A model generated the notes under the pieces. The model was not told where the DNA came from. It was given only the letters and a program-made list of their open reading frames with translations, and did not search any database. From an uncultured Vibrio sp. (GTDB taxonomy: Bacteria > Pseudomonadota > Gammaproteobacteria > Enterobacterales > Vibrionaceae): a stretch of DNA of 64,000 nucleotides. Below, piece by piece: positions 1-64,000 of the stretch. Each line of letters opens with the position of its first letter. The first letter of the stretch is position 1. The translations under genes were made by a program, and so were the position numbers. The stretch is taken from contig NZ_OY776222.1 of NCBI RefSeq assembly GCF_963675395.1, positions 1,116,001 through 1,180,000 on the forward strand. Reading direction: 5' to 3'.

Positions 1-5
1 TGGTT

Positions 6-845
6 TTAAATTACGCCAAGTTCGCGTAAGCGTTCCATCAGGTAGCTATGCGCGGTGTAACGTTCTGAAAGTACCACATCTGGTTTCGGGTGTAAGAACA
101 GCGGCAATGAAATGCGCGACTTATCTTGACGTCCACCAGTCGGGTTGATAACGCGATGCGTGGTTGATGGGAAGTATCCTCCCGATGCTTCTTGAAGCAT
201 GTCACCAATATTGATGATCAAGTTACCGAAGTCGCAAGGAACGTCGATCCAATCACCTTCTCTGCTCTTTACTTGCAAGCCCGGCTCGTTCGCTGCGGGC
301 AATACAGTCAGTAAGTTAATATCTTCATGTGCGGCAGCACGAATCGCGCCAGGCTCTTCTTCCCCAGTCATCGGTGGGTAATGCAATACTCGAAGCAATG
401 TTTTTTCGCTGTTATTGATCATTTCTGACAGCGCAATTGAAAACCGCTCCTGAACCTCTTTCGGTGCATACAGTTCAACCCAACCCAAAAGTTCTTGGGC
501 AAATGTATCTGCACGCTGGTAATACTCAAGAATCTCGGCTTTCAGCTGCTCAGGAATCTGGCCCCAAGGGTAAACATGAAAATACTCTTTAATATCCTTT
601 ACTGAGTGCCCTTTCGCTACTTCAGAAACAGAAGGTGGGAAATAGCCATCTTGTGTATCAAGGTTAAAGTGAAAGTCATTTTTTTGTTCAGAGCTAAAAA
701 ATGCTTGCCAGTTATTATAAATTGATTCCACCAATTCTTGAGGGATAGGATGGTTCTTTAGCACACCAAACCCAGTTTCGCGCAACGATGCAACAAATTG
801 CTGAGCGGCATCATCAGCAAGATAATCGACAGTTTCCAGTTTCAT
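6..845 (-). CDS. 2-oxoglutarate/Fe(II)-dependent oxygenase, isopenicillin N synthase-like family
   Basis: A 279-residue cytosolic non-haem iron oxygenase. The jelly-roll core carries the facial triad: His173 and Asp175 in the stretch AAHEDINLL, and His230 in STTHRVINP. Arg244 in SRISLP is the expected 2-oxoglutarate carboxylate ligand. The N-terminal part resembles the DIOX_N domain of plant and bacterial family members. There is no signal peptide or membrane segment. The substrate cannot be read from sequence; bacterial relatives hydroxylate or desaturate small molecules. The gene is monocistronic as seen, with its start facing the YjdF-like gene. Confidence 0.85.
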   Translation of the reverse strand: MKLETVDYLADDAAQQFVASLRETGFGVLKNHPIPQELVESIYNNWQAFFSSEQKNDFHFNLDTQDGYFPPSVSEVAKGHSVKDIKEYFHVYPWGQIPEQLKAEILEYYQRADTFAQELLGWVELYAPKEVQERFSIALSEMINNSEKTLLRVLHYPPMTGEEEPGAIRAAAHEDINLLTVLPAANEPGLQVKSREGDWIDVPCDFGNLIINIGDMLQEASGGYFPSTTHRVINPTGGRQDKSRISLPLFLHPKPDVVLSERYTAHSYLMERLRELGVI

Positions 846-1107
846 GACTTTACTTCTTTTCTTATTAGATTGAGTCGAGAATTCTATGTACGGATATGCT
901 GCAAATCAAACTTTAATGAAATGCGCATGCTCATTAGATTCATTGTTGAGCGCTCTGTATGCTATCCAACAGTTATCGTTATTAAATATAGGCGAAAACA
1001 AACAATTGCACACCGTTCAATTAAATGTAATTATTGACTCGCGGATTGAGCAAAACTCACTTCGTTCGACTTGTCGTAAAAAACCAAGTGAAGGATCGAA
1101 TAAACTT

Positions 1108-1704
1108 ATGAAAAGTACTTCTACATTGTTGGGACTAACGATTATCTATGCCGTCGTGTTTTTGTTTTCAGCATTAGAGCCTAACTCACGGGCAGTTTGG
1201 TTTGCTGAAATTTTTCCGGCGATTGGTATCTTGATAGCAATATGGGTCATATCAATTCGATACCAATTTAGTAACACGGCTTATGTCTTGATGTTCGTCT
1301 GGTTGTGTCTCCATACAGTTGGCGCAAAATATACGTTTGCAGAAGTCCCTTTCGATTGGTTTAACAACTTGATTGGATCAGAGAGAAACAATTTTGATCG
1401 TGTCGCTCACTTCTCTATCGGATTGTACGCCTACCCGATCGCAGAATATTTGATCTACAAAAAGAAGATCAATATTAAGTTCTCTTGTTGGTTTGCACTA
1501 TTTGCCATAATGTCTTTAGCGGCAGGTTACGAAATCATTGAATGGTGGTATGCCGCTATTGCTGGTGGTAATAAGGGAATCGCATTTCTGGGCTCACAAG
1601 GCGATGTATGGGATGCCCAGAAAGACATCCTATGTGACACTGTAGGTGCGCTCATCGCCTTAATATTAATGTCGGCTCAGCGTCGACTCTCGAAGCCACT
1701 CTAA
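1108..1704 (+). CDS. YjdF-like (DUF2238) inner-membrane protein
   Basis: A 198-residue polytopic membrane protein of unknown function. The reading frame is open upstream to 886, but the upstream residues look non-coding. The ATG at 1108 opens directly into a hydrophobic segment and is preceded by a GAAGGA-like ribosome site, so I chose it. About five or six membrane helices are visible. Conserved-looking motifs are FDRVAHFSIGLYAYP, EIIEWW and GDVWDAQKDILCDTVGA, which match my memory of the YjdF/DUF2238 family. Its last 39 bases overlap the convergent cutA gene. Confidence 0.72.
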   Translation: MKSTSTLLGLTIIYAVVFLFSALEPNSRAVWFAEIFPAIGILIAIWVISIRYQFSNTAYVLMFVWLCLHTVGAKYTFAEVPFDWFNNLIGSERNNFDRVAHFSIGLYAYPIAEYLIYKKKINIKFSCWFALFAIMSLAAGYEIIEWWYAAIAGGNKGIAFLGSQGDVWDAQKDILCDTVGALIALILMSAQRRLSKPL

Positions 1705-1998
1705 ATACGGATTAAAACCGTCAACAATAGGAACTTGTACGATCTGGGCAACTTCATATTCGTGCAAGTTCTCAATTTTTTCCTCAACGAGTTCGTATAA
1801 TTCACGCCGAGTTTTAATCACTAGCAGCCATTCAGTATCGTTACAAATTTCGCCTTTCCATACATAATGACTTTCGATCGGCATCGTTTGAATACACGCA
1901 GCCAACTCTGCTTCTAACAGACCTTTAATGATTTGATCCCGGTTCTGTTCGTTAGCTGTGGTACTTAATACGATACAGTAATCATGCTCTACGGACAT
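1666..1998 (-). CDS. cutA: CutA, divalent-cation tolerance protein
   Basis: A 110-residue protein of normal length for the CutA1 family, small trimeric ferredoxin-like cytosolic proteins linked to copper tolerance in E. coli. Family landmarks are CIVLSTTANEQ near the N-terminus, LAACIQTMPIESHYVWKGEI with the conserved WKG, and the C-terminal region QIVQVPIVDGFNPYLEWL. The 3' end overlaps the convergent YjdF-like gene by 39 bases. It lies 10 bases downstream of the zinc-ribbon gene on the same strand, so the two are probably cotranscribed with the SgrR-like gene. Confidence 0.93.
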   Translation of the reverse strand: MSVEHDYCIVLSTTANEQNRDQIIKGLLEAELAACIQTMPIESHYVWKGEICNDTEWLLVIKTRRELYELVEEKIENLHEYEVAQIVQVPIVDGFNPYLEWLRESTLSRH

Positions 1999-2008
1999 TA
2001 CTTACTCC

Positions 2009-2260
2009 CTATTTCATTGTCACTTTACCACCAATCATTTTATATGCTGGTGTACCTCTTACCAATGTGTCTCTTGCAAACTCTTGTTGGCACCCCGGGC
2101 AAATACAAGGCGTTTGTGTAAAGTCTTCTACGATACGCTCTTTAAAACATTTCACCAACGCGCCTTTCCCACCTTTACGGTATTTAAACAGTTGAGCTTT
2201 GCACTTTGCACAATAAATCTCGACGGTTTTCGTCGGTTGTTTCTTATTTGGTTTTGCCAT
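2009..2260 (-). CDS. small zinc-ribbon protein
   Basis: An 83-residue basic protein with two CxxC pairs: CAKC near residue 18 and CICPGC near residue 53. These should form one zinc ribbon. Lys-rich stretches (MAKPNKKQPTK, KYRKGGKGALVK) suggest nucleic-acid contact, but that is inference. Its start overlaps the end of the SgrR-like regulator by 17 bases, implying translational coupling in one operon with that gene and cutA. I do not recognise a named family. Confidence 0.75.
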   Translation of the reverse strand: MAKPNKKQPTKTVEIYCAKCKAQLFKYRKGGKGALVKCFKERIVEDFTQTPCICPGCQQEFARDTLVRGTPAYKMIGGKVTMK

Positions 2261-3965
2261 CGTTATCTGTAGTGTTTTGGGGGATATCCGGTTTTACCCA
2301 TACGTGACTAAAATCAAACCAACCCAAAGCGTTACATTTCGCATTCTGTAGTGCACCGCTATGGTCTTTATTTACACCCAGCCAGCAATGGAACATCGGT
2401 ACCACCTGATGACTTTTGACCAACTGTTTACCAAGTTCACGAGCAGGAAACTCCGGATATACGCCTGCTCGCCATTGATCAACGAGTGCTGCCCAATCGG
2501 CAAAGTCGTAACTGGAGCTAAATGTCTCGATATCACTATAATCGAGCAGCCAACCAGCGAGCGCGTCATCTCTATTCGTAGCAATCCCCATCGCCTTAAT
2601 CCAAATGTCTACAGCGCTTGTCTCTGGCGGCTGGTTATCATATCGAATGAACTCAACTTCGACGCCATAAGGTTTTAAGAGGCTCTTGATCGCTTTAGCA
2701 ATAACAGGAAACATCGGGTGTTTCTTTTGATACGCAACTGAGACAACTTTCCCCTGCTGAGGTGCAGCACCGGCTTGTGTTGGCCTCAAATCAATCCAAC
2801 CCGGCTTTATACCAAAGGCTTGTAACACACCAAGCTCTATCACTTTATCTTGTGGGACATGTGTGTATATCTGATGACTGTTTAACACCTGGCTGAAAAA
2901 CTCGGCCCATCTTGGGTCTTTTGCAATACCGGTATTTTTGTTTAGCAACAGAAATGTACAACCAGGGTCTAACTCCACCTCATCGGTTGAAGCATGCTTG
3001 TCCATCTGAGGCTTAGAAAGGCTCGGGTAAACCATTGATGAGTAAGCTTCATCTATCACCCATACCTCAACTTGATCCAATAAAGGCCGTAAGCCGAAAT
3101 AGCCGTCGAACGCGGTCAGAATAAGACGCTTATCATCGTTCACTTTAACCTGAAAAGGACCTGTTCCTATCGGTTTTCTATCAAACTCCTCTGAACGCTG
3201 CGTCTTAGGTAATAGGATTTTGGCTTGAGATTCACTTAACGCAAGGGGTAGATAACGGTCAGGACGCACGAGCTCAATATCGACGGTCCAAGGTAGAGGT
3301 GATGAAACTCTCGAGATATGCGCGAACAGATTTAATTCACTTAGCGCACAAACACTTTCCAGCACACAATCCGTCGTGAGAAGTTCACCGTTATGGAATC
3401 GTACCCCTCGGCGCAAATAAAAACGCCAGTGCGTCTCACTTAACGACTCCCAAGTATGTGCCAAATCGGGTTTAAGCTGTTCATTTTCATCGAGACGAGT
3501 CAGACCACTAAAAACTTGTCTCGCGATATGTTGTTCTGAGCGTCGCATTGGCTTTTGAGGATTAAGCATCGCCAGCGGACGGTAATAAGGCAAACGGATG
3601 ACTTGCTCACCTTGGCTGTGCTGAAGCCCCAAATAGCCTTGAATTACCTGAGTGAGTTTGGTCGCGTCGTTATCTAATGCTTCCAGCGCTTGGCCAATCT
3701 TGCCTTCGTCTAAGTAGCGTCTTGCTAGATTCTCACTTACATCACTACGACTGCGCTTAAACATCAGTTTTGAGAGTTTTCCTCGACCAGCAGCAGGATG
3801 CCACTCAATCCAACCCTCTTCTTCTAGTTTATTGAGAACAATTCGGGCATTACGACGCGTACAAAACAGCGTTTCGGTAATATCTTCAAGCTGAACTTCC
3901 GTATCGTTTCCAGAAAATTTTTCAAATAGTGTTTCAAACTGAACACGTAGTCGCGGACTACTCAT
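2244..3965 (-). CDS. SgrR-like transcriptional regulator with solute-binding domain
   Basis: A 573-residue regulator of the SgrR type. The N-terminal ~110 residues form a winged helix (LEDITETLFCTRRNARIVLNKL, then EEGWIEWHPAAGRGKLS). The remainder is a cytosolic relative of periplasmic family-5 solute-binding proteins, with signatures such as RQVFSGLTRLDENEQLKPDLA and WRFYLRRGVRFHNGELLT. In E. coli SgrR, the ligand domain senses phosphosugar stress and activates sgrS. No sgrS-like RNA or sugar transporter adjoins this copy, so its effector is unknown. It lacks a signal peptide, as expected for a regulator. Confidence 0.85.
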   Translation of the reverse strand: MSSPRLRVQFETLFEKFSGNDTEVQLEDITETLFCTRRNARIVLNKLEEEGWIEWHPAAGRGKLSKLMFKRSRSDVSENLARRYLDEGKIGQALEALDNDATKLTQVIQGYLGLQHSQGEQVIRLPYYRPLAMLNPQKPMRRSEQHIARQVFSGLTRLDENEQLKPDLAHTWESLSETHWRFYLRRGVRFHNGELLTTDCVLESVCALSELNLFAHISRVSSPLPWTVDIELVRPDRYLPLALSESQAKILLPKTQRSEEFDRKPIGTGPFQVKVNDDKRLILTAFDGYFGLRPLLDQVEVWVIDEAYSSMVYPSLSKPQMDKHASTDEVELDPGCTFLLLNKNTGIAKDPRWAEFFSQVLNSHQIYTHVPQDKVIELGVLQAFGIKPGWIDLRPTQAGAAPQQGKVVSVAYQKKHPMFPVIAKAIKSLLKPYGVEVEFIRYDNQPPETSAVDIWIKAMGIATNRDDALAGWLLDYSDIETFSSSYDFADWAALVDQWRAGVYPEFPARELGKQLVKSHQVVPMFHCWLGVNKDHSGALQNAKCNALGWFDFSHVWVKPDIPQNTTDNDGKTK

Positions 3966-4044
3966 AAAGAGGAAAATCTTGTTTAGATATCAATAAACCA
4001 AGTTTCCTCATTTTTATGAAAAAGTGCAAATTTTGATGGGTAAT

Positions 4045-4278
4045 TTATTGAATATCTACACCAATTTCTTTTGAAATCAGAATGAGTTGTTCCTCGTTAT
4101 CAAGTTTTATCGACCACTTACATTCCGCACCATGACACAACACCACGTTTGCACCTCTGCCGAGAAGTTGAACTGCATCGGTCTGAGCCTGTAACGTGAC
4201 CATCGAAGCGCCAGTTAATTTAATGACCACTTCACGCTGCGTTGCGATAACTTTACCCAGTGAAAATTCAATGACCAT
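4045..4278 (-). CDS. DUF3389-like small protein
   Basis: A 77-residue protein beginning MVIEFSLGKVIAT, matching my memory of DUF3389, a short uncharacterised family found mainly in Vibrio. It is predicted to be mostly beta-strand and soluble. Two cysteines lie in VVLCHGAECKW. It sits 12 bases after the thioesterase gene on the same strand and is probably cotranscribed with it. Function unknown; the family assignment is from memory, not a search. Confidence 0.65.
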   Translation of the reverse strand: MVIEFSLGKVIATQREVVIKLTGASMVTLQAQTDAVQLLGRGANVVLCHGAECKWSIKLDNEEQLILISKEIGVDIQ

Positions 4279-4290
4279 CTTGGCTTATAC

Positions 4291-4719
4291 TCACTTCGAT
4301 TTTTGCTGCTTCACAGCGATAGTTAAACGGCTGGTACAGACTAAACGATTACGCTCATCGGTAATATTGATCTGCCAAACCTGAGTTGATACGCCCAAGT
4401 GCAACGGCGTAGCGGTACCGATAACGTAACCACTGCGCATCGCTCTGACATGGTTAGCGTTGATATCCAAACCAACGCAGTAGCTCCCTTCGCTCACACA
4501 GAAGTTTGCAGCGACAGACCCGAGCGTTTCCGCAAGTACTACAGAGGCACCGCCATGCAACAACCCGAGTGGTTGATGGGTAATGCTACTCACCGGCATG
4601 GTTGCGCTAATGGAATTCTCTGTGAAATCGGTATATTCAATTTGTAGATGCTCCATCATGGTGTTTTTTGACGTTGCATTAAGTATCTCTACACTGATTG
4701 GCTTTTTCCAAATGCTCAT
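4291..4719 (-). CDS. hotdog-fold acyl-CoA thioesterase (YdiI/MenI-like)
   Basis: A 142-residue single hotdog-domain thioesterase. The family signature is clear: QPLGLLHGGASVVLAETLGS, with the catalytic Glu in LAETLGS on the long central helix, then GLDINANHVRAMRSGYVIG. E. coli YdiI (MenI) hydrolyses 1,4-dihydroxy-2-naphthoyl-CoA in menaquinone synthesis, and paralog YbdB (EntH) works on enterobactin intermediates. No menaquinone or siderophore genes are nearby to decide between them. Cytosolic, normal length, followed closely by the DUF3389-like gene. Confidence 0.85.
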   Translation of the reverse strand: MSIWKKPISVEILNATSKNTMMEHLQIEYTDFTENSISATMPVSSITHQPLGLLHGGASVVLAETLGSVAANFCVSEGSYCVGLDINANHVRAMRSGYVIGTATPLHLGVSTQVWQINITDERNRLVCTSRLTIAVKQQKSK

Positions 4720-4887
4720 TTTTTGCTCTTATATTTAAATGTTGCTAATTATGGATTAGGGATGAGGTAGCATAGTCGGTATCGAGCCTAAACTTCAAGA
4801 TATTCTCCAAGTGCCAGATGCACTTTTATCAGCGATAATTACGTATATACTGTTGAACGAAATAGAAATTAATACGTGGAACCAAAT

Positions 4888-5676
4888 ATGAAGGTATGGA
4901 TTAAAGCTTCTGCTCTTTTAGCCATCGCAGGTTTAACAGCTTGTAGTGCATCGCCTACTGGTCGTAACCAACTTTTAATGTTTTCTGATCAAGAGATGTC
5001 CTCTCTCGGGGCGAGATCTTTCGACCAAATGAAGAAAGATATTCCAATCAGTAAAGATAAAAAGGTGAATACTTACGTTCAGTGCGTTGCTAAACACGTG
5101 ACTGATGTCATTCCCCCACAACCAGGGTTCCAAAATTGGGAAGTGGTCGTGTTTGACAGTAAACAGGTCAACGCCTTTGCTCTGCCTGGCGGAAAAATAG
5201 GTGTCTATACTGGTCTTCTTGGTGTCGCTAAAAACCAAGATCAGTTGGCGACCGTTATTGGTCACGAAGTCGCGCACGTTCTTGCAGACCACAGTAATGA
5301 ACGCCTATCTCAAAGCCAATTAGCTAATGCAGGCCTGTCGCTCGCGAATATGGCTATCGGTGCTTCAGAATACAAACAATATCAAGAAATGACGATGGCG
5401 GCATTAGGTGCTGGTGTGCAATACGGAGTAATTTTGCCATACGGACGAACTCAGGAATCCGAAGCGGATGTGGTTGGTCTCGATTACATGGCAAAAGCCG
5501 GATTCGCTCCAAACCAGAGTATTGCTCTGTGGAAAAACATGAGTGCAGCATCGGGTGGTGCTCAACCGCCTGAATTCTTCTCGACTCACCCTTCGCACAG
5601 CACGCGTATTAAAGAGTTACAAGCAACAATAAGAAAGCTGCCTAATTACAACGTTAAAGCGCCGAAGTGTGGCTAA
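4888..5676 (+). CDS. M48-family metalloprotease lipoprotein
   Basis: A 262-residue zinc protease of the LoiP/YcaL/BepA type. I chose the ATG at 4888 over an in-frame GTG at 4876 because a GTGGA ribosome site precedes it at the right spacing. The lipobox is LTAC with Cys19; Ser at +2 suggests outer-membrane sorting. The zinc site is HEVAH (His126, Glu127, His130), with Glu192 in ESEADVVG as third ligand. The substrate-groove motif VNAFALPGGKIGVYTGLL is intact. Relatives degrade misassembled outer-membrane proteins. There is no TPR domain, so this is the short LoiP-like form. Confidence 0.9.
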   Translation: MKVWIKASALLAIAGLTACSASPTGRNQLLMFSDQEMSSLGARSFDQMKKDIPISKDKKVNTYVQCVAKHVTDVIPPQPGFQNWEVVVFDSKQVNAFALPGGKIGVYTGLLGVAKNQDQLATVIGHEVAHVLADHSNERLSQSQLANAGLSLANMAIGASEYKQYQEMTMAALGAGVQYGVILPYGRTQESEADVVGLDYMAKAGFAPNQSIALWKNMSAASGGAQPPEFFSTHPSHSTRIKELQATIRKLPNYNVKAPKCG

Positions 5677-5704
5677 CCGTCATTAAGAAAGCAAGTCGTT
5701 GAAA

Positions 5705-5742
5705 AATGTTAAAAAGCTCCATTTGTGGAGCTTTTTAACATT
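5705..5742. terminator. bidirectional rho-independent terminator
   Basis: A perfect 16-bp inverted repeat (5705-5720 with 5727-5742) and a 6-base loop. The stem is GC-rich at its apex and ends in A/T runs on both strands. It serves both the M48 protease gene and the convergent M50 protease gene. Confidence 0.93.
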
Positions 5743-5755
5743 CGGAGTTAGGGGG

Positions 5756-6838
5756 TTAAGTCCCTAAAATCTGCATAGGTAAACTGAGTAAACTGTCTCC
5801 GAGGCTGGCGAAATACCAAATAATAGCCACAAAGCCACCAACGGATGCGATATACCACGCAAAAGAGAACAACTGACCGTAACGGGTTAATGGTAATAAA
5901 TGGCTGTGGTGACGTGTCCGCCATTCCATCACTACTTCCAACATCCCCATGATCAACAAAAAGCCAAGTAGTGTTAAGCCCAGTGAATAACTCAGTACAA
6001 TACCAAGTATCGCTGTTACTATACTGCCCGCTAACCCAACCCAGGTGTTCATTGAGAACGTTATACTTTTAAGTACATGGCCACCGTCTAAAGGTAAAAT
6101 GGGTAATAAATTAAACAGGTTTAACAACGCATTAAAAACCGCCAAACCAGCAAACGTCATCTCACCAGTCATCCAATAAAGAACGGTAAAGACAATACTC
6201 AACACTAAGCCGAAAAACGGCCCCATAATGGAAATAACTACGTCCTGCCAGCGAGTGTTAATTTTTTCATCACTTAACGCAAGCCCACCCAGAAATGGGA
6301 TCAAATAGATGCCTTTCGTCTTCATACCAAAGTACTTCATCGCTTTAATGTGTCCCCACTCGTGGAACATCAGACAAGCAATCAGCGCGAGAGCAAATTG
6401 TATAGAGAACAACCAAGAGTACGCGGCCAGGCTAGCGGAAGCTAATACCACTTTAATGACTTTTGCACTTTTTAAGGCTTTCATACCTAAAGAGACGATA
6501 CCAATTAAGCTAAAGCGTTTTTCACTTGGAGGTGTAACTTGTGGTGTCTGGCGCTCGATGTCTTTTTCATTACGAGAGCCACTTGTTACTAATTTGTCAT
6601 TCATTGTGACCTGATAAGACAAACTGAAAGGCTGCCACTGTACTGTACAATCGAACTCACACTGCAAAACCTCATCACCTGCCATGAGTTTAAATAGATG
6701 TTTACTTTCCTCAGACTTACTTTCATTGGCATCAATTTGAGAGACTAATGTGTTGTCCCAATACAACTGCTGCCATCCCGCCATTGATCCTTCCAACCTG
6801 AGTGGTCGACCTAAAAATTCAATATGTAGTAATTCCAA
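5756..6838 (-). CDS. M50/site-2-protease-family membrane metalloprotease
   Basis: A 360-residue intramembrane zinc protease of the SpoIVFB-like branch (no PDZ or CBS domain). Residues 1-110 are a soluble N-terminal domain not typical of the family core. The membrane core begins near 125 and carries HEWGH (His159, Glu160, His163). The third ligand is Asp251 in LPLDGGH, preceded by NALLNLFNLLPILP. About six membrane helices are visible. The substrate is unknown: family members cleave membrane-bound regulators, but no anti-sigma or similar gene is adjacent. Confidence 0.88.
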   Translation of the reverse strand: MELLHIEFLGRPLRLEGSMAGWQQLYWDNTLVSQIDANESKSEESKHLFKLMAGDEVLQCEFDCTVQWQPFSLSYQVTMNDKLVTSGSRNEKDIERQTPQVTPPSEKRFSLIGIVSLGMKALKSAKVIKVVLASASLAAYSWLFSIQFALALIACLMFHEWGHIKAMKYFGMKTKGIYLIPFLGGLALSDEKINTRWQDVVISIMGPFFGLVLSIVFTVLYWMTGEMTFAGLAVFNALLNLFNLLPILPLDGGHVLKSITFSMNTWVGLAGSIVTAILGIVLSYSLGLTLLGFLLIMGMLEVVMEWRTRHHSHLLPLTRYGQLFSFAWYIASVGGFVAIIWYFASLGDSLLSLPMQILGT

Positions 6839-7199
6839 CGTGCTCTAGCCCAATGACCTTAAAATTCAAAATACCAAGTTTAACAGAGGTTATATGGCTT
6901 GGGTAAAGCCTGAATGTTAGCCATTTGGACACAATTTACCCATTAGTGTTACGAAATAATTCTGGTCTAACCATTCATTAAGAAAATGCAACGGTAATAC
7001 AAGATATTACCTCCCATCATTTGACCTATACATCAAATTTTAAAAACAAATCCACCTCAATCTTTGACAATTAATTAAACATGCGTTTAACATTGCATTT
7101 ACATAATACGCACCTTTGATAACAAAACAATAATCTTTTTACTACACAAAAATTAAAAGGACTACGGTCTAGCTTAAAGATACCCTAGGAGGGTCAAGG
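6839..7199. promoter_or_regulatory. fadL-volA upstream region
   Basis: A 361-bp AT-rich gap between the divergent M50 protease gene and fadL. It contains the FadR-like site listed separately and a strong ribosome site (AGGAGGG) just before fadL. No open reading frame of note is visible. Confidence 0.6.
6960..6976 (+). promoter_or_regulatory. candidate FadR operator
   Basis: The 17-mer TTCTGGTCTAACCATTC keeps TGGTCn-ACCA of the FadR consensus AACTGGTCnGACCAGTT, with one core mismatch (A for G) and relaxed outer bases. It lies about 224 bp before fadL. FadR control of fadL is established in enterobacteria and Vibrio; binding here is inferred. Confidence 0.6.
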
Positions 7200-8441
7200 A
7201 TGAATAAGAAGCGCTGCTCTCTGCTTACAATATCGATATTGTTTGCGTGTAATGCCCAATCAGCGGGCTTTCAGGTTGTTGAACATTCAGCATCTGGTCT
7301 TGGTCGAGCGTTTTCAGGCGAAGCCGCTGTTGCAGACAATGCCAGTGTCTTGGCACGAAACCCGGCAGCCATGACGCGTTTTAAACGAGCTCAGTTTTCA
7401 GGCGCGATAAGCGTCGTTGACCCTGAAGTGGATATTTATGACACTTTTCATGACGAACACTCTGAAGATGTCGCACCAATGGCCGCGGTACCAGCTGGTT
7501 ACTATGTGAGCCCAATCAACGACAAGTTCGCTTGGGGCATCGGCATGTTTACAACCTATGGTGTTGCGACGGACTACCCAGATGACATTTCTGCTGGCGA
7601 TCTGGCTGGTTACACCTCATTGATGTCGGTTAACGTAAACCCGAACCTCGCATACCGTATTAATGATGCATTTAGTATCGCTGGTGGTGTTAGCCTTATC
7701 TATGCAGAAGCAGAGTTAACACGCCATAAAGGGGCTTTAGCTCCGTTGTTTGGACCAGGAAGCCAAACATCTGACAAACTGATTGGCATGGAAGGTGAGA
7801 CATTTTCTTGGGGTTGGAACCTAGGTGCTCTCTATGAAATTAATGAGAATAACCGCTTTGGTTTCGGTTACCGTTCTAAAGTCGATCTAGATATTGATGA
7901 TGGTGAATTCAGTAGTTACGACTCTGGCATCGCAACAGCCTCAAAAGTGGACGGACGTATAAAGATCAAGCTGCCTTCCATTTTTGAGCTATCAGGTTTT
8001 CACCAAGTCAATGACCAATGGGCGTTTCATTACAGTTGGATGTTAACCAACTGGAGCAAATTTACGGAACTACGCGCAACCAGTGATCAATGTAATGACG
8101 GCGTGTGTTTCTCTAAACAAGAAAAATATGATGACAATAACCGCTATTCGGTAGGTGCAACTTACACGCTCAATCCTAACTGGACATTCCGAGCGGGTGT
8201 TGCTTACGACGAACAAGCGGGTAAACCAACATTGAGTATCCCAGATACAGACCGCTACTGGTATAGCGCTGGTTTAACTTATGCGTGGAGCGACAACCTG
8301 AGTTTTGATGCCGGTTTTGCTTTAGTGCAATTTGACGACAACTCGTTCACCGAAACTAACGCATCTGGTCAAGAACTTACGTTTGAAGCGGATGGCGCTG
8401 CGTATATCAGTTCAGTACAAATGAATTACACCTTCAATTAG
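7200..8441 (+). CDS. fadL: FadL-family outer-membrane long-chain fatty acid transporter
   Basis: A 413-residue outer-membrane beta-barrel of the OmpP1/FadL family, which moves long-chain fatty acids across the outer membrane. The signal peptide ends near QSAG. The N-terminal hatch motif follows: SGLGRAFSGEAAVADNAS and NPAAM. The alternating amphipathic pattern and C-terminal aromatic-rich strand (ending YTFN) fit a barrel. It is 21 bp upstream of volA. In V. cholerae the same pair works together: VolA releases fatty acids from lysophosphatidylcholine and FadL imports them. A FadR-like box lies upstream. Confidence 0.92.
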   Translation: MNKKRCSLLTISILFACNAQSAGFQVVEHSASGLGRAFSGEAAVADNASVLARNPAAMTRFKRAQFSGAISVVDPEVDIYDTFHDEHSEDVAPMAAVPAGYYVSPINDKFAWGIGMFTTYGVATDYPDDISAGDLAGYTSLMSVNVNPNLAYRINDAFSIAGGVSLIYAEAELTRHKGALAPLFGPGSQTSDKLIGMEGETFSWGWNLGALYEINENNRFGFGYRSKVDLDIDDGEFSSYDSGIATASKVDGRIKIKLPSIFELSGFHQVNDQWAFHYSWMLTNWSKFTELRATSDQCNDGVCFSKQEKYDDNNRYSVGATYTLNPNWTFRAGVAYDEQAGKPTLSIPDTDRYWYSAGLTYAWSDNLSFDAGFALVQFDDNSFTETNASGQELTFEADGAAYISSVQMNYTFN

Positions 8442-8462
8442 TAGGTTCCACGGAGTAAACCA

Positions 8463-10871
8463 ATGAAACATACTTTTAAATTATCTTTGCTTTGTTCTGC
8501 GATCCTGCTTGCTGGCTGTGGTGACGAATCCGGTAGTCAAGGCACATCGGCACAAGTAGGCTTTGAACCAGCAGTTCAGGCATTGCTCGAGCGTCAAACA
8601 TCGATACAGTTTACCCTTCAAGGCGCTAATGCTGCGGTTCCTGCCCCATCTTATCTACTGATGGATTCGACAGATGGCACTTTAGGGATACCGACAGAAG
8701 GCGATAACGCGCTGACCAATCCGAAAGCCTCCATGAACACTATGGATGGTTGGTCAACTTCAATGCCTATCGTATTGAATTTCGACGGTGTTGGCTTTTC
8801 TTCAGGCATGGTGACGTCGGGTGTAAAGGTCATCAAAATTAATACGCGCTTAACCGATTGGGACGGCACCAGCAACCCGATCGAAGAAGTTCTTGTACTC
8901 GGCACGGATTATATTGTGCAAACCAATGGCAACTCGCTTTACATCCAGTTTATGGATGCGTTGGACGAATCGAGTGAATATATTTTTGCTGTAACACAAG
9001 ACATCACCGATGTTAATGGTGACCCAATCGGTACCTCCTCGAGCTACGCTACCGCGAAAAGTAAGGAGGTCGTGTACGAAACTGGCGACCTGGCTTCTGT
9101 CCAAGCGGTGACCACTGCAGTCGAAGGTATTTTTGGCTTAGCAAGTGTTAACCCTGATGACATTGTTTATTCATCTTGGTTTAGCACGCAATCTGTCGGC
9201 GATACGCTCGCCGCCGTTAAAGGGGTGACGGCAACGGGCTTCTCTACTGGCGTAAACACGCTCAATGACGTGTACAAAGCGGATTCAAATGACAATTCAG
9301 TTGATCTCGCTGCCGTTTATACCATGACGTTTGATACGACGCAGGACTTTGTAACGGCTTTGGATAATGACCAAAACTTCAATCAATACGTGAGTGATCT
9401 AGACGCGGCTAAGACAGCAATTAAAGGCTTATACAATGCTTCTGGCGCTAGTGTAGTTGTAACTCAAGGATCGGTAAAACTGCCTTACTACCTTGAGAAA
9501 GGCGCAGACTGGAACATGCAACCAATGGTATCTGCAATGCCAAGCCTTGCAAAACTTAGTGCCGCGCTAGCCGATCCGAACGAGCAAGCGAATATGGTTC
9601 AGCAGCTTTCTACTGGTGTATTTGCAGAGAATCCAGTGGACGTGACTAAGCTGGCGAGTGATCCTACTGAACAGTTGAAACTGGTTGGCTCGACCTTGTA
9701 TCTAAACGATGGCAGCCAGTTAGACAGTGAACGTATTATAACGCGTTACTCTCCTGTACCTGCGGTCAAGTCTCTTGAAGATGTTGAGTTTCTTCTTTTC
9801 ACACCTCAATCAGGCGTGGCAACAGACGTTGTGGTTTATCAACACGGCATCACGTCATCAAAAGAAACGGCCTATGCGTTTGCCTACAACATGGTGAAAG
9901 CCGGCGTTGCCGTTATTGCTATCGACTTGCCTATCCATGGCACCCGAAGTTTAGATGAACAACGTTCTGCGAACGCAAACGTGCTTGCTTATTTGAACCT
10001 GTCAAACTTAGCGGTAGCGCGTGACAACTTACGTCAAAGTGTGCTGGATGTTTTAGGTCTTCGTGCAAGCTTAGTGGTATCCGCACAAGGTGGCATTTTA
10101 GCAAGTGGACCTCTTCAGGGCTTCAATCCAATGTCAGGTTCACAGGTTAAAATGCTCGGTCACTCTCTTGGCGGTATCGTTGGTACATCAGCCGTCGCAG
10201 CAGCAAACAATTCATTAGGCAGCCCGACGGCAGATGCGCTCTATTCATTTAGTGCCGCTTCTATCCAAAACTCAGGTGGTCAAATTGGCAACTTATTACT
10301 GGGTTCTGAGAGATTCGGTCCGCAGATTAAACACAACCTAGCTTATGCTGCTTCAACGGATTACATGTCATTTTCTGATGCACAATGTACTGAATTAGAA
10401 GCCAAAGCCTGTTATGAAACCTTTGAAGGGCTAGCCACTGCAGAGCAACTTGCCGAGCTAAGCGATGGTTTCTCTCAGTTTATCTACGCGGCACAGACAA
10501 CGCTTGATACTGTAGACCCATTCACTAATACAAGTGATTTGATGGCTTCGGGTACGCTATCGACGCCATTCTTTATGACAGAAACGGAAGGTGATTCAGT
10601 GGTACCAAATAGTGTGGCTAACGCACCATTCGCAGGCACTGAACCACTGGCAGAGAAACTTGGCTTAACGACAGTAAACAGTTCAAACACAACTGTGTCA
10701 CCGACTGCAAGCTTCGTTCAGTTCAACTCAACTGCAACACACAGTACGTTTGCTTCACCAAGTGGTACCTTGGCTGATCTCGACCACCACATCGAAATGC
10801 AAACAGAGAACACCGACTTCCTAATGGATAATGTTTTATCGGGTGTCTCTAACACGTCAGTTCTGAAATAA
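8463..10871 (+). CDS. volA: VolA-like surface lysophospholipase lipoprotein
   Basis: An 802-residue lipoprotein lipase of the VolA / Pla-1/cef family. The lipobox is LLAGC (Cys19). The alpha/beta-hydrolase nucleophile is Ser568 in GHSLGG, with a preceding oxyanion-like segment VVYQHGITSSKETAYAFA and candidate late His in DLDHHIEM. V. cholerae VolA is exposed on the cell surface and cleaves host lysophosphatidylcholine, feeding FadL. Gene order and spacing (ribosome site CGGAG, 21-bp gap) are as expected for a fadL-volA operon. The length agrees with a full-size protein. Confidence 0.9.
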   Translation: MKHTFKLSLLCSAILLAGCGDESGSQGTSAQVGFEPAVQALLERQTSIQFTLQGANAAVPAPSYLLMDSTDGTLGIPTEGDNALTNPKASMNTMDGWSTSMPIVLNFDGVGFSSGMVTSGVKVIKINTRLTDWDGTSNPIEEVLVLGTDYIVQTNGNSLYIQFMDALDESSEYIFAVTQDITDVNGDPIGTSSSYATAKSKEVVYETGDLASVQAVTTAVEGIFGLASVNPDDIVYSSWFSTQSVGDTLAAVKGVTATGFSTGVNTLNDVYKADSNDNSVDLAAVYTMTFDTTQDFVTALDNDQNFNQYVSDLDAAKTAIKGLYNASGASVVVTQGSVKLPYYLEKGADWNMQPMVSAMPSLAKLSAALADPNEQANMVQQLSTGVFAENPVDVTKLASDPTEQLKLVGSTLYLNDGSQLDSERIITRYSPVPAVKSLEDVEFLLFTPQSGVATDVVVYQHGITSSKETAYAFAYNMVKAGVAVIAIDLPIHGTRSLDEQRSANANVLAYLNLSNLAVARDNLRQSVLDVLGLRASLVVSAQGGILASGPLQGFNPMSGSQVKMLGHSLGGIVGTSAVAAANNSLGSPTADALYSFSAASIQNSGGQIGNLLLGSERFGPQIKHNLAYAASTDYMSFSDAQCTELEAKACYETFEGLATAEQLAELSDGFSQFIYAAQTTLDTVDPFTNTSDLMASGTLSTPFFMTETEGDSVVPNSVANAPFAGTEPLAEKLGLTTVNSSNTTVSPTASFVQFNSTATHSTFASPSGTLADLDHHIEMQTENTDFLMDNVLSGVSNTSVLK

Positions 10872-10914
10872 ACATCAGATAGAAAACCTTAGACTGAACG
10901 CAAGTCTTATCGTC

Positions 10915-10953
10915 ATGCCCTCAATAGTTGAGTTGCAATTATTGGGGGCATTT
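10915..10953 (+). terminator. probable terminator after volA
   Basis: An imperfect stem-loop pairs ATGCCCTCAATA with TATTGGGGGCAT, followed by a short T stretch. It is 44 bp past the volA stop. Confidence 0.6.
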
Positions 10954-11164
10954 CGTGATTTAACCACTGAAAGATTCATTGCCCTCGGTAGTTACGAACA
11001 ATTTTTATATCCCCACGTCAATTTTATTACCAAATGTTTTACATATTTACACTAATCAGGTTGCAATATTGTAAAAACCAAACCTAAATTTCCTAACACC
11101 CTTTTATTTATCAGGATAAAGTGGATAATACCGCCACAAAATAACATTACTAAGGTGAGTCCTT

Positions 11165-11722
11165 ATGTCTATCGAATCTACTTTGCTTGCACGCTGCGAG
11201 TCAAAATGTGAACTATGTTCATCTGAATCTCCGTTAACTGCTTATGCGGTTCCACCACACGGTAACGTCACTGTTGATACCGCGATTATGGTTTGTGACA
11301 AATGTCTAAGCGAGATCGAAGAACCAAAAGACATTAACCACTGGCGTTGCCTAAATGACAGCATGTGGAGCCAAGTGCCAGCAGTACAAGTAACTGCATG
11401 GCGCCAACTGACTCGCCTAAACACTGAAAGCTGGGCTCAAGATGCTCTTGACATGATGTACATGGAAGAAGAGCAAATGAACTGGGCAATGAAGGGGATG
11501 TCTGCAGATGACAAAACTCTTGACTGTAACGGCACTGAACTTAAAAAAGGTGACGATGTAACAGTAATCAAAGACCTACCCGTTAAAGGCACCAACCAAG
11601 TGATCAAACAAGGCACGGTTATCCGTGGTATCAGCCTTGGCGATGATCCAAAATTGGTTTCAGGAAAGGCAAACGGTGGTCAATCTATGTATGTGATCGC
11701 AGAGTACTGCCGTAAGAAGTAA
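11165..11722 (+). CDS. PhnA/YjdM-like protein
   Basis: A 185-residue cytosolic protein of the PhnA (YjdM) family. The N-terminal zinc ribbon has CESKCELCSS (Cys near 10, 14, 17) and VCDKCLSEI. The C-terminal ~75 residues form the conserved PhnA barrel, starting DCNGTELKKGDDVTVIKDLPVKG. Despite the name, E. coli YjdM is not needed for phosphonate use and no phn genes are nearby. The exact role is unknown. A strong terminator follows. Confidence 0.87.
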   Translation: MSIESTLLARCESKCELCSSESPLTAYAVPPHGNVTVDTAIMVCDKCLSEIEEPKDINHWRCLNDSMWSQVPAVQVTAWRQLTRLNTESWAQDALDMMYMEEEQMNWAMKGMSADDKTLDCNGTELKKGDDVTVIKDLPVKGTNQVIKQGTVIRGISLGDDPKLVSGKANGGQSMYVIAEYCRKK

Positions 11723-11741
11723 TAGACGTTACTTTTATCGT

Positions 11742-11773
11742 AAAAACAGGGTTCCAGTCGGAACCCTGTTTTT
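11742..11773 (+). terminator. rho-independent terminator after phnA-like gene
   Basis: A perfect 14-bp inverted repeat (11742-11755 with 11760-11773), GC-rich apex, 4-base loop AGTC, with T5 on the + strand. Confidence 0.92.
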
Positions 11774-11837
11774 GTTTCAGGCGACGTCCTCTACGGATAG
11801 TGATATCACATCGTAGTGACCATCAAATAATTACAAA

Positions 11838-11865
11838 AAAGCCAGCTATTAAGTAAGCTGGCTTT
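11838..11865 (-). terminator. terminator of the 63-codon gene
   Basis: Ten-bp inverted repeat AAAGCCAGCT / AGCTGGCTTT. On the minus strand it runs into a T-run (A6 at 11835-11840 on +), 21 bp past the stop of the small minus-strand gene. Confidence 0.85.
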
Positions 11866-11885
11866 GTTCATTTACTGTCTTCAGA

Positions 11886-12077
11886 TTAACGATACATACC
11901 GATATCTTTCTGAATATGAGCTGACAAATCTTCTGCATAGTAACCACGAGGTACTGAGTTATCTACAAAAAGAATGTCGAGTAAGTGAGTTAGCAATCCT
12001 TTGAAATTTACCGTATAGGTTTTCTTATCCATAGAGGTTGGTAAAGCTACAGTTGTCATTTGCATTGCTTGTGCCAT
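11886..12077 (-). CDS. small hypothetical protein, 63 residues
   Basis: A short gene with its own strong ribosome site (AGAGAGG, 5 bases before the ATG) and its own terminator, so it is probably real. The N-terminal half is polar. The end (YYAEDLSAHIQKDIGMYR) resembles the C-terminal signature of DUF1127/YjiS-like small proteins (LSxxxLxDIGLxR), but the first half does not, so this is only a hint. No signal peptide or membrane segment. Not recognised otherwise. Confidence 0.68.
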   Translation of the reverse strand: MAQAMQMTTVALPTSMDKKTYTVNFKGLLTHLLDILFVDNSVPRGYYAEDLSAHIQKDIGMYR

Positions 12078-12423
12078 GATTGCCTCTCTTTAAAGCAGTA
12101 ATCTGTGTTGTTGGGTGTATCATAGTCACATCATTTCAGTTTAAAAAGTGACAAAAACTACCCATTCGGATTACTTTTATTAATGAAACAAACCCATTAC
12201 AAACATTAAAGATACTAATACCCACCTGACGCATAACTATTCAAGATAACTTAAGAACGCTTGAATAACTTCCACTTACTCGGTAAGAGCTATAGATTTT
12301 GATAACATTTTATTAACCATGAAATATTCAACCTATAATCTTAATATCAAATACATCAATATTTTTGATTAGTAATATTAACCCTAGAGGCTGTGCTCTC
12401 TTCTTGCTAGTTGTTTGCTCTGG

Positions 12424-12519
12424 TTAAGAGACGATCACAGGTACAATATGTACGAGCGTTGACCATGTAACAACCCATGCCACAACTACTGCAACATCAC
12501 TCCAGTCTTTATTCCACAT
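12424..12519 (-). CDS. possible 31-residue membrane miniprotein
   Basis: A 32-codon frame starting ATGTGGAATAAAGAC, with AAGG 9 bases upstream. It encodes a short polar head (MWNKDWSD) followed by a continuous hydrophobic stretch (VAVVVAWVVTWSTLVHIV), a single membrane helix. It lies 61 bp downstream of the 5'-nucleotidase stop on the same strand with no clear terminator between, so it could be cotranscribed. Support is coding pattern only; it may be chance. Confidence 0.4.
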   Translation of the reverse strand: MWNKDWSDVAVVVAWVVTWSTLVHIVPVIVS

Positions 12520-12580
12520 CCTTTTTTACCTTCACCACATTTCACATGGAAAAAATAAGCAAGATGAGCACCAAAAATGG

Positions 12581-14317
12581 CTAACTATGCTGCTGAGTGT
12601 AGAATTTGTGATTTAGATTCAAACAATTAGGATCATCAGTAAGCAGTTCGATGAAACAATCTGCCATCGATAGGTTACTGACACTTCCCTCACCTTCCAT
12701 ATCCAATAAGGCTTCGTAACCTTCTTTACCTTTCATTGTATATGCCGATGACGTGCCACGGTACCAAGCGTCATCCTGTACCTTCACCCAACGATTCTCA
12801 TTGAAGATTTCTAGTACGGTAATACGTTTCCCTTTAGGAAGATGAGCTTCGTACTCAAAGTTGAGGTTGTATGTGTAAGGGTAACTGCCTGAGCCAGTGC
12901 CTTCTACACCATTGTTCAAGGCGTTATTAATCGCTCCTTCCAAAGCTCGGCGAATCACACTTCCCTGTACGTTATAAAAACCAATAGGGACGGCAAATGG
13001 CAATAAACGTCCGGCAACGTCGGCAACGGTAAGCTTACCCGGATTTAGTGACGTTCTGACGCCACCAGCGTTATGAATAGCAAACTGAATGTCATGTCCA
13101 CGCTGATTTAAGCTGTGCAGGAATGAATGTGCAACCGCAGAAGCAAGCTCACTGCCCCCAAATTCATCTGGGATACGTACATGGCGCTTTTTATTGTCGA
13201 CATTCGCGATCACTTGCGATTGAAGTGCACGCACGCGTGGTATGTATTTATCCGTTAAAATAGCCTGCGTCTCAGGGTGCTTTTTACACACAACGACATT
13301 TGGCTGGCCATGAATAAAGTCACACGCTGTCTCAAATACGCCTTGGTCCAGTTGTTGGTTTAGTGAGGAATCCCAGAATATACGACGGCCAAGCAACAGC
13401 TCATTTTGACCGCTTAGCATCGATGCACTTCCCTGCTCATCAAACTCCAGTACACAATGCCCAATAGTCAGTGCATGAAAACCAGCCTGTACCACATAAG
13501 TGCCGTTAATTTTCACACCGTATTGGTCGTCTTTACCTAAGCCTATCGAAGAAAAATCACCTTGCAGTCGATGACTGTGACCACCAACGATGATACCAAT
13601 CCCCTCTACCTGTTCCGCTAACTCTAAGTCACCTTCGTAACCCAGATGGCTAAGCAAAATAATATTTTTTATCCCAGCCGCGTGGATTTGCTCGACCGTC
13701 GCTTTCGCTGTATCAATTGCAGCCACGAATGGAGTATCTATATCGGGATTTGCAATATCACTCATTTTATCGATCGAAAGGCCAAAAATGGCGACCGGTG
13801 CACCATCAAACTCTTTCACCATGTATTGAGCGCTTTGAGTTTGATGCTGATAACTTAATACATTGCCACAATCACTCACTCGGTGGGATTTTGATACTAA
13901 TTCGTTAGATAAATCCCAGTTACCAGCAAGCAAGGGAAAGTTGGTACGCTGACAGAACTGAGCCACAGGTTCATTCCCCATGTCTAGTTCATGGTTGCCT
14001 AGTGCCATCGCGTCAATCTGTAACGCGTTTAGAAGATCTGCATTCGCTTTGCCTTTAAACAAAGAAAAGTACAGAGTGCCTTGGAAGCAGTCTCCAGCAT
14101 GTAAAAACAACATTCCGTGTCCTTGGCGTTTCGCATCATCGCGAAGTTGTTCAACTCGTGTTGCAATGCGCGAAAAGCCTCCGGCACTTACGTATGGCTC
14201 TAGCGTAACGTCTTTATTGATTTGTAATTTTAGCTGTAATGACGTTGGCTCAAAGTAGGAATGAGTGTCATTGATGTGTGCCAGTTTGATTCTTACTGGC
14301 TTATGATTTTTATTCAT
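12581..14317 (-). CDS. 5'-nucleotidase / UshA-like metallophosphatase without signal peptide
   Basis: A 578-residue two-domain phosphatase. The N-terminal metallophosphatase domain has INDTHSYF (Asp, His), AGDCFQGT, GNHELD and GGHSHRL. The C-terminal 5'-nucleotidase domain has NAGGVRTSLNPGKLTVADV and GSGSYPYTY. The family usually hydrolyses nucleotides in the periplasm or at the surface, yet no signal peptide is visible: the protein begins MNKNHKPVRIKLAHIND. The frame is open back to 14338 (two earlier ATGs), but the earlier ATG has its GGA directly adjacent, while GAGAG is well placed for 14317. None of the three starts gives a hydrophobic leader. Confidence 0.87.
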   Translation of the reverse strand: MNKNHKPVRIKLAHINDTHSYFEPTSLQLKLQINKDVTLEPYVSAGGFSRIATRVEQLRDDAKRQGHGMLFLHAGDCFQGTLYFSLFKGKANADLLNALQIDAMALGNHELDMGNEPVAQFCQRTNFPLLAGNWDLSNELVSKSHRVSDCGNVLSYQHQTQSAQYMVKEFDGAPVAIFGLSIDKMSDIANPDIDTPFVAAIDTAKATVEQIHAAGIKNIILLSHLGYEGDLELAEQVEGIGIIVGGHSHRLQGDFSSIGLGKDDQYGVKINGTYVVQAGFHALTIGHCVLEFDEQGSASMLSGQNELLLGRRIFWDSSLNQQLDQGVFETACDFIHGQPNVVVCKKHPETQAILTDKYIPRVRALQSQVIANVDNKKRHVRIPDEFGGSELASAVAHSFLHSLNQRGHDIQFAIHNAGGVRTSLNPGKLTVADVAGRLLPFAVPIGFYNVQGSVIRRALEGAINNALNNGVEGTGSGSYPYTYNLNFEYEAHLPKGKRITVLEIFNENRWVKVQDDAWYRGTSSAYTMKGKEGYEALLDMEGEGSVSNLSMADCFIELLTDDPNCLNLNHKFYTQQHS

Positions 14318-14582
14318 TTTCATCTTCTCTCTTTTCATTCCTTATAATAATAAGGAGTGGATCATGACAGAATCATGAATTTTATGAAACAGCGAATTTC
14401 CATTTCATGTTTAGGTGATCCTACATAGGTGAATACCCAATTCCATTAACGTAAAGGTCCACCTCCTACACAGGCTCTCGTAAATTTGTGAACTGAGCTT
14501 ATAGCAACATCTTAGAATTCATATATGCTTAGAGATAGCAAGATAATTCTCTATAATTCAAATAATTGCGAGGAGGATTGAG

Positions 14583-16217
14583 ATGAGACTAGAACGCATC
14601 GAAATCTCCGGATTTAGAGGCATCAAACGCCTTTCACTCTCTTTTGATGAACTCACCACGCTCATTGGTGAAAATACATGGGGTAAGTCTTCATTACTTG
14701 ATGCCCTATCCATTGCACTACCAACAGACGGAAATCTATATGAGTTTGAACTGAAAGATTTTCATGTTGACTACGCTATCGCTCACCCACAAACACAACA
14801 TATTGAGATCATTCTTTGCTTTCGAGCACAAGACAAACAAGAGATAAAAGCAGGTCGTTACCGCCGTCTCAAGCCTGTTTGGTGTACCAAAGAAAACGGT
14901 GGACACGTCATCTACTATCGTATCAGTGGCTCTCGAGATGAACATAACATTACGACTAGCTACGGATTCCTAGACCGTGAGGGAAAAACTAAACAGATAC
15001 ATCATGCTGAAAAGCTCGCAGTCGAGTTGATGACACTGCACCCTGTTATTCGCTTAAGGGACTCTCGTCGCTTCCCTCATTCATCTCATGTGAATGGAGA
15101 TGGTAAAAACGCCCGAATTGAAAAGCGTATTGACAATACATGTCGGCGACTATTAGCTATGCCTGGTCAAGTCAATAAGGGGGAAATTCGCAGTAGCCTT
15201 TCCTCTATGCAGACTCTGGTTGACCACTATTTTGCATTCCGCAGTACCAGCAGAGGGAATCCAAGGAAGCCAAGAGATGGTCTGTTTTATAACAGCCACC
15301 CTTCTGATAAAGGCCTGAGCCAATACTTGAGGGAAACCAAGGATAAACAAAGTCGCTTACTTCTAATGGGCTTACTCAACACTTATCTGCAAGCGAAAGG
15401 CCCAACAGAGCTAAGACGTTGTGCACGACCAATCTTAATAATTGAAGATCCCGAAGGTCGCTTGCACCCTACGCACTTAGCAAGAGCGTGGTCCCTTCTT
15501 CAGCTATTGCCGATGCAGAAAATTCTGACTACTAACAGTGGGAGTTTACTCGGCTCCGTTCCGCTTTATTCAATCCGGCGCTTGTATCGCCTCTCTGATC
15601 GCACTATTGCGAAAAGCCTCAACTCGTCTAAATTCGGGCGAGATGAACTAAGGCGTATCGGTTTCCACATTCGTTTTCACCGAGCAGGTGCACTTTTTGC
15701 TCGTTGCTGGTTGCTGGTTGAAGGTGAAACCGAAGTCTGGCTTTTTAACGAGTTAGCGCGTCAATGTGGTTATGATTTAGCGGCAGAAGGCGTTCAGATA
15801 GTAGAGTTTGCCCAATCTGGCTTGCGCTCAATTATTAAAGTCGCAAAAGAGTTTGGCATTGACTGGCACGTAGTGACAGATGGCGATGCGGCCGGTAAAA
15901 AATACGCGCATACGGTTCGTTCACAATTAGAACATGACCAAGAGCGTCACCGCTTAACTGAGTTACCCGATCAAGACATTGAACATTTCCTATACAATCA
16001 TGGATTTGAAATTTTCTTTAAGGACATGATAAAGATTCCTCACGATCATCAAATCCCTGCCAAAAAAGTGGTAAACCGAGTCCTAAAAAAACATGCTAAA
16101 CCAGATTTAGCTTTAGCGATTGTTTCGTATTGTGAAGAGAATGGCATGGAATGCATACCGGTACTCTTGCGTTGGACGCTAAAACGCATCGTAACCATGG
16201 CAAGTGGGAATACCTAG
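14583..16217 (+). CDS. ybjD: YbjD-like OLD-family ATP-dependent endonuclease
   Basis: A 544-residue ATPase-nuclease of the OLD family (DUF2813/YbjD class). The Walker A is GENTWGKSS (residues 29-37) in an SMC-like head beginning MRLERIEISGFRGIKRLSL. The signature/Walker B region is LIIEDPEGRLHP. The C-terminal Toprim domain has LLVEGETEVW near residue 376 and VVTDGDAAGKK near 431. OLD proteins cut DNA in an ATP-linked way, and some defend against phage. YbjD itself is widely conserved, and there is no partner UvrD-like gene (as in Gabija), so a housekeeping role is as likely. Ribosome site GAGGA. Confidence 0.88.
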   Translation: MRLERIEISGFRGIKRLSLSFDELTTLIGENTWGKSSLLDALSIALPTDGNLYEFELKDFHVDYAIAHPQTQHIEIILCFRAQDKQEIKAGRYRRLKPVWCTKENGGHVIYYRISGSRDEHNITTSYGFLDREGKTKQIHHAEKLAVELMTLHPVIRLRDSRRFPHSSHVNGDGKNARIEKRIDNTCRRLLAMPGQVNKGEIRSSLSSMQTLVDHYFAFRSTSRGNPRKPRDGLFYNSHPSDKGLSQYLRETKDKQSRLLLMGLLNTYLQAKGPTELRRCARPILIIEDPEGRLHPTHLARAWSLLQLLPMQKILTTNSGSLLGSVPLYSIRRLYRLSDRTIAKSLNSSKFGRDELRRIGFHIRFHRAGALFARCWLLVEGETEVWLFNELARQCGYDLAAEGVQIVEFAQSGLRSIIKVAKEFGIDWHVVTDGDAAGKKYAHTVRSQLEHDQERHRLTELPDQDIEHFLYNHGFEIFFKDMIKIPHDHQIPAKKVVNRVLKKHAKPDLALAIVSYCEENGMECIPVLLRWTLKRIVTMASGNT

Positions 16218-16234
16218 GACAGAAAATGAAAAAA

Positions 16235-16257
16235 AAGCACACTATGACAGTGTGCTT
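16235..16257 (+). terminator. terminator after ybjD-like gene
   Basis: Nine-bp inverted repeat AAGCACACT / AGTGTGCTT with a 5-base loop, flanked by an A-run upstream. Confidence 0.75.
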
Positions 16258-16345
16258 GTATCAAATATCAATAATCTTGATAAATAGTATTGATGGTAAT
16301 TATTCTTCAATACTCAGTGGATGATACCAATTAGATCGGGGGTCG

Positions 16346-16831
16346 CTACTGCGTTTGCTCAGCGAGCGAAGAGGTAGAAGTAGCATTTGATTTCGAGTGT
16401 AACCAGAGGCCGGTGGCTTTCATTAGGTAACCAAATACACCACCTAATAAAAGCGATGGTACAACAAGTTGCCAGTGACCATCGGCTGCAAAGGTTGCAC
16501 ATGAGCCAATAAACGTACCAGGAATATAAGATAACCAAACTTGTTTAGCTTGAATACACATAAAGAAAGCTACGATAGCCGTTATGACGTAGCCTAGAAT
16601 TTCTAACCCTGCGTAAGTTGAACCATAAATGATAACCATAGCCCAAAACACACCAGTTAAATTAGTGAGTAGGCTTGTGGCTAATCCTTTCAGGCCACTT
16701 GTTGGAGAGGCAAAGTAACTCGTACAGCCTAAAAAACCTGCCCAAGATAGAAGGCCTAAAGAGATAGCTATCCATCCCCAAACGCCAGACAAAATCCCAG
16801 TAGTAATAGAAATCGCTAATAGTGTCGTCAT
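16346..16831 (-). CDS. DUF1097 membrane protein (YcdZ-like)
   Basis: A 161-residue inner-membrane protein with about five or six hydrophobic segments: TTLLAISITTGILSGVWGWI, SLGLLSWAGFLGCTSYFASP, LATSLLTNLTGVFWAMVIIY and so on. The GVWGWIA start and the FLGCTSYFASP motif match my memory of the DUF1097/YcdZ family. Function unknown. No operon partner. Confidence 0.75.
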   Translation of the reverse strand: MTTLLAISITTGILSGVWGWIAISLGLLSWAGFLGCTSYFASPTSGLKGLATSLLTNLTGVFWAMVIIYGSTYAGLEILGYVITAIVAFFMCIQAKQVWLSYIPGTFIGSCATFAADGHWQLVVPSLLLGGVFGYLMKATGLWLHSKSNATSTSSLAEQTQ

Positions 16832-17058
16832 GGTATTCGTACCTGCTTAGCTAGTATCAGACCATTCTGGTTTGATAACTGGCTTCAAACATTGAAATCA
16901 AGCACCGATACTAGAAGTATTCCCCTAGCTTATCGGTGACAATGATCACAAAAATAACAGTGTCGTTTCATTTATTACACGTATAATTTGACGTAAACGA
17001 TAAATCAACAGATTTAGTAAATAACCTAACGCTGTCATTTATGTAATATTAGCAAGTG

Positions 17059-17964
17059 CTATAGAACTGTCGGCTTCCCTTTCATCATGCGTAAGCCTTC
17101 ACGCTTGATGCACTCTACTAATGGGTTTTCTGCCATATCGGCTCGCCAGATAAAGGAAAGCGTACGTTCCATTTTTAGCTCTGGAACATCTAAAGCAACC
17201 AGTAGGCCGGCTTGGATATAACGTTCAACATCCAGATAAGGTAAACAGGTTAAATACTGCCCATTGGCAACAAGGCTACGGAGTACAGGTACGTGTTCGT
17301 ATTCACGCCAAACATCGAGATCCTCTATAAATTTATTAATCGAACTATCAAAGGTTTTACGTGTCCCGGACCCATCTTCCCGCAACACCCATTTTGCTTG
17401 TTCTAACTGAGCTAAGCTGACGGTTGGATTTTTGGCGAAAGGATGATGTGAAGCAGCGACAACAGTCAGGTGATCACGGCACCATACTTCCTGGTGTAAT
17501 CGATTGTCGTCACAACGGCCTTCAATGATGCCTAAGTCGCACTTGTAATCCAATACGCCCTCAAGGACACCTCTAGTGCTTTTTACATTCAAAGATATGC
17601 GCATCTCAGGGAAGTCATTATCAATAATACTGATAAGATCAGGAACTAAGTGTTCTGCTGGCGTTTGACTCGCGCAAAGACGTACTTCCCCGCTTAATAA
17701 GTGTTGCTCGTAAAAGCCCATTTCAATCTGCAAAGCATCTTGCAACAGACGTTTTGCTTTCGGCCTCAACCACATCCCCCAATGGGTTAACGCCATTTGT
17801 TTGCCCTGCCTTTCAAATAATGGCCGACCAAGCATTTTTTCTAATTGTGAGAGCGACATACTTGTCGCCGATTGTGTCAGAGCCAGCTTGTCTGCAGCCT
17901 GGCTAACACTTCCTGAATCGGCAACTGCATTAAAAACCGCTAACTGCTTCAATGAATAGCGCAA
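17059..17964 (-). CDS. LysR-family transcriptional regulator
   Basis: A 301-residue LysR regulator. I place the start at TTG 17964: AAAGGAGG lies 5 bases before it, and the protein then begins RYSLKQLAVFNAVADSGSVS, the usual LysR helix-turn-helix opening. The frame stays open to 18186 but those residues look non-coding. The HTH spans about residues 1-60 and the effector domain follows (LSGEVRLCASQTPAEHLVPD). It is divergent from the FNT-CBS channel gene, with a perfect 13-bp palindrome of T-N11-A form between them, so it probably controls that channel. Confidence 0.88.
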   Translation of the reverse strand: MRYSLKQLAVFNAVADSGSVSQAADKLALTQSATSMSLSQLEKMLGRPLFERQGKQMALTHWGMWLRPKAKRLLQDALQIEMGFYEQHLLSGEVRLCASQTPAEHLVPDLISIIDNDFPEMRISLNVKSTRGVLEGVLDYKCDLGIIEGRCDDNRLHQEVWCRDHLTVVAASHHPFAKNPTVSLAQLEQAKWVLREDGSGTRKTFDSSINKFIEDLDVWREYEHVPVLRSLVANGQYLTCLPYLDVERYIQAGLLVALDVPELKMERTLSFIWRADMAENPLVECIKREGLRMMKGKPTVL

Positions 17965-18054
17965 TGTGTCCTCCTTTACGAGCGAGTATTCCCATACCCT
18001 CACCTGATTAAAAACATAAGCAACGGCATTCATTTTACTCATCTTCGAACAGTT

Positions 18055-18069
18055 ATCAATTGAATTGAT
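18055..18069. promoter_or_regulatory. candidate LysR operator
   Basis: ATCAATTGAATTGAT is a perfect palindrome with the T-N11-A core expected for LysR boxes. It lies between the divergent LysR gene and the FNT-CBS gene. Assignment to this regulator is inferred from position. Confidence 0.5.
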
Positions 18070-18195
18070 GTGAACCCTAAACAATATCAATTTTCCCTGT
18101 GGGATTTTTCCTATTAGCCTGATTGTGCGGTTCAGGAATATCGCAGTTCTAAATACAACAACAATAGTTTTGAGTTTATAAATCAAGGAGTTTCT

Positions 18196-18231
18196 ATGGC
18201 ATCAAGAACTAAGGAGTCTATATGGCGGTGA
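18196..18231 (+). CDS. possible 11-codon leader peptide
   Basis: A short frame, MASRTKESIWR, with its own AAGGAG 6 bases upstream. Its TGA overlaps the start of the channel gene (the ATG at 18222 lies inside it). The ribosome site plus start (AAGGAGTnTnTATGGC) occurs twice, 26 bp apart. It may couple translation or simply be a duplicated initiation site. Confidence 0.4.
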   Translation: MASRTKESIWR

Positions 18232-19673
18232 TCAACTCTGACAATCACCAGTATTTTTCTCCGAAAGAAATGATGGCTGAGGCAGAGAAGTTTGCACTGA
18301 GTAAATCCCAAAAAACGAGCTCGATGACGCTCAGTCTTGCCACTATGGCTGGCGCATTCATCGGTTTAGCGTTCTTGTTCTATATCACAGTGACAACGGG
18401 AAGTGCAGGCGCAGGTTGGGGATTGAGTCGTTTTGCAGGTGGATTAGCTTTCAGTATGGGGTTGATTCTTATCGTTATCTGTGGCGGTGAACTGTTTACC
18501 AGCTCTGTGCTCTCAAGCATATCCTGGGCGAACAAGCAAATAACGTTTGGCAAAATGCTTTCTATTTGGGGCAAGGTCTATGTCGGTAACTTTATAGGAG
18601 CAATGCTATTGCTCGCGCTGGTTACGGCAGCCGGTTTATACCAGATGGACGGCGGACAGTGGGGGTTGAATGCACTGAACATTGCACAGCACAAACTTCA
18701 TCACACGTTAATACAGGCATTTGCACTCGGTATTTTGTGTAACCTTTTGGTCTGTCTCGCAATTTGGCTAACATTTAGCTCTGCTAATGCGATGACAAAA
18801 GCGGTAATGACCATTTTACCTGTCGCGATGTTTGTCAGTAGTGGCTTTGAGCACTGTGTCGCTAATATGTTCATGGTTCCGCTTGGTATCGTTATCGCAA
18901 ATTTTGCTCCTGAGTCATTCTGGATCTCTCTCGGCGTTCCAGCATCCCAGTATGCGGATCTAAATGTAATTCACTTTGTCACTGCCAACTTAATTCCAGT
19001 AACACTCGGAAATATTGTTGGTGGTGCGATATTAGTTGGCTTATCAAACTGGTGCATTTTCCGTCGACCTGAGCTAAAAGCCGCCAACATTCAAACTATC
19101 ACTAAAACCACACCACTCATGTCAGTTAAGGAATCCAACATGAAAAACAGCTCTTTTATTAAGGACGTAATGAATCCTGCCCCTGTGACTATCAGTGCAG
19201 AAACCCCTGTCGTCACCGCACTTGATACCTTACTGGATAATCATTTAACAAGCGCCCCTGTCGTTGACCTACACAACCGTTTAGTAGGCTTCTTTTCAGC
19301 GCACGATATCATGGTCGATCTTTGGTGTGAGGATTACATTCCTGTTAAAGGTCAGAAAGTGGTTGATTTAATGAGCCGTGACATTGTTGCGATTGATGCT
19401 GGTGACCGACTCGTCGATGTGGTGGAATTCATGTGCATTGATAAAGAAAAATTGTTCCCAACAAGCAATATGGGCATAGCAACACGCTTAACGTCTCTTT
19501 CACTTGAGGAACGTGCCAAGAGTATGAATGTCAGTAAGCCTCAAGTGCTTCCGGTATTGGAGAATGGTCTTTTGGTTGGCGTAGTAACACGCACCGAAAT
19601 ACTGAACGCGTTGCGCCCCGTTTATGGTGAACGCTTGAATCTAGTCAAACAAGATGAATTAGAAACGGCATAA
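18222..19673 (+). CDS. formate/nitrite transporter (FNT) family channel fused to two CBS domains
   Basis: A 483-residue fusion. Residues ~1-290 are an FocA/NirC-type pentameric anion channel with six membrane helices. Visible features are YFSPKEMMAEAEKFAL at the start and SSGFEHCVANMFMVPLGIVI with the channel His. Residues ~310-475 form a CBS pair (FIKDVMNPAPVTISAETPVV, then VVDLMSRDIVAIDAGDRLVD), which usually binds adenine nucleotides. Transport of formate, nitrite or a similar ion, gated by energy state, is inferred. An in-frame ATG at 19140 (residue 307) has its own AAGGA 8 bases upstream and could yield a free CBS protein. A LysR gene is divergent. Confidence 0.88.
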   Translation: MAVINSDNHQYFSPKEMMAEAEKFALSKSQKTSSMTLSLATMAGAFIGLAFLFYITVTTGSAGAGWGLSRFAGGLAFSMGLILIVICGGELFTSSVLSSISWANKQITFGKMLSIWGKVYVGNFIGAMLLLALVTAAGLYQMDGGQWGLNALNIAQHKLHHTLIQAFALGILCNLLVCLAIWLTFSSANAMTKAVMTILPVAMFVSSGFEHCVANMFMVPLGIVIANFAPESFWISLGVPASQYADLNVIHFVTANLIPVTLGNIVGGAILVGLSNWCIFRRPELKAANIQTITKTTPLMSVKESNMKNSSFIKDVMNPAPVTISAETPVVTALDTLLDNHLTSAPVVDLHNRLVGFFSAHDIMVDLWCEDYIPVKGQKVVDLMSRDIVAIDAGDRLVDVVEFMCIDKEKLFPTSNMGIATRLTSLSLEERAKSMNVSKPQVLPVLENGLLVGVVTRTEILNALRPVYGERLNLVKQDELETA

Positions 19674-19708
19674 CAATAAAACACTAACTCAGTTAGTTGG
19701 CACTAAAA

Positions 19709-19733
19709 AAGCGCTCTTGGTTTAAGAGCGCTT
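19709..19733. terminator. bidirectional terminator
   Basis: Ten-bp inverted repeat AAGCGCTCTT / AAGAGCGCTT with a 5-base loop and A6 just before it (a T-run on the minus strand). It sits between the convergent channel and yceI genes. Confidence 0.85.
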
Positions 19734-19759
19734 CATTATATTATGCGAGAAGCAATAAA

Positions 19760-20329
19760 TTACTTCTTAACGCCTTCGATATGAAGTTCCATATCGACAT
19801 AGCTTGAGGCGCCCATCACAGGGATATCAAAATCTGCAAGCTCTAGTCGGGTGTTACCAACGAAACCTGCGCGCTCACCACCCCATGGGTCATTACCTGC
19901 ACCAACGAATTCCGCTTCAATGGTGATAGGTTTCGTGACACCGTGTAGCGTCAGATCACCTGTCACGTCCAGCTTGCCTTCACCTTTATCGGTGACTTTT
20001 GTACTGGTAAACGTCGCTTGACCGAACTTACCTGCGTCAATGAAATCACCGCTACGAATGTGCTTATCACGCTCTGCATGGTTCGAATCTAGGCTTGTTG
20101 TATCAACAACAACGTTCACTTTTGAGTCGGCAATGTTGTTTTCATCAAAAGAAAAGTCACCAGAAAATGTATTAAAGCGACCTTTGATGAAGCTGTAACC
20201 TAAGTGACTGACTTTAAAGTTAACAGATGCGTGCGCTCCTTTCGTATCGATAACATAGTCTGCAGCTTGCGCACCAAATGGAAGTGCTATAGCGATCGCT
20301 AATCCTGTAGCAAATAGTGACTTTTTCAT
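19760..20329 (-). CDS. yceI: YceI-family periplasmic protein
   Basis: A 189-residue secreted lipocalin-like protein. The signal peptide ends at GAQA|ADYVIDT. YceI signatures include HASVNFKVSHLGYSFIKGRF and HAERDKHIRSGDFID. The family binds polyprenoid-like amphiphiles in an extended beta-barrel; its exact role is unsettled. The start codon overlaps the cybB stop (ATGA), so the two genes are translationally coupled, as in many proteobacteria. Confidence 0.92.
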   Translation of the reverse strand: MKKSLFATGLAIAIALPFGAQAADYVIDTKGAHASVNFKVSHLGYSFIKGRFNTFSGDFSFDENNIADSKVNVVVDTTSLDSNHAERDKHIRSGDFIDAGKFGQATFTSTKVTDKGEGKLDVTGDLTLHGVTKPITIEAEFVGAGNDPWGGERAGFVGNTRLELADFDIPVMGASSYVDMELHIEGVKK

Positions 20330-20865
20330 TTTGAAGCTCCTAACATTTTTCTTAATGTGTTGTCTTTATCGATAAAATGGTGTTTAAGTGCTGCTAGTGC
20401 ATGTAAACCTGCAATGAGGATAACTGCCCATGCTGCGTAAAAGTGAATTTCGCCCGCGAGATCAGATTGGTTTGGGAACAACTCGCCTGCACCTGGTACA
20501 GTAAACCAATCAAATACTTCTATGCCGCGTCCATCCGAGGTTGAAATGAGATAACCTGTCGCAAATATGGTGATGAGTAATAAATACATTGCACTGTGCG
20601 CGAGCTTAGCGGTTACTATTTCGAAAGCTTTCCCTTCTGGCTTAGGAGATGCACTCATGTACTTCCATACGATGCGGAATAAAGTGACAATCGCGAGCAA
20701 GATACCAATAGACCGATGATAATGAGGGGCGGTACGATACCACTCGCTGTAGTAACTCAAATCAACCATCCATAACCCGACCGCAAATAAGCCAACAATA
20801 CATAAAGCTGATAGCCAGTGTATGACGCGGGTAATAATGTTGTAGTTTTCTACGGATGTATCCAT
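20326..20865 (-). CDS. cybB: cytochrome b561 (CybB-type)
   Basis: A 179-residue inner-membrane di-haem cytochrome. The start at 20865 (MDTSVENYNIITR) is preceded by TTGGAA; upstream in-frame residues look spurious. Four membrane helices are visible, with haem-ligand histidines in ITRVIHWLSA, APHYHRSIGILLA and the later segments AHSAMYLLLI and AGLHALAALKHHF. E. coli CybB passes electrons from ubiquinol to superoxide. Its stop overlaps yceI, forming a two-gene operon. Confidence 0.9.
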   Translation of the reverse strand: MDTSVENYNIITRVIHWLSALCIVGLFAVGLWMVDLSYYSEWYRTAPHYHRSIGILLAIVTLFRIVWKYMSASPKPEGKAFEIVTAKLAHSAMYLLLITIFATGYLISTSDGRGIEVFDWFTVPGAGELFPNQSDLAGEIHFYAAWAVILIAGLHALAALKHHFIDKDNTLRKMLGASK

Positions 20866-21035
20866 CTCAATTTCCAAGAGTTTAGCTGTGTTGACATTGA
20901 ACAAGAAACAACACATTAACCGATTTACTTTATATGAAACAGATTATTTACCAATATTTACATCTAGCCAATTACAGCACATCTACCAACCCGTTCGAAA
21001 TTTTTGAATAAGTTAAATGTAACAATTCGTGAATT

Positions 21036-21278
21036 CTACAGTTTGACTTCTTGTTCTATCTCATAAAGTTCGTCGGAAACTTCTAGCATACGTCGCTCGA
21101 ATAAGGTTTTAGCATCTTCAATGCCTTTGTTGTAGTACACCGCGCCAAGCTTTTCAGTGATAAAATCAATGAGAAATTCGCAATCAAACTGACCTATTTC
21201 AATACTCAACTCGTCTTCCATATAATCTTGAATCGCTGTTGCGAGTGTTTCTTTCTGTGCTCTGTCTAATTTAATCAT
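21036..21278 (-). CDS. DUF2164 protein
   Basis: An 80-residue acidic cytosolic protein. The order I-LDRAQKETLATAIQDYMEDEL, then IGQFDCEFLIDFITEKLGAVYYNKGIEDA, is typical of DUF2164 as I remember it. Predicted all-helical. Function unknown; no obvious operon partner. Confidence 0.78.
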   Translation of the reverse strand: MIKLDRAQKETLATAIQDYMEDELSIEIGQFDCEFLIDFITEKLGAVYYNKGIEDAKTLFERRMLEVSDELYEIEQEVKL

Positions 21279-21484
21279 TTACTGCTCTCTAAATTTCATC
21301 GTTCAATTGTCGACCTCTCGACAATCTACTCTATCCAACCATCACTGGAACTATCTAAGATATTGATGAGTAGCATTGCTAATTTTGATGTTTAGATCAA
21401 GAAGTTGCCGATTCAACTTAGTCTATGCTAAAAAGGTTCTGCTAATTTTTGCTCATCGTTTTGATAACCGTTAAGGGATTTTCT

Positions 21485-22117
21485 TTGCTACTCGACTTAG
21501 TAATACAAAGTGTTAATGACTTTCAGGAAGACTGTCTCAAGATCTGCGAAAAGCATTACCCTGCGGTTCACAACCAAGGGATGAGCGAACATCATTTAGG
21601 TCTCGCATTTTCAAGGCGGATGGAGCATACACTTCGTCACTTTGGTCACAGTAGTGTGATTAAATCACTCGAAGTGCTCAATGCTCCCGACCTTCCCCAC
21701 CATTATCGCATCACTTCAGAAATTGGCACGGTATGGGTTTTGAGTTATCACATAGTCAGTGCGGGTAAGCCTTGTCGGGAAAAGATGCTTTCTTCGATTA
21801 CCGAATGGCAAAGTGAATATGGCTACGCGTTACAACCGAACGATCTACTTTTTCTTGTTTGTGATCATTGGATAAGCAGAAGTAAAACCAGCAGAGAGCT
21901 TTTGCATTGGTGGATGGGAGAATTACCAGATCCGATAAACGAATACATTGAGCAAGGTATTCGTTTATACACCAGTGAGTCGCAGCTTACGCAGTCCCTA
22001 AGTTCCCGGTTTGATATCAATCCATGCTATATAAAGTTTGGTCACCCATTGCGCCGTTCAAACAAGCAGCAACTGGTTCGAAAATACATGCAACTGTACG
22101 CTGTACTGCAGTGGTAG
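21485..22117 (+). CDS. hypothetical protein, ~210 residues
   Basis: An unrecognised soluble protein, likely cytosolic. I place the start at TTG 21485, behind AAGGGA; an in-frame TTG at 21449 would add 12 hydrophobic residues and has no good ribosome site. Notable stretches are CEKHYPAVHNQGMSEHHLGLAFSRR with clustered histidines, and a C-terminus rich in Arg, Gln and Leu (RSNKQQLVRKYMQLYAVLQW). No known motif is visible. Start uncertain. Confidence 0.65.
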   Translation: MLLDLVIQSVNDFQEDCLKICEKHYPAVHNQGMSEHHLGLAFSRRMEHTLRHFGHSSVIKSLEVLNAPDLPHHYRITSEIGTVWVLSYHIVSAGKPCREKMLSSITEWQSEYGYALQPNDLLFLVCDHWISRSKTSRELLHWWMGELPDPINEYIEQGIRLYTSESQLTQSLSSRFDINPCYIKFGHPLRRSNKQQLVRKYMQLYAVLQW

Positions 22118-22225
22118 CTTTTCATTGAAATGTGTCGTTTATCCATCTAAACATTTTTATGTGGCAACAGTTTAGCTTCTGCATCTTGAAGTAGCTTGAG
22201 TATATAGCCAATAAATAAACCTAAG

Positions 22226-23476
22226 TTAACGACGGTTTTTACCGCGATTTTTGTGGATGGCTAACTTGGCTTTAAGCTTGCGTTTTTCTGCCGAGCGGCT
22301 TTTGCGGCCACCACCGTTGCGCTCAGGCTCAACTTCTTCAATTAGACTAGGTTCAAAACCCGCTAACCATTCTTGAGGCAAGCGCTGATCCAGCAAGTTC
22401 TCAATCGCATGCAGCAAATACTCTTCGTCTCTGCTCATTAAAGATACAGCAAGTCCAGAGTTACCCGCACGCCCTGTCCGCCCTATACGGTGTACGTAGT
22501 CTTCGGCTTTGAATGGCATATCAAAGTTAACAACTTGCTCAAGTTCCTGAATATCAAGCCCTCGTGCCGCGACATCTGTAGCAATCAAGGCACGCACTTT
22601 TCCCTGTTTGAATTCATCTAATGCTCGTTGACGTGCGCCTTGCGATTTATCGCCATTAATTGACACAGCTTTAATGCCATCGAGCTTTAACTCTTTCGCA
22701 AGTTCATCACTACCTTGTTTGGTTTTGGTAAACACCAGCACTTGTTGCCAGTTTTTCGAACCAATTAAGTATGCGAGCAACTCACGCTTACGCTTCTTAT
22801 CGACGGGATAAACCATCTGTTTAACTGTCTCTGCGGTTGTATTTGGCGGGGTAACTTCGACCTCAACCGGAGAATCCATTAGTTTATAAGCAATGGTTTT
22901 AATCCGCTTTTCAAAAGTCGCAGAGAATAGCATGGTCTGTTTTTTGTCCGGCATACGACGTAGGATACGTTGTAAATCAGGCCAAAAACCCATGTCCAAC
23001 ATGCGGTCGGCTTCATCGAGCACAAGTGTACTTGTCTTTGAAATGTTTACATTGCCGTTAAACAAATGATCCAACAGGCGTCCCGGGGTCGCAATCAGAA
23101 TATCTGCGCCATCCTCCAGCTTTTTCTTCTGAACACCAATACTGGTACCACCATAAACACAGACAATTCTTAGTGCCGTTTGCGACGCGTACTGAGACAG
23201 GCTTTCGAAGACTTGTTGCGCTAATTCGCGCGTAGGCACCAGAACCAAAGCTTTTGGCGTTCCGTTGAGTTTTTCTTGCTGTACGCTTTGAATAATCGGC
23301 AAGCCAAACGCAGCCGTCTTACCAGTACCCGTTTGCGCGGCAGCGAGCAGGTTTTTTCCCTCCAATACATGGGGAATCGACTTTTCTTGCACCGGGGTCG
23401 GGGTCACGAATTTTAACGTGCTCAGCGTTTCCACCAGAGTTTGTTCAATGCCAAGGTCAGCAAAATTAACGGACAT
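22226..23476 (-). CDS. DEAD-box RNA helicase, RhlE-like
   Basis: A 416-residue ATP-dependent RNA helicase. Start at 23476 is chosen for the GAGG 6 bases upstream. Motifs in order: Q-motif FVTPTPVQEKSIP, Walker A AAQTGTGKT (46-54), PTRELAQQ, TPGRLLDH, DEAD (153-156), SATF, RALIATDVAARGLD and HRIGRTGRAG. The basic tail (RKSRSAEKRKLKAKLAIHKNRGKNRR) is typical of helicases working on rRNA. RhlE, DbpA and SrmB types differ by tail; this short tail fits RhlE-like proteins best. Confidence 0.9.
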   Translation of the reverse strand: MSVNFADLGIEQTLVETLSTLKFVTPTPVQEKSIPHVLEGKNLLAAAQTGTGKTAAFGLPIIQSVQQEKLNGTPKALVLVPTRELAQQVFESLSQYASQTALRIVCVYGGTSIGVQKKKLEDGADILIATPGRLLDHLFNGNVNISKTSTLVLDEADRMLDMGFWPDLQRILRRMPDKKQTMLFSATFEKRIKTIAYKLMDSPVEVEVTPPNTTAETVKQMVYPVDKKRKRELLAYLIGSKNWQQVLVFTKTKQGSDELAKELKLDGIKAVSINGDKSQGARQRALDEFKQGKVRALIATDVAARGLDIQELEQVVNFDMPFKAEDYVHRIGRTGRAGNSGLAVSLMSRDEEYLLHAIENLLDQRLPQEWLAGFEPSLIEEVEPERNGGGRKSRSAEKRKLKAKLAIHKNRGKNRR

Positions 23477-23543
23477 GATAAACCTCATAATTTTTGGAGC
23501 GCAGAGTTTACCAGAGCACTGAAGACCATACTACCTTTACACT

Positions 23544-24140
23544 CTATACGTTGATTAATTGCTGATGGAACTCAAGCGCTTGTTGAAGTACATCGCGATA
23601 AAGAGTCGGAAATTTTGCCTCCAGGATTGCATATTCTTCATCTAGAACGGCGAATGTGGTCGTAAGATCTGACATTCTAGGACTTCTTTGTGACATTCGA
23701 TGCAGAGCAAATTCGATGTTTTCTAAATCCTGATAAGACTGCAGCCATCCGCCACTCCACATTCTGCTATGCAGTAGTAAAAATCGTTGTGGCAGGTTAT
23801 CGCCCACTTCTCTGTCGACCCGATGATGAGCGTCCTGCACAAATTGATCCAACGATTTATGATGAAATGTATGCCAATGTTTCGCTAAACAGTGATCCCA
23901 AAACATATCCAGAGCAATGGGGGCGAAACGCCGTGCAACACCCGTAAAATGAGGCTTACACTCTTCAACAATAGGATGATGGTCAGTGGTACGGTCTACG
24001 AAACGATGGAGTTTGATACCATTAGAGATATCAGTTTGGTACTGTTTGCTTGGATCTCCTTTTACGAAGTCTCCAAGCAAATTCCCTAATAAATGGCTAT
24101 TGCAGTGATCTGCAATGTGTAAATGGGCAAGAAAATTCAT
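23544..24140 (-). CDS. acpH: acyl-carrier-protein phosphodiesterase (AcpH)
   Basis: A 198-residue cytosolic enzyme that removes the 4'-phosphopantetheine group from ACP. It matches the AcpH family: MNFLAHLHIADHCNSHLLGNLLGDFVKG, LHRFVDRTTDHHP and ALDMFWDHCLAKHW with its HD-type metal-binding residues. Normal length. It may be cotranscribed with the 34-residue gene 82 bp upstream and with the helicase downstream (67 bp). Confidence 0.9.
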   Translation of the reverse strand: MNFLAHLHIADHCNSHLLGNLLGDFVKGDPSKQYQTDISNGIKLHRFVDRTTDHHPIVEECKPHFTGVARRFAPIALDMFWDHCLAKHWHTFHHKSLDQFVQDAHHRVDREVGDNLPQRFLLLHSRMWSGGWLQSYQDLENIEFALHRMSQRSPRMSDLTTTFAVLDEEYAILEAKFPTLYRDVLQQALEFHQQLINV

Positions 24141-24222
24141 TAGACGCCATGTTTGCCGTTAGGTTTGATTTGACATGAAATTAGTATAACGGCTTAAGTA
24201 AGGCGTTGAGAATAAGTAAACC

Positions 24223-24327
24223 CTATTCAGATTCGTTTTCTGAGTCGATGTAATCAGACAAGATGATGCCGATTTCAAGCGCATCGAGTAACTCTAGCTT
24301 CTCATCGTTTTGATATTGGTCGCTCAT
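24223..24327 (-). CDS. 34-residue acidic small protein
   Basis: A short gene with a near-perfect ribosome site (AAAGGAGGTCACC then ATG). The product is strongly acidic: it begins MSDQYQNDEKLELLDALEIG and ends SDYIDSENESE, with a central amphipathic helix (LELLDALEIGIILSDYI). A small hairpin (24351-24366) lies in its leader. It is 82 bp upstream of acpH on the same strand. Too short for most gene finders; not recognised. Confidence 0.68.
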   Translation of the reverse strand: MSDQYQNDEKLELLDALEIGIILSDYIDSENESE

Positions 24328-24704
24328 GGTGACCTCCTTTGTTTTATGTTGAGGCTTACTTGCCTCTTCGTACCGATACGTTATCTTTTCGCTTAAGTAT
24401 CAGTGACTCCTTTTTATAATCTTTATATGACATATTCATGACAGCGAAAAGTAAAGATTTATATTCCTATGAACAACACTAAAAGCAACTGATTGCACAC
24501 TGGTAATCATTAAAGTTGTTCCTCACGTCAGTAGAACGTGATGTCTGAATCTAATCGTTGCGCTAGCACCATAAAGAGACTTTCGTCACATTTTTATGTT
24601 TTATATTTATATTTGTTACATATTTAAATGACTTTAATCTCATGTTTTCTTTAGCCCTGACGATATAAGAGTTCAAATACCTTACATCTCAAACGGAGTG
24701 TTAA
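24328..24704. other. intergenic region before the chemotaxis receptor gene
   Basis: A 377-bp AT-rich gap between divergent genes. It holds the promoter and leader hairpin of the 34-residue gene on one side and the receptor promoter on the other. I see no gene here. A weak sigma-28-like arrangement near 24655 was not convincing. Confidence 0.5.
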
Positions 24705-26135
24705 ATGAGAGAAGTTGAGTTTAGAACTATAGACCGGCTATTTATTAAGATGTCTATAAATGACAAGGTCTGGGTTATATTCCTACTGTTTCTACTGGCT
24801 CTAACTTCGGTTGCAGGGAGCCGTTACTACAACGAAATCAACCAGTTTGAACATCAATCAATCGTTTCAGCACAGGCAAGGCTGTCTGGGATTATTGCTG
24901 CAAAACCAGCCGATATTTACCAGGTTAATGGAATAGTAAAAACGAATAGCCAACAGCAGAGTCTATTTAAAGATGGAACCGTCACCGTCTATTCGAGGAC
25001 GGAGCATGGTGAAGTGGTTAAATTAGTAGATAACCTGACTACCGAGTATCAACAAGTTAAGTCCAACGCCCTAACCTCGCTGCTTCTTAGCTTGGTTTGG
25101 GTCCTGCCCTTCGCTCTGTTTTGCTACTGGGTTGCCACTTTCATTGGCGGTGCTCTTTGGGTGTTGTACAGCACGACTCAAAAGATCGGTGAAGGTGACC
25201 TGACATCTCGCCTAGGCTTTCACCCTGGTCGCGATGAATTCGGCACCATCGGTTGCGCGCTCGATAAATCCATGGATACCCTGACCGAGCTGGTCAACAG
25301 TGTTAAAAATAACGCCAACACGTTGAGTGAAACCTCCTCGGCTTTCGAAAAAGACATGCACTTAAGCGAAACTCAAATCGCTCACCAGTATCAAACGCTC
25401 GACTCTGTCGCAACAGCAATGGAAGAGATGACAGCTTCAGCTAAGGAAGTATCTAGCATCTCACAACAAGCGACCACACAATCCGACCAGGATTCGCACA
25501 AAATTGAACTAAGCCGTGGACGCGTACAAAATGTCATTGGTGAAATAGAAACCTTGTCTGGCTATATTGAGCAAGCGGCGAACTCTGTTACGCATTTAAA
25601 CGAGAACACTACGCAAATTAATGACGTAGTAACCACCATTAATGCAATTTCTGAACAAACTAATCTACTAGCTCTAAATGCTGCTATTGAAGCCGCTCGT
25701 GCGGGTGAACAAGGCCGAGGTTTTGCGGTAGTCGCGGATGAAGTGCGTACATTAGCAAGCCGAACGCAACAAGCTACGGTTGAAATTCAGGCGATGATTG
25801 AGAAATTACAAACTGAAAGCCTAACTATCGCGTCTATCACCGATCGTACCGTAAAACAGGCACAAACCAGTAGCCAGTTAATTGACGAAATTGGTCATGA
25901 TATTGCTTCAATTGCTGACTCAGCTCGTTCGTTAATGGACATGAGTATCCAAATCTCAACTTCTGCAGAAGAGCAAAGTGCTGTTGCCAACGATATTGCT
26001 TCGGAACTCACAGACATTCGTACACAATCCAGTACGATTAGAGAAGTGGCCCAGCAGTCAACAATTGGGGTGGCAAATTTAACTAAAGCGTCGGTTGAAT
26101 TGGGAGATATACTGCTTCGCTACCGTACTAAGTAA
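24705..26135 (+). CDS. methyl-accepting chemotaxis protein
   Basis: A 476-residue transmembrane chemoreceptor. TM1 is at about residues 22-40 and TM2 at about 125-150, leaving a short periplasmic part of ~85 residues without a recognisable dCache or sCache fold. A HAMP domain follows ([25 protein letters not shown]). The signalling tip is intact: [20 protein letters not shown], then [21 protein letters not shown]. No C-terminal CheR-docking pentapeptide is present (ends LLRYRTK). The ligand is unknown. Confidence 0.92.
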
Positions 26136-26140
26136 CGCAG

Positions 26141-26166
26141 ACTGGGCTCCTAAAACAGAGCCCAGT
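26141..26166 (+). terminator. terminator after the chemoreceptor gene
   Basis: Nine-bp inverted repeat ACTGGGCTC / GAGCCCAGT with an 8-base loop, followed by a T-rich stretch. Confidence 0.75.
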
Positions 26167-26351
26167 GTATTTATCTGTCTTAATTTCATTTCACCTCAAT
26201 TTTATTAACCAGAATATTACAAACTGTAGACTTAATTGAAATATTTGAAGTGAATCGAAAGTTCAATTTGTATCTGATGAAAGAATGTTCAACAAGATTA
26301 CGTTCCGCTATGCTTGAACTTGTCGGTTCCAATTGCTGCTGGATAAACAAC

Positions 26352-26567
26352 ATGAATAATTACAAAGATACAAACAATAACGAAAACCTTAACTGTCCCT
26401 TATGCCAATGCGATGAATATTTAATTTCTTCAGACGGCGAAAAGTTCACTTGTTCAGCTTGCGGTTTTCACACCAAAAACTTTTCGTCAATCCAATGTTT
26501 ACATCAAACCCCCTACTTACAAGCTAAAGTTAAGCACATTCACAGTATAAGCCATATGTTTCACTAA
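26352..26567 (+). CDS. small zinc-ribbon protein, 71 residues
   Basis: A short protein with two CxxC pairs, CPLCQC and CSAC, forming one likely zinc ribbon, then a His-rich tail (HIHSISHMFH). I prefer the ATG at 26352 because the protein then starts with an Asn-rich leader just before the ribbon. The frame is open to 26250 and could add 34 residues. Ribosome site is weak in both cases. Function unknown. Confidence 0.55.
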   Translation: MNNYKDTNNNENLNCPLCQCDEYLISSDGEKFTCSACGFHTKNFSSIQCLHQTPYLQAKVKHIHSISHMFH

Positions 26568-26590
26568 CTGTTTTGAGCTTGATGTATGTC

Positions 26591-27259
26591 CTATATAGAG
26601 CAGCCTAACAACTGCTCTTTTAGTTCGTCCAAATGCTGGATTTTGATCACGCGCTCGTCGTCAACACGGTTAATGTCTTCACCATTGAATAGATGAACGG
26701 TTTTGATGCCGGCGTTTATTCCAGCCTCCACCCCTTTTGGCGTATCATCGATGTAAAGACAATCACTGGGCAAGAACCCCATATTCATTGCAGAATACAT
26801 GAGAAGATCTGGCTCGGGTTTCCAGCTATTTGCGTCAAACGCGGAAAACACCTTTCCTTTAAAACAATCCAACAACCCCGTTAACTCTAGTGCATATTCT
26901 ATTTTGTCTTTCGGACCATTGGATGCGACACAATATTCAATGTTATGAGAATCAAAAAAGTTGAGCAGCCGCTTTGCACCATCCATTGGTTGTAAGTGGC
27001 GCACGAAAAGCTTTTGTAGCTCTTGACGATATTCAGGCTCTAGTACGTCAATCGGTACTTTAACGTTCATTAATGCTTTTGCATCCAGAAGAATGTCAAC
27101 GAGTTTGCCACCTTTGAAGTGAGACACACACTCATCCATTGTGAGTTCAGCACCATGCTGGTTGAATACATGGACTAAGGCCTGACAACACAAACGCTCG
27201 CTATCGACCAGTGTTCCATCACAATCAAAAATCACGCATTTAACTTTGTTAATTGCCAT
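26591..27259 (-). CDS. HAD-superfamily phosphatase (YieH/phosphoglucomutase-like)
   Basis: A 222-residue HAD hydrolase. Motif I is FDCDGTLVDS (Asp12 nucleophile, Asp14 acid/base), motif II is YCVASNG, motif III Lys lies in SWKPEPDL, motif IV is CLYIDDTPKGVEAG. A four-helix C1 cap is inserted after motif I. E. coli YieH, the closest type I can name, dephosphorylates 6-phosphogluconate. The substrate here is not determined by sequence. Confidence 0.87.
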   Translation of the reverse strand: MAINKVKCVIFDCDGTLVDSERLCCQALVHVFNQHGAELTMDECVSHFKGGKLVDILLDAKALMNVKVPIDVLEPEYRQELQKLFVRHLQPMDGAKRLLNFFDSHNIEYCVASNGPKDKIEYALELTGLLDCFKGKVFSAFDANSWKPEPDLLMYSAMNMGFLPSDCLYIDDTPKGVEAGINAGIKTVHLFNGEDINRVDDERVIKIQHLDELKEQLLGCSI

Positions 27260-27565
27260 TACCTTCCCCCAAACGCATTAATATTAGCGCTGCAATTTTT
27301 TTGTAGAGCAATAATATTTGAGTTTAGGATTGTTTAAACGATGAACACTGCATTTCGCAAAATTGAGTTCGAACAATTATCTGTTTTTAAATCAAGATCA
27401 CCGATTTACAGATAATTACCATTAAAAATGTGAATTTTTCAATAAGATGCCCGTCAAAAGGCAACCGTCAGTTTACGAAACAAAGAAATGGTAAGAAGTA
27501 GCAGGCGCAGCATCACGAATAATTAGATTGGCGATTGCTGCGTTTTACAAGTGGTATTGAAGGTA
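27260..27565. other. intergenic region, nothing clear
   Basis: A 306-bp gap between two minus-strand genes. It is AT-rich. A 24-codon frame at 27341 lacks a ribosome site. No terminator or RNA structure is evident. Confidence 0.4.
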
Positions 27566-28075
27566 TTAACGCTCGATAATTAACGTTTCATATAGCTTTT
27601 CTTCTTTATCTAATCTTTTAGCAAGATCAGACTCGAATTGGGTTTTCTCTATTGAGTCAGAAACCGCAACGTCTGAAATGAGCGTGCAACCTTGAAATTG
27701 ACTCACGATTGCCGCACCAACCGGATTTCCGTTTTTAAAGCCGACATACAGTTCAAAATCAGGTGTTAAAATGATTTGGGTCAGGTATTCAACGACCATC
27801 TCTTGATCGTATTGTATATCCCATCGCTGCGATTGAAGAATTGAAAACATGATGGTCAGGCGATGGAAATCCACCAAAAATAGTTCTTCGGTTGTACACT
27901 CCGTCTCTCCACTTAACAACGCATTTTTATCAACGACTTGGTATCGTTGCTGTTCTAGCATTTGAAAGTAGATTTCTCGCCCTTTCAAGCTCTCAGGAGT
28001 GGGAAATTCAACTTCGACCAGATCATGCAGCCACGCGTTCTTGCGCTCTATGCTGGCTAACTGTATTTCATTCAT
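27566..28075 (-). CDS. hypothetical protein, possibly GNAT-like
   Basis: A 169-residue soluble protein that I do not recognise. The segment LYVGFKNGNPVGAAIVSQFQGCTLISDVAV has the strand-turn-strand look of the GNAT acetyltransferase core, but the acetyl-CoA loop (Q/RxxGxG/A) is not evident. This is only a suggestion. It has a head-to-head arrangement with creA. Confidence 0.55.
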   Translation of the reverse strand: MNEIQLASIERKNAWLHDLVEVEFPTPESLKGREIYFQMLEQQRYQVVDKNALLSGETECTTEELFLVDFHRLTIMFSILQSQRWDIQYDQEMVVEYLTQIILTPDFELYVGFKNGNPVGAAIVSQFQGCTLISDVAVSDSIEKTQFESDLAKRLDKEEKLYETLIIER

Positions 28076-28337
28076 TTACATACCTTAACAATCACAGGCT
28101 ACAAAGTAGTAGCAAGTCAAAAACGAAAGCATATTGCGTCTTGTATCGACAACCACAAACCAGTATGGGGTCGTTCTACACTTGAAAGAGGTATCGCGTA
28201 GCTTCGTTTTGTGATCGTACCTTAGCATGAAGCCTATAACAAACCTAGCTAAAGTCCTGAGGTAACGTCAAATTTTGTTTTACTTGCTAACGTCTGATAG
28301 ATTAAATCCACAAACTTTTCTTAAGAAGGCTCAAATA

Positions 28338-28805
28338 ATGAAAAAACGCATACTTGCTTTAGGCTTAGTTACCTTACTTGCTGGGTGTGGCAGTGATGAA
28401 GTCGGCGATGTGTCGCTAGGCATGTTCACCCTAAAAGACATCAAACTCAATACACTTGTCGATCCCGAGGTGCCAGGTGTCACTTGTCACGTTGCCAGTA
28501 TTGAAGCCGACTTCAGCCTGGCAGACCCAAGTGACAGCTCTATCTCTTGTCGCCAAACGGGTGAAATCACACCGGAAATGCTCGCCAATATTGATATGAG
28601 CAAATCTGGCGAGGTCGTTTTTAAGAAGTCAAAGAGTATCTTCTTTAAATCGATGAAGATTCGCCGTATTTTTGATCCAGAAAATCAAACACTGATGTAC
28701 CTTTCATACTCAACCAAAGAGACATCAGGGAGTTTCAAACACAGTCTATCAACAGTGCCATTGTGGGGTACGAAAGCTTACGTTCAACCAAGTAAAACTA
28801 ATTAA
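28338..28805 (+). CDS. creA: CreA-family protein (lipoprotein form)
   Basis: A 155-residue secreted protein of the CreA family. The start at 28338 has AAGAAGG upstream. The leader ends LLAGC (Cys17), so unlike E. coli CreA this one looks like a lipoprotein. CreA signatures include DPEVPGVTCHVAS, SISCRQTGEI and EVVFKKSKSIFFKSMKIRRIFD, with YLSYSTKETSGSFKHSLSTVP near the end. Function unknown. Its last ~140 bases are repeated at 47101-47240, on the far side of the exopolysaccharide cluster. Confidence 0.88.
   Translation: MKKRILALGLVTLLAGCGSDEVGDVSLGMFTLKDIKLNTLVDPEVPGVTCHVASIEADFSLADPSDSSISCRQTGEITPEMLANIDMSKSGEVVFKKSKSIFFKSMKIRRIFDPENQTLMYLSYSTKETSGSFKHSLSTVPLWGTKAYVQPSKTN
28643..28783 (+). 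repeat. creA 3'-end direct repeat, copy 1
   Basis: A 141-bp segment inside the intact creA. It matches 47101-47240 nearly base for base, apart from a cluster of changes with a 1-base deletion near 28675 and three single substitutions later. Together the two copies bracket the EPS gene block. Confidence 0.9.
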
Positions 28806-28918
28806 CAATAGAGTGCCGCCACCCCATGGCGGCCAACACCCTCTTTCCAGCACTCCAGTAATATCAATGTCCCTTCCGCGTCTATCTTGTAAGTATGGTT
28901 CGACAAGCCGCTCACGGT

Positions 28919-30913
28919 TTAGATTTCGACGTTACGCGTATGCCAGCTAGACTTCAGTAACATTGCTATTCGCTGTACTCGTAACCCGCTCTCCTCTTCA
29001 GATTCTGACATATTGAGATATATGTCTGGCTCAAAGCAGTTCGAAAATGGTTTTTCAGGCTCACGCACTAATAAATGAATACCTCGTTTAAACTGTGCTC
29101 TGGATACAAGCTCCCGATAAGCGATAGATGAGATGAGATTTGTTACTAGATTATGTGGTATGTGCGTTTCGGAGCCAATAATCATCAGCACCTCATAGAG
29201 TGTCGCCCTCGGAGATCGCTTCAATGCGTGGCAAACCAAGTTTAGACAATGTAGGTAATAGACAACCATTGACTTGTACTGTTTTAAAGGCTTTAAAACC
29301 TCTGATGAAGGGATACCTTCATTACTTAATTTGTTGACGATGATATTTGGAATACTTGTTCGCTCACCTTTGGTTAAACCATCAAGTTCTACTACAACGC
29401 CTTCATTCCTTTTGTCTAAAGACGGTTTGCTTTTTCGTTGTGGCTGAACACGCAAAGCAAGAATTCGAAAGAACCAACGCACATCGGAACTAAAAACATG
29501 TGAAGGCCAAATAATCACTTGCAGTAAAACTGAAATAAATAAGATGGTAAGAACGCCAAAGAGAACGCCAAAATAACCAACTTCAAAATAGTGCAATAGT
29601 GAGGAGGTTCCCTGTAATAACGGGAAATAAAACAACACTAACACGCCGGCACGCATATGTTTCAAGGAAAACCAACGCCAAGAAACCTTCAACCAATTCA
29701 GGGTTAACTGAGCCATCAAGAAAAAATTCAACACAATCGCTAATGACACACCCACTGAGACGCCAGGCAAACCCCACCATGAACCCATATAAGCACCTGC
29801 GGCTACAGCACAGGCGTAAATCGCCAGTATAAATGCCCTTTGATACACCAAACCAGTTGCCTTAGTTAAGGGGTCATTCACCTTATAGCCCATACGAAAA
29901 ATAATAGTGCATGACAATATCTGCAATGGGAGCACAGTCTCTGACCAATCAGGTCCTAGAATAAGATGCACAATTTCCGGCCCAAGCACGACGAACAGGA
30001 CCGACATAGGCGCCATTATTGTGGAGCTGAGTGCTACCGCGTTACCATAGTAATCTTTTGCTTTTTGACGATCATTTTGCAGCCGCGAATATATGGGGAA
30101 CATGATACGTTCTAACACCTGTCCAATCAGCATCGATGGCATACCAACTAATTGATAAGCCCTGCCATATATACCGACAGCTGCGGAGTTCATTGTTGCA
30201 GCAACAACCAGATAGTCGATCTGAGTAGCGATGTATCCTAATACTTTAGCGACACTAAATCCGCCAGACATCCATATAATGTGACGAAATGTTCGAAAAT
30301 GAAAAGCGATTATCAGCGTTTTAGGCTTTTGCCAGATCAAGAAAATGCATTTGACTCCTACCTGAGCTAAATAGGCCCAAACCAAAGCCCATACACCAAA
30401 TCCTTCTAGAGCCAGAACTACGCCAACCAGTGTATAGCCGAACAAAAATGACATCATTTCTGCAAAAGCGATTGATGAGTACTTGAGTTCACGGTACAGC
30501 AACCCCTCAGCAACCAGAGACGGTGCCTGAATGACAAAAATAAATGAAAGCGCTTTAATTATGGGGACGATATCCGGTTCAGATAATACGTTCCCTATCT
30601 GGGGTGCAAAGAAAAATAGCAACATAACGGCACAAAATGCAAAACACCATGAAATCAGTGATGCGGTGCCGATATCTTGCACAGACAAATGCTCTCTCTG
30701 GATAATGACGGGTCTTATCAATGCCTCTGTAAACTGACGCCCTAAACCAATAACCACCAATGTTGCCGTGACCAGTCCAAACCCTTCTTGACTGATATGC
30801 CTAGCCAATACTGCAAGCAGTAATATTTGACCTATACCCTGAGTCACCGCTGCAACTGTAGTTATCGCGGCACCATCGAGCACACGAGACGAATGTGATT
30901 TGTCATTTCCCAT
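28919..30913 (-). CDS. Wzx-like oligosaccharide flippase with C-terminal cytosolic domain
   Basis: A 664-residue membrane protein. Residues ~1-485 form a polysaccharide-transporter flippase (MATE/MVF-like fold, 12-14 helices) beginning with GAAITTVAAVTQGIGQILLL. It should flip lipid-linked repeat units to the periplasm. Residues ~490-664 are an extra soluble region that ordinary Wzx proteins lack. It is predicted helical with Arg/Glu-rich stretches (EEESGLRVQRIAMLL), and I cannot assign it. The start overlaps the kinase-like gene upstream by 11 bases. Last gene of the leftward EPS operon. Confidence 0.85.
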   Translation of the reverse strand: MGNDKSHSSRVLDGAAITTVAAVTQGIGQILLLAVLARHISQEGFGLVTATLVVIGLGRQFTEALIRPVIIQREHLSVQDIGTASLISWCFAFCAVMLLFFFAPQIGNVLSEPDIVPIIKALSFIFVIQAPSLVAEGLLYRELKYSSIAFAEMMSFLFGYTLVGVVLALEGFGVWALVWAYLAQVGVKCIFLIWQKPKTLIIAFHFRTFRHIIWMSGGFSVAKVLGYIATQIDYLVVAATMNSAAVGIYGRAYQLVGMPSMLIGQVLERIMFPIYSRLQNDRQKAKDYYGNAVALSSTIMAPMSVLFVVLGPEIVHLILGPDWSETVLPLQILSCTIIFRMGYKVNDPLTKATGLVYQRAFILAIYACAVAAGAYMGSWWGLPGVSVGVSLAIVLNFFLMAQLTLNWLKVSWRWFSLKHMRAGVLVLFYFPLLQGTSSLLHYFEVGYFGVLFGVLTILFISVLLQVIIWPSHVFSSDVRWFFRILALRVQPQRKSKPSLDKRNEGVVVELDGLTKGERTSIPNIIVNKLSNEGIPSSEVLKPLKQYKSMVVYYLHCLNLVCHALKRSPRATLYEVLMIIGSETHIPHNLVTNLISSIAYRELVSRAQFKRGIHLLVREPEKPFSNCFEPDIYLNMSESEEESGLRVQRIAMLLKSSWHTRNVEI

Positions 30914-31685
30914 TTACTGTCTTCTTAATAACATCGATGACCCTGTTAACCGTATCAGCGAAAGGCTGCTCAGTATCAATGTGGTAGATGACTTCATTCC
31001 CCATTCGCTGCCAGCTTTGCGTATGCAGGCGACGAGCTTCTATATATCGATCGCCTTCTTTGTCTTCTTTGACTCTCTCTCTGTTACGCTGTTTTGCTGT
31101 TTCAAGAGAAACACTGAGCTGCAAAACAATATCTGGGGCTGGAATTTGCTGATATATTCGATGTTCTATCAATGCTAATTGATTGTATAAAGACGCCTTA
31201 AGCCCTTTTTGCTCGACATGCAAAGTCAGCCTGGCACTGTCCATCGCTCCGGGCTGATAGGAAGGGTAACGGTCACACACAATAAACGTATGGTTATTAG
31301 CAGCTTTATGGCTGGACACGAGTAGATTACAGCGCTCCCAGGCAATACAAACATTCCAGACAGCATTGACCAATGCTGAAAAGCAAATAGTATTTCGTTG
31401 GGGTTCGTCTACATCGCTGATATCAGAATTTTGCGCCGAGGTAACGTACCCCTTTAACCTAGATGTCCTACTTTTTGGAAAGAGTCTTTTAGCCAAGGGC
31501 AATAATATACGTACAGGAAATGTTAACCAGGTTGCGGGGGGTTTTCCAACATGTATGGAACGAACGTTGTACATGGAGGCTAGCCAACTTTCCAACTCTC
31601 GAGCTATCGTACTCTTACCTGTCGCTTCAGGTCCAACTAATGCTATCACCGCTGCACGACCATTCCCCTGTTCACGCTCTGCCAT
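30903..31685 (-). CDS. P-loop kinase, thymidylate-kinase-like, EPS-associated
   Basis: A 260-residue P-loop protein. Walker A is GPEATGKST near the N-terminus, followed by a TMK-like DRYP motif (FIVCDRYPSYQPG) and an Arg-rich lid (AKQRNRERVKEDKEGDRY). Start at 31685 is preferred for the AGTGG upstream; a start at 31697 is possible. It overlaps both neighbours (14 and 11 bases), so it is tightly coupled within the EPS operon. Dedicated thymidylate kinase is unlikely in this context. A sugar or lipid-linked substrate is possible but unproven. Confidence 0.78.
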   Translation of the reverse strand: MAEREQGNGRAAVIALVGPEATGKSTIARELESWLASMYNVRSIHVGKPPATWLTFPVRILLPLAKRLFPKSRTSRLKGYVTSAQNSDISDVDEPQRNTICFSALVNAVWNVCIAWERCNLLVSSHKAANNHTFIVCDRYPSYQPGAMDSARLTLHVEQKGLKASLYNQLALIEHRIYQQIPAPDIVLQLSVSLETAKQRNRERVKEDKEGDRYIEARRLHTQSWQRMGNEVIYHIDTEQPFADTVNRVIDVIKKTVNGK

Positions 31686-32433
31686 ATATACATCCACTAA
31701 TCAAAATTTCGATGATTCTATTTACATCAGAACTTTGATCCCCGTTAGTGACAAAAGGTTGGACATTGCTACAGGAATTGACGGCGACTAACCTTTGTCT
31801 GATTTCTGGAGATGCTTTAAGGCATTCAAATACTTCTAACGCATGACTGATGAAGGCTTCAACCGCTTCGGAAGAACCAGCTTTGATTCGGTCATGACCG
31901 CGAGCCAGCGTTCGCTCTTTAAGCACCCGTTTAGGTGCAGACAGGAGGATCACAGCGTCTGGAATAGGTATCTGTGATAGAAGTTTATCTACCTGTTTTA
32001 TATCAGGAGCCATCGACTCATAGACAAATAAATAGTGAACAATTTGTAAGAAACCTTCGTCAAGAACGACGATCGTCTCCTTGCTATCATAACGACGAAT
32101 CAACTCATAAATACCGGTATTTCGAAGCACTATCCGGGCTATTTTTATCCGCTCGCGTAAACTGATTGTAGAAGGAAGTCGTTTCAGGTAAGCAAAAGAA
32201 AAATTAAGTATAGGTATGTTTTTATGACAATTAAGTAAACAATAGACTAAGCCGATCAGGTTAGTAGCAATACGCCTGAGCATTGCGTTTTTTAACCAGG
32301 ACAGGTGTATCACTCGAAAAACAAACGTCTGCGCAGCTATCACTTCAGGGCAATCGTCCTGATGCCTGTCCACTATTTTTCTCAGCAACGTCGACTTCCC
32401 GGAGCTGGTACACCCTACTAACTCGACGATCAA
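31672..32433 (-). CDS. P-loop NTPase/kinase-like protein, EPS-associated
   Basis: A 253-residue protein starting directly with a P-loop: MIVELVGCTSSGKSTLLRKI. A Walker-B-like strand ETIVVLDEGFLQIVHYLF and a later PDAVILLSAPKRVLKERTLARGHDR (sensor/lid Arg residues) fit the adenylate-kinase/TMK-like NMP-kinase class. Overlaps the next kinase gene. It lies 33 bp downstream of the Wzc-like gene. Substrate unknown. Confidence 0.72.
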   Translation of the reverse strand: MIVELVGCTSSGKSTLLRKIVDRHQDDCPEVIAAQTFVFRVIHLSWLKNAMLRRIATNLIGLVYCLLNCHKNIPILNFSFAYLKRLPSTISLRERIKIARIVLRNTGIYELIRRYDSKETIVVLDEGFLQIVHYLFVYESMAPDIKQVDKLLSQIPIPDAVILLSAPKRVLKERTLARGHDRIKAGSSEAVEAFISHALEVFECLKASPEIRQRLVAVNSCSNVQPFVTNGDQSSDVNRIIEILISGCIYGRA

Positions 32434-32466
32434 AATAATCTTCTCCCCAAAACCAAAACGTTATCA

Positions 32467-34701
32467 CTACTTCGAGTGACCGTAATAATCACTGTAATAT
32501 TTGTAGTTTGAGGTAAAAGGATCATCAAACCCGTTCGCGACAACTTTGATCGGTTGATCTTTTATCCGCATCAGTTTCTCTATACCGTTTTTAATCTGAG
32601 TTATCTGTGTCGAGCCAGTTCTCACCACATAAACCACCATGTCAGTATAAGTAGAAATAATTTCGGGGTCACTGACTAACAAAACAGGAGGGCAATCAAG
32701 AATAACCCTGTCATATTTTGATGCTAACGATTCCAGCAAATGCTTAAATTCAGAAGAACCAATGACCACCTTAGAATCTTGAGCACGGCTGCTGCCTGCA
32801 TGAATGACATGAAAGTTTTTATGCTCAACCAAACCGTCTTCTAAACAGGCTTTTCCTTCAACTAACTCTACTAATCCCGGAGTTCTAGAATCAATATTGA
32901 GCCCTTTAGCCACGACTGGGCGGCACAAGTCACATTCAACAAGCACAACTCGTTCAAATAAGCTGCAAACATAAGCCAGATTCATCGCAAGATTAGATTT
33001 ACCTTCGCTGCTTAAACTCGATGTGACCATGATCGTTTTACTCGGTTTTTCACTAAGAATTATCCCGGCACGCAAAGAATGCATTGCCTCAATAAAACGT
33101 CTCTCAGGGGCATCATCCTCGCTAAACTTATTGAGTAACAAAGCGGGTTGTTGTTTTGTTTGTTTAGTTTCAAGCATAGGCACAACGCCCAACAACTGAT
33201 ATCCCAGCTTAAGTTCAACGTCCCCGATATTAGTCAGGCGGTTATCCATTGAGTCTCGGACAAATGAGATAAAAACGCCAAAAAATAAACTGACGGCGAA
33301 AGTCATGGAAATGGTTAACGCTTTCTGTGGCTTAAATGGTTCATAAGGTACAATGGCTGGGACGATTACCCTCGCATTCACCGAATCGGCAAAACTCATT
33401 TCCGTCGTTTCTTTTATTCTTTTCAAAAAGAGTGCATAAAGCTCACGATTCGCGTCCACTTCTCGCTTCAAAGCATCCAGTGCAGAGGCTTTTCTACCCA
33501 ATTCATGATAGCGATTTTTTGTTGCTTCAATGGCTTCTTGAATAGACTTCTCATTAGCAGCAGTCGCTTCATATTTTGTCTTGATTCCTTGAATGACGCT
33601 TGTTGCCTGACTAAGTAAAGTATCCTCTATGGTTTTTACATTTTCTCGGGCGGCCACCATCACAGGATGAAGTGACCGATAGCGAACGCTAAGTTCTCTG
33701 ACTTTCTGTTTAGCGATTCCCAGCTGGCTCTTGAGTTGTTGTATCAAAGGATCATTGAGTATTTCTGGTACGGATGGAATGGAGTTAACTGTCTTGGAAG
33801 CGTTCCCCCCCCAACTCGCGACCTGTGAATAAGCATTTTTTGTTAAAGACAGTTGCTGTTGAGTTTCGACCAACTTGGTTGTTAATTCATTCAACGTCAA
33901 CGTAGGTAAATGTTGTAAACCATCTGAATCAACCAGCTTTTCTTTCTCACGAAAAGCTTGCAGCTCCTGCTCAGACTGCTCAAGAGTACCTTTTAAGGTT
34001 GACAGTCTATTCGTCATCCACTGCTCGGTAGACTTAGTCACAGACAATTTTGCGTCCAAAGCACTCTCTAAATACACATCAGCATGAGTGTTGACAACAG
34101 CAGCGGCCAACTTAGGAACTGTAGAACTGAACTTTATTTTTACTAACTGAGTATTGTTTACCGGAGCAATTTCGAGATTTTCAAAATACTTCTCGATCGC
34201 ACGATTCATCGGATCTACGGGCATTTCCACTTCTGCTGTTGATGCAACAACGCCAAAAAACCGCATTACCCATTCCCTAGCATCACTCAGATAACCGGAA
34301 ATACTTTCAACAAGAAAACCCACACTGAATTTGTTACTGTCATTACTACTAAGAACATCAACCAATCCTAATTTATTGATAACTTCTTCTGCTATGGGAC
34401 GAGACTTCAGGATCTCGGTTTGCGTCTTATAAAACTCGTCATTATTTCTGCTATCGGGAATATAGATTTGTTCAATCGAGAGCATTCTTGGCATTTCAGG
34501 TTCGAAAATGAGAGTGGCATTCGCCTTATAGACCGGTGGGATGAGTGAAACTACAAATGCAACCAGCAAGGTTGCAATTACAGATATGAGCAGTATTTTC
34601 CACCAGACTCTCTTGATCACAGCAAAATAATCACGGAGAGAAACTTGATTTTCCTTGCTCCATGGTGTGTCTTGCTCAAATTGTGGTATGTTGTTAAACA
34701 T
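32467..34701 (-). CDS. Wzc-like polysaccharide co-polymerase with BY-kinase domain
   Basis: A 744-residue inner-membrane protein controlling EPS chain length and export. The Wzz-type N-terminal domain has TM1 at ~30-55 (VWWKILLISVIATLLVAFVV), a large periplasmic coiled-coil region, and TM2 near 465-485. The cytosolic bacterial tyrosine kinase follows: Walker A SSEGKSN near 563, Walker A' VVLVECDLCRP, Walker B RVILDCPPV. The C-terminal tyrosine cluster is YKYYSDYYGHSK (Tyr 733, 735, 736, 739, 740). No Wzb-like phosphatase is encoded in this window. Confidence 0.92.
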   Translation of the reverse strand: MFNNIPQFEQDTPWSKENQVSLRDYFAVIKRVWWKILLISVIATLLVAFVVSLIPPVYKANATLIFEPEMPRMLSIEQIYIPDSRNNDEFYKTQTEILKSRPIAEEVINKLGLVDVLSSNDSNKFSVGFLVESISGYLSDAREWVMRFFGVVASTAEVEMPVDPMNRAIEKYFENLEIAPVNNTQLVKIKFSSTVPKLAAAVVNTHADVYLESALDAKLSVTKSTEQWMTNRLSTLKGTLEQSEQELQAFREKEKLVDSDGLQHLPTLTLNELTTKLVETQQQLSLTKNAYSQVASWGGNASKTVNSIPSVPEILNDPLIQQLKSQLGIAKQKVRELSVRYRSLHPVMVAARENVKTIEDTLLSQATSVIQGIKTKYEATAANEKSIQEAIEATKNRYHELGRKASALDALKREVDANRELYALFLKRIKETTEMSFADSVNARVIVPAIVPYEPFKPQKALTISMTFAVSLFFGVFISFVRDSMDNRLTNIGDVELKLGYQLLGVVPMLETKQTKQQPALLLNKFSEDDAPERRFIEAMHSLRAGIILSEKPSKTIMVTSSLSSEGKSNLAMNLAYVCSLFERVVLVECDLCRPVVAKGLNIDSRTPGLVELVEGKACLEDGLVEHKNFHVIHAGSSRAQDSKVVIGSSEFKHLLESLASKYDRVILDCPPVLLVSDPEIISTYTDMVVYVVRTGSTQITQIKNGIEKLMRIKDQPIKVVANGFDDPFTSNYKYYSDYYGHSK

Positions 34702-34728
34702 GATTAAACAAGCTCCTAGCTAACATGA

Positions 34729-34954
34729 TCAGATCGTCTGCTTTTGCAATTTGACCAGCTCTACTGACAGTAACTCCTGATTAATAGTTATCTCTGACAG
34801 AATCGATAACTCTGCCCTTTCACACAAAATCTTGTATAGCTTTTTTAACTCCAGCTCTACTGCTATTGGTTCTACGGAAAACGCCTGAAACTCACCTAAT
34901 AGAAGAGCAGATCTAACCGGAAACGAAAGTAAGTCATCAAAAGTTGTGCTTCAT
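34729..34954 (-). pseudogene. frameshifted small gene between wzy-like and wzc-like genes
   Basis: An ATG at 34954, with AAGG 8 bases upstream and directly after the wzy-like stop, opens a frame that stops after five codons. Removing one base from the T4 run (34939-34942; A4 on +) restores an uninterrupted 74-codon frame to TGA at 34729. The restored product starts MKHNFDDLLSFPVRSALLLG and has a long helical, coiled-coil-like body (VELELKKLYKILCERAELS). This looks like a real operon gene with a one-base insertion, or a sequencing error. No family recognised. Confidence 0.6.
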
Positions 34955-34958
34955 ATGA

Positions 34959-36224
34959 TTACCTTGCCACGAGATCACTATCTAACTTTGCTTTATTAAT
35001 ATTAGTATAGCTAACGGACATAGACGAATGGACAGTAAGATAAGAGGCAAAAAAAGCTAAGAAAAACACAGTCTGAGGTCCCATAGAATCACTCATCATA
35101 TTAGACAGCAGATAAGCAATTATCGAAATCTTGCAGATTTTAGCTCTTTGGTTTCCAGACGAATTATCAGGTATATAGATACGGTATGAAACTATTGCAT
35201 AAATAAAAAATAATATAGCTATCAGACCAGCTGGTCCAAACATCCGCAAATAGTCTATCACTATGTTATGGCTGTGACGTATAGGTTCAGGTAAAGTGCT
35301 GATTAACCCTTCTCCAAGATACGGGTAACTGGTACCTATCTTCCACGAGTATTCCCATAATTCTATTCTCGAGGAAACAGTACGGTATTCGAGCACAGTA
35401 TCTGGAGATAGAGTAGAGAGAACGTCGAAAAGTCGTGGATTAACAGACTGTAAGACCCCACTCTCTTTGATTAAGAATAGCGCTAAAAAAAGAAAAACAA
35501 TCCCAAGTATAAATTTAGTAAGGCTCTTACGGGCAACAAAAAAAGACAATACAATTAGAAACGAAACAATAATTCCAGTTTTAGATCCTGCCAATAGCAA
35601 CAACATGAAACAAACACCTACCATAGCTAAAGCTAAAATCTTGTTTACTCGCCGTTGATACGTTTCAATTTTATCCACGTAAAAGATAAATGTCGTTGTT
35701 ACAACAATGGATAACTGATTTGGATTCGAAAAAAGACCAGTAAAACGATCATGGCCTTCATAGTAAGAAGTTCCAAGGTTAAACCCTGCTTTCTGCATCA
35801 AAGCAGCAATAACATTCAGTATCAATCCCACCGTAATAAAGAAGTAAAACCGTTCAAAAAAAGTACTATCATTATAAAAAATAAATGATAAATAAAGATA
35901 ACAGGTAATAAAAATTATCAGCGAAATTAGTGCCCTGGACACTAATCCGTCATCAGAAAGCACCACACTTACGACATGTAGAAAAAATAGCATCAGTACT
36001 GAAATGAATAACATGCGATTTTTCCGTGCTTCGTAATGGTAGAAAGACAACATGGTCTTGTCTTTCAATATTATGAACAACAACATGACAAAGCATATCA
36101 ACATATATACATAAGTAAGACTCACACTTGAATTACCGATCCTCATCAGACTGGGCATACAAGCTAAAGCTAAGCCAATTGTCATCAATGATGAGAAGGT
36201 GTTGGTTAAGTAATGTCTGCTCAT
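34959..36224 (-). CDS. Wzy-like O-antigen polymerase/ligase family protein
   Basis: A 421-residue membrane protein with 10-12 helices. The Wzy_C/O-antigen ligase signature lies in its large periplasmic loop: GLFSNPNQLSIVV, then LGEGLISTLPEPIRHSHNIVIDYLRMFG, with the characteristic HSHN. It probably polymerises lipid-linked repeat units delivered by the flippase. It is more AT-rich than neighbouring core genes. It follows the glycosyltransferase gene by 44 bp. Confidence 0.83.
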   Translation of the reverse strand: MSRHYLTNTFSSLMTIGLALACMPSLMRIGNSSVSLTYVYMLICFVMLLFIILKDKTMLSFYHYEARKNRMLFISVLMLFFLHVVSVVLSDDGLVSRALISLIIFITCYLYLSFIFYNDSTFFERFYFFITVGLILNVIAALMQKAGFNLGTSYYEGHDRFTGLFSNPNQLSIVVTTTFIFYVDKIETYQRRVNKILALAMVGVCFMLLLLAGSKTGIIVSFLIVLSFFVARKSLTKFILGIVFLFLALFLIKESGVLQSVNPRLFDVLSTLSPDTVLEYRTVSSRIELWEYSWKIGTSYPYLGEGLISTLPEPIRHSHNIVIDYLRMFGPAGLIAILFFIYAIVSYRIYIPDNSSGNQRAKICKISIIAYLLSNMMSDSMGPQTVFFLAFFASYLTVHSSMSVSYTNINKAKLDSDLVAR

Positions 36225-36268
36225 TTTACATCATGTTTCCTTTAAGCTCATGATTCAACAATGCTATC

Positions 36269-37369
36269 CTAGTACTCTCCCTGATATAACTTTAGCCATT
36301 TCATTTTCATATCGCTTGTATTAAAATTATTTTTTGCAAGTTCGAACGAACTCTTTCTCATATTTGAAATGCGTTCAGGGTTATTTTTTAATGTTTGTAT
36401 CGCGTAGATATAATCTTCGACACTCTTACATGCAAATCCATTACTATACTCACCATTGACGACGTCATCACGTCTAGGATATAAGCAATCCAAATTTTGG
36501 TGACAAGTTGAGGTTACTATGGGCATAGCTAAAGACAGTGATTCGATCAAAACTCGTGAAAGCCCTTCCCACCTTGAAGGATGAAACAACAGTGATGATT
36601 GACTTATTTTATTAAATAACTCAGATTGTTCAGTAAAATCTATTATTTTAACGTTATCAGGTAATTCCCCGTATTTTTTGATGATAGAAGTAAGGTATTC
36701 AGGGTCAGATGAACCAACCCAAGTGAATTCACTGTCTTTTAACTCTCTAGCGACTTGTATAAAGATATCAAATCCTTTTTGGTAACAAATACGCCCAACT
36801 GATATTATTTTAAATATATGGTCATCTTGTAATTTTGGGATTTCTTTAACTGTTACTGCATTATTGATATTAGAAATATTCCTAGTGAATTTTTTCCCGA
36901 CTTCATATTCCCCCATACCGCAGGTTACAGTATGTCCAAATAGAGATAAAAACATTTCAACAAGCAAAAATATGAATCTACTGACAACATTCATATCTTG
37001 CCTAAGAAATGCATATCCTCTGGGAGAATAGAAAACAAATGGTATATTCTTTCCTATTGCAGCGAGACGTACGTATAAACCACCAAAACTGCTGTGTCCA
37101 TGAATAGCAAAAGTGTCTTTATTAATAAACTTACGTATCAAAAGTGCATTTTTAAAATGACGTAGTTTCCCTTCGGAAGACATCTCTATCCAAGTGATAT
37201 CACAATCAATATCTTTAATTTCGGCGCGCGTTTCATCACGATGACAGTAAAAAACCGTTATTTCATAATCTTCCTTCAGAAGAGCACATAACTGCTTGAT
37301 CGATTTAGCCGTTCCATAAGCAAAGCTTTCTGTAACTTGAATTATTTTCCTCTTATTATTATTTTCCAT
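36269..37369 (-). CDS. family-4 glycosyltransferase
   Basis: A 366-residue GT-B glycosyltransferase. The C-terminal donor-binding half has ISVGRICYQKGFDIFIQVARE and the E-x7-E motif in HPSRWEGLSRVLIESLSLAMPIV. The N-terminal acceptor half has HGHSSFGGLYVRLAA. It would add one sugar to the undecaprenyl-linked repeat unit on the cytosolic face. It is the only plain glycosyltransferase in the cluster, so the repeat unit is either short or finished by enzymes coded elsewhere. Noticeably AT-rich. Confidence 0.87.
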   Translation of the reverse strand: MENNNKRKIIQVTESFAYGTAKSIKQLCALLKEDYEITVFYCHRDETRAEIKDIDCDITWIEMSSEGKLRHFKNALLIRKFINKDTFAIHGHSSFGGLYVRLAAIGKNIPFVFYSPRGYAFLRQDMNVVSRFIFLLVEMFLSLFGHTVTCGMGEYEVGKKFTRNISNINNAVTVKEIPKLQDDHIFKIISVGRICYQKGFDIFIQVARELKDSEFTWVGSSDPEYLTSIIKKYGELPDNVKIIDFTEQSELFNKISQSSLLFHPSRWEGLSRVLIESLSLAMPIVTSTCHQNLDCLYPRRDDVVNGEYSNGFACKSVEDYIYAIQTLKNNPERISNMRKSSFELAKNNFNTSDMKMKWLKLYQGEY

Positions 37370-37407
37370 GACTAAATCCTTAATGATTAGAATTTCATGA
37401 TGAATAA

Positions 37408-38871
37408 CTAGTATGCGTCGTGTGAAAATATTTTTAACGGTGTCAGAAGTAATATTTTCATATCAAGGAACAAACTCCAATTATTAATGTATTCAATATC
37501 ATACGTCGCTCTTTTCTTCATAATATCCAAAGTTCCAATAGTGCAATCATCACCACCTCTGTATCCGCATATTTGAGCAAGTCCCGTAATACCGGGTTTG
37601 ATGCGATGGCGCAGCATAAAATCTGGAATATATTGACTGTAGAATTGGTTAACTTCTACCGCATGAGGTCTAGGTCCTACAAGTGACATGTTACCTTGTA
37701 ACACATTAAAGAGCTGTGGCAGTTCGTCAATACTTGTTTTACGAATAAACTTACCTACGGTGGTGACACGGGGGTCATTGCGCTGCGCCAATTTAAATTC
37801 ACTGCTGACCTTTGGCGTATACATAGAACGAAACTTCCAGATCTCAATATAACTACCATCCCAACCGTGCCGTTTCTGTTTGAAAAACACTGCGCCAGGT
37901 GATGTGAGTTTTATCGCCACAGCTGTCATAATGAAAACTGGTGACAGAAGAATCAACATGACAAACGCAAGCACCCTATCCATTAAAGATTTGATCAACA
38001 CTGCTGTCATTTTCTTCATTGGGCTTCCGGATAAAATAAGTAATGGTAGACCGGATAACTCTCTGATGCCTCTATCAATGGTATGAAATGATAATATATC
38101 TGGTACCCAAATAATATCGACACACTTATTATCTAGAAGATTTACTATATCCTCTATTTTATCCAACTCTTTTAACATCAGAGTGATATAGACTCTTTTA
38201 ATTTTATGCTTTTCAATAACTTCGCGAATATCACTAATCTCACCTAGGATGGGAGAAGGATCATCCCATGGCCCTGAGGTATTTAAAACACCAATCACAC
38301 GTTCAGTAAGCCATATGTTACTGTTGAGGTTAGCGAGAAGATTTTTGCTAAGTTCATTGGTGCCAACAATCAAACAAGGTACAAAGTTAGTTGATCGAGA
38401 TCGATAACTTTTTGATACGAGATAGATAAAGCTATAGCAACCAGCTTGAATGAATAATCCAACTACAGACCATATAATTAACACCTCTAAATTAAGCTCG
38501 TTGAAAGTGTCTATCAGATAAATATAAAACGCCATAACTACTATTACAATGCACCAAGCCTTACTCAAAACCCAAAGCCCGAATAATAAAGTTCTTCGCC
38601 GTCCAAGTAAGATCCCGCTAGATTGATGATAAACGCCAATCATTTGGAATACGATGAAGATAGTCATGCAGTTAATGATGGCTAAGATTTTATAAGTTTC
38701 AATATTCGACTCATTGAGCCAATAGGCTACTCCAATCAAAACTAAGCAAGAAGAAGCCATACTTAAAAAAAGTTGAATGTGAACAGACAGTGTTTGGTGA
38801 TATCGATACAGCCTTTTATGCGCATACTGTTTAGTAGCGACGTTATTTTTATTGTTCTCCCTGTCAGGCAT
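37408..38871 (-). CDS. undecaprenyl-phosphate sugar phosphotransferase (WcaJ-like)
   Basis: A 487-residue initiating enzyme of the polyprenol-phosphate hexose-1-phosphate transferase family. The start at 38871 (MPDRENNK) has GGTGG upstream; the longer frame to 38943 looks spurious. The N-terminal half has four membrane helices and a CoA-binding-like domain. The catalytic C-terminal domain begins [20 protein letters not shown] and has [23 protein letters not shown] and [12 protein letters not shown]. It should load the first sugar phosphate, probably glucose by analogy to WcaJ. No second initiator is in the cluster. Confidence 0.9.
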
Positions 38872-39144
38872 TTTAAGTACCACCATTATTATGATTATTA
38901 ATAAGCAAATGTAATTACTAATAAAAAATGCAATTACTAACAAACTTAATTATAGTGAGTTTTTTAATCTATGCATGCAATCGAGACATTCTTTTTCTCG
39001 ATAAAATCATCTTTGTTTTTTCAAAAGAAAAACTAATGAAATTATAAAGACTTCGATACAATGGATGGTATCATTCGGAAACGGTCCATCAACAAATGCG
39101 TGTTCAAGAAATTGCTACTTAGCACCAACACTTTCCTAATGACA

Positions 39145-40275
39145 CTACCAGTTTCGTACTCTAAGTGTACCTTCACTCAATTCATTAAAACCTGTAATCG
39201 TCGGCAACATTAAACTTATCACGCGATTCCAACGCGCGATTGGTGCAGCTGTCACATAGACAACATCATAAGGCTGTAAATCAAATTCAGTACCAATAAC
39301 CAATGCTGACGCGTCTTTTATGTTAAGTTGATAAAGATCTGCCAAACGCTCTTTCTTGTTTTTGGAGATGCGAATCACGAATACCCCTGTTGCGTCGGCC
39401 GACAGTTCATTAATACCACCCACGCTACTTAATGCTTCGGTGAGACTCATTCCAGATCGATCAATCTTCAGTAACTTCGGATCATTCACATCCCCCATAA
39501 CAAATACCTTCTGTGAATCATTACGCGGCACGTGAATAATGTCGCCTGCTTTTAGTAGCCGATTTTGTGTGAGATCACCACGCTGCATTAACGCATATAG
39601 CGAAACTAGTTGCTCCTCTCCATTGCGAGTCAATGTGACGTTACGCCAGTCAGCATCTGGCGCTAACCCTCCCGCATTATTAATCGCATCCAACAGAGTT
39701 AATGGCACATTAGTGATAGGCTGTTGGCCGGGGGAAGACACTTCACCAGTGACATAAGCTTTTTTGGATCGAAATGCCGCAACATTGACATCTACTTGGG
39801 GCCTTTCTATGTATGCATTAAGTTTATGCGCAATTTCCGCCCGGATTTGTGTCACAGTCTTGCCGCTTACCTTTATGGTACCGATGTAGGGATAGAAGAT
39901 AGTACCATCAGCATGAACCCAATTCCCGGCTTCCGAAGCACTACGGTACGAGCCTGCAGGAATGGTCAGTTCCGGGTGATCCCATACCGTTACATTCAAA
40001 ATATCACCAGGACCAATAATGTATTCATAATTTGCAATTTTTTTATCCAACGTGCTGTTTGGCTGCGAACGCGCATTGGTAACCGTTCGAAATCTCGCGA
40101 CAGAATAGGCATCTAACCGATAGATATTGATTTTTTCTGATACTTCACTGTTTGAGCTATCCGACACAATAACGGTCTTGTCACCTAGCGAAATGTCCGA
40201 GCCTGGTACTACGGTGCAACCTGCAAGAAATGTTGGTAACACTATGGCGAGAAGAAGTATTTGCTTTGATTTCAT
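39145..40275 (-). CDS. Wza-like polysaccharide export lipoprotein
   Basis: A 376-residue outer-membrane export channel subunit (Wza is 379 residues). Lipobox FLAGC with Cys20. A polysaccharide export (PES) domain begins [19 protein letters not shown]. Two SLBB-type repeats follow ([17 protein letters not shown] and [16 protein letters not shown]). The C-terminal amphipathic helix ([17 protein letters not shown]) should form the outer-membrane pore. It is the first gene of the leftward EPS operon. Confidence 0.92.
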
Positions 40276-40688
40276 CTATGCTGGCTCCCGGAAAATCACT
40301 CGCTCCCCCATTCGGGAAACTTTGAAGACAAGAGACTGCTATGCCTAGTTTCTATTAATAAAAGTAAACATATGTACTTTAAGCAAGGCTAGGCTATGAT
40401 AAAAATCACATATATTTCTTTGAATGAATATCTTAAACACTCATAACTTATTTAGCATTTTTAAATCCTAAGACTCTGTTGAACTATTTTAGGGAAAATA
40501 ACTAGTTATCATTAAATTCTCGGTCTTAATAGAAAAACTTCCCCTGTTTTCTTAAAAATAAGAACGAGATTCATGACATTAGATTCTCTATGCTTACTAC
40601 TGAATTATAATTGAATAATAGACACTATATAACACTGTTGTATTTTATAGTTTCTACGAAGAATCAATGGCAATAGAGGGTTAATATT
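40276..40688. promoter_or_regulatory. divergent control region of the EPS cluster
   Basis: A 413-bp, very AT-rich gap between wza-like (minus) and the PKD-protein gene (plus). It must carry promoters in both directions. No JUMPstart/ops element is visible, and I could not identify a convincing regulator site. No open frame of note. Confidence 0.55.
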
Positions 40689-43298
40689 ATGTTTATCAGT
40701 AACATAAAAATAAAAAAAACCAGTGTGTATTCAAGTTTCATAAATACGACTATCGCCGCCTACGCATTCACTGTTTTCATTGTGTTTTCAATATTTTCCC
40801 CTTCTTATTCGATGGCAGATGAAGTGCAGGCTAACCTCATTCAAGTCATTGATACTTCAAATTACCCAAGTCCCGATCCAGCAGGTATTGTTTACTTGCC
40901 ATCAGAAAAGAAATTATTGATGACAGATAGTGAAATCAATGAAATGTCCTGGCTTTTCCCTACCGACCAGATAAACGCCTTCAAAATTGACCCAACAACC
41001 GGCGGCGTGGTTGCGAATGGTCGCTATTCGACGATTTCGTTTTCTGATGAGCCAACGGGTATAACAGTCAATCCAAACAACCATCACTGCTTTATCTCTG
41101 ATGATACAGGTAGCAAGTCAATTTATGAAATTGACCCTGGTACCGATGGAGTTTGTATGACACCTGATGATATTGTCACGTCGTTTTCTACTTCAGCGTT
41201 TGGTTCTAACGACCCTGAAGATGTCACATTCGGTCAGGGTTTCTTGTATGTTGTCGACGGAGTATTGGATACTATTTTTCGTGTTGGCCCTGGTACTAAT
41301 GGCCTATTCGACGGTGTTGACGATATAGTCACTAGCGTTAATCTCAGTAGTTTGGGAGTGACTAATCCAGAAAGCATCTACTACGACGCCACTACAGATA
41401 CGCTCTATCTGATTGATGCTAGCGGTCAATTTGTTATTCAGATCACCCCAGACGGGCAACTGGTTCGAACGATAGATATTTCTATTGCTAGTCCCAAAAA
41501 GCCTTCAGGAATAACGATGATACCTCCCAGCAATTTTGGGGATTCCATCATGGTCTACATGACTGCTCGTGGTTGGGATAATGATAGTGATCCGAATGAA
41601 AATGACGGTAAAATATATGTCATGGAGATACCACCTCTTACGCAGGGTAATTCTGCACCCATCGTCTCAGCAGGAGCCGATCAGTCAATCACTTTACCTA
41701 ACCCTACCACCCTTGCGGGTGAGGTTTCTGACGATGGTATTCCTACCAGCACACTGACTAGTTACTGGTCTGTAGTCAGCGGTGAAGGAGAAGTTACCTT
41801 CGAAAACGACAGTGATCCGCAGACGACGGTTTCATTTTCTGTGGCAGGAAATTACGTATTGCGGCTGACTGCCAGTGATGGAGAGCTACAAAGTTACGAT
41901 GAGGTTACTATCAATGTTGCCTTGCAAAATGGTCAATACGTTTTAAGTCGTCGTATTGAGGCCAGTAATGATGACGCTGAAGAAAAAGCAGATGGTCATG
42001 TCTCTATAGCGAGCAGCGATTTAGAGTTGGTTTATGATGGTTCTTATCAAACTGTTGGCATGCGTTTTAATAATATTGAGATTCCGCAAGGTTCTACTAT
42101 CACTGCGGCATACATCCAGTTTCAGGCTGATGAAGTGAAATCAACTGACACGACGCTTACTATTGAAGGCGAACTTTCAGCGAATGCAGCGGGTTTTGTA
42201 AAAGAGAACATGAACATTTCCTCACGCCCTCGTACTAATGCATCCGTCAACAACTGGAGCCCTACTCCTTGGTTATCAGTCGGAGAAGCGGGAACAAATC
42301 AGCGAACTCCTGACATTCAACCCATCATTAGCGAAGTTATCAGCCAAAACGGCTGGGTCAGTGGTAACTCACTTGCCATTATTATTTCAGGAACGGGGGA
42401 ACGTGTCGCGGAAGCATATGATGGCGACCAGAATGGTGCACCTTTGCTTTATGTAGAATACTCCTATATCCCGGGGAACCAACCTCCAGAAGTCTATGCG
42501 GGTGAAGATCAGTCAATCACTTTGTCTGATTCCGCATACCTAGTGGGTGAGGCTTTTGATGATGGCATCCCTGGTAGTACCTTAGCGACAAGCTGGAGTA
42601 AAGTCAGTGGCGAAGGCGATGTGACGTTTTCAAACATTAACGATACACAAACTACAGCATCATTTTCTGACGCTGGTGATTATGTGTTACGTCTGACCGC
42701 CAATGACGGAGAACTCATTGGTTTCGATGATATTTCCATAACCGTTACTCAGGAAGGCGCTCAGACATTAACTCGTCGTGTAGAATCCAGCACTGATGAC
42801 GCCGAAGAAAAAGCGGGAGGCCGCGTAACATTATACAGCAGCGATTTAGAATTGGTTTATGACGGTTCTTATCAAACTGTAGGTATGCGTTTTAATAATA
42901 TTGACATTCCGCAAGGATCAACCATTACAGCGGCATACATCCAGTTCCAGGTTGATGAAGTGAAATCAACGGTCACGGCCCTGACTATTCAGGGAGAAAA
43001 GTCAGCCAACGCAGCGGAGTTTGCAAAAGAAAATTTGAACATCTCATCGCGACCACTTACTGAAGCGCAGGTGAACTGGAACCCTGACTCTTGGTTAGTC
43101 GTTGGAGAAGCCGGCAGTATACAAAAAACACCAGATATCAGTACATTGATTCTCGAAGTTACCTCTCAGGGTGATTGGATAAGTGGTAATTCACTGGCTA
43201 TCATTATAACCGGGACGGGTGAGCGGGTAGCCGAATCATACGATGGTGACTCAGAAGGGGCTCCTTTGCTCTATGTTGAGTATACGCTGAGTAATTGA
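40689..43298 (+). CDS. secreted beta-propeller protein with two PKD + DNRLRE-like repeat units
   Basis: An 869-residue exported protein. A signal peptide ends near SYSMA|DEV. Residues ~45-320 form a beta-propeller with repeating EPTGITVNPNNH, DPEDVTFGQGFLYVVD and NPESIYYDATTDTLYLID blades. Two tandem units of ~270 residues follow. Each has a PKD-like Ig domain (SAGADQSITL... ASDGEL) and a ~150-residue jelly-roll module resembling DNRLRE/CBM domains (VGMRFNNIEIPQGSTITAAY, GERVAEAYDGD). A matrix or polysaccharide-binding role fits the EPS context, by inference. Ribosome site GAGGG. Confidence 0.83.
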   Translation: MFISNIKIKKTSVYSSFINTTIAAYAFTVFIVFSIFSPSYSMADEVQANLIQVIDTSNYPSPDPAGIVYLPSEKKLLMTDSEINEMSWLFPTDQINAFKIDPTTGGVVANGRYSTISFSDEPTGITVNPNNHHCFISDDTGSKSIYEIDPGTDGVCMTPDDIVTSFSTSAFGSNDPEDVTFGQGFLYVVDGVLDTIFRVGPGTNGLFDGVDDIVTSVNLSSLGVTNPESIYYDATTDTLYLIDASGQFVIQITPDGQLVRTIDISIASPKKPSGITMIPPSNFGDSIMVYMTARGWDNDSDPNENDGKIYVMEIPPLTQGNSAPIVSAGADQSITLPNPTTLAGEVSDDGIPTSTLTSYWSVVSGEGEVTFENDSDPQTTVSFSVAGNYVLRLTASDGELQSYDEVTINVALQNGQYVLSRRIEASNDDAEEKADGHVSIASSDLELVYDGSYQTVGMRFNNIEIPQGSTITAAYIQFQADEVKSTDTTLTIEGELSANAAGFVKENMNISSRPRTNASVNNWSPTPWLSVGEAGTNQRTPDIQPIISEVISQNGWVSGNSLAIIISGTGERVAEAYDGDQNGAPLLYVEYSYIPGNQPPEVYAGEDQSITLSDSAYLVGEAFDDGIPGSTLATSWSKVSGEGDVTFSNINDTQTTASFSDAGDYVLRLTANDGELIGFDDISITVTQEGAQTLTRRVESSTDDAEEKAGGRVTLYSSDLELVYDGSYQTVGMRFNNIDIPQGSTITAAYIQFQVDEVKSTVTALTIQGEKSANAAEFAKENLNISSRPLTEAQVNWNPDSWLVVGEAGSIQKTPDISTLILEVTSQGDWISGNSLAIIITGTGERVAESYDGDSEGAPLLYVEYTLSN
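41650..42475 (+). repeat. internal tandem repeat, unit 1
   Basis: First PKD plus jelly-roll unit of the secreted protein. Long stretches are nearly identical at DNA level to unit 2 (for example 42013-42125 versus 42838-42952), implying recent duplication or gene conversion. Confidence 0.82.
42476..43295 (+). repeat. internal tandem repeat, unit 2
   Basis: Second unit, ending the protein. It keeps the same order of motifs as unit 1, with more divergence in the PKD part and near the end of the jelly-roll module. Confidence 0.82.
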
Positions 43299-43380
43299 GT
43301 TGCCTGATATGACGTCAATCGAATGTAAATGAAGATAGGACATCACCCCATTTTCATTGATGTATAAAGGAAGCAAGAGA

Positions 43381-44898
43381 GTGGGTATCGTAAGTCCAGA
43401 ATTGAACTCCGTCGACGGACTGGATGTCGTCATCAATTTTTTCAGTAAAATGGATCGATTGAATGTCTTGTACTGTCACTGGAAAAGTAACGAACATTTG
43501 CGAGAAGGGTTACTGGGTATTACTGACCTCGATGTTTTAGTTGAGAAAGGTAAAACCCGTACCCTTCACAGAGTATTAGCTGACTCTGACTTTAAACTTT
43601 TTAATGCGATGGCAACTCATGGATATCCGGCGGTAGAAGACTACCTCGCTGTTGATGCCTCTACCGGGAGAATGGTTCACTTACATCTTCACTACCAGTT
43701 AATTTGTGGTGAACCACATCTAAAGGGATACCGTTTACCCTGGGAGCATCAAATACTTTTTGGCCGACAGTATGACGAAAAGGAGAAAGTTTATGTAGTA
43801 GAGCCCCATATGGAAATGCTCCTCCTAATTGTCCGATCCATACTAAAATACCGAACCCGAGACTGGGTGCTTGATAAATGCGGTAAATCTTATTTCCGCG
43901 GAGAAAGGCTAAAGGAATTTATATGGTTGAAGGAACGAATATCCTCTTCAGGTATGTTTGAGCTGACTGGAACCCTGTTAGGAAAAGAGGCAGCTACACA
44001 AATTGAAAGTATCATCTCCTCAGACGTCCCATCTCTTAGCCAGATCCTGCGCTTTCGTAAAAGTGCCAAGCAGACTCTTCAACTTTTCAGAACGTACTCT
44101 CCCTTACATGCAAGATGGCGCAGAACCGTACGCGAGCTTTATTGGATATGTGGTGGTATTAACAAGAGGTATATTCATGCCCCTATTCCGCTGCGACGAA
44201 TCAACGCCAGTGGTGGTCTATTAATCGCAATAATGGGGTGTGATGGCTCAGGTAAATCCACACATGTAAAAGCCGTGCAACAATGGTTGTCTTGGAAAAT
44301 GGACGTCATTAGCCTCTATTTTGGCAGCGGGGATGGTCCAAGTTCTTTGATACGTTGGCCGTTAAAATTAATCGTTAACCTGTTACCTAACTCTTCCAAG
44401 AAAGAGACCGAGAGGGAACAAAGCCCCCCCTTAAACCCATCACCATTTAAACAATTAGCCAAAACTATCTGGGCGACAACTCTGAGCCTTGAGAAACATC
44501 ACAAGCTTCGTCAGGCGACGTTGGCTCGTAACCGCGGGATGGTAGTGCTCTGTGACCGTTATCCGCAAAATCAAATTATGGGATTCAACGACGGGCCTCT
44601 GCTCAGCAATTGGTTAAATCATCCGTGGAAGATATTTCGTGCTCTTGCCGAATGGGAGGGCAAGCCTTATCGTGAAGCAGAAACTTATCTCCCTGACGTT
44701 GTAATCAGGCTGAATGTGTCACCGGATGTTGCAGCGCAAAGAAAATCAGACATAAGTTATGAACAGTGTAACAAGCGTATTAACGCGATAAACAGCCTAC
44801 GATACCCAACACCTACACGTGTTGTAGACATTGATGCTAACCAGCCAATCGAACAGGTTTTACTTGAAGTTAAACATGCTATCTGGCGTGCGTTGTGA
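43381..44898 (+). CDS. nucleotidyltransferase-like domain fused to thymidylate-kinase-like P-loop kinase
   Basis: A 505-residue two-domain protein. The first ~200 residues look like an uncharacterised NTase-fold domain (GITDLDVLVEKGKTRTLHRV with a DxD pair, then VHLHLHYQL). The last ~230 residues are a TMK-like kinase: Walker A MGCDGSGKST, then VVLCDRYPQNQIMGFNDGP. This DRYP segment parallels that of the minus-strand kinase at 30903-31685. GTG at 43381 has AAGGA upstream and is my preferred start; ATG at 43360 is possible. Substrate unknown; link to EPS is by position. Confidence 0.78.
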   Translation: MGIVSPELNSVDGLDVVINFFSKMDRLNVLYCHWKSNEHLREGLLGITDLDVLVEKGKTRTLHRVLADSDFKLFNAMATHGYPAVEDYLAVDASTGRMVHLHLHYQLICGEPHLKGYRLPWEHQILFGRQYDEKEKVYVVEPHMEMLLLIVRSILKYRTRDWVLDKCGKSYFRGERLKEFIWLKERISSSGMFELTGTLLGKEAATQIESIISSDVPSLSQILRFRKSAKQTLQLFRTYSPLHARWRRTVRELYWICGGINKRYIHAPIPLRRINASGGLLIAIMGCDGSGKSTHVKAVQQWLSWKMDVISLYFGSGDGPSSLIRWPLKLIVNLLPNSSKKETEREQSPPLNPSPFKQLAKTIWATTLSLEKHHKLRQATLARNRGMVVLCDRYPQNQIMGFNDGPLLSNWLNHPWKIFRALAEWEGKPYREAETYLPDVVIRLNVSPDVAAQRKSDISYEQCNKRINAINSLRYPTPTRVVDIDANQPIEQVLLEVKHAIWRAL

Positions 44899-44904
44899 AT
44901 CATG

Positions 44905-44936
44905 TTGCTTTTCCGGTGTAGGACCCGGAAAAGCAA
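44905..44936. terminator. bidirectional terminator
   Basis: Twelve-bp perfect inverted repeat TTGCTTTTCCGG / CCGGAAAAGCAA, between the convergent kinase fusion and beta-helix genes. Confidence 0.85.
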
Positions 44937-44960
44937 ACATAATTAAAAAAGCAAACGTAG

Positions 44961-46955
44961 TTAAGGCTCAACAGTGGGCAAAATAGGCGTAAACATAAAC
45001 GGGAACACAGCGTAATCGTTCTCGTCGCTAGGCGTAGCTAAAGGGAAAGCCCCCATATTGCCGCCAAGTGAGGAACCAACCAACACACCATTAGGGGAGC
45101 AAAAACCATCGCCTTTTTCATCAGTGCCTGTAACATTACGACAAGTAACGGCTATTGATTTACCCACTCCCGGGCTTTCACTCGTCAGAATAAAATCGGC
45201 AAAACCAAACGTCTCAGAATCCGGCTCTAAGGCCCAATATTTCTGAGTTTTATCCACGATGTTGAGGATAAAATGACTAAATTCGGGATTACTACCTCGC
45301 TTTGGTATATCTCCGATACTGTTCTGCTCAGCACCATATCGAAGCGATAAGTCTCCGACAGTAGATTTACCATCTAGTAACGGCTCATCATCCTGTTCAT
45401 TCACTTTCCAATATAAATTGCCGTCGACTATCTGATCTTTATCTAGATCATAGGACTCTATGATTTCACCATTAATCATCACCACAATGTTATTAGCAAA
45501 CGTACTGCCCTTCGGCTCCTTGGGAATGGGTACAATACCTTTGTGAGAGTTAAGCATAACCAACGTATTCTGATAGTAATGGGCATTTTCTGAGGCATAA
45601 CCACTACCAGCTTGCTTAAACATTTTTCCATACCCAAACTGCCCGCCTCCGTTCCATGAATTTATCCCTTCTTGACGATTTACAGGATGATCGCGTAATA
45701 ACAGTACGACGTTACGATAAAAGAGTAGCGGACCTATCATGTTATCGGTATCCTGCCCTAAAGACACAGCAACCAAACAGTTTAAGATAAAGTTATCGTG
45801 AATGACTATCTGGCCGATGTCACCCGTACCGCCATATTTCTCATCCGCTTCCAACTCGAAGGCATCATCACCACAGTTTTCGATCCGATTGTGGTGCACA
45901 AAGATCCTATCTTCGCCATTAGATGTGGAGATCAAGTCTTGTCCTGACCCTCTAATCAAATTCCAGGAAATAAACCAGTTTTTCGAGCCTCCTTTCAAAT
46001 TAATGGAGGTTCCTCTGGCGCGTGTCGCTGGTTCGGGATCGTCTTTCATATCACTCCAAAAAATCCAATAAGGATCATCACCCAGAATCTGTGAGTGGGT
46101 AATCGTGATATTGTTAACGTCAGTATCCTTTGTTGAAATCGTCGTATTACCCATCCATGCTGTAATACCATCAAAGGTCACATGCTGTGCGCCATCATCA
46201 AGCTCAATGGTATCTTTAGCCTGATTGATAGTTATATCCTTAAAAGTCAGATAACTCCCTTTAACTAACAACGTATTGGATTCTTGAGACAAAATAATTT
46301 GAAAGTTTCTGGGATCACTATTTTCATGTTCAAATACCTGTCCATAGCGAGCCTCTGCATTTCTCATCGCTTCTGTCTTTGAAAGACGAATGTGACATCT
46401 ATCGTCTATTTCCATCGTGCCGGGACCAACGTAAAACTCACTTTTTTTCCCATCGTACTCATCCGTAGTCGCACGAAAATATTTTTCTTTTTCATAAGGA
46501 ATAAGTTTCACTCTTTCATTGACATAACCAGGAATCCCTAAGACATATCCGTATATATCGTCACTATCACATTCTCCAACGGATCGGTATTCACCAAGCT
46601 TTTCATTCACCAACTCCCAATCCTCATTGCCCGGTTGTCGAAACTCTTGAAACCCCGAGTCAATTACAGCCCTCTCACCTTCAACAGACGAAATTAAAAT
46701 TGGCTTCTTTTTTGTACCACTGACTTTAATTTCCACTGACTCATAATATGTACCACCGTATAAATAAAGAGTGTCGCCTGGTTTCAAATTCTTAACAGCA
46801 TGATTAATACTCTGATATGGGCTATCAGCCAAACCAGAGCCTTCATCGTTCCCATATGGAGCGACGAAATACGTGTTTGCCCATGACGCAGGCAGACTTG
46901 TTAGTGCTAACGTAAAAACGCAACACATTAAGCAAATATATTTTTTTACACCCAT
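44961..46955 (-). CDS. secreted right-handed parallel beta-helix protein
   Basis: A 664-residue exported protein with a signal peptide ending near SWA|N. It opens with the DUF1565-like start TYFVAPYGNDEGSGLADSPYQS-type segment and KPGDTLYLYGGTYYESV, typical of pectate-lyase-like beta-helix enzymes and chondroitinase-B relatives. Repeating short strands (ITITHSQILG, IFVHHNRIENC, IVIHDNFILNC) mark the solenoid. The C-terminal part is less regular. It could cleave or epimerise the secreted polymer, but no catalytic residues can be named with confidence. Confidence 0.8.
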   Translation of the reverse strand: MGVKKYICLMCCVFTLALTSLPASWANTYFVAPYGNDEGSGLADSPYQSINHAVKNLKPGDTLYLYGGTYYESVEIKVSGTKKKPILISSVEGERAVIDSGFQEFRQPGNEDWELVNEKLGEYRSVGECDSDDIYGYVLGIPGYVNERVKLIPYEKEKYFRATTDEYDGKKSEFYVGPGTMEIDDRCHIRLSKTEAMRNAEARYGQVFEHENSDPRNFQIILSQESNTLLVKGSYLTFKDITINQAKDTIELDDGAQHVTFDGITAWMGNTTISTKDTDVNNITITHSQILGDDPYWIFWSDMKDDPEPATRARGTSINLKGGSKNWFISWNLIRGSGQDLISTSNGEDRIFVHHNRIENCGDDAFELEADEKYGGTGDIGQIVIHDNFILNCLVAVSLGQDTDNMIGPLLFYRNVVLLLRDHPVNRQEGINSWNGGGQFGYGKMFKQAGSGYASENAHYYQNTLVMLNSHKGIVPIPKEPKGSTFANNIVVMINGEIIESYDLDKDQIVDGNLYWKVNEQDDEPLLDGKSTVGDLSLRYGAEQNSIGDIPKRGSNPEFSHFILNIVDKTQKYWALEPDSETFGFADFILTSESPGVGKSIAVTCRNVTGTDEKGDGFCSPNGVLVGSSLGGNMGAFPLATPSDENDYAVFPFMFTPILPTVEP

Positions 46956-47100
46956 AATTCAATGCCTAAGTACACGAAGAAAACAATATTTCTTCAAAAA
47001 CTTTACCACCACTCATTAATAAAGAGGTGGTTGCGATTTTATTCGAGATATATAAATACATTTATAGAATAGTCAACACTGCATAGAACATCCACACTGG

Positions 47101-47240
47101 CTTTAAATCGATGAAGATTCGCCGTATTTTTGAAGCGAAAATCAAACACTGATGTACCTTTCATACTCAACCAAAGAGACGTCAGGGAGTTTCAAACACA
47201 GTCTATCAACAGTGCCACTGTGGGGAACGAAAGCTTACGT
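47101..47240 (+). pseudogene. orphan creA 3'-end fragment (direct repeat, copy 2)
   Basis: A 140-bp copy of the creA tail, 28643-28783. It lacks the 5' two-thirds of creA. It also has a 1-base deletion (TTTTTGAAGCG versus TTTTTGATCCAG), which breaks the frame, and no in-frame stop at the creA end. It is not expressed as CreA. It marks the right-hand boundary of the EPS block. Confidence 0.88.
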
Positions 47241-47267
47241 CGATCCTACCGAATTTATCGCTCGAAA

Positions 47268-47297
47268 GCCCACCAAACGTGTTGGTGGGCATGTTTT
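47268..47297 (+). terminator. terminator downstream of the creA fragment
   Basis: GCCCACCAA / TTGGTGGGC with a CGTG-type loop followed by T5. It is well formed, yet no intact gene precedes it on the + strand. It may be the original terminator of the creA transcript before the insertion. Confidence 0.85.
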
Positions 47298-47373
47298 TAT
47301 TGCAACAAAACCATTTAATTTCATTTTTGTGTGATACAATCCCGCTTCTTTTTTTTCTCACTCAAGAACAAGC

Positions 47374-48678
47374 ATGAAGTTTCCCGGCCAGCGTAAATCT
47401 AAACACTACTTTCCAACTCACGCTCGAGATCCAATCGTTAACCAAATTCGACAAACACCAAAGTTATATCGTCCAACGGTTGTCGGAGTAGGCCAAACCA
47501 TCGTCGATATCGAAGCGCGCGTAGATGATGCGTTTTTAGAAAAGTACAATTTAAGTAAAGGGCACTCTCTCGTTCTTGAAGAGAGTAAAGCCGATGCACT
47601 GTACGAAGAGCTGGTCGAACAAGGCCTGATTACTCATCAATACCCTGGAGATACCATCGGGAACACACTGCATAACTATTCGGTCCTTGCAGACAGTAAG
47701 TCGGTACTTTTAGGTGTCATGTCTAAGAATATTCAAGTAGGATCATTTGCATATCGATACCTATGCCGAACTTCTTCTCGTATGAACCTTAACCATCTAC
47801 AAACGGTCGATGGTCCTATCGGTCGATGCTATACCCTTATCTCTCAAGATGGCGAGCGTACCTTTGCAATTAACGAAGGTCACATGAACCAACTGCTACC
47901 AGAGAGTATTCCGGAAGAGATATTCAGCAAAGCATCAGCATTGGTCGTGTCTTCTTATCTCATGCGTGGTAAAAAAGAAGACCCGATGCCACAAGCGGTA
48001 CAGAAAGCCATCGATTTCGCGAACAAGCATGATGTTCCTGTTGTCCTAACGTTGGGAACAAAATACGTCATCGAAGGCAATGAAGAGTGGTGGCAGGAAT
48101 ACATTCGTAAAAATGTATCTGTGGTTGCGATGAATGAAGAAGAAGGCGCAGCTCTAACTGGATTAACCGATCCCCTTGCGGCGGCAGACAAAGCCCTCGA
48201 CTGGGTAGACTTAGTGCTGTGTACCGCAGGTCCAAATGGCTTATACATGGCGGGTTACACTGACGAAAAAGTGAAACGCGAAACCACACATGACATTTTG
48301 GATAGCTCAATTGGTGAATTCAATCAGTATGAATTCAGTCGAGCGATGCGTAAGTCTGATTGTCAAAATGCGATGAAAGTTTACTCTCACATCGGCCCTT
48401 ATTTAGGTGGACCTCTGGAAATTAAGAACACAAATGGTGCGGGCGATGCGGCTCTTTCCGCTCTTTTGCATGATATGGCCGCCAACTCATTCCACCAAAA
48501 AGAAGTGCCAAGCTCAGAGAAGCATCAAGTACGCTGTTTAACCTACTCGTCTCTCTCCCAAATTTGTAAATATGCAAACCGAGTAAGTTACGAGGTACTG
48601 ACTCAACACTCGCCTCGCCTATCTCGAGCACTGCCAGAACGCGAAGACAGTTTAGAAGAAGCATATTGGGATCGCTAG
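47374..48678 (+). CDS. gsk: inosine-guanosine kinase
   Basis: A 434-residue PfkB-family nucleoside kinase, the same length as E. coli Gsk. It phosphorylates inosine and guanosine in purine salvage. Landmarks are VVGVGQTIVDIEARVDD at the N-terminus, GDTIGNTLHNYSVLADSKS, and the C-terminal PfkB signature NTNGAGDAALSALLHDMA with the catalytic Asp. In an ancestral creA-gsk arrangement it would directly follow creA. The terminator 48710-48735 follows. Confidence 0.94.
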   Translation: MKFPGQRKSKHYFPTHARDPIVNQIRQTPKLYRPTVVGVGQTIVDIEARVDDAFLEKYNLSKGHSLVLEESKADALYEELVEQGLITHQYPGDTIGNTLHNYSVLADSKSVLLGVMSKNIQVGSFAYRYLCRTSSRMNLNHLQTVDGPIGRCYTLISQDGERTFAINEGHMNQLLPESIPEEIFSKASALVVSSYLMRGKKEDPMPQAVQKAIDFANKHDVPVVLTLGTKYVIEGNEEWWQEYIRKNVSVVAMNEEEGAALTGLTDPLAAADKALDWVDLVLCTAGPNGLYMAGYTDEKVKRETTHDILDSSIGEFNQYEFSRAMRKSDCQNAMKVYSHIGPYLGGPLEIKNTNGAGDAALSALLHDMAANSFHQKEVPSSEKHQVRCLTYSSLSQICKYANRVSYEVLTQHSPRLSRALPEREDSLEEAYWDR

Positions 48679-48709
48679 AAACTTAAACTTCAGAGTAAAA
48701 ACATACTTA

Positions 48710-48735
48710 GGTCACCATTTGGTGGCCTTTTTGTT
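48710..48735 (+). terminator. terminator after gsk
   Basis: Stem GGTCACC / GGTGGCC (one G-U pair) with a short loop, then T5. Confidence 0.85.
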
Positions 48736-48830
48736 TTGATCTAGAGCAGTGTTTGGTTGTTTTTGCTAGTATGCAGCACAAAGGTTCGCATTAAATTCTT
48801 TACAGTTAGTTTTTTACCAGTATTATTCTC

Positions 48831-48846
48831 GCGCAAACGATTGCGT
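48831..48846. promoter_or_regulatory. PurR-like operator of fhs
   Basis: GCGCAAACGATTGCGT matches the PurR consensus ACGCAAACGTTTGCGT at 14 of 16 positions. It sits 54-69 bp before the fhs start. Purine-responsive repression fits the role of Fhs in supplying formyl groups. Confidence 0.8.
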
Positions 48847-48899
48847 AGCAGCAATGCCATCGCTTTATGCACTACGGGTTAGTCACTTTGGGAGCATCC

Positions 48900-50648
48900 A
48901 TGCAGTCTGACATTGAAATTTGCCGAAACACCCCTTTATCCTCTATCGATACAATTGCCGCTAATGCGGGATTACTGCCTGACGAATATGACACGCACGG
49001 CAAACACAAAGCCAAAGTTCATCCGAGATGTTTAAACCGTCTGAAAGAAAATCAAGACGGTAAGTTAGTGTTGGTCACTGCTATAACGCCAACGCCTCTC
49101 GGCGAAGGTAAAACGGTCACAACGATTGGACTGGCACAAGGATTAGCAAAGCTGAACCAATCCGTAATGGCTTGTATTAGGCAGCCTTCTATGGGGCCAG
49201 TATTTGGGGTCAAAGGAGGTGCAGCAGGCGGTGGATACTCTCAAGTTGCACCAATGGAAGAGTTAAACTTACATTTGACTGGTGATATTCATGCCGTTAC
49301 AGCCGCTCATAACCTCGCCTCAGCAGCGTTAGATGCACGCCTTTACCACGAACAACGTGAGGGCTATGACGTATTTGAATCTCGTACCGGTTTAAAAGCG
49401 TTGAAAATTGATATCGACAGTATCACGTGGAAACGCGTGATGGACCATAATGACCGCGCGCTACGCATGGTAACGATTGGTTTAAATGAACCAGAAAAAA
49501 CCATTAATGGTATCGCACGAAGCGAAGGGTTCGACATTACCGCAGCCTCAGAACTAATGGCTATCATCGCACTAGCTAAAGATCTAAAAGATCTGCGCAA
49601 ACGGATAGGACAAATCGTTGTCGCTTATGATTTGGATGGTCACCCAGTCACAACCGAAGATCTTAAAGTCGCGGGGGCAATGGCAGTAACATTAAAAGAA
49701 GCTATTGCGCCGACACTGATGCAGACGTTAGAAGGTGTCCCTACTCTTATTCACGCGGGTCCGTTTGCTAACATTGCTCACGGTAACTCTTCTATCATTG
49801 CGGATGAAATCGCACTAAAACTTTCTAGTTACACCGTAACTGAAGCCGGTTTCGGATCGGATATGGGGTTAGAAAAGGCCTGTAATATAAAAGCAGCAGC
49901 TTCAAACCACGCTCCTGATTGCGTTGTTATTGTAGCAACCCTACGTGGTCTAAAAGCGAATTCAGGACACTATGATCTTCGCCCGGGCGTTGGTATTCCA
50001 GAGTCGATATTTAATCCAGATAAACCAGCATTAGAAGCCGGATTTGAAAACCTGAAATGGCATATCGACAACGTAAAGAAATATGGCCTTCCTGCTGTTG
50101 TTGCTATTAACCAATTTCCACAAGACTGCAAACAGGAACTCTCTGTGCTGCGACAGTTGATTCGCGAGTATGACCCAAGCGTGAATGTTGCCATAAGTAC
50201 CGCTTTTTCAAATGGTGGTGAAGGTACATTAGAGCTTGCTCAATTTGTGGTAGAGGCATGTAATACTCAAACGAATTTCCGTCCGCTTTATACCAAAGAG
50301 CAAACACTGAAAGAGAAATTGATGTCAGTATGTGAGGCTGGGTACGGTGCATCAAATGTGGAACTAAGTGAGTTGAGTATGGCGCAACTTAACCGGTTCG
50401 AAAAGTTAGGTTTTAATGACCTTGCAGTGTGCATAGCTAAGACACCGCTTTCTATTACCACCGACTCAGGAGTAAAAGGGGCGCCGCGTGGATTTACGGT
50501 TCCAATACGAGAGTTACGTTTATGTGCTGGCGCAGGATTCATTTATGCACTATCCGGCAGTGTGATGACCATGCCTGGACTTCCGGATAAACCCGCATTT
50601 ATGAACTTAGATTTAGATGATGAAGGTAACATCCTCGGTTTGTCATAA
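48900..50648 (+). CDS. fhs: formate-tetrahydrofolate ligase
   Basis: A 582-residue cytosolic enzyme that makes 10-formyl-THF from formate, THF and ATP. The ATG at 48900 has GGGAG upstream; the longer frame from 48867 looks spurious. The P-loop is [18 protein letters not shown]. The conserved [25 protein letters not shown] stretch, [14 protein letters not shown] and [10 protein letters not shown] are all present. Full length. Likely PurR-controlled through the box just upstream, with purine salvage gene gsk as its neighbour. Confidence 0.95.
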
Positions 50649-50682
50649 CGACACCTCGAATCAACATATTCGTAAATTTTCA

Positions 50683-50711
50683 TGATAGAGAGCGTATACC
50701 GTTCTCTATAT
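50683..50711 (+). terminator. possible terminator after fhs
   Basis: Stem TAGAGAGCG / CGTTCTCTA (one mismatch), followed by a T-rich stretch. Weaker than others in the window. Confidence 0.5.
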
Positions 50712-50788
50712 TCTATTGTTTTGGTAGTGCTTTACATTGTAAATCATACGCTATTTTAGCCAACCATCCCTTCGCATCAACATAGTGC

Positions 50789-50819
50789 GCACCATTATTA
50801 CTATTCCCTAAAATGGTGC
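50789..50819. promoter_or_regulatory. NtrC-like half-sites upstream of glgC
   Basis: GCACCAT and ATGGTGC form an inverted repeat with 17 bases between. The half-sites resemble those of NtrC enhancers (TGCACC / GGTGCA), but the spacing is wider than the usual 17-bp palindrome. Located ~70 bp upstream of the sigma-54-like element. Confidence 0.35.
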
Positions 50820-50871
50820 ATTAGTTATAGGTATTTAAACTAATCCCTTTGATTTTTAATAAGTTATTCTA

Positions 50872-50887
50872 TGGCTCGATTCTTGTA
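50872..50887 (+). promoter_or_regulatory. sigma-54-like promoter of glgC
   Basis: TGGCTCGATTCTTGTA compares with TGGCACG-N4-TTGCA: GG at -24 and G(T) at -12 have the exact spacing, with two mismatches. It lies ~122 bp before the glgC start. Confidence 0.45.
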
Positions 50888-51009
50888 CTAAAGTTGCAGT
50901 AGTACATAAACACACCAGTACATGCCGTTCAAAATGTTGTTTGCTTTAAACCATATCTCCCCGGTTCAGCACTATTTTGGGTCATGTAATACAAGGGAAA
51001 GGGAACACT

Positions 51010-52224
51010 ATGCAAGACGCACTCGCCGTAATTTTAGCTGGAGGTGTGGGCTCCAGACTTAGCCCACTTACTGATGACCGCGCCAAACCTGCCGTGCCTT
51101 TTGGCGGTAAGTATCGCATCATCGATTTTACTCTAACTAACTGCCTTAATTCAGGTTTAAGAAAAATACTAGTCCTAACACAATACAAGTCTCATTCTCT
51201 ACAGAAGCACCTACGTGATGGTTGGTCGATCTTTAACCCCGAGCTTGGTGAGTACATTACCGCAATTCCTCCTCAAATGCGCAAAGGTGGTGCATGGTAT
51301 GAAGGTACTGCTGACGCCATTTACCACAACTTATGGCTATTGTCCCGTAATGATGCAAATTACGTCGTGGTATTGTCCGGTGATCACATCTACCGAATGG
51401 ATTACGCAGCCATGCTAGAAGAGCATAAAGAGAAAGGCGCTAAACTGACCGTCGCGTGTATGGATGTCCCTGTAGAAGAGGCTTCTGCATTTGGTGTGAT
51501 GGGCACCGAGGAAAATGGGTTAGTTAAATCATTTATTGAGAAACCCGATACCCCTCCTACTCTGCCTGACGATCCATCAAAAAGCCTTGTTTCTATGGGT
51601 ATTTATATTTTTGATATGGATGTCCTGAAAGACGCTCTGAGAGAAGATGCAAACAACGAAAAATCTAGCCATGACTTTGGTAAAGACATCATACCGAAAT
51701 TAATCGATACCGAATCTGTGTACGCTTACAAATTCTGCGGCAGCAAAGGACGCGTTGATAAAGACTGCTACTGGCGAGATGTAGGTACGATTGACTCGTT
51801 TTTCGAAGCGAACATGGATTTGCTAGAGCCCGTTCCGCCGATGAACTTGTACCAATCAAACTGGGCGATTCGTACTTATGAGCCTCAATTTCCACCAGCG
51901 CGAACGGTATCATCAGCGACAGGTAACGAAGGCATTTTCATCAACTCTATCATTGCCAATGGCGTGGTCAATTCTGGTGGTTCAGTGCAGCACTCAATTA
52001 TTTCCTCCAACGTTCGCATAAAAGACAGTGCGACCGTAGTTGACAGCATTCTTTTTGATGATGTTGAAGTTGGTGAAGGTTGCCAGCTCGTCAACTGTAT
52101 TATCGATAAACACGTTCGAATCCCGCCAAATACTCAAATCGGACTCAATAAAGTAGAAGATGCCAAAAGGTTCCGAATTTCAGAGAAAGGCATTGTTGTC
52201 GTTCCTGAAAGTTATGAGTTTTAG
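51010..52224 (+). CDS. glgC: glucose-1-phosphate adenylyltransferase
   Basis: A 404-residue ADP-glucose pyrophosphorylase, the committed step of glycogen synthesis. The start at 51010 has GGGAA upstream. The nucleotidyltransferase signature is [25 protein letters not shown], then [31 protein letters not shown] and SFIEKPD. A left-handed beta-helix C-terminal domain follows ([20 protein letters not shown]). Vibrio species often carry two glgC genes. No other glg genes are in the window, so this copy stands alone. Confidence 0.94.
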
Positions 52225-52252
52225 TTCTTCTCTTTCTCCTGATTAAACCAAA

Positions 52253-52278
52253 AAGCGCACGGTGTAGATCGTGCGCTT
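52253..52278. terminator. terminator between glgC and the AraC-family gene
   Basis: Nine-bp inverted repeat AAGCGCACG / CGTGCGCTT. The T-run is on the minus strand, so it mainly serves the AraC-family gene, but it lies between convergent genes and can end both. Confidence 0.85.
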
Positions 52279-52327
52279 CAGACAAATAAAATAGGCTAAC
52301 AAAGTTATAATTTTTAACCCAAGATCA

Positions 52328-53209
52328 CTAAGCTTTTGTTTCTCTCGGTGTTTCATTAAAGTGTCGCTTGTACTCACGGCTGAACTGTGACGGACTACTG
52401 TAACCAACCAGTCGAGCAGCATCATTCACTCTTCGTCCTTCTAGTTGGATTAAGTCCCGAGCTTTATTAAGCCGAACTTTTTTAATGTATTGCAGAGGAG
52501 ATTCAAGTGTCACACTGCGAAATGCCTGATGAAACGCAGAAATACTCATGTTCGCTTCTTCCGCGAGTGTCTGCACGTTCAATTGTTCATGATACGCCTG
52601 ATGAACACGGGTTAACGCTTTTGCCACTCTAGCATAAGAGCCCTCCTGATGAGCGAGCTCAAATAACACATCCCCTTCCTTACTGACTAGGGTGCGATAT
52701 ACCATTTCCTCGAGTAGAAGCTCACCTAAAATCGCAACGTCAAGATCACTGCAAAGTGCACTCATCAATCTTTTACACGCATCCAACATACTCGAGTTCA
52801 TTTTGACTGATTTGAGCCCACATAGAGAGGTATCGGAGCACGTATTACTGTAATTCTGCGCTTCCAGTTTTTTGACGATTTTATTGAGTAGAGCCGGTGC
52901 AATGTCAATTGAGATCCCCAGCAATGGCTCGTCGTTGGAGGCAAACGCTTCGCACTCCAATGGCATCGGTACACCAACGACAAGATAGTCATCTGGGCCG
53001 TATTGAACAGGAGTCGAGCCAATATGGATATTTTTATGCCCTTGCCCTAATACAATGATCCCAGATTGATAAACAAACGGCTGCCGGTTGTTTCCCTTAC
53101 TACTGCGATAAAACCATACCCCTTCAATCGCCGTTTGTTTGATCCCTTCCAATTCATGTAAGTCATGCAGATCAACATAATGCTTCATAATTTCTGCTAG
53201 TGAACTCAT
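52328..53209 (-). CDS. AraC-family regulator, YqhC-like
   Basis: A 293-residue regulator. The N-terminal AraC_N cupin-like domain (GVWFYRSSKGNNRQPFVYQSG, GQGHKNIHIG) is followed by two C-terminal AraC helix-turn-helix motifs: LAEEANMSISAFHQAFRSV and AARLVGYSSPSQFSREYKR. It is divergent from a yqhD gene. In E. coli, YqhC activates yqhD in response to reactive aldehydes such as glyoxal and methylglyoxal. The same job here is well supported by gene order. Confidence 0.9.
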   Translation of the reverse strand: MSSLAEIMKHYVDLHDLHELEGIKQTAIEGVWFYRSSKGNNRQPFVYQSGIIVLGQGHKNIHIGSTPVQYGPDDYLVVGVPMPLECEAFASNDEPLLGISIDIAPALLNKIVKKLEAQNYSNTCSDTSLCGLKSVKMNSSMLDACKRLMSALCSDLDVAILGELLLEEMVYRTLVSKEGDVLFELAHQEGSYARVAKALTRVHQAYHEQLNVQTLAEEANMSISAFHQAFRSVTLESPLQYIKKVRLNKARDLIQLEGRRVNDAARLVGYSSPSQFSREYKRHFNETPRETKA

Positions 53210-53416
53210 TCAACCTCTCCACAAATAGCCTTATTTTTTCGCATTAGGCGGTAATTTTGTGCAATATACACCCACTCAGTCGATACATTCTATCAGGTAG
53301 CAATAAACTTTGTAGAAATAGGCAAGTTATTTGCAGAAATGAGCCTACTACATCCCGCTACGTAGTACTAATATGCACGTATTCAATCTCCTCAACAAAG
53401 AAACAAGAGGCCTGTA

Positions 53417-54565
53417 ATGAACTTTTCTTATGTCAACCCAACCAAAATTTACTTTGGTCAGAACCAAATCGCTTCGATTAAAGAAGCCATCCCTGCAGAG
53501 CAAAAAGTACTGGTAATTTACGGTGGTGGTTCTATCAAGAAGAATGGTGTTTATGATCAAGTAGCGGATGCGTTACAAGGTCATGAGTGGCTAGAGTTCT
53601 CCGGCGTAGAACCAAACCCGACCAAAGAGACGCTGGACAAAGCCGTAGAGATTGTAAAAACACAAAACGTCGACTTTATTCTTGCCGTGGGTGGTGGTTC
53701 TGTCATTGACGGCTCTAAGTACGTTGCAGCAGCGTCGAAATATGATGGTGACGGATGGGATATCCTTATTGGTCAACATAAAGTTGAAGAAGCGGTGCCA
53801 TTAGCAGCGATTTTAACCCTACCCGCAACGGGATCTGAATCCAACATGGGTGCAGTGATCACCAAAGCAGAAACTCAAGATAAACTTCCGTTCATGTCAC
53901 CTGCGGTACAACCAAAATTTGCCGTTCTTGACCCAGATGTAATGAAAACGCTACCAGAACGCCAGTTGATCAACGGTATTGTGGATGCTTGGGTACACGT
54001 GTGTGAGCAGTACTTAACGTTACCTACAGGTGCAATGGTACAAGATGGGTACGCAGAGACCTTGCTAAAAACGCTAAAAACACTTGGTGAACAATTTGCC
54101 GAGCGTGATGATGACAAATGGCGTGCAAACCTCATGTGGTCAGCAAATCAGGCATTGAACGGTCTTATTGGCAGCGGTGTCCCTCATGATTGGGCTACAC
54201 ACATGATCGGTCACGAATTGACTGCAGTTTGGGGCGTTGATCATGCGCGATCACTTGCGATCATTCAACCATCTCTACTTCGCAATCAAATGAAATTCAA
54301 GCGCGCGAAGCTGGAACAAATGGGCCGAAATGTATTTGCGTTAGAATCAAGTGATGATCTTGCTGAGCGCACGGTTGGGTTGATTGAGGATTTTTATCAC
54401 CAGTTAGGCGTCGCAACTAAACTTGAAAATTACGGTGATGACCGACAACAAGCCATTGATACCGTCATCGAGCAATTAGAAAAGCACGGTATGACTGTCC
54501 TTGGTGAAAACCAAACGATTGACCTTGCTTGTAGCCGCGAAATTCTTGATCTAGCCATCGCATAA
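53417..54565 (+). CDS. yqhD: NADPH-dependent aldehyde reductase YqhD (iron/zinc alcohol dehydrogenase family)
   Basis: A 382-residue group III alcohol dehydrogenase that reduces toxic aldehydes. The NADPH motif is YGGGSIKKNGVYDQV (Gly36-Ser39 region) with VGGGSVIDGSKY. Metal ligands are Asp190, His194 (GIVDAWVHVCEQYL), His262 and His276, matching E. coli YqhD ligands with a small offset. It is divergent from the YqhC-like regulator gene. AAGAGGCC precedes the start, and a strong terminator follows. Confidence 0.93.
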   Translation: MNFSYVNPTKIYFGQNQIASIKEAIPAEQKVLVIYGGGSIKKNGVYDQVADALQGHEWLEFSGVEPNPTKETLDKAVEIVKTQNVDFILAVGGGSVIDGSKYVAAASKYDGDGWDILIGQHKVEEAVPLAAILTLPATGSESNMGAVITKAETQDKLPFMSPAVQPKFAVLDPDVMKTLPERQLINGIVDAWVHVCEQYLTLPTGAMVQDGYAETLLKTLKTLGEQFAERDDDKWRANLMWSANQALNGLIGSGVPHDWATHMIGHELTAVWGVDHARSLAIIQPSLLRNQMKFKRAKLEQMGRNVFALESSDDLAERTVGLIEDFYHQLGVATKLENYGDDRQQAIDTVIEQLEKHGMTVLGENQTIDLACSREILDLAIA

Positions 54566-54596
54566 GACAAGTTTTTAGACCAACTGATATATCGTT

Positions 54597-54632
54597 ACGG
54601 TATTGTGCATAAAAATCACAATACCGTTTTTT
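54597..54632 (+). terminator. terminator after yqhD
   Basis: Eleven-bp inverted repeat ACGGTATTGTG / CACAATACCGT followed by T6. Confidence 0.93.
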
Positions 54633-54860
54633 ATGCTACGCTTTAAAAAATATGAGTTTTGATATCTAGGCTTTTAGGGCTAAATTTAACAATAAATCAA
54701 GCAACACATCCTAAGAGCTCAAAAATACTAAAAATAATTCAATATTAAACCGGCAGCTTAGCGTAAATAAAAATATGACGAGGTTGAGTGTCCTGGTGGG
54801 ATATCTCGATCAGAGCGATAGCACCATGCTGCTTAGTTTGTCTATTCAAGAGAACAATCT

Positions 54861-55520
54861 ATGTGGCTAGTCGTTGCCGTATTGGCATCCTTGCATATCA
54901 TTAGTATTCGTTACGGCCCGAAGTGGCTGTTTTACATATCTAAACCACTGCCACTTCTGTTAATGATTACCATTTTGATCACGTCAGAAGCTACGCACCT
55001 AGCTTACACACGATGGATTTTGTCAGGTCTGTCACTCTCATTGTTTGGTGACGTTTTGCTAATGTTACCCAGAAACAAATCACTATTAGGATTCAGCGCT
55101 TTCTGTTTGGCCCATCTCTCCTATTGTTTTAGTTTTGCTCTCATCTCGGCTTGGCATATAACGCCCTGGCTACCCGTTGCCGTCTTTGGATTAGGTGGTT
55201 GTATTTATTTGTTTTTGAGACCTGGAATGGGTAACCAAAAGCTTGCCGTTGCAATCTATATAGTGGTTGTTATGGCAATGAGTTGGATGGCTCTGGAATA
55301 CTACTTCAGTGGACAGACACAGTCCTCATCCTTTGCCATACTGGGATGCTTGCTCTTTGTCATTTCCGGCATGGTCTTAGGCTTCGGGCGTGTGGACGGT
55401 CAATCCGTTTTTTCCCGGCAAGTGGTAATGGTGACGTACTACTCTGCACAAACCCTCATAACCATGTCAGTCATAGCCATCGTGATTCGTACTTCATATC
55501 TAGCTTTTATTAATGCATAA
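54861..55520 (+). CDS. lysoplasmalogenase, YhhN/TMEM86 family
   Basis: A 219-residue inner-membrane protein with about eight helices. YhhN features are GLSLSLFGDVLLMLPRNKSLLGFSAFCLAHLSY-type segments (short forms: GDVLLML, LAHLSYC) and a later LLFVISGMVLGFGR. Relatives hydrolyse the vinyl-ether bond of lysoplasmalogens, though the bacterial substrate is unsettled. The gene stands alone; the region 54633-54860 upstream holds no other gene. Confidence 0.85.
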   Translation: MWLVVAVLASLHIISIRYGPKWLFYISKPLPLLLMITILITSEATHLAYTRWILSGLSLSLFGDVLLMLPRNKSLLGFSAFCLAHLSYCFSFALISAWHITPWLPVAVFGLGGCIYLFLRPGMGNQKLAVAIYIVVVMAMSWMALEYYFSGQTQSSSFAILGCLLFVISGMVLGFGRVDGQSVFSRQVVMVTYYSAQTLITMSVIAIVIRTSYLAFINA

Positions 55521-55623
55521 CAGATTCTGTTATCAACGCTTTTTATCAACCATTTGCAGTAATTTTTATTACCCCACTCTTTTTCGAATATGTGTCCATA
55601 CTAACTGAATTCAGGCTTACAAC

Positions 55624-56400
55624 TTGCTATGTTTGAACTATCGTTATCCTAAAAAGCGTGCACTTTTGAAAGACAACACTCCCGTCGTTGAATTTAGCAA
55701 CGTAAATAAATGGTATGGTGACTACCACGCTCTCAAAGACATCAACTTCTCTATCCACTCAGGTGAAATCGTCGTTGTATGTGGTCCGTCAGGATCGGGA
55801 AAATCAACGCTTATCCGCTGTATTAACGATTTGGAGTCGATACAAGAAGGACAGCTTTACGTCTTTGGTCAGCCAGCACACAAAAAAAGACTTAAACCGG
55901 GAAAAATCGGTATGGTGTTTCAGCACTTTCACCTTTTCCCTCATCTGACCGTGCTCGGCAATCTGATGCTCGCGCCAATGCGAACACTGAAACTATCAAA
56001 ACAAGAAGCTGAAAAGCGAGCACGTCACTATCTCAAGCGTGTCGATATTGAAGAACAAGCCGATAAGTACCCGATTCAATTGTCAGGTGGACAGCAACAA
56101 CGGGTCGCAATTGCCCGATCCCTATGTATGGAACCAGACCTGCTATTATTTGATGAACCGACCTCAGCACTTGACCCTGAGATGATCAACGAGGTTCTCG
56201 ATGTCATGGTTGAACTAGCGCAAACCGGTATGACCATGATCTGTGTAACTCACGAAATGGGGTTCGCGAAGAAAGTAGCAAACCGAGTCGTATTTATAGA
56301 TGAAGGGGAAATCTTGGAAATCAATTCGCCAGCCGCCCTATTCAATGCGCCTCAGCACCCGAGAACGCGTGCGTTTTTAAACCAGATTTTAAGTTATTGA
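55624..56400 (+). CDS. polar amino-acid ABC transporter, ATP-binding subunit
   Basis: A GlnQ/HisP-type ATPase of up to 258 residues. Walker A is GPSGSGKST (54-62), Q-loop GMVFQHFHLFPHLTV, signature LSGGQQQRVAIARSL, Walker B LLLFDEPTSALDPE, switch CVTHEMGFAKKVA. The start is uncertain: TTG 55624 opens the frame with no strong ribosome site, and TTG 55666 (KDNTPVVEF) is an alternative. Its stop overlaps the permease start (TGATG). It energises the transporter of the next three genes. Confidence 0.9.
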   Translation: MLCLNYRYPKKRALLKDNTPVVEFSNVNKWYGDYHALKDINFSIHSGEIVVVCGPSGSGKSTLIRCINDLESIQEGQLYVFGQPAHKKRLKPGKIGMVFQHFHLFPHLTVLGNLMLAPMRTLKLSKQEAEKRARHYLKRVDIEEQADKYPIQLSGGQQQRVAIARSLCMEPDLLLFDEPTSALDPEMINEVLDVMVELAQTGMTMICVTHEMGFAKKVANRVVFIDEGEILEINSPAALFNAPQHPRTRAFLNQILSY

Positions 56401-57197
56401 TGATAAGACGAGTATTTAAACCTGCGTTACAAGCTCTAGTGCAAATGGTGATTCTGTTTGCTGCTATTGTTTGGGTACTCGATTCTGGTGCACAAGCAAT
56501 GGATTATCAGTGGCAATGGGAGCGCGTGCCTGATTACGTAGCGTTTTATGAAGATGGAGAGTGGTGGTCCGCAGAGCTGATCAGCGGTTTAATAGTTACG
56601 CTTAAAATCTCAGCCATCAGTCTGTTTTTCACTTTGGTATTTGGTTTAACCACCGCACTACTGCGGTTGAGCGATTCTATAATCGGTAATGCCATTGGTA
56701 GTGCATACGTAGAGCTGATCCGTAACACACCTTTATTGGTACAAATCTATTTGCTCTACTTCGTGTTTGGTCCGGTCATCGGACTAGATAGGTTCAGCAC
56801 CGCCGTGTTAGCGCTATCACTGTTTCAAGGCGCGTACACCGCGGAGATATTTCGTGCAGGCTTAAGCAGCATTCCTAAAGGCCAGTTTGAAGCAGCACAA
56901 ACGCTCGGCCTTTCACCATTCTATAGTTATAAAGACATCATCTTACCTCAGGTATTGCAACGCACCTTACCGCCGTTAACCAACGAAGTGGTGTCTCTAA
57001 TAAAGAATTCTTCCATTGTCAGCGTAATGGCCATCTTTGACCTGACAACTGAAGCGAGAAATATTGTTTCAGAGACGGCAATGCCGTTTGAAATTTGGTT
57101 TACCGTGGCAGCAATCTACCTTGCTCTCACACTCTCATTGTCCGGCTTATCAGCGTTGCTGGAGCACAAGTTAGGAGCCAGTTGGCGTAAATTATAA
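56400..57197 (+). CDS. polar amino-acid ABC transporter, permease subunit 1
   Basis: A 265-residue HisM/GlnP-type inner-membrane permease. Five or six helices; the EAA loop is FEAAQTLGLSPFYSYKDIILPQ. A typical segment AYVELIRNTPLLVQIYLLYF precedes it. The ATG overlaps the ATPase stop codon. It should form a heterodimer with the permease coded at 58090-59025. Confidence 0.92.
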   Translation: MIRRVFKPALQALVQMVILFAAIVWVLDSGAQAMDYQWQWERVPDYVAFYEDGEWWSAELISGLIVTLKISAISLFFTLVFGLTTALLRLSDSIIGNAIGSAYVELIRNTPLLVQIYLLYFVFGPVIGLDRFSTAVLALSLFQGAYTAEIFRAGLSSIPKGQFEAAQTLGLSPFYSYKDIILPQVLQRTLPPLTNEVVSLIKNSSIVSVMAIFDLTTEARNIVSETAMPFEIWFTVAAIYLALTLSLSGLSALLEHKLGASWRKL

Positions 57198-57206
57198 GGA
57201 GATAAC

Positions 57207-58025
57207 ATGAAGTTATTCAAAGCGACCATAACTGCGATATTGGGACTTGCACTCACTTTACCTTCGTTAGCAAGTGAAGAAACAATCACACCAAATTTAG
57301 ACCAAATCAAGGAAAGAGGCACACTGCGTGTTGGCATGTCTACTTTCGTACCGTGGGCCATGCGCAACAAACAAGGGGAGCTCATCGGCTTTGAAATTGA
57401 CGTAGCAAAAAGATTGGCTGCCGATTCAGATTTGAAAGTTGAGTTCGTCCCTACAGCGTGGGACGGCATCATCCCCGCGCTTCTTGCTAAGAAGTTTGAT
57501 GTCATTATCGGCGGTATGTCTATCACACCTGAGCGTTCAAAAAGCGTGTTATTTACTGAACCCTATTCCCATTCCGGCGTGCAGGTAGCCGCAAATAAAG
57601 AACTGGCATCGGGCTTTACTGAGCTTTCTGACTTTGACTCTCGCCGAGTCAATATCGCGGTACGTCGCGGCGCATTTACGGTTCAAGTTGCCCGAGAAAA
57701 CTTCCCGAAAGCAAAGCTATTACAGTTTGATGATGATGCGCAAGCGTTTCAGGAAGTGCTAAACGGTAATGCTCATGCCGTTATTGCTTCAAGCCCGAAG
57801 CCTGAACACGAAACCGTGAAGCACAGTGACAAATTGTTTCTGCCATTTTCTGAACGTCTTTCAAAAGGCAACGAAGCTTTTGCTGTGCGCTTAGGAGAAG
57901 AAGATAAGAAAGCCTTCTTTAATAAATGGATTGACGCCCGTACTCAAGATGGCTGGTTGAAAGAGCGTTATGAATACTGGTTCTCGACCCTAGACTGGCA
58001 AGATCAAGTCGCTCAAGGTCAATAA
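57207..58025 (+). CDS. polar amino-acid ABC transporter, periplasmic binding protein
   Basis: A 272-residue family-3 solute-binding protein. The signal peptide ends at SLA|SEE. Family signatures are RGTLRVGMSTFVPWAM, GFEIDVAKRLAADSDLKVEF, PALLAKKFDVIIGGMSITPERSKSV-type stretch and FTEPYSHSG. It delivers an amino acid to the two permeases. The ligand (possibly glutamate, aspartate or glutamine) cannot be fixed by sequence alone. It starts 9 bp after permease 1 behind AAGGAG. Confidence 0.92.
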   Translation: MKLFKATITAILGLALTLPSLASEETITPNLDQIKERGTLRVGMSTFVPWAMRNKQGELIGFEIDVAKRLAADSDLKVEFVPTAWDGIIPALLAKKFDVIIGGMSITPERSKSVLFTEPYSHSGVQVAANKELASGFTELSDFDSRRVNIAVRRGAFTVQVARENFPKAKLLQFDDDAQAFQEVLNGNAHAVIASSPKPEHETVKHSDKLFLPFSERLSKGNEAFAVRLGEEDKKAFFNKWIDARTQDGWLKERYEYWFSTLDWQDQVAQGQ

Positions 58026-58040
58026 CCTTACCGACTGATA

Positions 58041-58074
58041 GAGCGAGGCTTACTTATTAAGCGAGCCTCGGCTC
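58041..58074 (+). terminator. hairpin between binding-protein gene and second permease gene
   Basis: Stem CGAGGCT / AGCCTCG, extended by GAGC / GCTC. There is no strong T-run. In ABC operons such a hairpin typically protects or partly terminates the upstream message, giving more binding protein than permease. Confidence 0.6.
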
Positions 58075-58089
58075 AATATTCATGAATGA

Positions 58090-59025
58090 TTGGAAACAAC
58101 AAATTTGAGCGGACAAACTAGCACTCGACTCGCACCAAGTAGAGCAAGACCAGGCTCGATACGGACACGGTTTACTCTGCTCGACGGAGTTTTGGTGGTT
58201 GTCTGCGCAACGGTTGGCTTCTGGTTATACTATCGCTCAACCGTTGGCATTAATTACATTTGGCACTGGTCGGAAGCATTAACCTTGCTATTTACGCCTA
58301 GATCTGACGGTAGCCTCCCTTATTTTTTCCAGGGCTTGCTCTCAACGCTAAGGTTGAGCCTTTGGGGGCTCACCTTTGCACTAGTATTAGGTACACTACT
58401 GGGATTAGCTCGTTTCTCGCCTTCCGTTTGGCTACGGACGCCCGCAAATGCGTTTATTCAGTTAGTAAGAAATATTCCACCTCTGGTGTTCGTATTTATC
58501 TTCTACTTTTTTATTTCTAATCAATTGATCCCACTGCTTGGATTAGAATCACTTTTACGAAATTATCAAGGTGAGCCTAACTCACTCCAACACTTTTTGT
58601 TTGGTCCAGCACAGCTTTGGGAGAACCTCGCTTCTGGCGTACTCTGCGTTGGTTTATTGTCATCCGCGTACATCGCAGAAGTGATTCGGGCTGGTTTGCA
58701 GAGTATTGATCAGGGCCAATGGGAAGCGGCAGATTCATTGGGGCTGTCACGTTGGGTGAAATATCGCTTTATCATCGCTCCGCAAGTGCTGAAAGCCATT
58801 ACCCCAGCTCTCGCCGGACAAGCCATATCTTTGGTTAAAGATACCTCCATCGTCTCTCTTATTTCTATTCAGGAGATGACTTTTGTCGGAACGGAGATGG
58901 CCAATTCATCAGGCTATATTTTTGAAATTTGGTTATTTGTAGGCTTCACCTACTTCCTGGTCTGTTTTGGACTATCGCTGTTTTTTCGCTATGTCGAAAA
59001 GAGATCAAAGTCCTATTCTTACTAA
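58090..59025 (+). CDS. polar amino-acid ABC transporter, permease subunit 2
   Basis: A permease of up to 311 residues. The EAA loop is WEAADSLGLSRWVKYRFIIAPQ, preceded by AFIQLVRNIPPLVFVFIFYF. The N-terminal ~30 residues are basic and polar (STRLAPSRARPGSIRTRFTLL), a longer cytosolic leader than in permease 1. The start is uncertain (TTG 58090 or TTG 58105), and neither has a clear ribosome site, which suggests reinitiation after the upstream gene. Confidence 0.87.
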   Translation: METTNLSGQTSTRLAPSRARPGSIRTRFTLLDGVLVVVCATVGFWLYYRSTVGINYIWHWSEALTLLFTPRSDGSLPYFFQGLLSTLRLSLWGLTFALVLGTLLGLARFSPSVWLRTPANAFIQLVRNIPPLVFVFIFYFFISNQLIPLLGLESLLRNYQGEPNSLQHFLFGPAQLWENLASGVLCVGLLSSAYIAEVIRAGLQSIDQGQWEAADSLGLSRWVKYRFIIAPQVLKAITPALAGQAISLVKDTSIVSLISIQEMTFVGTEMANSSGYIFEIWLFVGFTYFLVCFGLSLFFRYVEKRSKSYSY

Positions 59026-59042
59026 TCAAGCTCACAACGAAA

Positions 59043-59068
59043 AAGCGCCGAACTTAATGTCGGCGCTT
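59043..59068. terminator. terminator between permease 2 and the S4-domain gene
   Basis: Eight-bp inverted repeat AAGCGCCG / CGGCGCTT with a 10-base loop; T5 on the minus strand side. Located between convergent genes. Confidence 0.82.
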
Positions 59069-59089
59069 GTTGTCGTCATCGAGAAAAAA

Positions 59090-59599
59090 TCAGAAGAAAT
59101 CGATAGAGTTACGTCCGCTTTTTGGATCACGAGTCGGCTTTGGTTTGTTTTCCGTAGCGTTGTTTTTATTGCTCTTTGACTTAGTCGCTTTATTACCTTT
59201 ATTCGGCTTATTCGTCGGTTTTTTCTGCTTAGCGGAAGGCTGAGATTTATTCTGCGGCTTTTGCGCGGCTTTCTGTTTAGGTTTCATCTCTTTTGCTTCA
59301 GGCTCAGTGACCGGCGCGTCGCAGACAACAACGTAGTACTCTTGGTTGAATTCGAAAAAGTCACCATCGTACATTTTGCGACGCTTTCTAGTTTCCAGTT
59401 CACCGTTTACGGCGACATAACCTTCGTCAATAATATGCTTGGCTTCGCCGCCACCACTGACCAAGTTTGCGATTTTGAAAAGCTTGTACAACTCGATGGG
59501 ATGAGCATCAACCTCAATACCTATCGCTTCGATTTCTATCTCTTCGCCTTCAAACTCTTCGTTATCTAAATAAGCTTCGTGGTCGTAATCTTGGGTCAT
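59090..59599 (-). CDS. S4-domain RNA-binding protein (YbcJ-like) with Lys-rich tail
   Basis: A 169-residue protein. An acidic N-terminal arm (EAYLDNEEFEGEEIEIE) precedes an S4 domain of the YbcJ type (YKLFKIANLVSGGGEAKHII, then VAVNGELETRKRRKMYDGD). The C-terminal ~70 residues are a Lys/Asn/Pro-rich disordered tail. E. coli YbcJ is only about 70 residues, so the tail and acidic arm are additions. RNA binding is likely; target unknown. Confidence 0.85.
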   Translation of the reverse strand: MTQDYDHEAYLDNEEFEGEEIEIEAIGIEVDAHPIELYKLFKIANLVSGGGEAKHIIDEGYVAVNGELETRKRRKMYDGDFFEFNQEYYVVVCDAPVTEPEAKEMKPKQKAAQKPQNKSQPSAKQKKPTNKPNKGNKATKSKSNKNNATENKPKPTRDPKSGRNSIDFF

Positions 59600-59791
59600 G
59601 TCGTTTACTCATTTAACTTGTTGATCGGGAGTTTAAACGGATTGCCAATAAATAGATACCTCAGCGTCATTTTACATGCGTCACAGACTATAGTTTAACG
59701 TGTTGTTTGGGTTAACTTCGCGGATTAAACCTGCAACTGACAAAGTCTTATGTATATACTGTCTGGATAATTTCTAAAACGAGAACGTATT

Positions 59792-60745
59792 TTGTCCAGA
59801 CCAAGCCAGATAACTTTTGTTACGGCGAATCTATTTAACTTTATTGCTCCACCCGATGCCTATTACGACTTTGAGAACATATACTCACGTGAACAGTGGC
59901 AGGGAAAGCTTGCCTGGACGCAAAATCAAATAGAAAAGCTCGAACCAGACATCATCGGCTTGCAGGAAGTGTTCAGTATCGAAGAAGCGAAATCCTTTTT
60001 TAAAAACATTGGATATCCCTATTTCGCCACTATCGATACACCTCATGTAGAAGATGAATACATTTACACCCACCCTGTGGTTGCTATTGCTTCTCGATTT
60101 CCGATAGAGCAAGTTCAAGCGGTAACATTCGATCGTCACTCGCTCACCCCATTTGGAATCGATGCAGCGCCAGAGTTTAGCCGCAAACCCATTGTTGCGC
60201 AGATTGTTCATCCTACGCTTGGTCATATTGCAGTTTACGTTGCGCATTTAAAATCACAGCGTCCCGCAGATTCAATTAACGCTGAAGATGTAAGCCATGT
60301 CCTTGCTCGCTGGTTGTCGACGCAACAACGGGGATGGGAAGCGGCCATGCTCCGGGATTCGATGCAAAATCAATATAGAAGCACACCGATACCAACCGTT
60401 TTAATGGGTGATATGAATCAATCTATCACAAACAACGGAGTAAATAGTGCGTTAACCGCTGCTATTGGTGACAGTGTCACTGAGTTGCAACTCAAAGATG
60501 GGTGGGATTTACAAGTAACGCCAGCACTCAGCGATCGTCCTGCAACGCACTATCACTTCTCAAAAGGCAATGTGCTCGACTATATACTGCTATCACAGGA
60601 GTTTGATGCTCATTCCGATCTATCTGTCGCCGAAGTTGTTGACTACCAAGTATTAGATCAACACCTCATCAACCCATCTTATGAGAGAGACAAATTCGCC
60701 AGCGACCACGCATTTGTTGCACTTACAATCGAAGTTAAATTGTAG
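59792..60745 (+). CDS. endonuclease/exonuclease/phosphatase-family protein
   Basis: A 317-residue protein of the EEP superfamily (Mg-dependent phosphohydrolases). Motifs: FVTANLFNF, DIIGLQEVF (metal-binding Glu), YVAHLKSQRP, MGDMNQ (Asp/Asn) and SDHAFV (catalytic Asp-His). TTG at 59792 is the only plausible start, behind GAGAACG. No signal peptide. Nucleic acid, phosphoinositide or other phosphodiester substrates are possible. It converges on cra. Confidence 0.87.
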   Translation: MSRPSQITFVTANLFNFIAPPDAYYDFENIYSREQWQGKLAWTQNQIEKLEPDIIGLQEVFSIEEAKSFFKNIGYPYFATIDTPHVEDEYIYTHPVVAIASRFPIEQVQAVTFDRHSLTPFGIDAAPEFSRKPIVAQIVHPTLGHIAVYVAHLKSQRPADSINAEDVSHVLARWLSTQQRGWEAAMLRDSMQNQYRSTPIPTVLMGDMNQSITNNGVNSALTAAIGDSVTELQLKDGWDLQVTPALSDRPATHYHFSKGNVLDYILLSQEFDAHSDLSVAEVVDYQVLDQHLINPSYERDKFASDHAFVALTIEVKL

Positions 60746-60762
60746 CTTAAGTGAACCAATAG

Positions 60763-61743
60763 CTACTGGCGCTTCACTATTTTACGCGGAATTAGCTCTA
60801 CGCCAGGCTTGTAACGTTTTGCCGACGCATTCAATGCGAGTTCCATTGCACTGTCCGCAATGACTTCAAATTGCTGTGGCAAGGAGTTAATTTTGACCGG
60901 GAGAAAGTCTAATAAACGATTATCACCAAACGTTGCTAAACGCACTTTGCGCATCAACTCTGGGTGCTCCAGCATCATGTCTAATACACCTTCAAGTAAA
61001 GTGTAAGACGTGGTGACAATAGCATCTGGAAGGTGATCGTCAGCCAACCATTGAGCAAGAACCTTTTTCCCTTCTTCTCGAGAGAAATGCTGACCATAAC
61101 CAACCTGAACCGCTTTATCGCCTTTCTGACATGCAGAGCGAAAACCTAATTCACGCTCCCTAGAAATTTGCAGATCTTGCAATGCGCCTATCAATCCAAC
61201 AGAGGCGATCTCTTGTGAAAGCACCGATTCGGTCAGCTCTAACGCTGCGTCAAAATCTTCACTCAGTACACAACAAAAGTGCTCGTCGTCCATAGGACGG
61301 TCAAGGGCAATAACGGGTGTGCCTGAGTTTTGTAGTTTTAGATAAAACTCATTGGCATTGGGCATACCACTCGCGACAAACAGTGCATCAATACGACGGC
61401 TGATCAACGCTTCAGCGACCTTTTTCTCGGTTTCCGGGTCGTCATCAGAGCAGCCAATTAAGATTTGGTAGCCCGCTTTACGTGAGTTTTGTTCGATCAG
61501 TTTAGCTAGACGCGCGTAACTGGTGTTTTCCAAATCTGGAATAATCAGGCCAAAAGAACGTGAGTTACCTGCGCGCAATGCAGAAGCCGCATGATCGGGC
61601 TTGTAGTTGTGTTCATCGACAACTGCCATGACTCTTTTTTGCGTTTTCTCACTGATTCGATACTTCTGCGCTTTCCCGTTAATCACATAGCTTGCAGTTG
61701 TCTTTGAAACCCCTGCTAATTTAGCTATTTCATCCAGTGTCAT
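60763..61743 (-). CDS. cra: catabolite repressor/activator Cra (FruR)
   Basis: A 326-residue LacI-family regulator. Start at 61743 has AAGGTG 6 bases upstream (61752 is also in frame). The helix-turn-helix is MTLDEIAKLAGVSKTTASYVI, followed by the FruR-type RISEKTQKRVMAVV and hinge NYKPDHAASALRAGNSRS. The effector domain senses fructose-1-phosphate in known homologs. Divergent from fruBK, with three Cra-like operators between, it should repress the fru operon until fructose-1-phosphate accumulates. Confidence 0.94.
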   Translation of the reverse strand: MTLDEIAKLAGVSKTTASYVINGKAQKYRISEKTQKRVMAVVDEHNYKPDHAASALRAGNSRSFGLIIPDLENTSYARLAKLIEQNSRKAGYQILIGCSDDDPETEKKVAEALISRRIDALFVASGMPNANEFYLKLQNSGTPVIALDRPMDDEHFCCVLSEDFDAALELTESVLSQEIASVGLIGALQDLQISRERELGFRSACQKGDKAVQVGYGQHFSREEGKKVLAQWLADDHLPDAIVTTSYTLLEGVLDMMLEHPELMRKVRLATFGDNRLLDFLPVKINSLPQQFEVIADSAMELALNASAKRYKPGVELIPRKIVKRQ

Positions 61744-61813
61744 ATTATTCACCTTATTCTGTGCGCATGATCATATTAATACATCAATGATCCCAAGATA
61801 AGTTGAATTATAT

Positions 61814-61829
61814 GCTGAACCGATTCAGT
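61814..61829. promoter_or_regulatory. Cra-like operator 1
   Basis: GCTGAACCGATTCAGT matches the Cra/FruR consensus GCTGAATCGnTTCAGC with a few changes. Nearest to cra, so it may serve autoregulation. Confidence 0.75.
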
Positions 61830-61835
61830 ATAAAA

Positions 61836-61851
61836 GCTGAAAGGATTCAGC
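61836..61851. promoter_or_regulatory. Cra-like operator 2
   Basis: GCTGAAAGGATTCAGC keeps both consensus arms. It is 22 bp from operator 1, two helical turns, so cooperative binding on the same face is possible. Confidence 0.7.
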
Positions 61852-61983
61852 AAAACCTTAAAAATTGACCTAAATCACCAAATAAAAAGCACTAATCATA
61901 GAGTTAGTCTAGGATTAAAAGAACGAAAATTAATGATTGGATTATAAAAGTTTCGCTGAGTGACTTAAAAAATTTAACGCACA

Positions 61984-61999
61984 GCTGAATCGTTTCAGC
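61984..61999. promoter_or_regulatory. Cra operator 3, consensus match
   Basis: GCTGAATCGTTTCAGC fits the Cra consensus exactly. It lies ~130 bp before fruB and is the best candidate for fru repression. Confidence 0.88.
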
Positions 62000-62129
62000 T
62001 ATGTACATAAAACAAAGAACAGAAAGCAAAATTATAGATGTTGTGCGCAGGCGCAGTAGTCCAAAAGACCAGTCTTAGCAGCGCAACCGGAACGTATTTT
62101 AAATTGACAACTTAATGCTGGAGAGCACC

Positions 62130-63263
62130 ATGCTTAAGCTAAGTAAGAACGACATTACCCTATCACAATCTGCGACAGATAAGTTTGAAGCAATCAAAAG
62201 CATTGCCCAGAGCCTGACTGAAAAAGGTTTGGTCGAGCAAGGTTATGTAGAAGGCATGCTGAATCGCGAAAACCAAAACTCTACCTTTTTAGGCAATGGC
62301 ATTGCGATACCTCACGGAACGACTGACACTCGCTCAATGGTAAAAACAACCGGTGTGGCAGTACATCACTTCCCTGAAGGCGTTGAATGGGGCGATGGCA
62401 ATAAAGTATTTGTAGCTATTGGTATCGCTGCTAAGTCTGATGAACACCTAGGCATCCTTAAACAACTAACTAAAGTTCTGGGTGCTGACGGTGTGGAAGA
62501 CCGCCTTCGTGACGCTAAGAATGAAGATGACATCATCGCCCTACTTCATGGTGATGTTCAGCTAGAAGCTGACTTCGATGCATCACTTATTCAGCTCAAT
62601 TTCCCTGCGAGCGATATGGTTCAAATGAGCGCAGTCGCAGGTGGACTACTTAAAAATACAGGTTGCGCGGACAAAGAGTTTGTTGCGGATTTAGTGACTA
62701 AAGCACCAACGAACCTTGGCAATGGCCTATGGCTGGTAGGAAGTAACAAGCAAGTGTCTCGCACTGGTGTTTCTTTCGTTTCCACCGCAAACGACTGTAA
62801 CTACGAAGGTCAACCGGTACGCGCATTGGTTGCGTTTGCTGCTTGTAACAATGCTCACCAGCCAATGCTAAAAACACTTTCAAGCATGGTGTTCAATAAA
62901 GAACACGGCAAACTTCTTGATGCATCTGCAGAACAAATTCTTGCTTTGTTTAAAGGCGAAGAAATGGCACCTGCCGCTTCCGAAGATGGAAACACAGCAG
63001 TGTTCAAAATCAAAAACTCGCATGGTCTACACGCGCGTCCAGGTGCGATGCTTGTTGCAGAAGCGAAAAAATTCGAATCAAAAATTCAAGTGTCTAACTT
63101 AGATGGCGACGGTAAAACAGTAAACGCGAAAAGCCTAATGAAAGTTATCGCACTAGGCGTGAAACACGGACACCAGCTTCAGTTCTCTGCTGAAGGTCCG
63201 GATGCCGCACAAGCGCTTGAATCTATTGGCAACGCAATCGCATCTGGCCTTGGTGAAGGTTAA
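62130..63263 (+). CDS. fruB: PTS fructose-specific IIA/HPr fusion (FPr)
   Basis: A 377-residue diphosphoryl-transfer protein. The start at 62130 has GGAGAG upstream. Residues 1-145 form an EIIA-fructose domain with phosphorylated His62 in GIAIPHGTT. A middle region (~150-280) follows, then the HPr domain near 290-377 with His301 in NSHGLHARPGAM. It takes phosphate from enzyme I and passes it on to the fructose IIBC permease. The first gene of fruBK; fruK follows by 9 bp. Confidence 0.95.
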   Translation: MLKLSKNDITLSQSATDKFEAIKSIAQSLTEKGLVEQGYVEGMLNRENQNSTFLGNGIAIPHGTTDTRSMVKTTGVAVHHFPEGVEWGDGNKVFVAIGIAAKSDEHLGILKQLTKVLGADGVEDRLRDAKNEDDIIALLHGDVQLEADFDASLIQLNFPASDMVQMSAVAGGLLKNTGCADKEFVADLVTKAPTNLGNGLWLVGSNKQVSRTGVSFVSTANDCNYEGQPVRALVAFAACNNAHQPMLKTLSSMVFNKEHGKLLDASAEQILALFKGEEMAPAASEDGNTAVFKIKNSHGLHARPGAMLVAEAKKFESKIQVSNLDGDGKTVNAKSLMKVIALGVKHGHQLQFSAEGPDAAQALESIGNAIASGLGEG

Positions 63264-63272
63264 GGGGCGACT

Positions 63273-64000
63273 ATGACTAGCACAAAAACAAACAAAGTCG
63301 TCACGATCACGCTCAATCCAGCGCTCGACCTTACAGGCTCGGTCGAGGCGTTAAAAGTGGGCTCAGTAAGCTTAGTGAAACAAAGCAATCTCCATGCTGC
63401 CGGTAAAGGTGTCAACGTGGCGAAAGTGCTAAGTGACTTGGGCGCCGACGTGACCGTGACTGGATTCTTGGGTAAAGATAACCCAGAACTTTTCCATCAG
63501 CTATTTGAAGAGATTGGTGTTAAAGACGAATTTATTGAAGTAGAAGGCTCTACCCGAATCAACGTAAAACTTGTTGAATCAAATGGCGAAGTGAGTGACA
63601 TCAACTTCCCGGGCGTTCAGGTTTCTTCTCAAGATATTTCCCGCTTCGAAGAGACGCTTTTCCGTCTGGCAGACACACACGACTACTTTGTGCTTGCAGG
63701 TAGCCTACCTGGTGGCGTAACGCCAGAACTGTGCGCGGCTTGGATTGAAAAGCTACACCAACTCGGTAAAAAAGTTCTGTTTGATAGCAGTAAAGCGGCC
63801 TTAACTGCGGGTATTGATGCACATCCTTGGCTTATCAAACCAAATGATGAAGAACTAAGTGACTTCGTTGGAGCGCACCTGGAAACGCCAGAGCAATGCC
63901 AACAAGCGGCGCAAACACTAAGCGATAAAGGCATCGAAAACATCGTGGTTTCTATGGGCGCCGATGGCGTGATGTGGCTAAACCAAGGTGAATGGCTACG
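63273..64000 (+). CDS. fruK: 1-phosphofructokinase, 3' end outside the window
   Basis: The first ~242 residues of a PfkB-family kinase that converts fructose-1-phosphate to fructose-1,6-bisphosphate. Landmarks are VTITLNPALDLTGSVEAL, AAGKGVNVAKVLSDLG and LAGSLPGGVTPELCAAW. AAGGGGCG precedes the start. It is 9 bp after fruB. The C-terminal catalytic GxGD segment lies past the window end. Confidence 0.94.
   Translation, partial: MTSTKTNKVVTITLNPALDLTGSVEALKVGSVSLVKQSNLHAAGKGVNVAKVLSDLGADVTVTGFLGKDNPELFHQLFEEIGVKDEFIEVEGSTRINVKLVESNGEVSDINFPGVQVSSQDISRFEETLFRLADTHDYFVLAGSLPGGVTPELCAAWIEKLHQLGKKVLFDSSKAALTAGIDAHPWLIKPNDEELSDFVGAHLETPEQCQQAAQTLSDKGIENIVVSMGADGVMWLNQGEWL

Follow-up and report, generated by a model that had tools for sequence, protein, structure and literature searches.

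An exopolysaccharide gene island inserted at the 3′ end of creA in a Vibrio genome, with no insertion enzyme found within it

The creA-gsk locus and its exopolysaccharide cassette

In this study, we examined a 64,000-nucleotide stretch of DNA, hereafter the window, corresponding to positions 1,116,001-1,180,000 of the 1.57-Mb contig C1 in a two-contig, 4.77-Mb genome (G000) whose genus mates include named Vibrio contigs. On this stretch creA is followed by 11 open reading frames that fill most of 28806-47100, then by a second, orphan piece of creA, and then by gsk. The features are listed below with coordinates, strand and basis of assignment.

28338-28805, +, intact creA, by alignment a hybrid of native head, duplicated tail region and island-borne last codons (CreA PF05981, E 9.4e-43)
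28643-28783, +, direct repeat copy 1, within intact creA (alignment)
28784-28805, +, island-borne creA 3′ end, ..QPSKTN and stop (alignment)
28815-28833, no strand assigned, new terminator-like hairpin, lying between creA and the flippase gene that converges on it (minus-strand score; T tail weak)
28919-30913, -, Wzx-type flippase with a long C-terminal extension (PF13440; NF007773 below cut-off)
30903-31697, -, P-loop kinase-like protein (weak matches)
31672-32433, -, P-loop kinase-like protein, AAA_33 (Pfam)
32467-34701, -, Wzc-like chain-length/tyrosine autokinase protein (PF02706, PF13807, PF13614)
34959-36224, -, Wzy-like polymerase/ligase (PF04932)
36269-37369, -, GT4 glycosyltransferase (PF00534)
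37408-38943, -, WcaJ-type undecaprenyl-phosphate glucose phosphotransferase (TIGR03023 above cut-off)
39145-40275, -, Wza outer-membrane export protein (NF011658 above cut-off)
40689-43298, +, PKD-domain protein with internal duplication (PF22352; internal repeat)
43357-44898, +, P-loop kinase-like protein (below-cut-off matches)
44961-46955, -, beta-helix, lyase-like protein (below-cut-off matches to Beta_helix and Chondroitinas_B)
47101-47240, +, direct repeat copy 2, by alignment a stranded native creA tail
47241-47262, +, remnant of the apparent native creA end (begins like the native end of G223 and G157)
47268-47290, +, apparent original creA terminator (hairpin; a closely similar one follows intact creA in G223 and G157)
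47374-48678, +, gsk, inosine/guanosine kinase, chromosome-2 paralogue (PF00294; 94% identical to the gsk annotated in L053)

The initial annotation had reported that some 140 bp of the creA tail are present twice, and both copies are indeed found, in direct orientation, with 135 of 140 aligned bases identical and 5 substitutions between them. Also in line with it, the orphan carries a 1-base deletion relative to intact creA and lacks a start; its reading frame is broken as well. The match scores 224 bits, compared with a best off-diagonal score of 31.9 bits in five mononucleotide shuffles of the window, and is therefore not a chance match. Four other direct-repeat matches of at least 80 nt were found in 224 kb of the same chromosome, at 71-77% identity as against 95.7% for the creA-tail repeat. 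Searched against the whole genome, creA DNA matches at two places only, the intact gene and the orphan (E 0.001 or better). The insertion junction lies near codon 102 of creA, and both edges of the island consist of the direct repeat built from the 3′ end of the target gene.

Judged by family content, the cargo is a Wzx/Wzy-type exopolysaccharide (EPS) or capsule cluster. The Wzx/Wzy-dependent EPS set is present, comprising the flippase, the polymerase, Wza, the Wzc-like protein and the initiating phosphotransferase, and together with the glycosyltransferase these resemble known clusters, matched by family and not gene by gene with known Vibrio capsule loci. Unlike such clusters, the island also holds the PKD-domain gene, three kinase-like genes and one lyase-like gene, and its flippase occurs at high identity in only 2 of 227 genus genomes (G000 and G040; three further matches are 26-30% identical). 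The internal duplication of the PKD-domain gene spans 41679-43282, with about 71% identity over 788 nt. A genome of the same order (G273) carries a collinear block of 10 of the 11 island genes, and no match to wza, creA or gsk was found in the 55 kb around that block, from which we conclude by gene content that the cassette exists apart from creA. A strong flippase match was obtained in two of 394 genomes drawn from the order, namely G273 and G000 itself. Among the 7,995 candidates sharing most words that were scored in a protein database, the nearest flippase outside the window's own cluster is that of Vibrio sp. YIC-376 (85% identical).

Consistent with the earlier statement that integrases and transposases are lacking, no recombinase family was found among the 11 island ORFs by Pfam, nor among 10 of the 11 by NCBIfam. 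The window contains no tRNA. Searches of the literature on creA, genomic islands, Vibrio and integration sites turned up no publication that describes this island or names creA as an insertion site.

Empty sites and the native end of creA

To place the locus among its relatives, we compared the creA-gsk junction in genomes of the same genus. In 37 of 48 such genomes besides G000, creA shares a contig with the chromosome-2 gsk paralogue; of the rest, one lacks creA, seven lack this gsk, and three have the genes on different contigs. Measured between their matched parts, the two genes lie 117-290 bp apart in 33 of the 37, about 1.2 kb in three, and 18.6 kb in the last, G040; in G223, G157 and Vibrio sp. 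J1-1, all close relatives, the distance is 145-146 bp. That creA and gsk were once adjacent, as had been proposed, is thus borne out by the empty junction, and an empty strain with creA directly before gsk, the comparison that the initial annotation had called for, is available many times over. Its further proposal, that the creA tail was duplicated as the EPS block went in, agrees with empty single-copy sites in the relatives and the duplicated tail here. In G040 the insertion site and both junctions are the same as in the window, and the island is collinear with that of G000. By match counts, which a badly decayed tail could escape, no third genome with this arrangement was found among the 227 genus genomes (223 with creA), nor was one found that has this duplicated tail but no EPS block.

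The two copies of the tail can be told apart by what follows them. In G223 the creA end reads ..ACGTCGAGCC.., followed by a GCCCACC..GGTGGGC-type hairpin and the gsk promoter region, and G157 is much alike. The orphan of the window continues ACGTCGATCC, then into the hairpin at 47268-47290 and the gsk promoter region, as in these two relatives. Intact creA, on the other hand, continues TTCAACCAAGT.., reads QPSKTN, and runs into the new hairpin at 28815-28833; the sequence after 28783 is unlike all eight empty junctions compared, and this end is common to G000 and G040 only among the loci aligned. Beyond the 3′ end of the repeat, the creA copies and the orphans differ fully. The head of creA is 268/305 identical to that of the empty-site genome G223, and the target gene has been regenerated as an intact frame with an imported end.

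Since the orphan continues like the native end of G223 and G157 and intact creA does not, alignment assigns the orphan, the terminator at 47268-47290 and the gsk promoter to creA's original end and shows the intact gene to be a hybrid. This reverses part of the earlier account. The duplication of the tail stands, yet of its two copies the orphan is the native end rather than a stray, and it is the intact gene that closes in island-borne sequence; and the terminator that was thought to follow the orphan with no gene of its own is creA's original one, matching those of G223 and G157.

Mode and age of the insertion

What lies here is a real and cleanly readable island insertion of a fairly classical kind, in which the unusual point is the missing insertion enzyme. 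As an example of an EPS cassette that entered a housekeeping gene's end and has no integrase of its own, it is well resolved: both of its edges can be read, and empty as well as filled sites are available. From the structure, the polarity and the empty sites, all of which are directly observed, we consider it probable that the cassette was inserted by one crossover with an imported creA tail. The incoming DNA would have comprised about 18.3 kb of EPS cassette, most simply as a circle, and would have carried a creA tail of its own with different last few codons and a different terminator. A single crossover between circle and chromosome inside the last third of creA would then have left, on one side, a complete creA with native head and imported end and, on the other, the stranded native tail with the native terminator and the gsk promoter. 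The circular intermediate is the presumptive part of this scheme; a single circle-chromosome crossover does give this structure, whatever makes the crossover.

A close parallel is the e14 element in icd of Escherichia coli, which supplies its target gene with a new end and leaves 163 bp of gene end in duplicate (PMC6379469). As described there, the two cases share the 3′ part of a housekeeping gene as target, an end supplied by the element, and about 160 bp duplicated on the far side (PMC6379469). They differ in that e14 is a prophage integrated site-specifically, whereas the creA island, in which no recombination gene was found, carries an EPS cassette and gives creA an end unlike the old one in its last codons and terminator. 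The mechanism had been called unusual at the outset; this is true of the missing enzyme, but in the light of e14 (PMC6379469) the outcome is not unprecedented.

As to what made the crossover, homologous and site-specific recombination are inseparable from the structure alone because no integrase is left. We put ordinary homologous recombination at about an even chance. Site-specific integration into the creA 3′ end with later loss of the integrase gene, which is a sub-case of the insertion proposed here, is a tentative but serious alternative. Its anatomy would be the same as that of e14 in icd (PMC6379469), the first 33 nt at the gene-interior end of the repeat are identical in both G000 copies, and a broken creA tail in another genome, G197, starts, as judged by eye, no more than about 5 nt away from where the repeat does. 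Against it, no integrase was found in the island of the window, with which the G040 island is collinear, and by match counts no third genome with the arrangement was found.

Possible vehicles weigh in the same direction. The creA tail has no match in 50,697 phage records and creA no relative in viral contigs, and we reject a phage carrying the tail; one exact 30-nt pattern from the left junction is likewise absent from viral contigs, although a single pattern carries little weight. A plasmid vehicle is also rejected, on two examined records out of the 13 plasmid records that the tail matched, neither of which is a creA-tail element. One, from V. alginolyticus Isc25B, is linear and 47.8 kb long; its genes are ordinary metabolic ones and recombinases, next to a creA that is cut near codon 33. 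The other holds an ordinary creA. When the island was compared with the plasmid collection by megablast, two records matched, at creA and/or gsk only, and the best plasmid matches to Wzx were below 60% identity.

The age of the insertion can be approached through G040. Fourfold sites at which G000 and G040 differ number 475/1630 (0.291) across 11 genes of the flanks, creA among them, and 297/2314 (0.128) across the island's 11 genes, where single genes range from 0.018 to 0.246. Between the two genomes, identity at the island's non-coding edges is 81-84%; five intergenic stretches of the flanks give 85-94%, and four inside the island vary widely (82-96%). Divergence at these edges equals or exceeds that of the flanks, and the insertion was therefore probably in place before G000 and G040 split and would have occurred in their common ancestor; the lower fourfold divergence of the island (0.128 versus 0.291) in turn indicates that part of it was shared between the two lineages more recently than the flanks were. 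We read this as one old insertion, the middle of which was later exchanged between the lineages. Positions 30000-33999 of the window, with kinase-like and Wzc-like genes, are 97-99% identical between the two genomes where the flanks reach about 86-93%, which speaks for recent exchange.

Two independent insertions, one in each lineage, would likewise account for island genes less diverged than their flanks, but we hold this to be unlikely. In the tree of the creA region G000 groups with G040 (support 1.0), which argues for one event, as do the diverged non-coding edges; the tree of gyrB and flanks groups G000 with G223 (1.0) and G040 with G157 (0.89), and gyrB thus does not pair the two carriers. 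The repeat has 130 gap-free columns, of which three group the copies crosswise, two group them by genome and not one sets the creA copies against the orphans, a pattern that two insertions would fit; the crosswise sites are, however, only three and all synonymous. With the gyrB and creA-region trees in disagreement, any placing of the insertion on one branch is tentative. Over some 190 kb of chromosome 2 the identity profile is a mosaic with no sharp edges around the island, and transfer of the island together with a sharply bounded flanking stretch is rejected. Very unlikely, finally, is an initial tandem duplication of the creA end and its surroundings with later arrival of the EPS genes between the copies, or a rearrangement, for although broken creA pieces without such an island in G208 and G197 indicate that creA tails are duplicated in other ways too, in no searched genome was the duplicated tail found without the EPS block, and the ends after the repeat differ fully, unlike the product of tandem duplication alone.

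Under a single old crossover insertion, the two repeat copies in G000 are more alike than their age would predict. About 26 neutral changes are expected for a copy of that age, compared with 5 substitutions and 1 indel observed (P 3e-6, from a Poisson count at a Jukes-Cantor rate; this presumes one old insertion, and a younger one lowers the figure of about 26). In G040 the copies agree at only 101/131 positions. From this shortfall of changes, the copies in G000 have probably exchanged sequence, either by gene conversion or by a crossover that would also be able to remove the island. Given such exchange, the block could in principle leave cleanly with a whole creA remaining, and the arrangement predicts loss of the surface coat by recombination between the two 140-bp repeats.

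creA and the creA-gsk junction in other vibrios

Six of the 223 creA-bearing genus genomes have a second creA piece (G000, G040, G122, G130, G197 and G208), a count that leaves out G083 and G249, each with one frame-broken copy, and a weak second match in G080. In G122 and G130 creA is cut near codon 33, its 3′ piece lies beyond an insert, and a whole second creA stands at the insert's other end. Beside the cut in G122 are two large serine recombinase genes. V. alginolyticus Isc25B (L053, NZ_CP099953), whose record ends inside the insert, has several annotated recombinase genes at the cut, some apparently broken, and the one scanned gave Recombinase-domain matches; none was found among the three ORFs scanned in the G130 insert. 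The inserts span 749-19184 of L068 (G122), 1-3775 of L053 (Isc25B) and 3413-14321 of L067 (G130), and by eye they have an AAAGAY-like cut point in common. That of G130 holds AAA ATPase and PLD-nuclease genes, phage-defence-like in look.

These serine-recombinase inserts (G122 and Isc25B, with G130 similar) have the target gene and the tail stranded beyond the insert in common with the EPS island; the stranded tail adjoins gsk in G130 and Isc25B, and an intact creA is kept in G122 and G130. They cut near codon 33, however, and in G122 and G130 come with a whole spare creA, whereas the island cuts near codon 102 and brings only an end. A common origin is rejected on the different codon cut, the whole creA brought by two of them, and the lack of an extra 5′ creA fragment here.

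The creA-gsk junction is altered in 8 of 33 Vibrio loci, a small count made by eye in which one locus is a Vibrionaceae MAG. Altered junctions hold 1.2-1.6 kb in L102, L104, L109 and L112, are rearranged in L089 and have no gsk in L132; L107 and L119 have no gsk within the 10-kb flank, and the same contigs, of G209 and G139, have inserts of more than 10 kb. On creA's other side the junction is altered in at least one of these loci (L108), and the gsk-fhs junction is unusable as a control since fhs was not found after gsk in many loci. This junction count is too small to carry much weight for a hotspot. The island itself directs attention to creA as a recurrent insertion target in Vibrio. We regard as distinctly unlikely the wider idea that creA is a shared docking gene of vibrios for unrelated elements that keep creA working, with the EPS block lost and regained through its 140-bp repeats; if true, the coat would be reversible, the serine-recombinase kind bringing a whole creA and the EPS kind only a spare end.

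Other observations at this locus are varied. In G197 (L070, 14195-14347) a creA tail from about codon 100 lies beside transposase-like ORFs, on another contig than intact creA, and in G208 (L069, 2062-2235) a decayed tail lies about 1.1 kb past intact creA, with a 328-aa ORF of no Pfam family between. In G019 (L035, L036) creA and gsk are on different contigs, each with other neighbours, as after a rearrangement breaking between them, and the gsk match is split into two pieces. Elsewhere the cargo between creA and gsk comprises a nitrate-reductase cluster in G158 (L055-L056), type I restriction-modification genes in G139 (L057), an AMP-binding enzyme and other, metabolic genes in G209 (L072), and a PAS-GGDEF gene in G102 (L073); each of these four genomes has one creA copy by tblastn.
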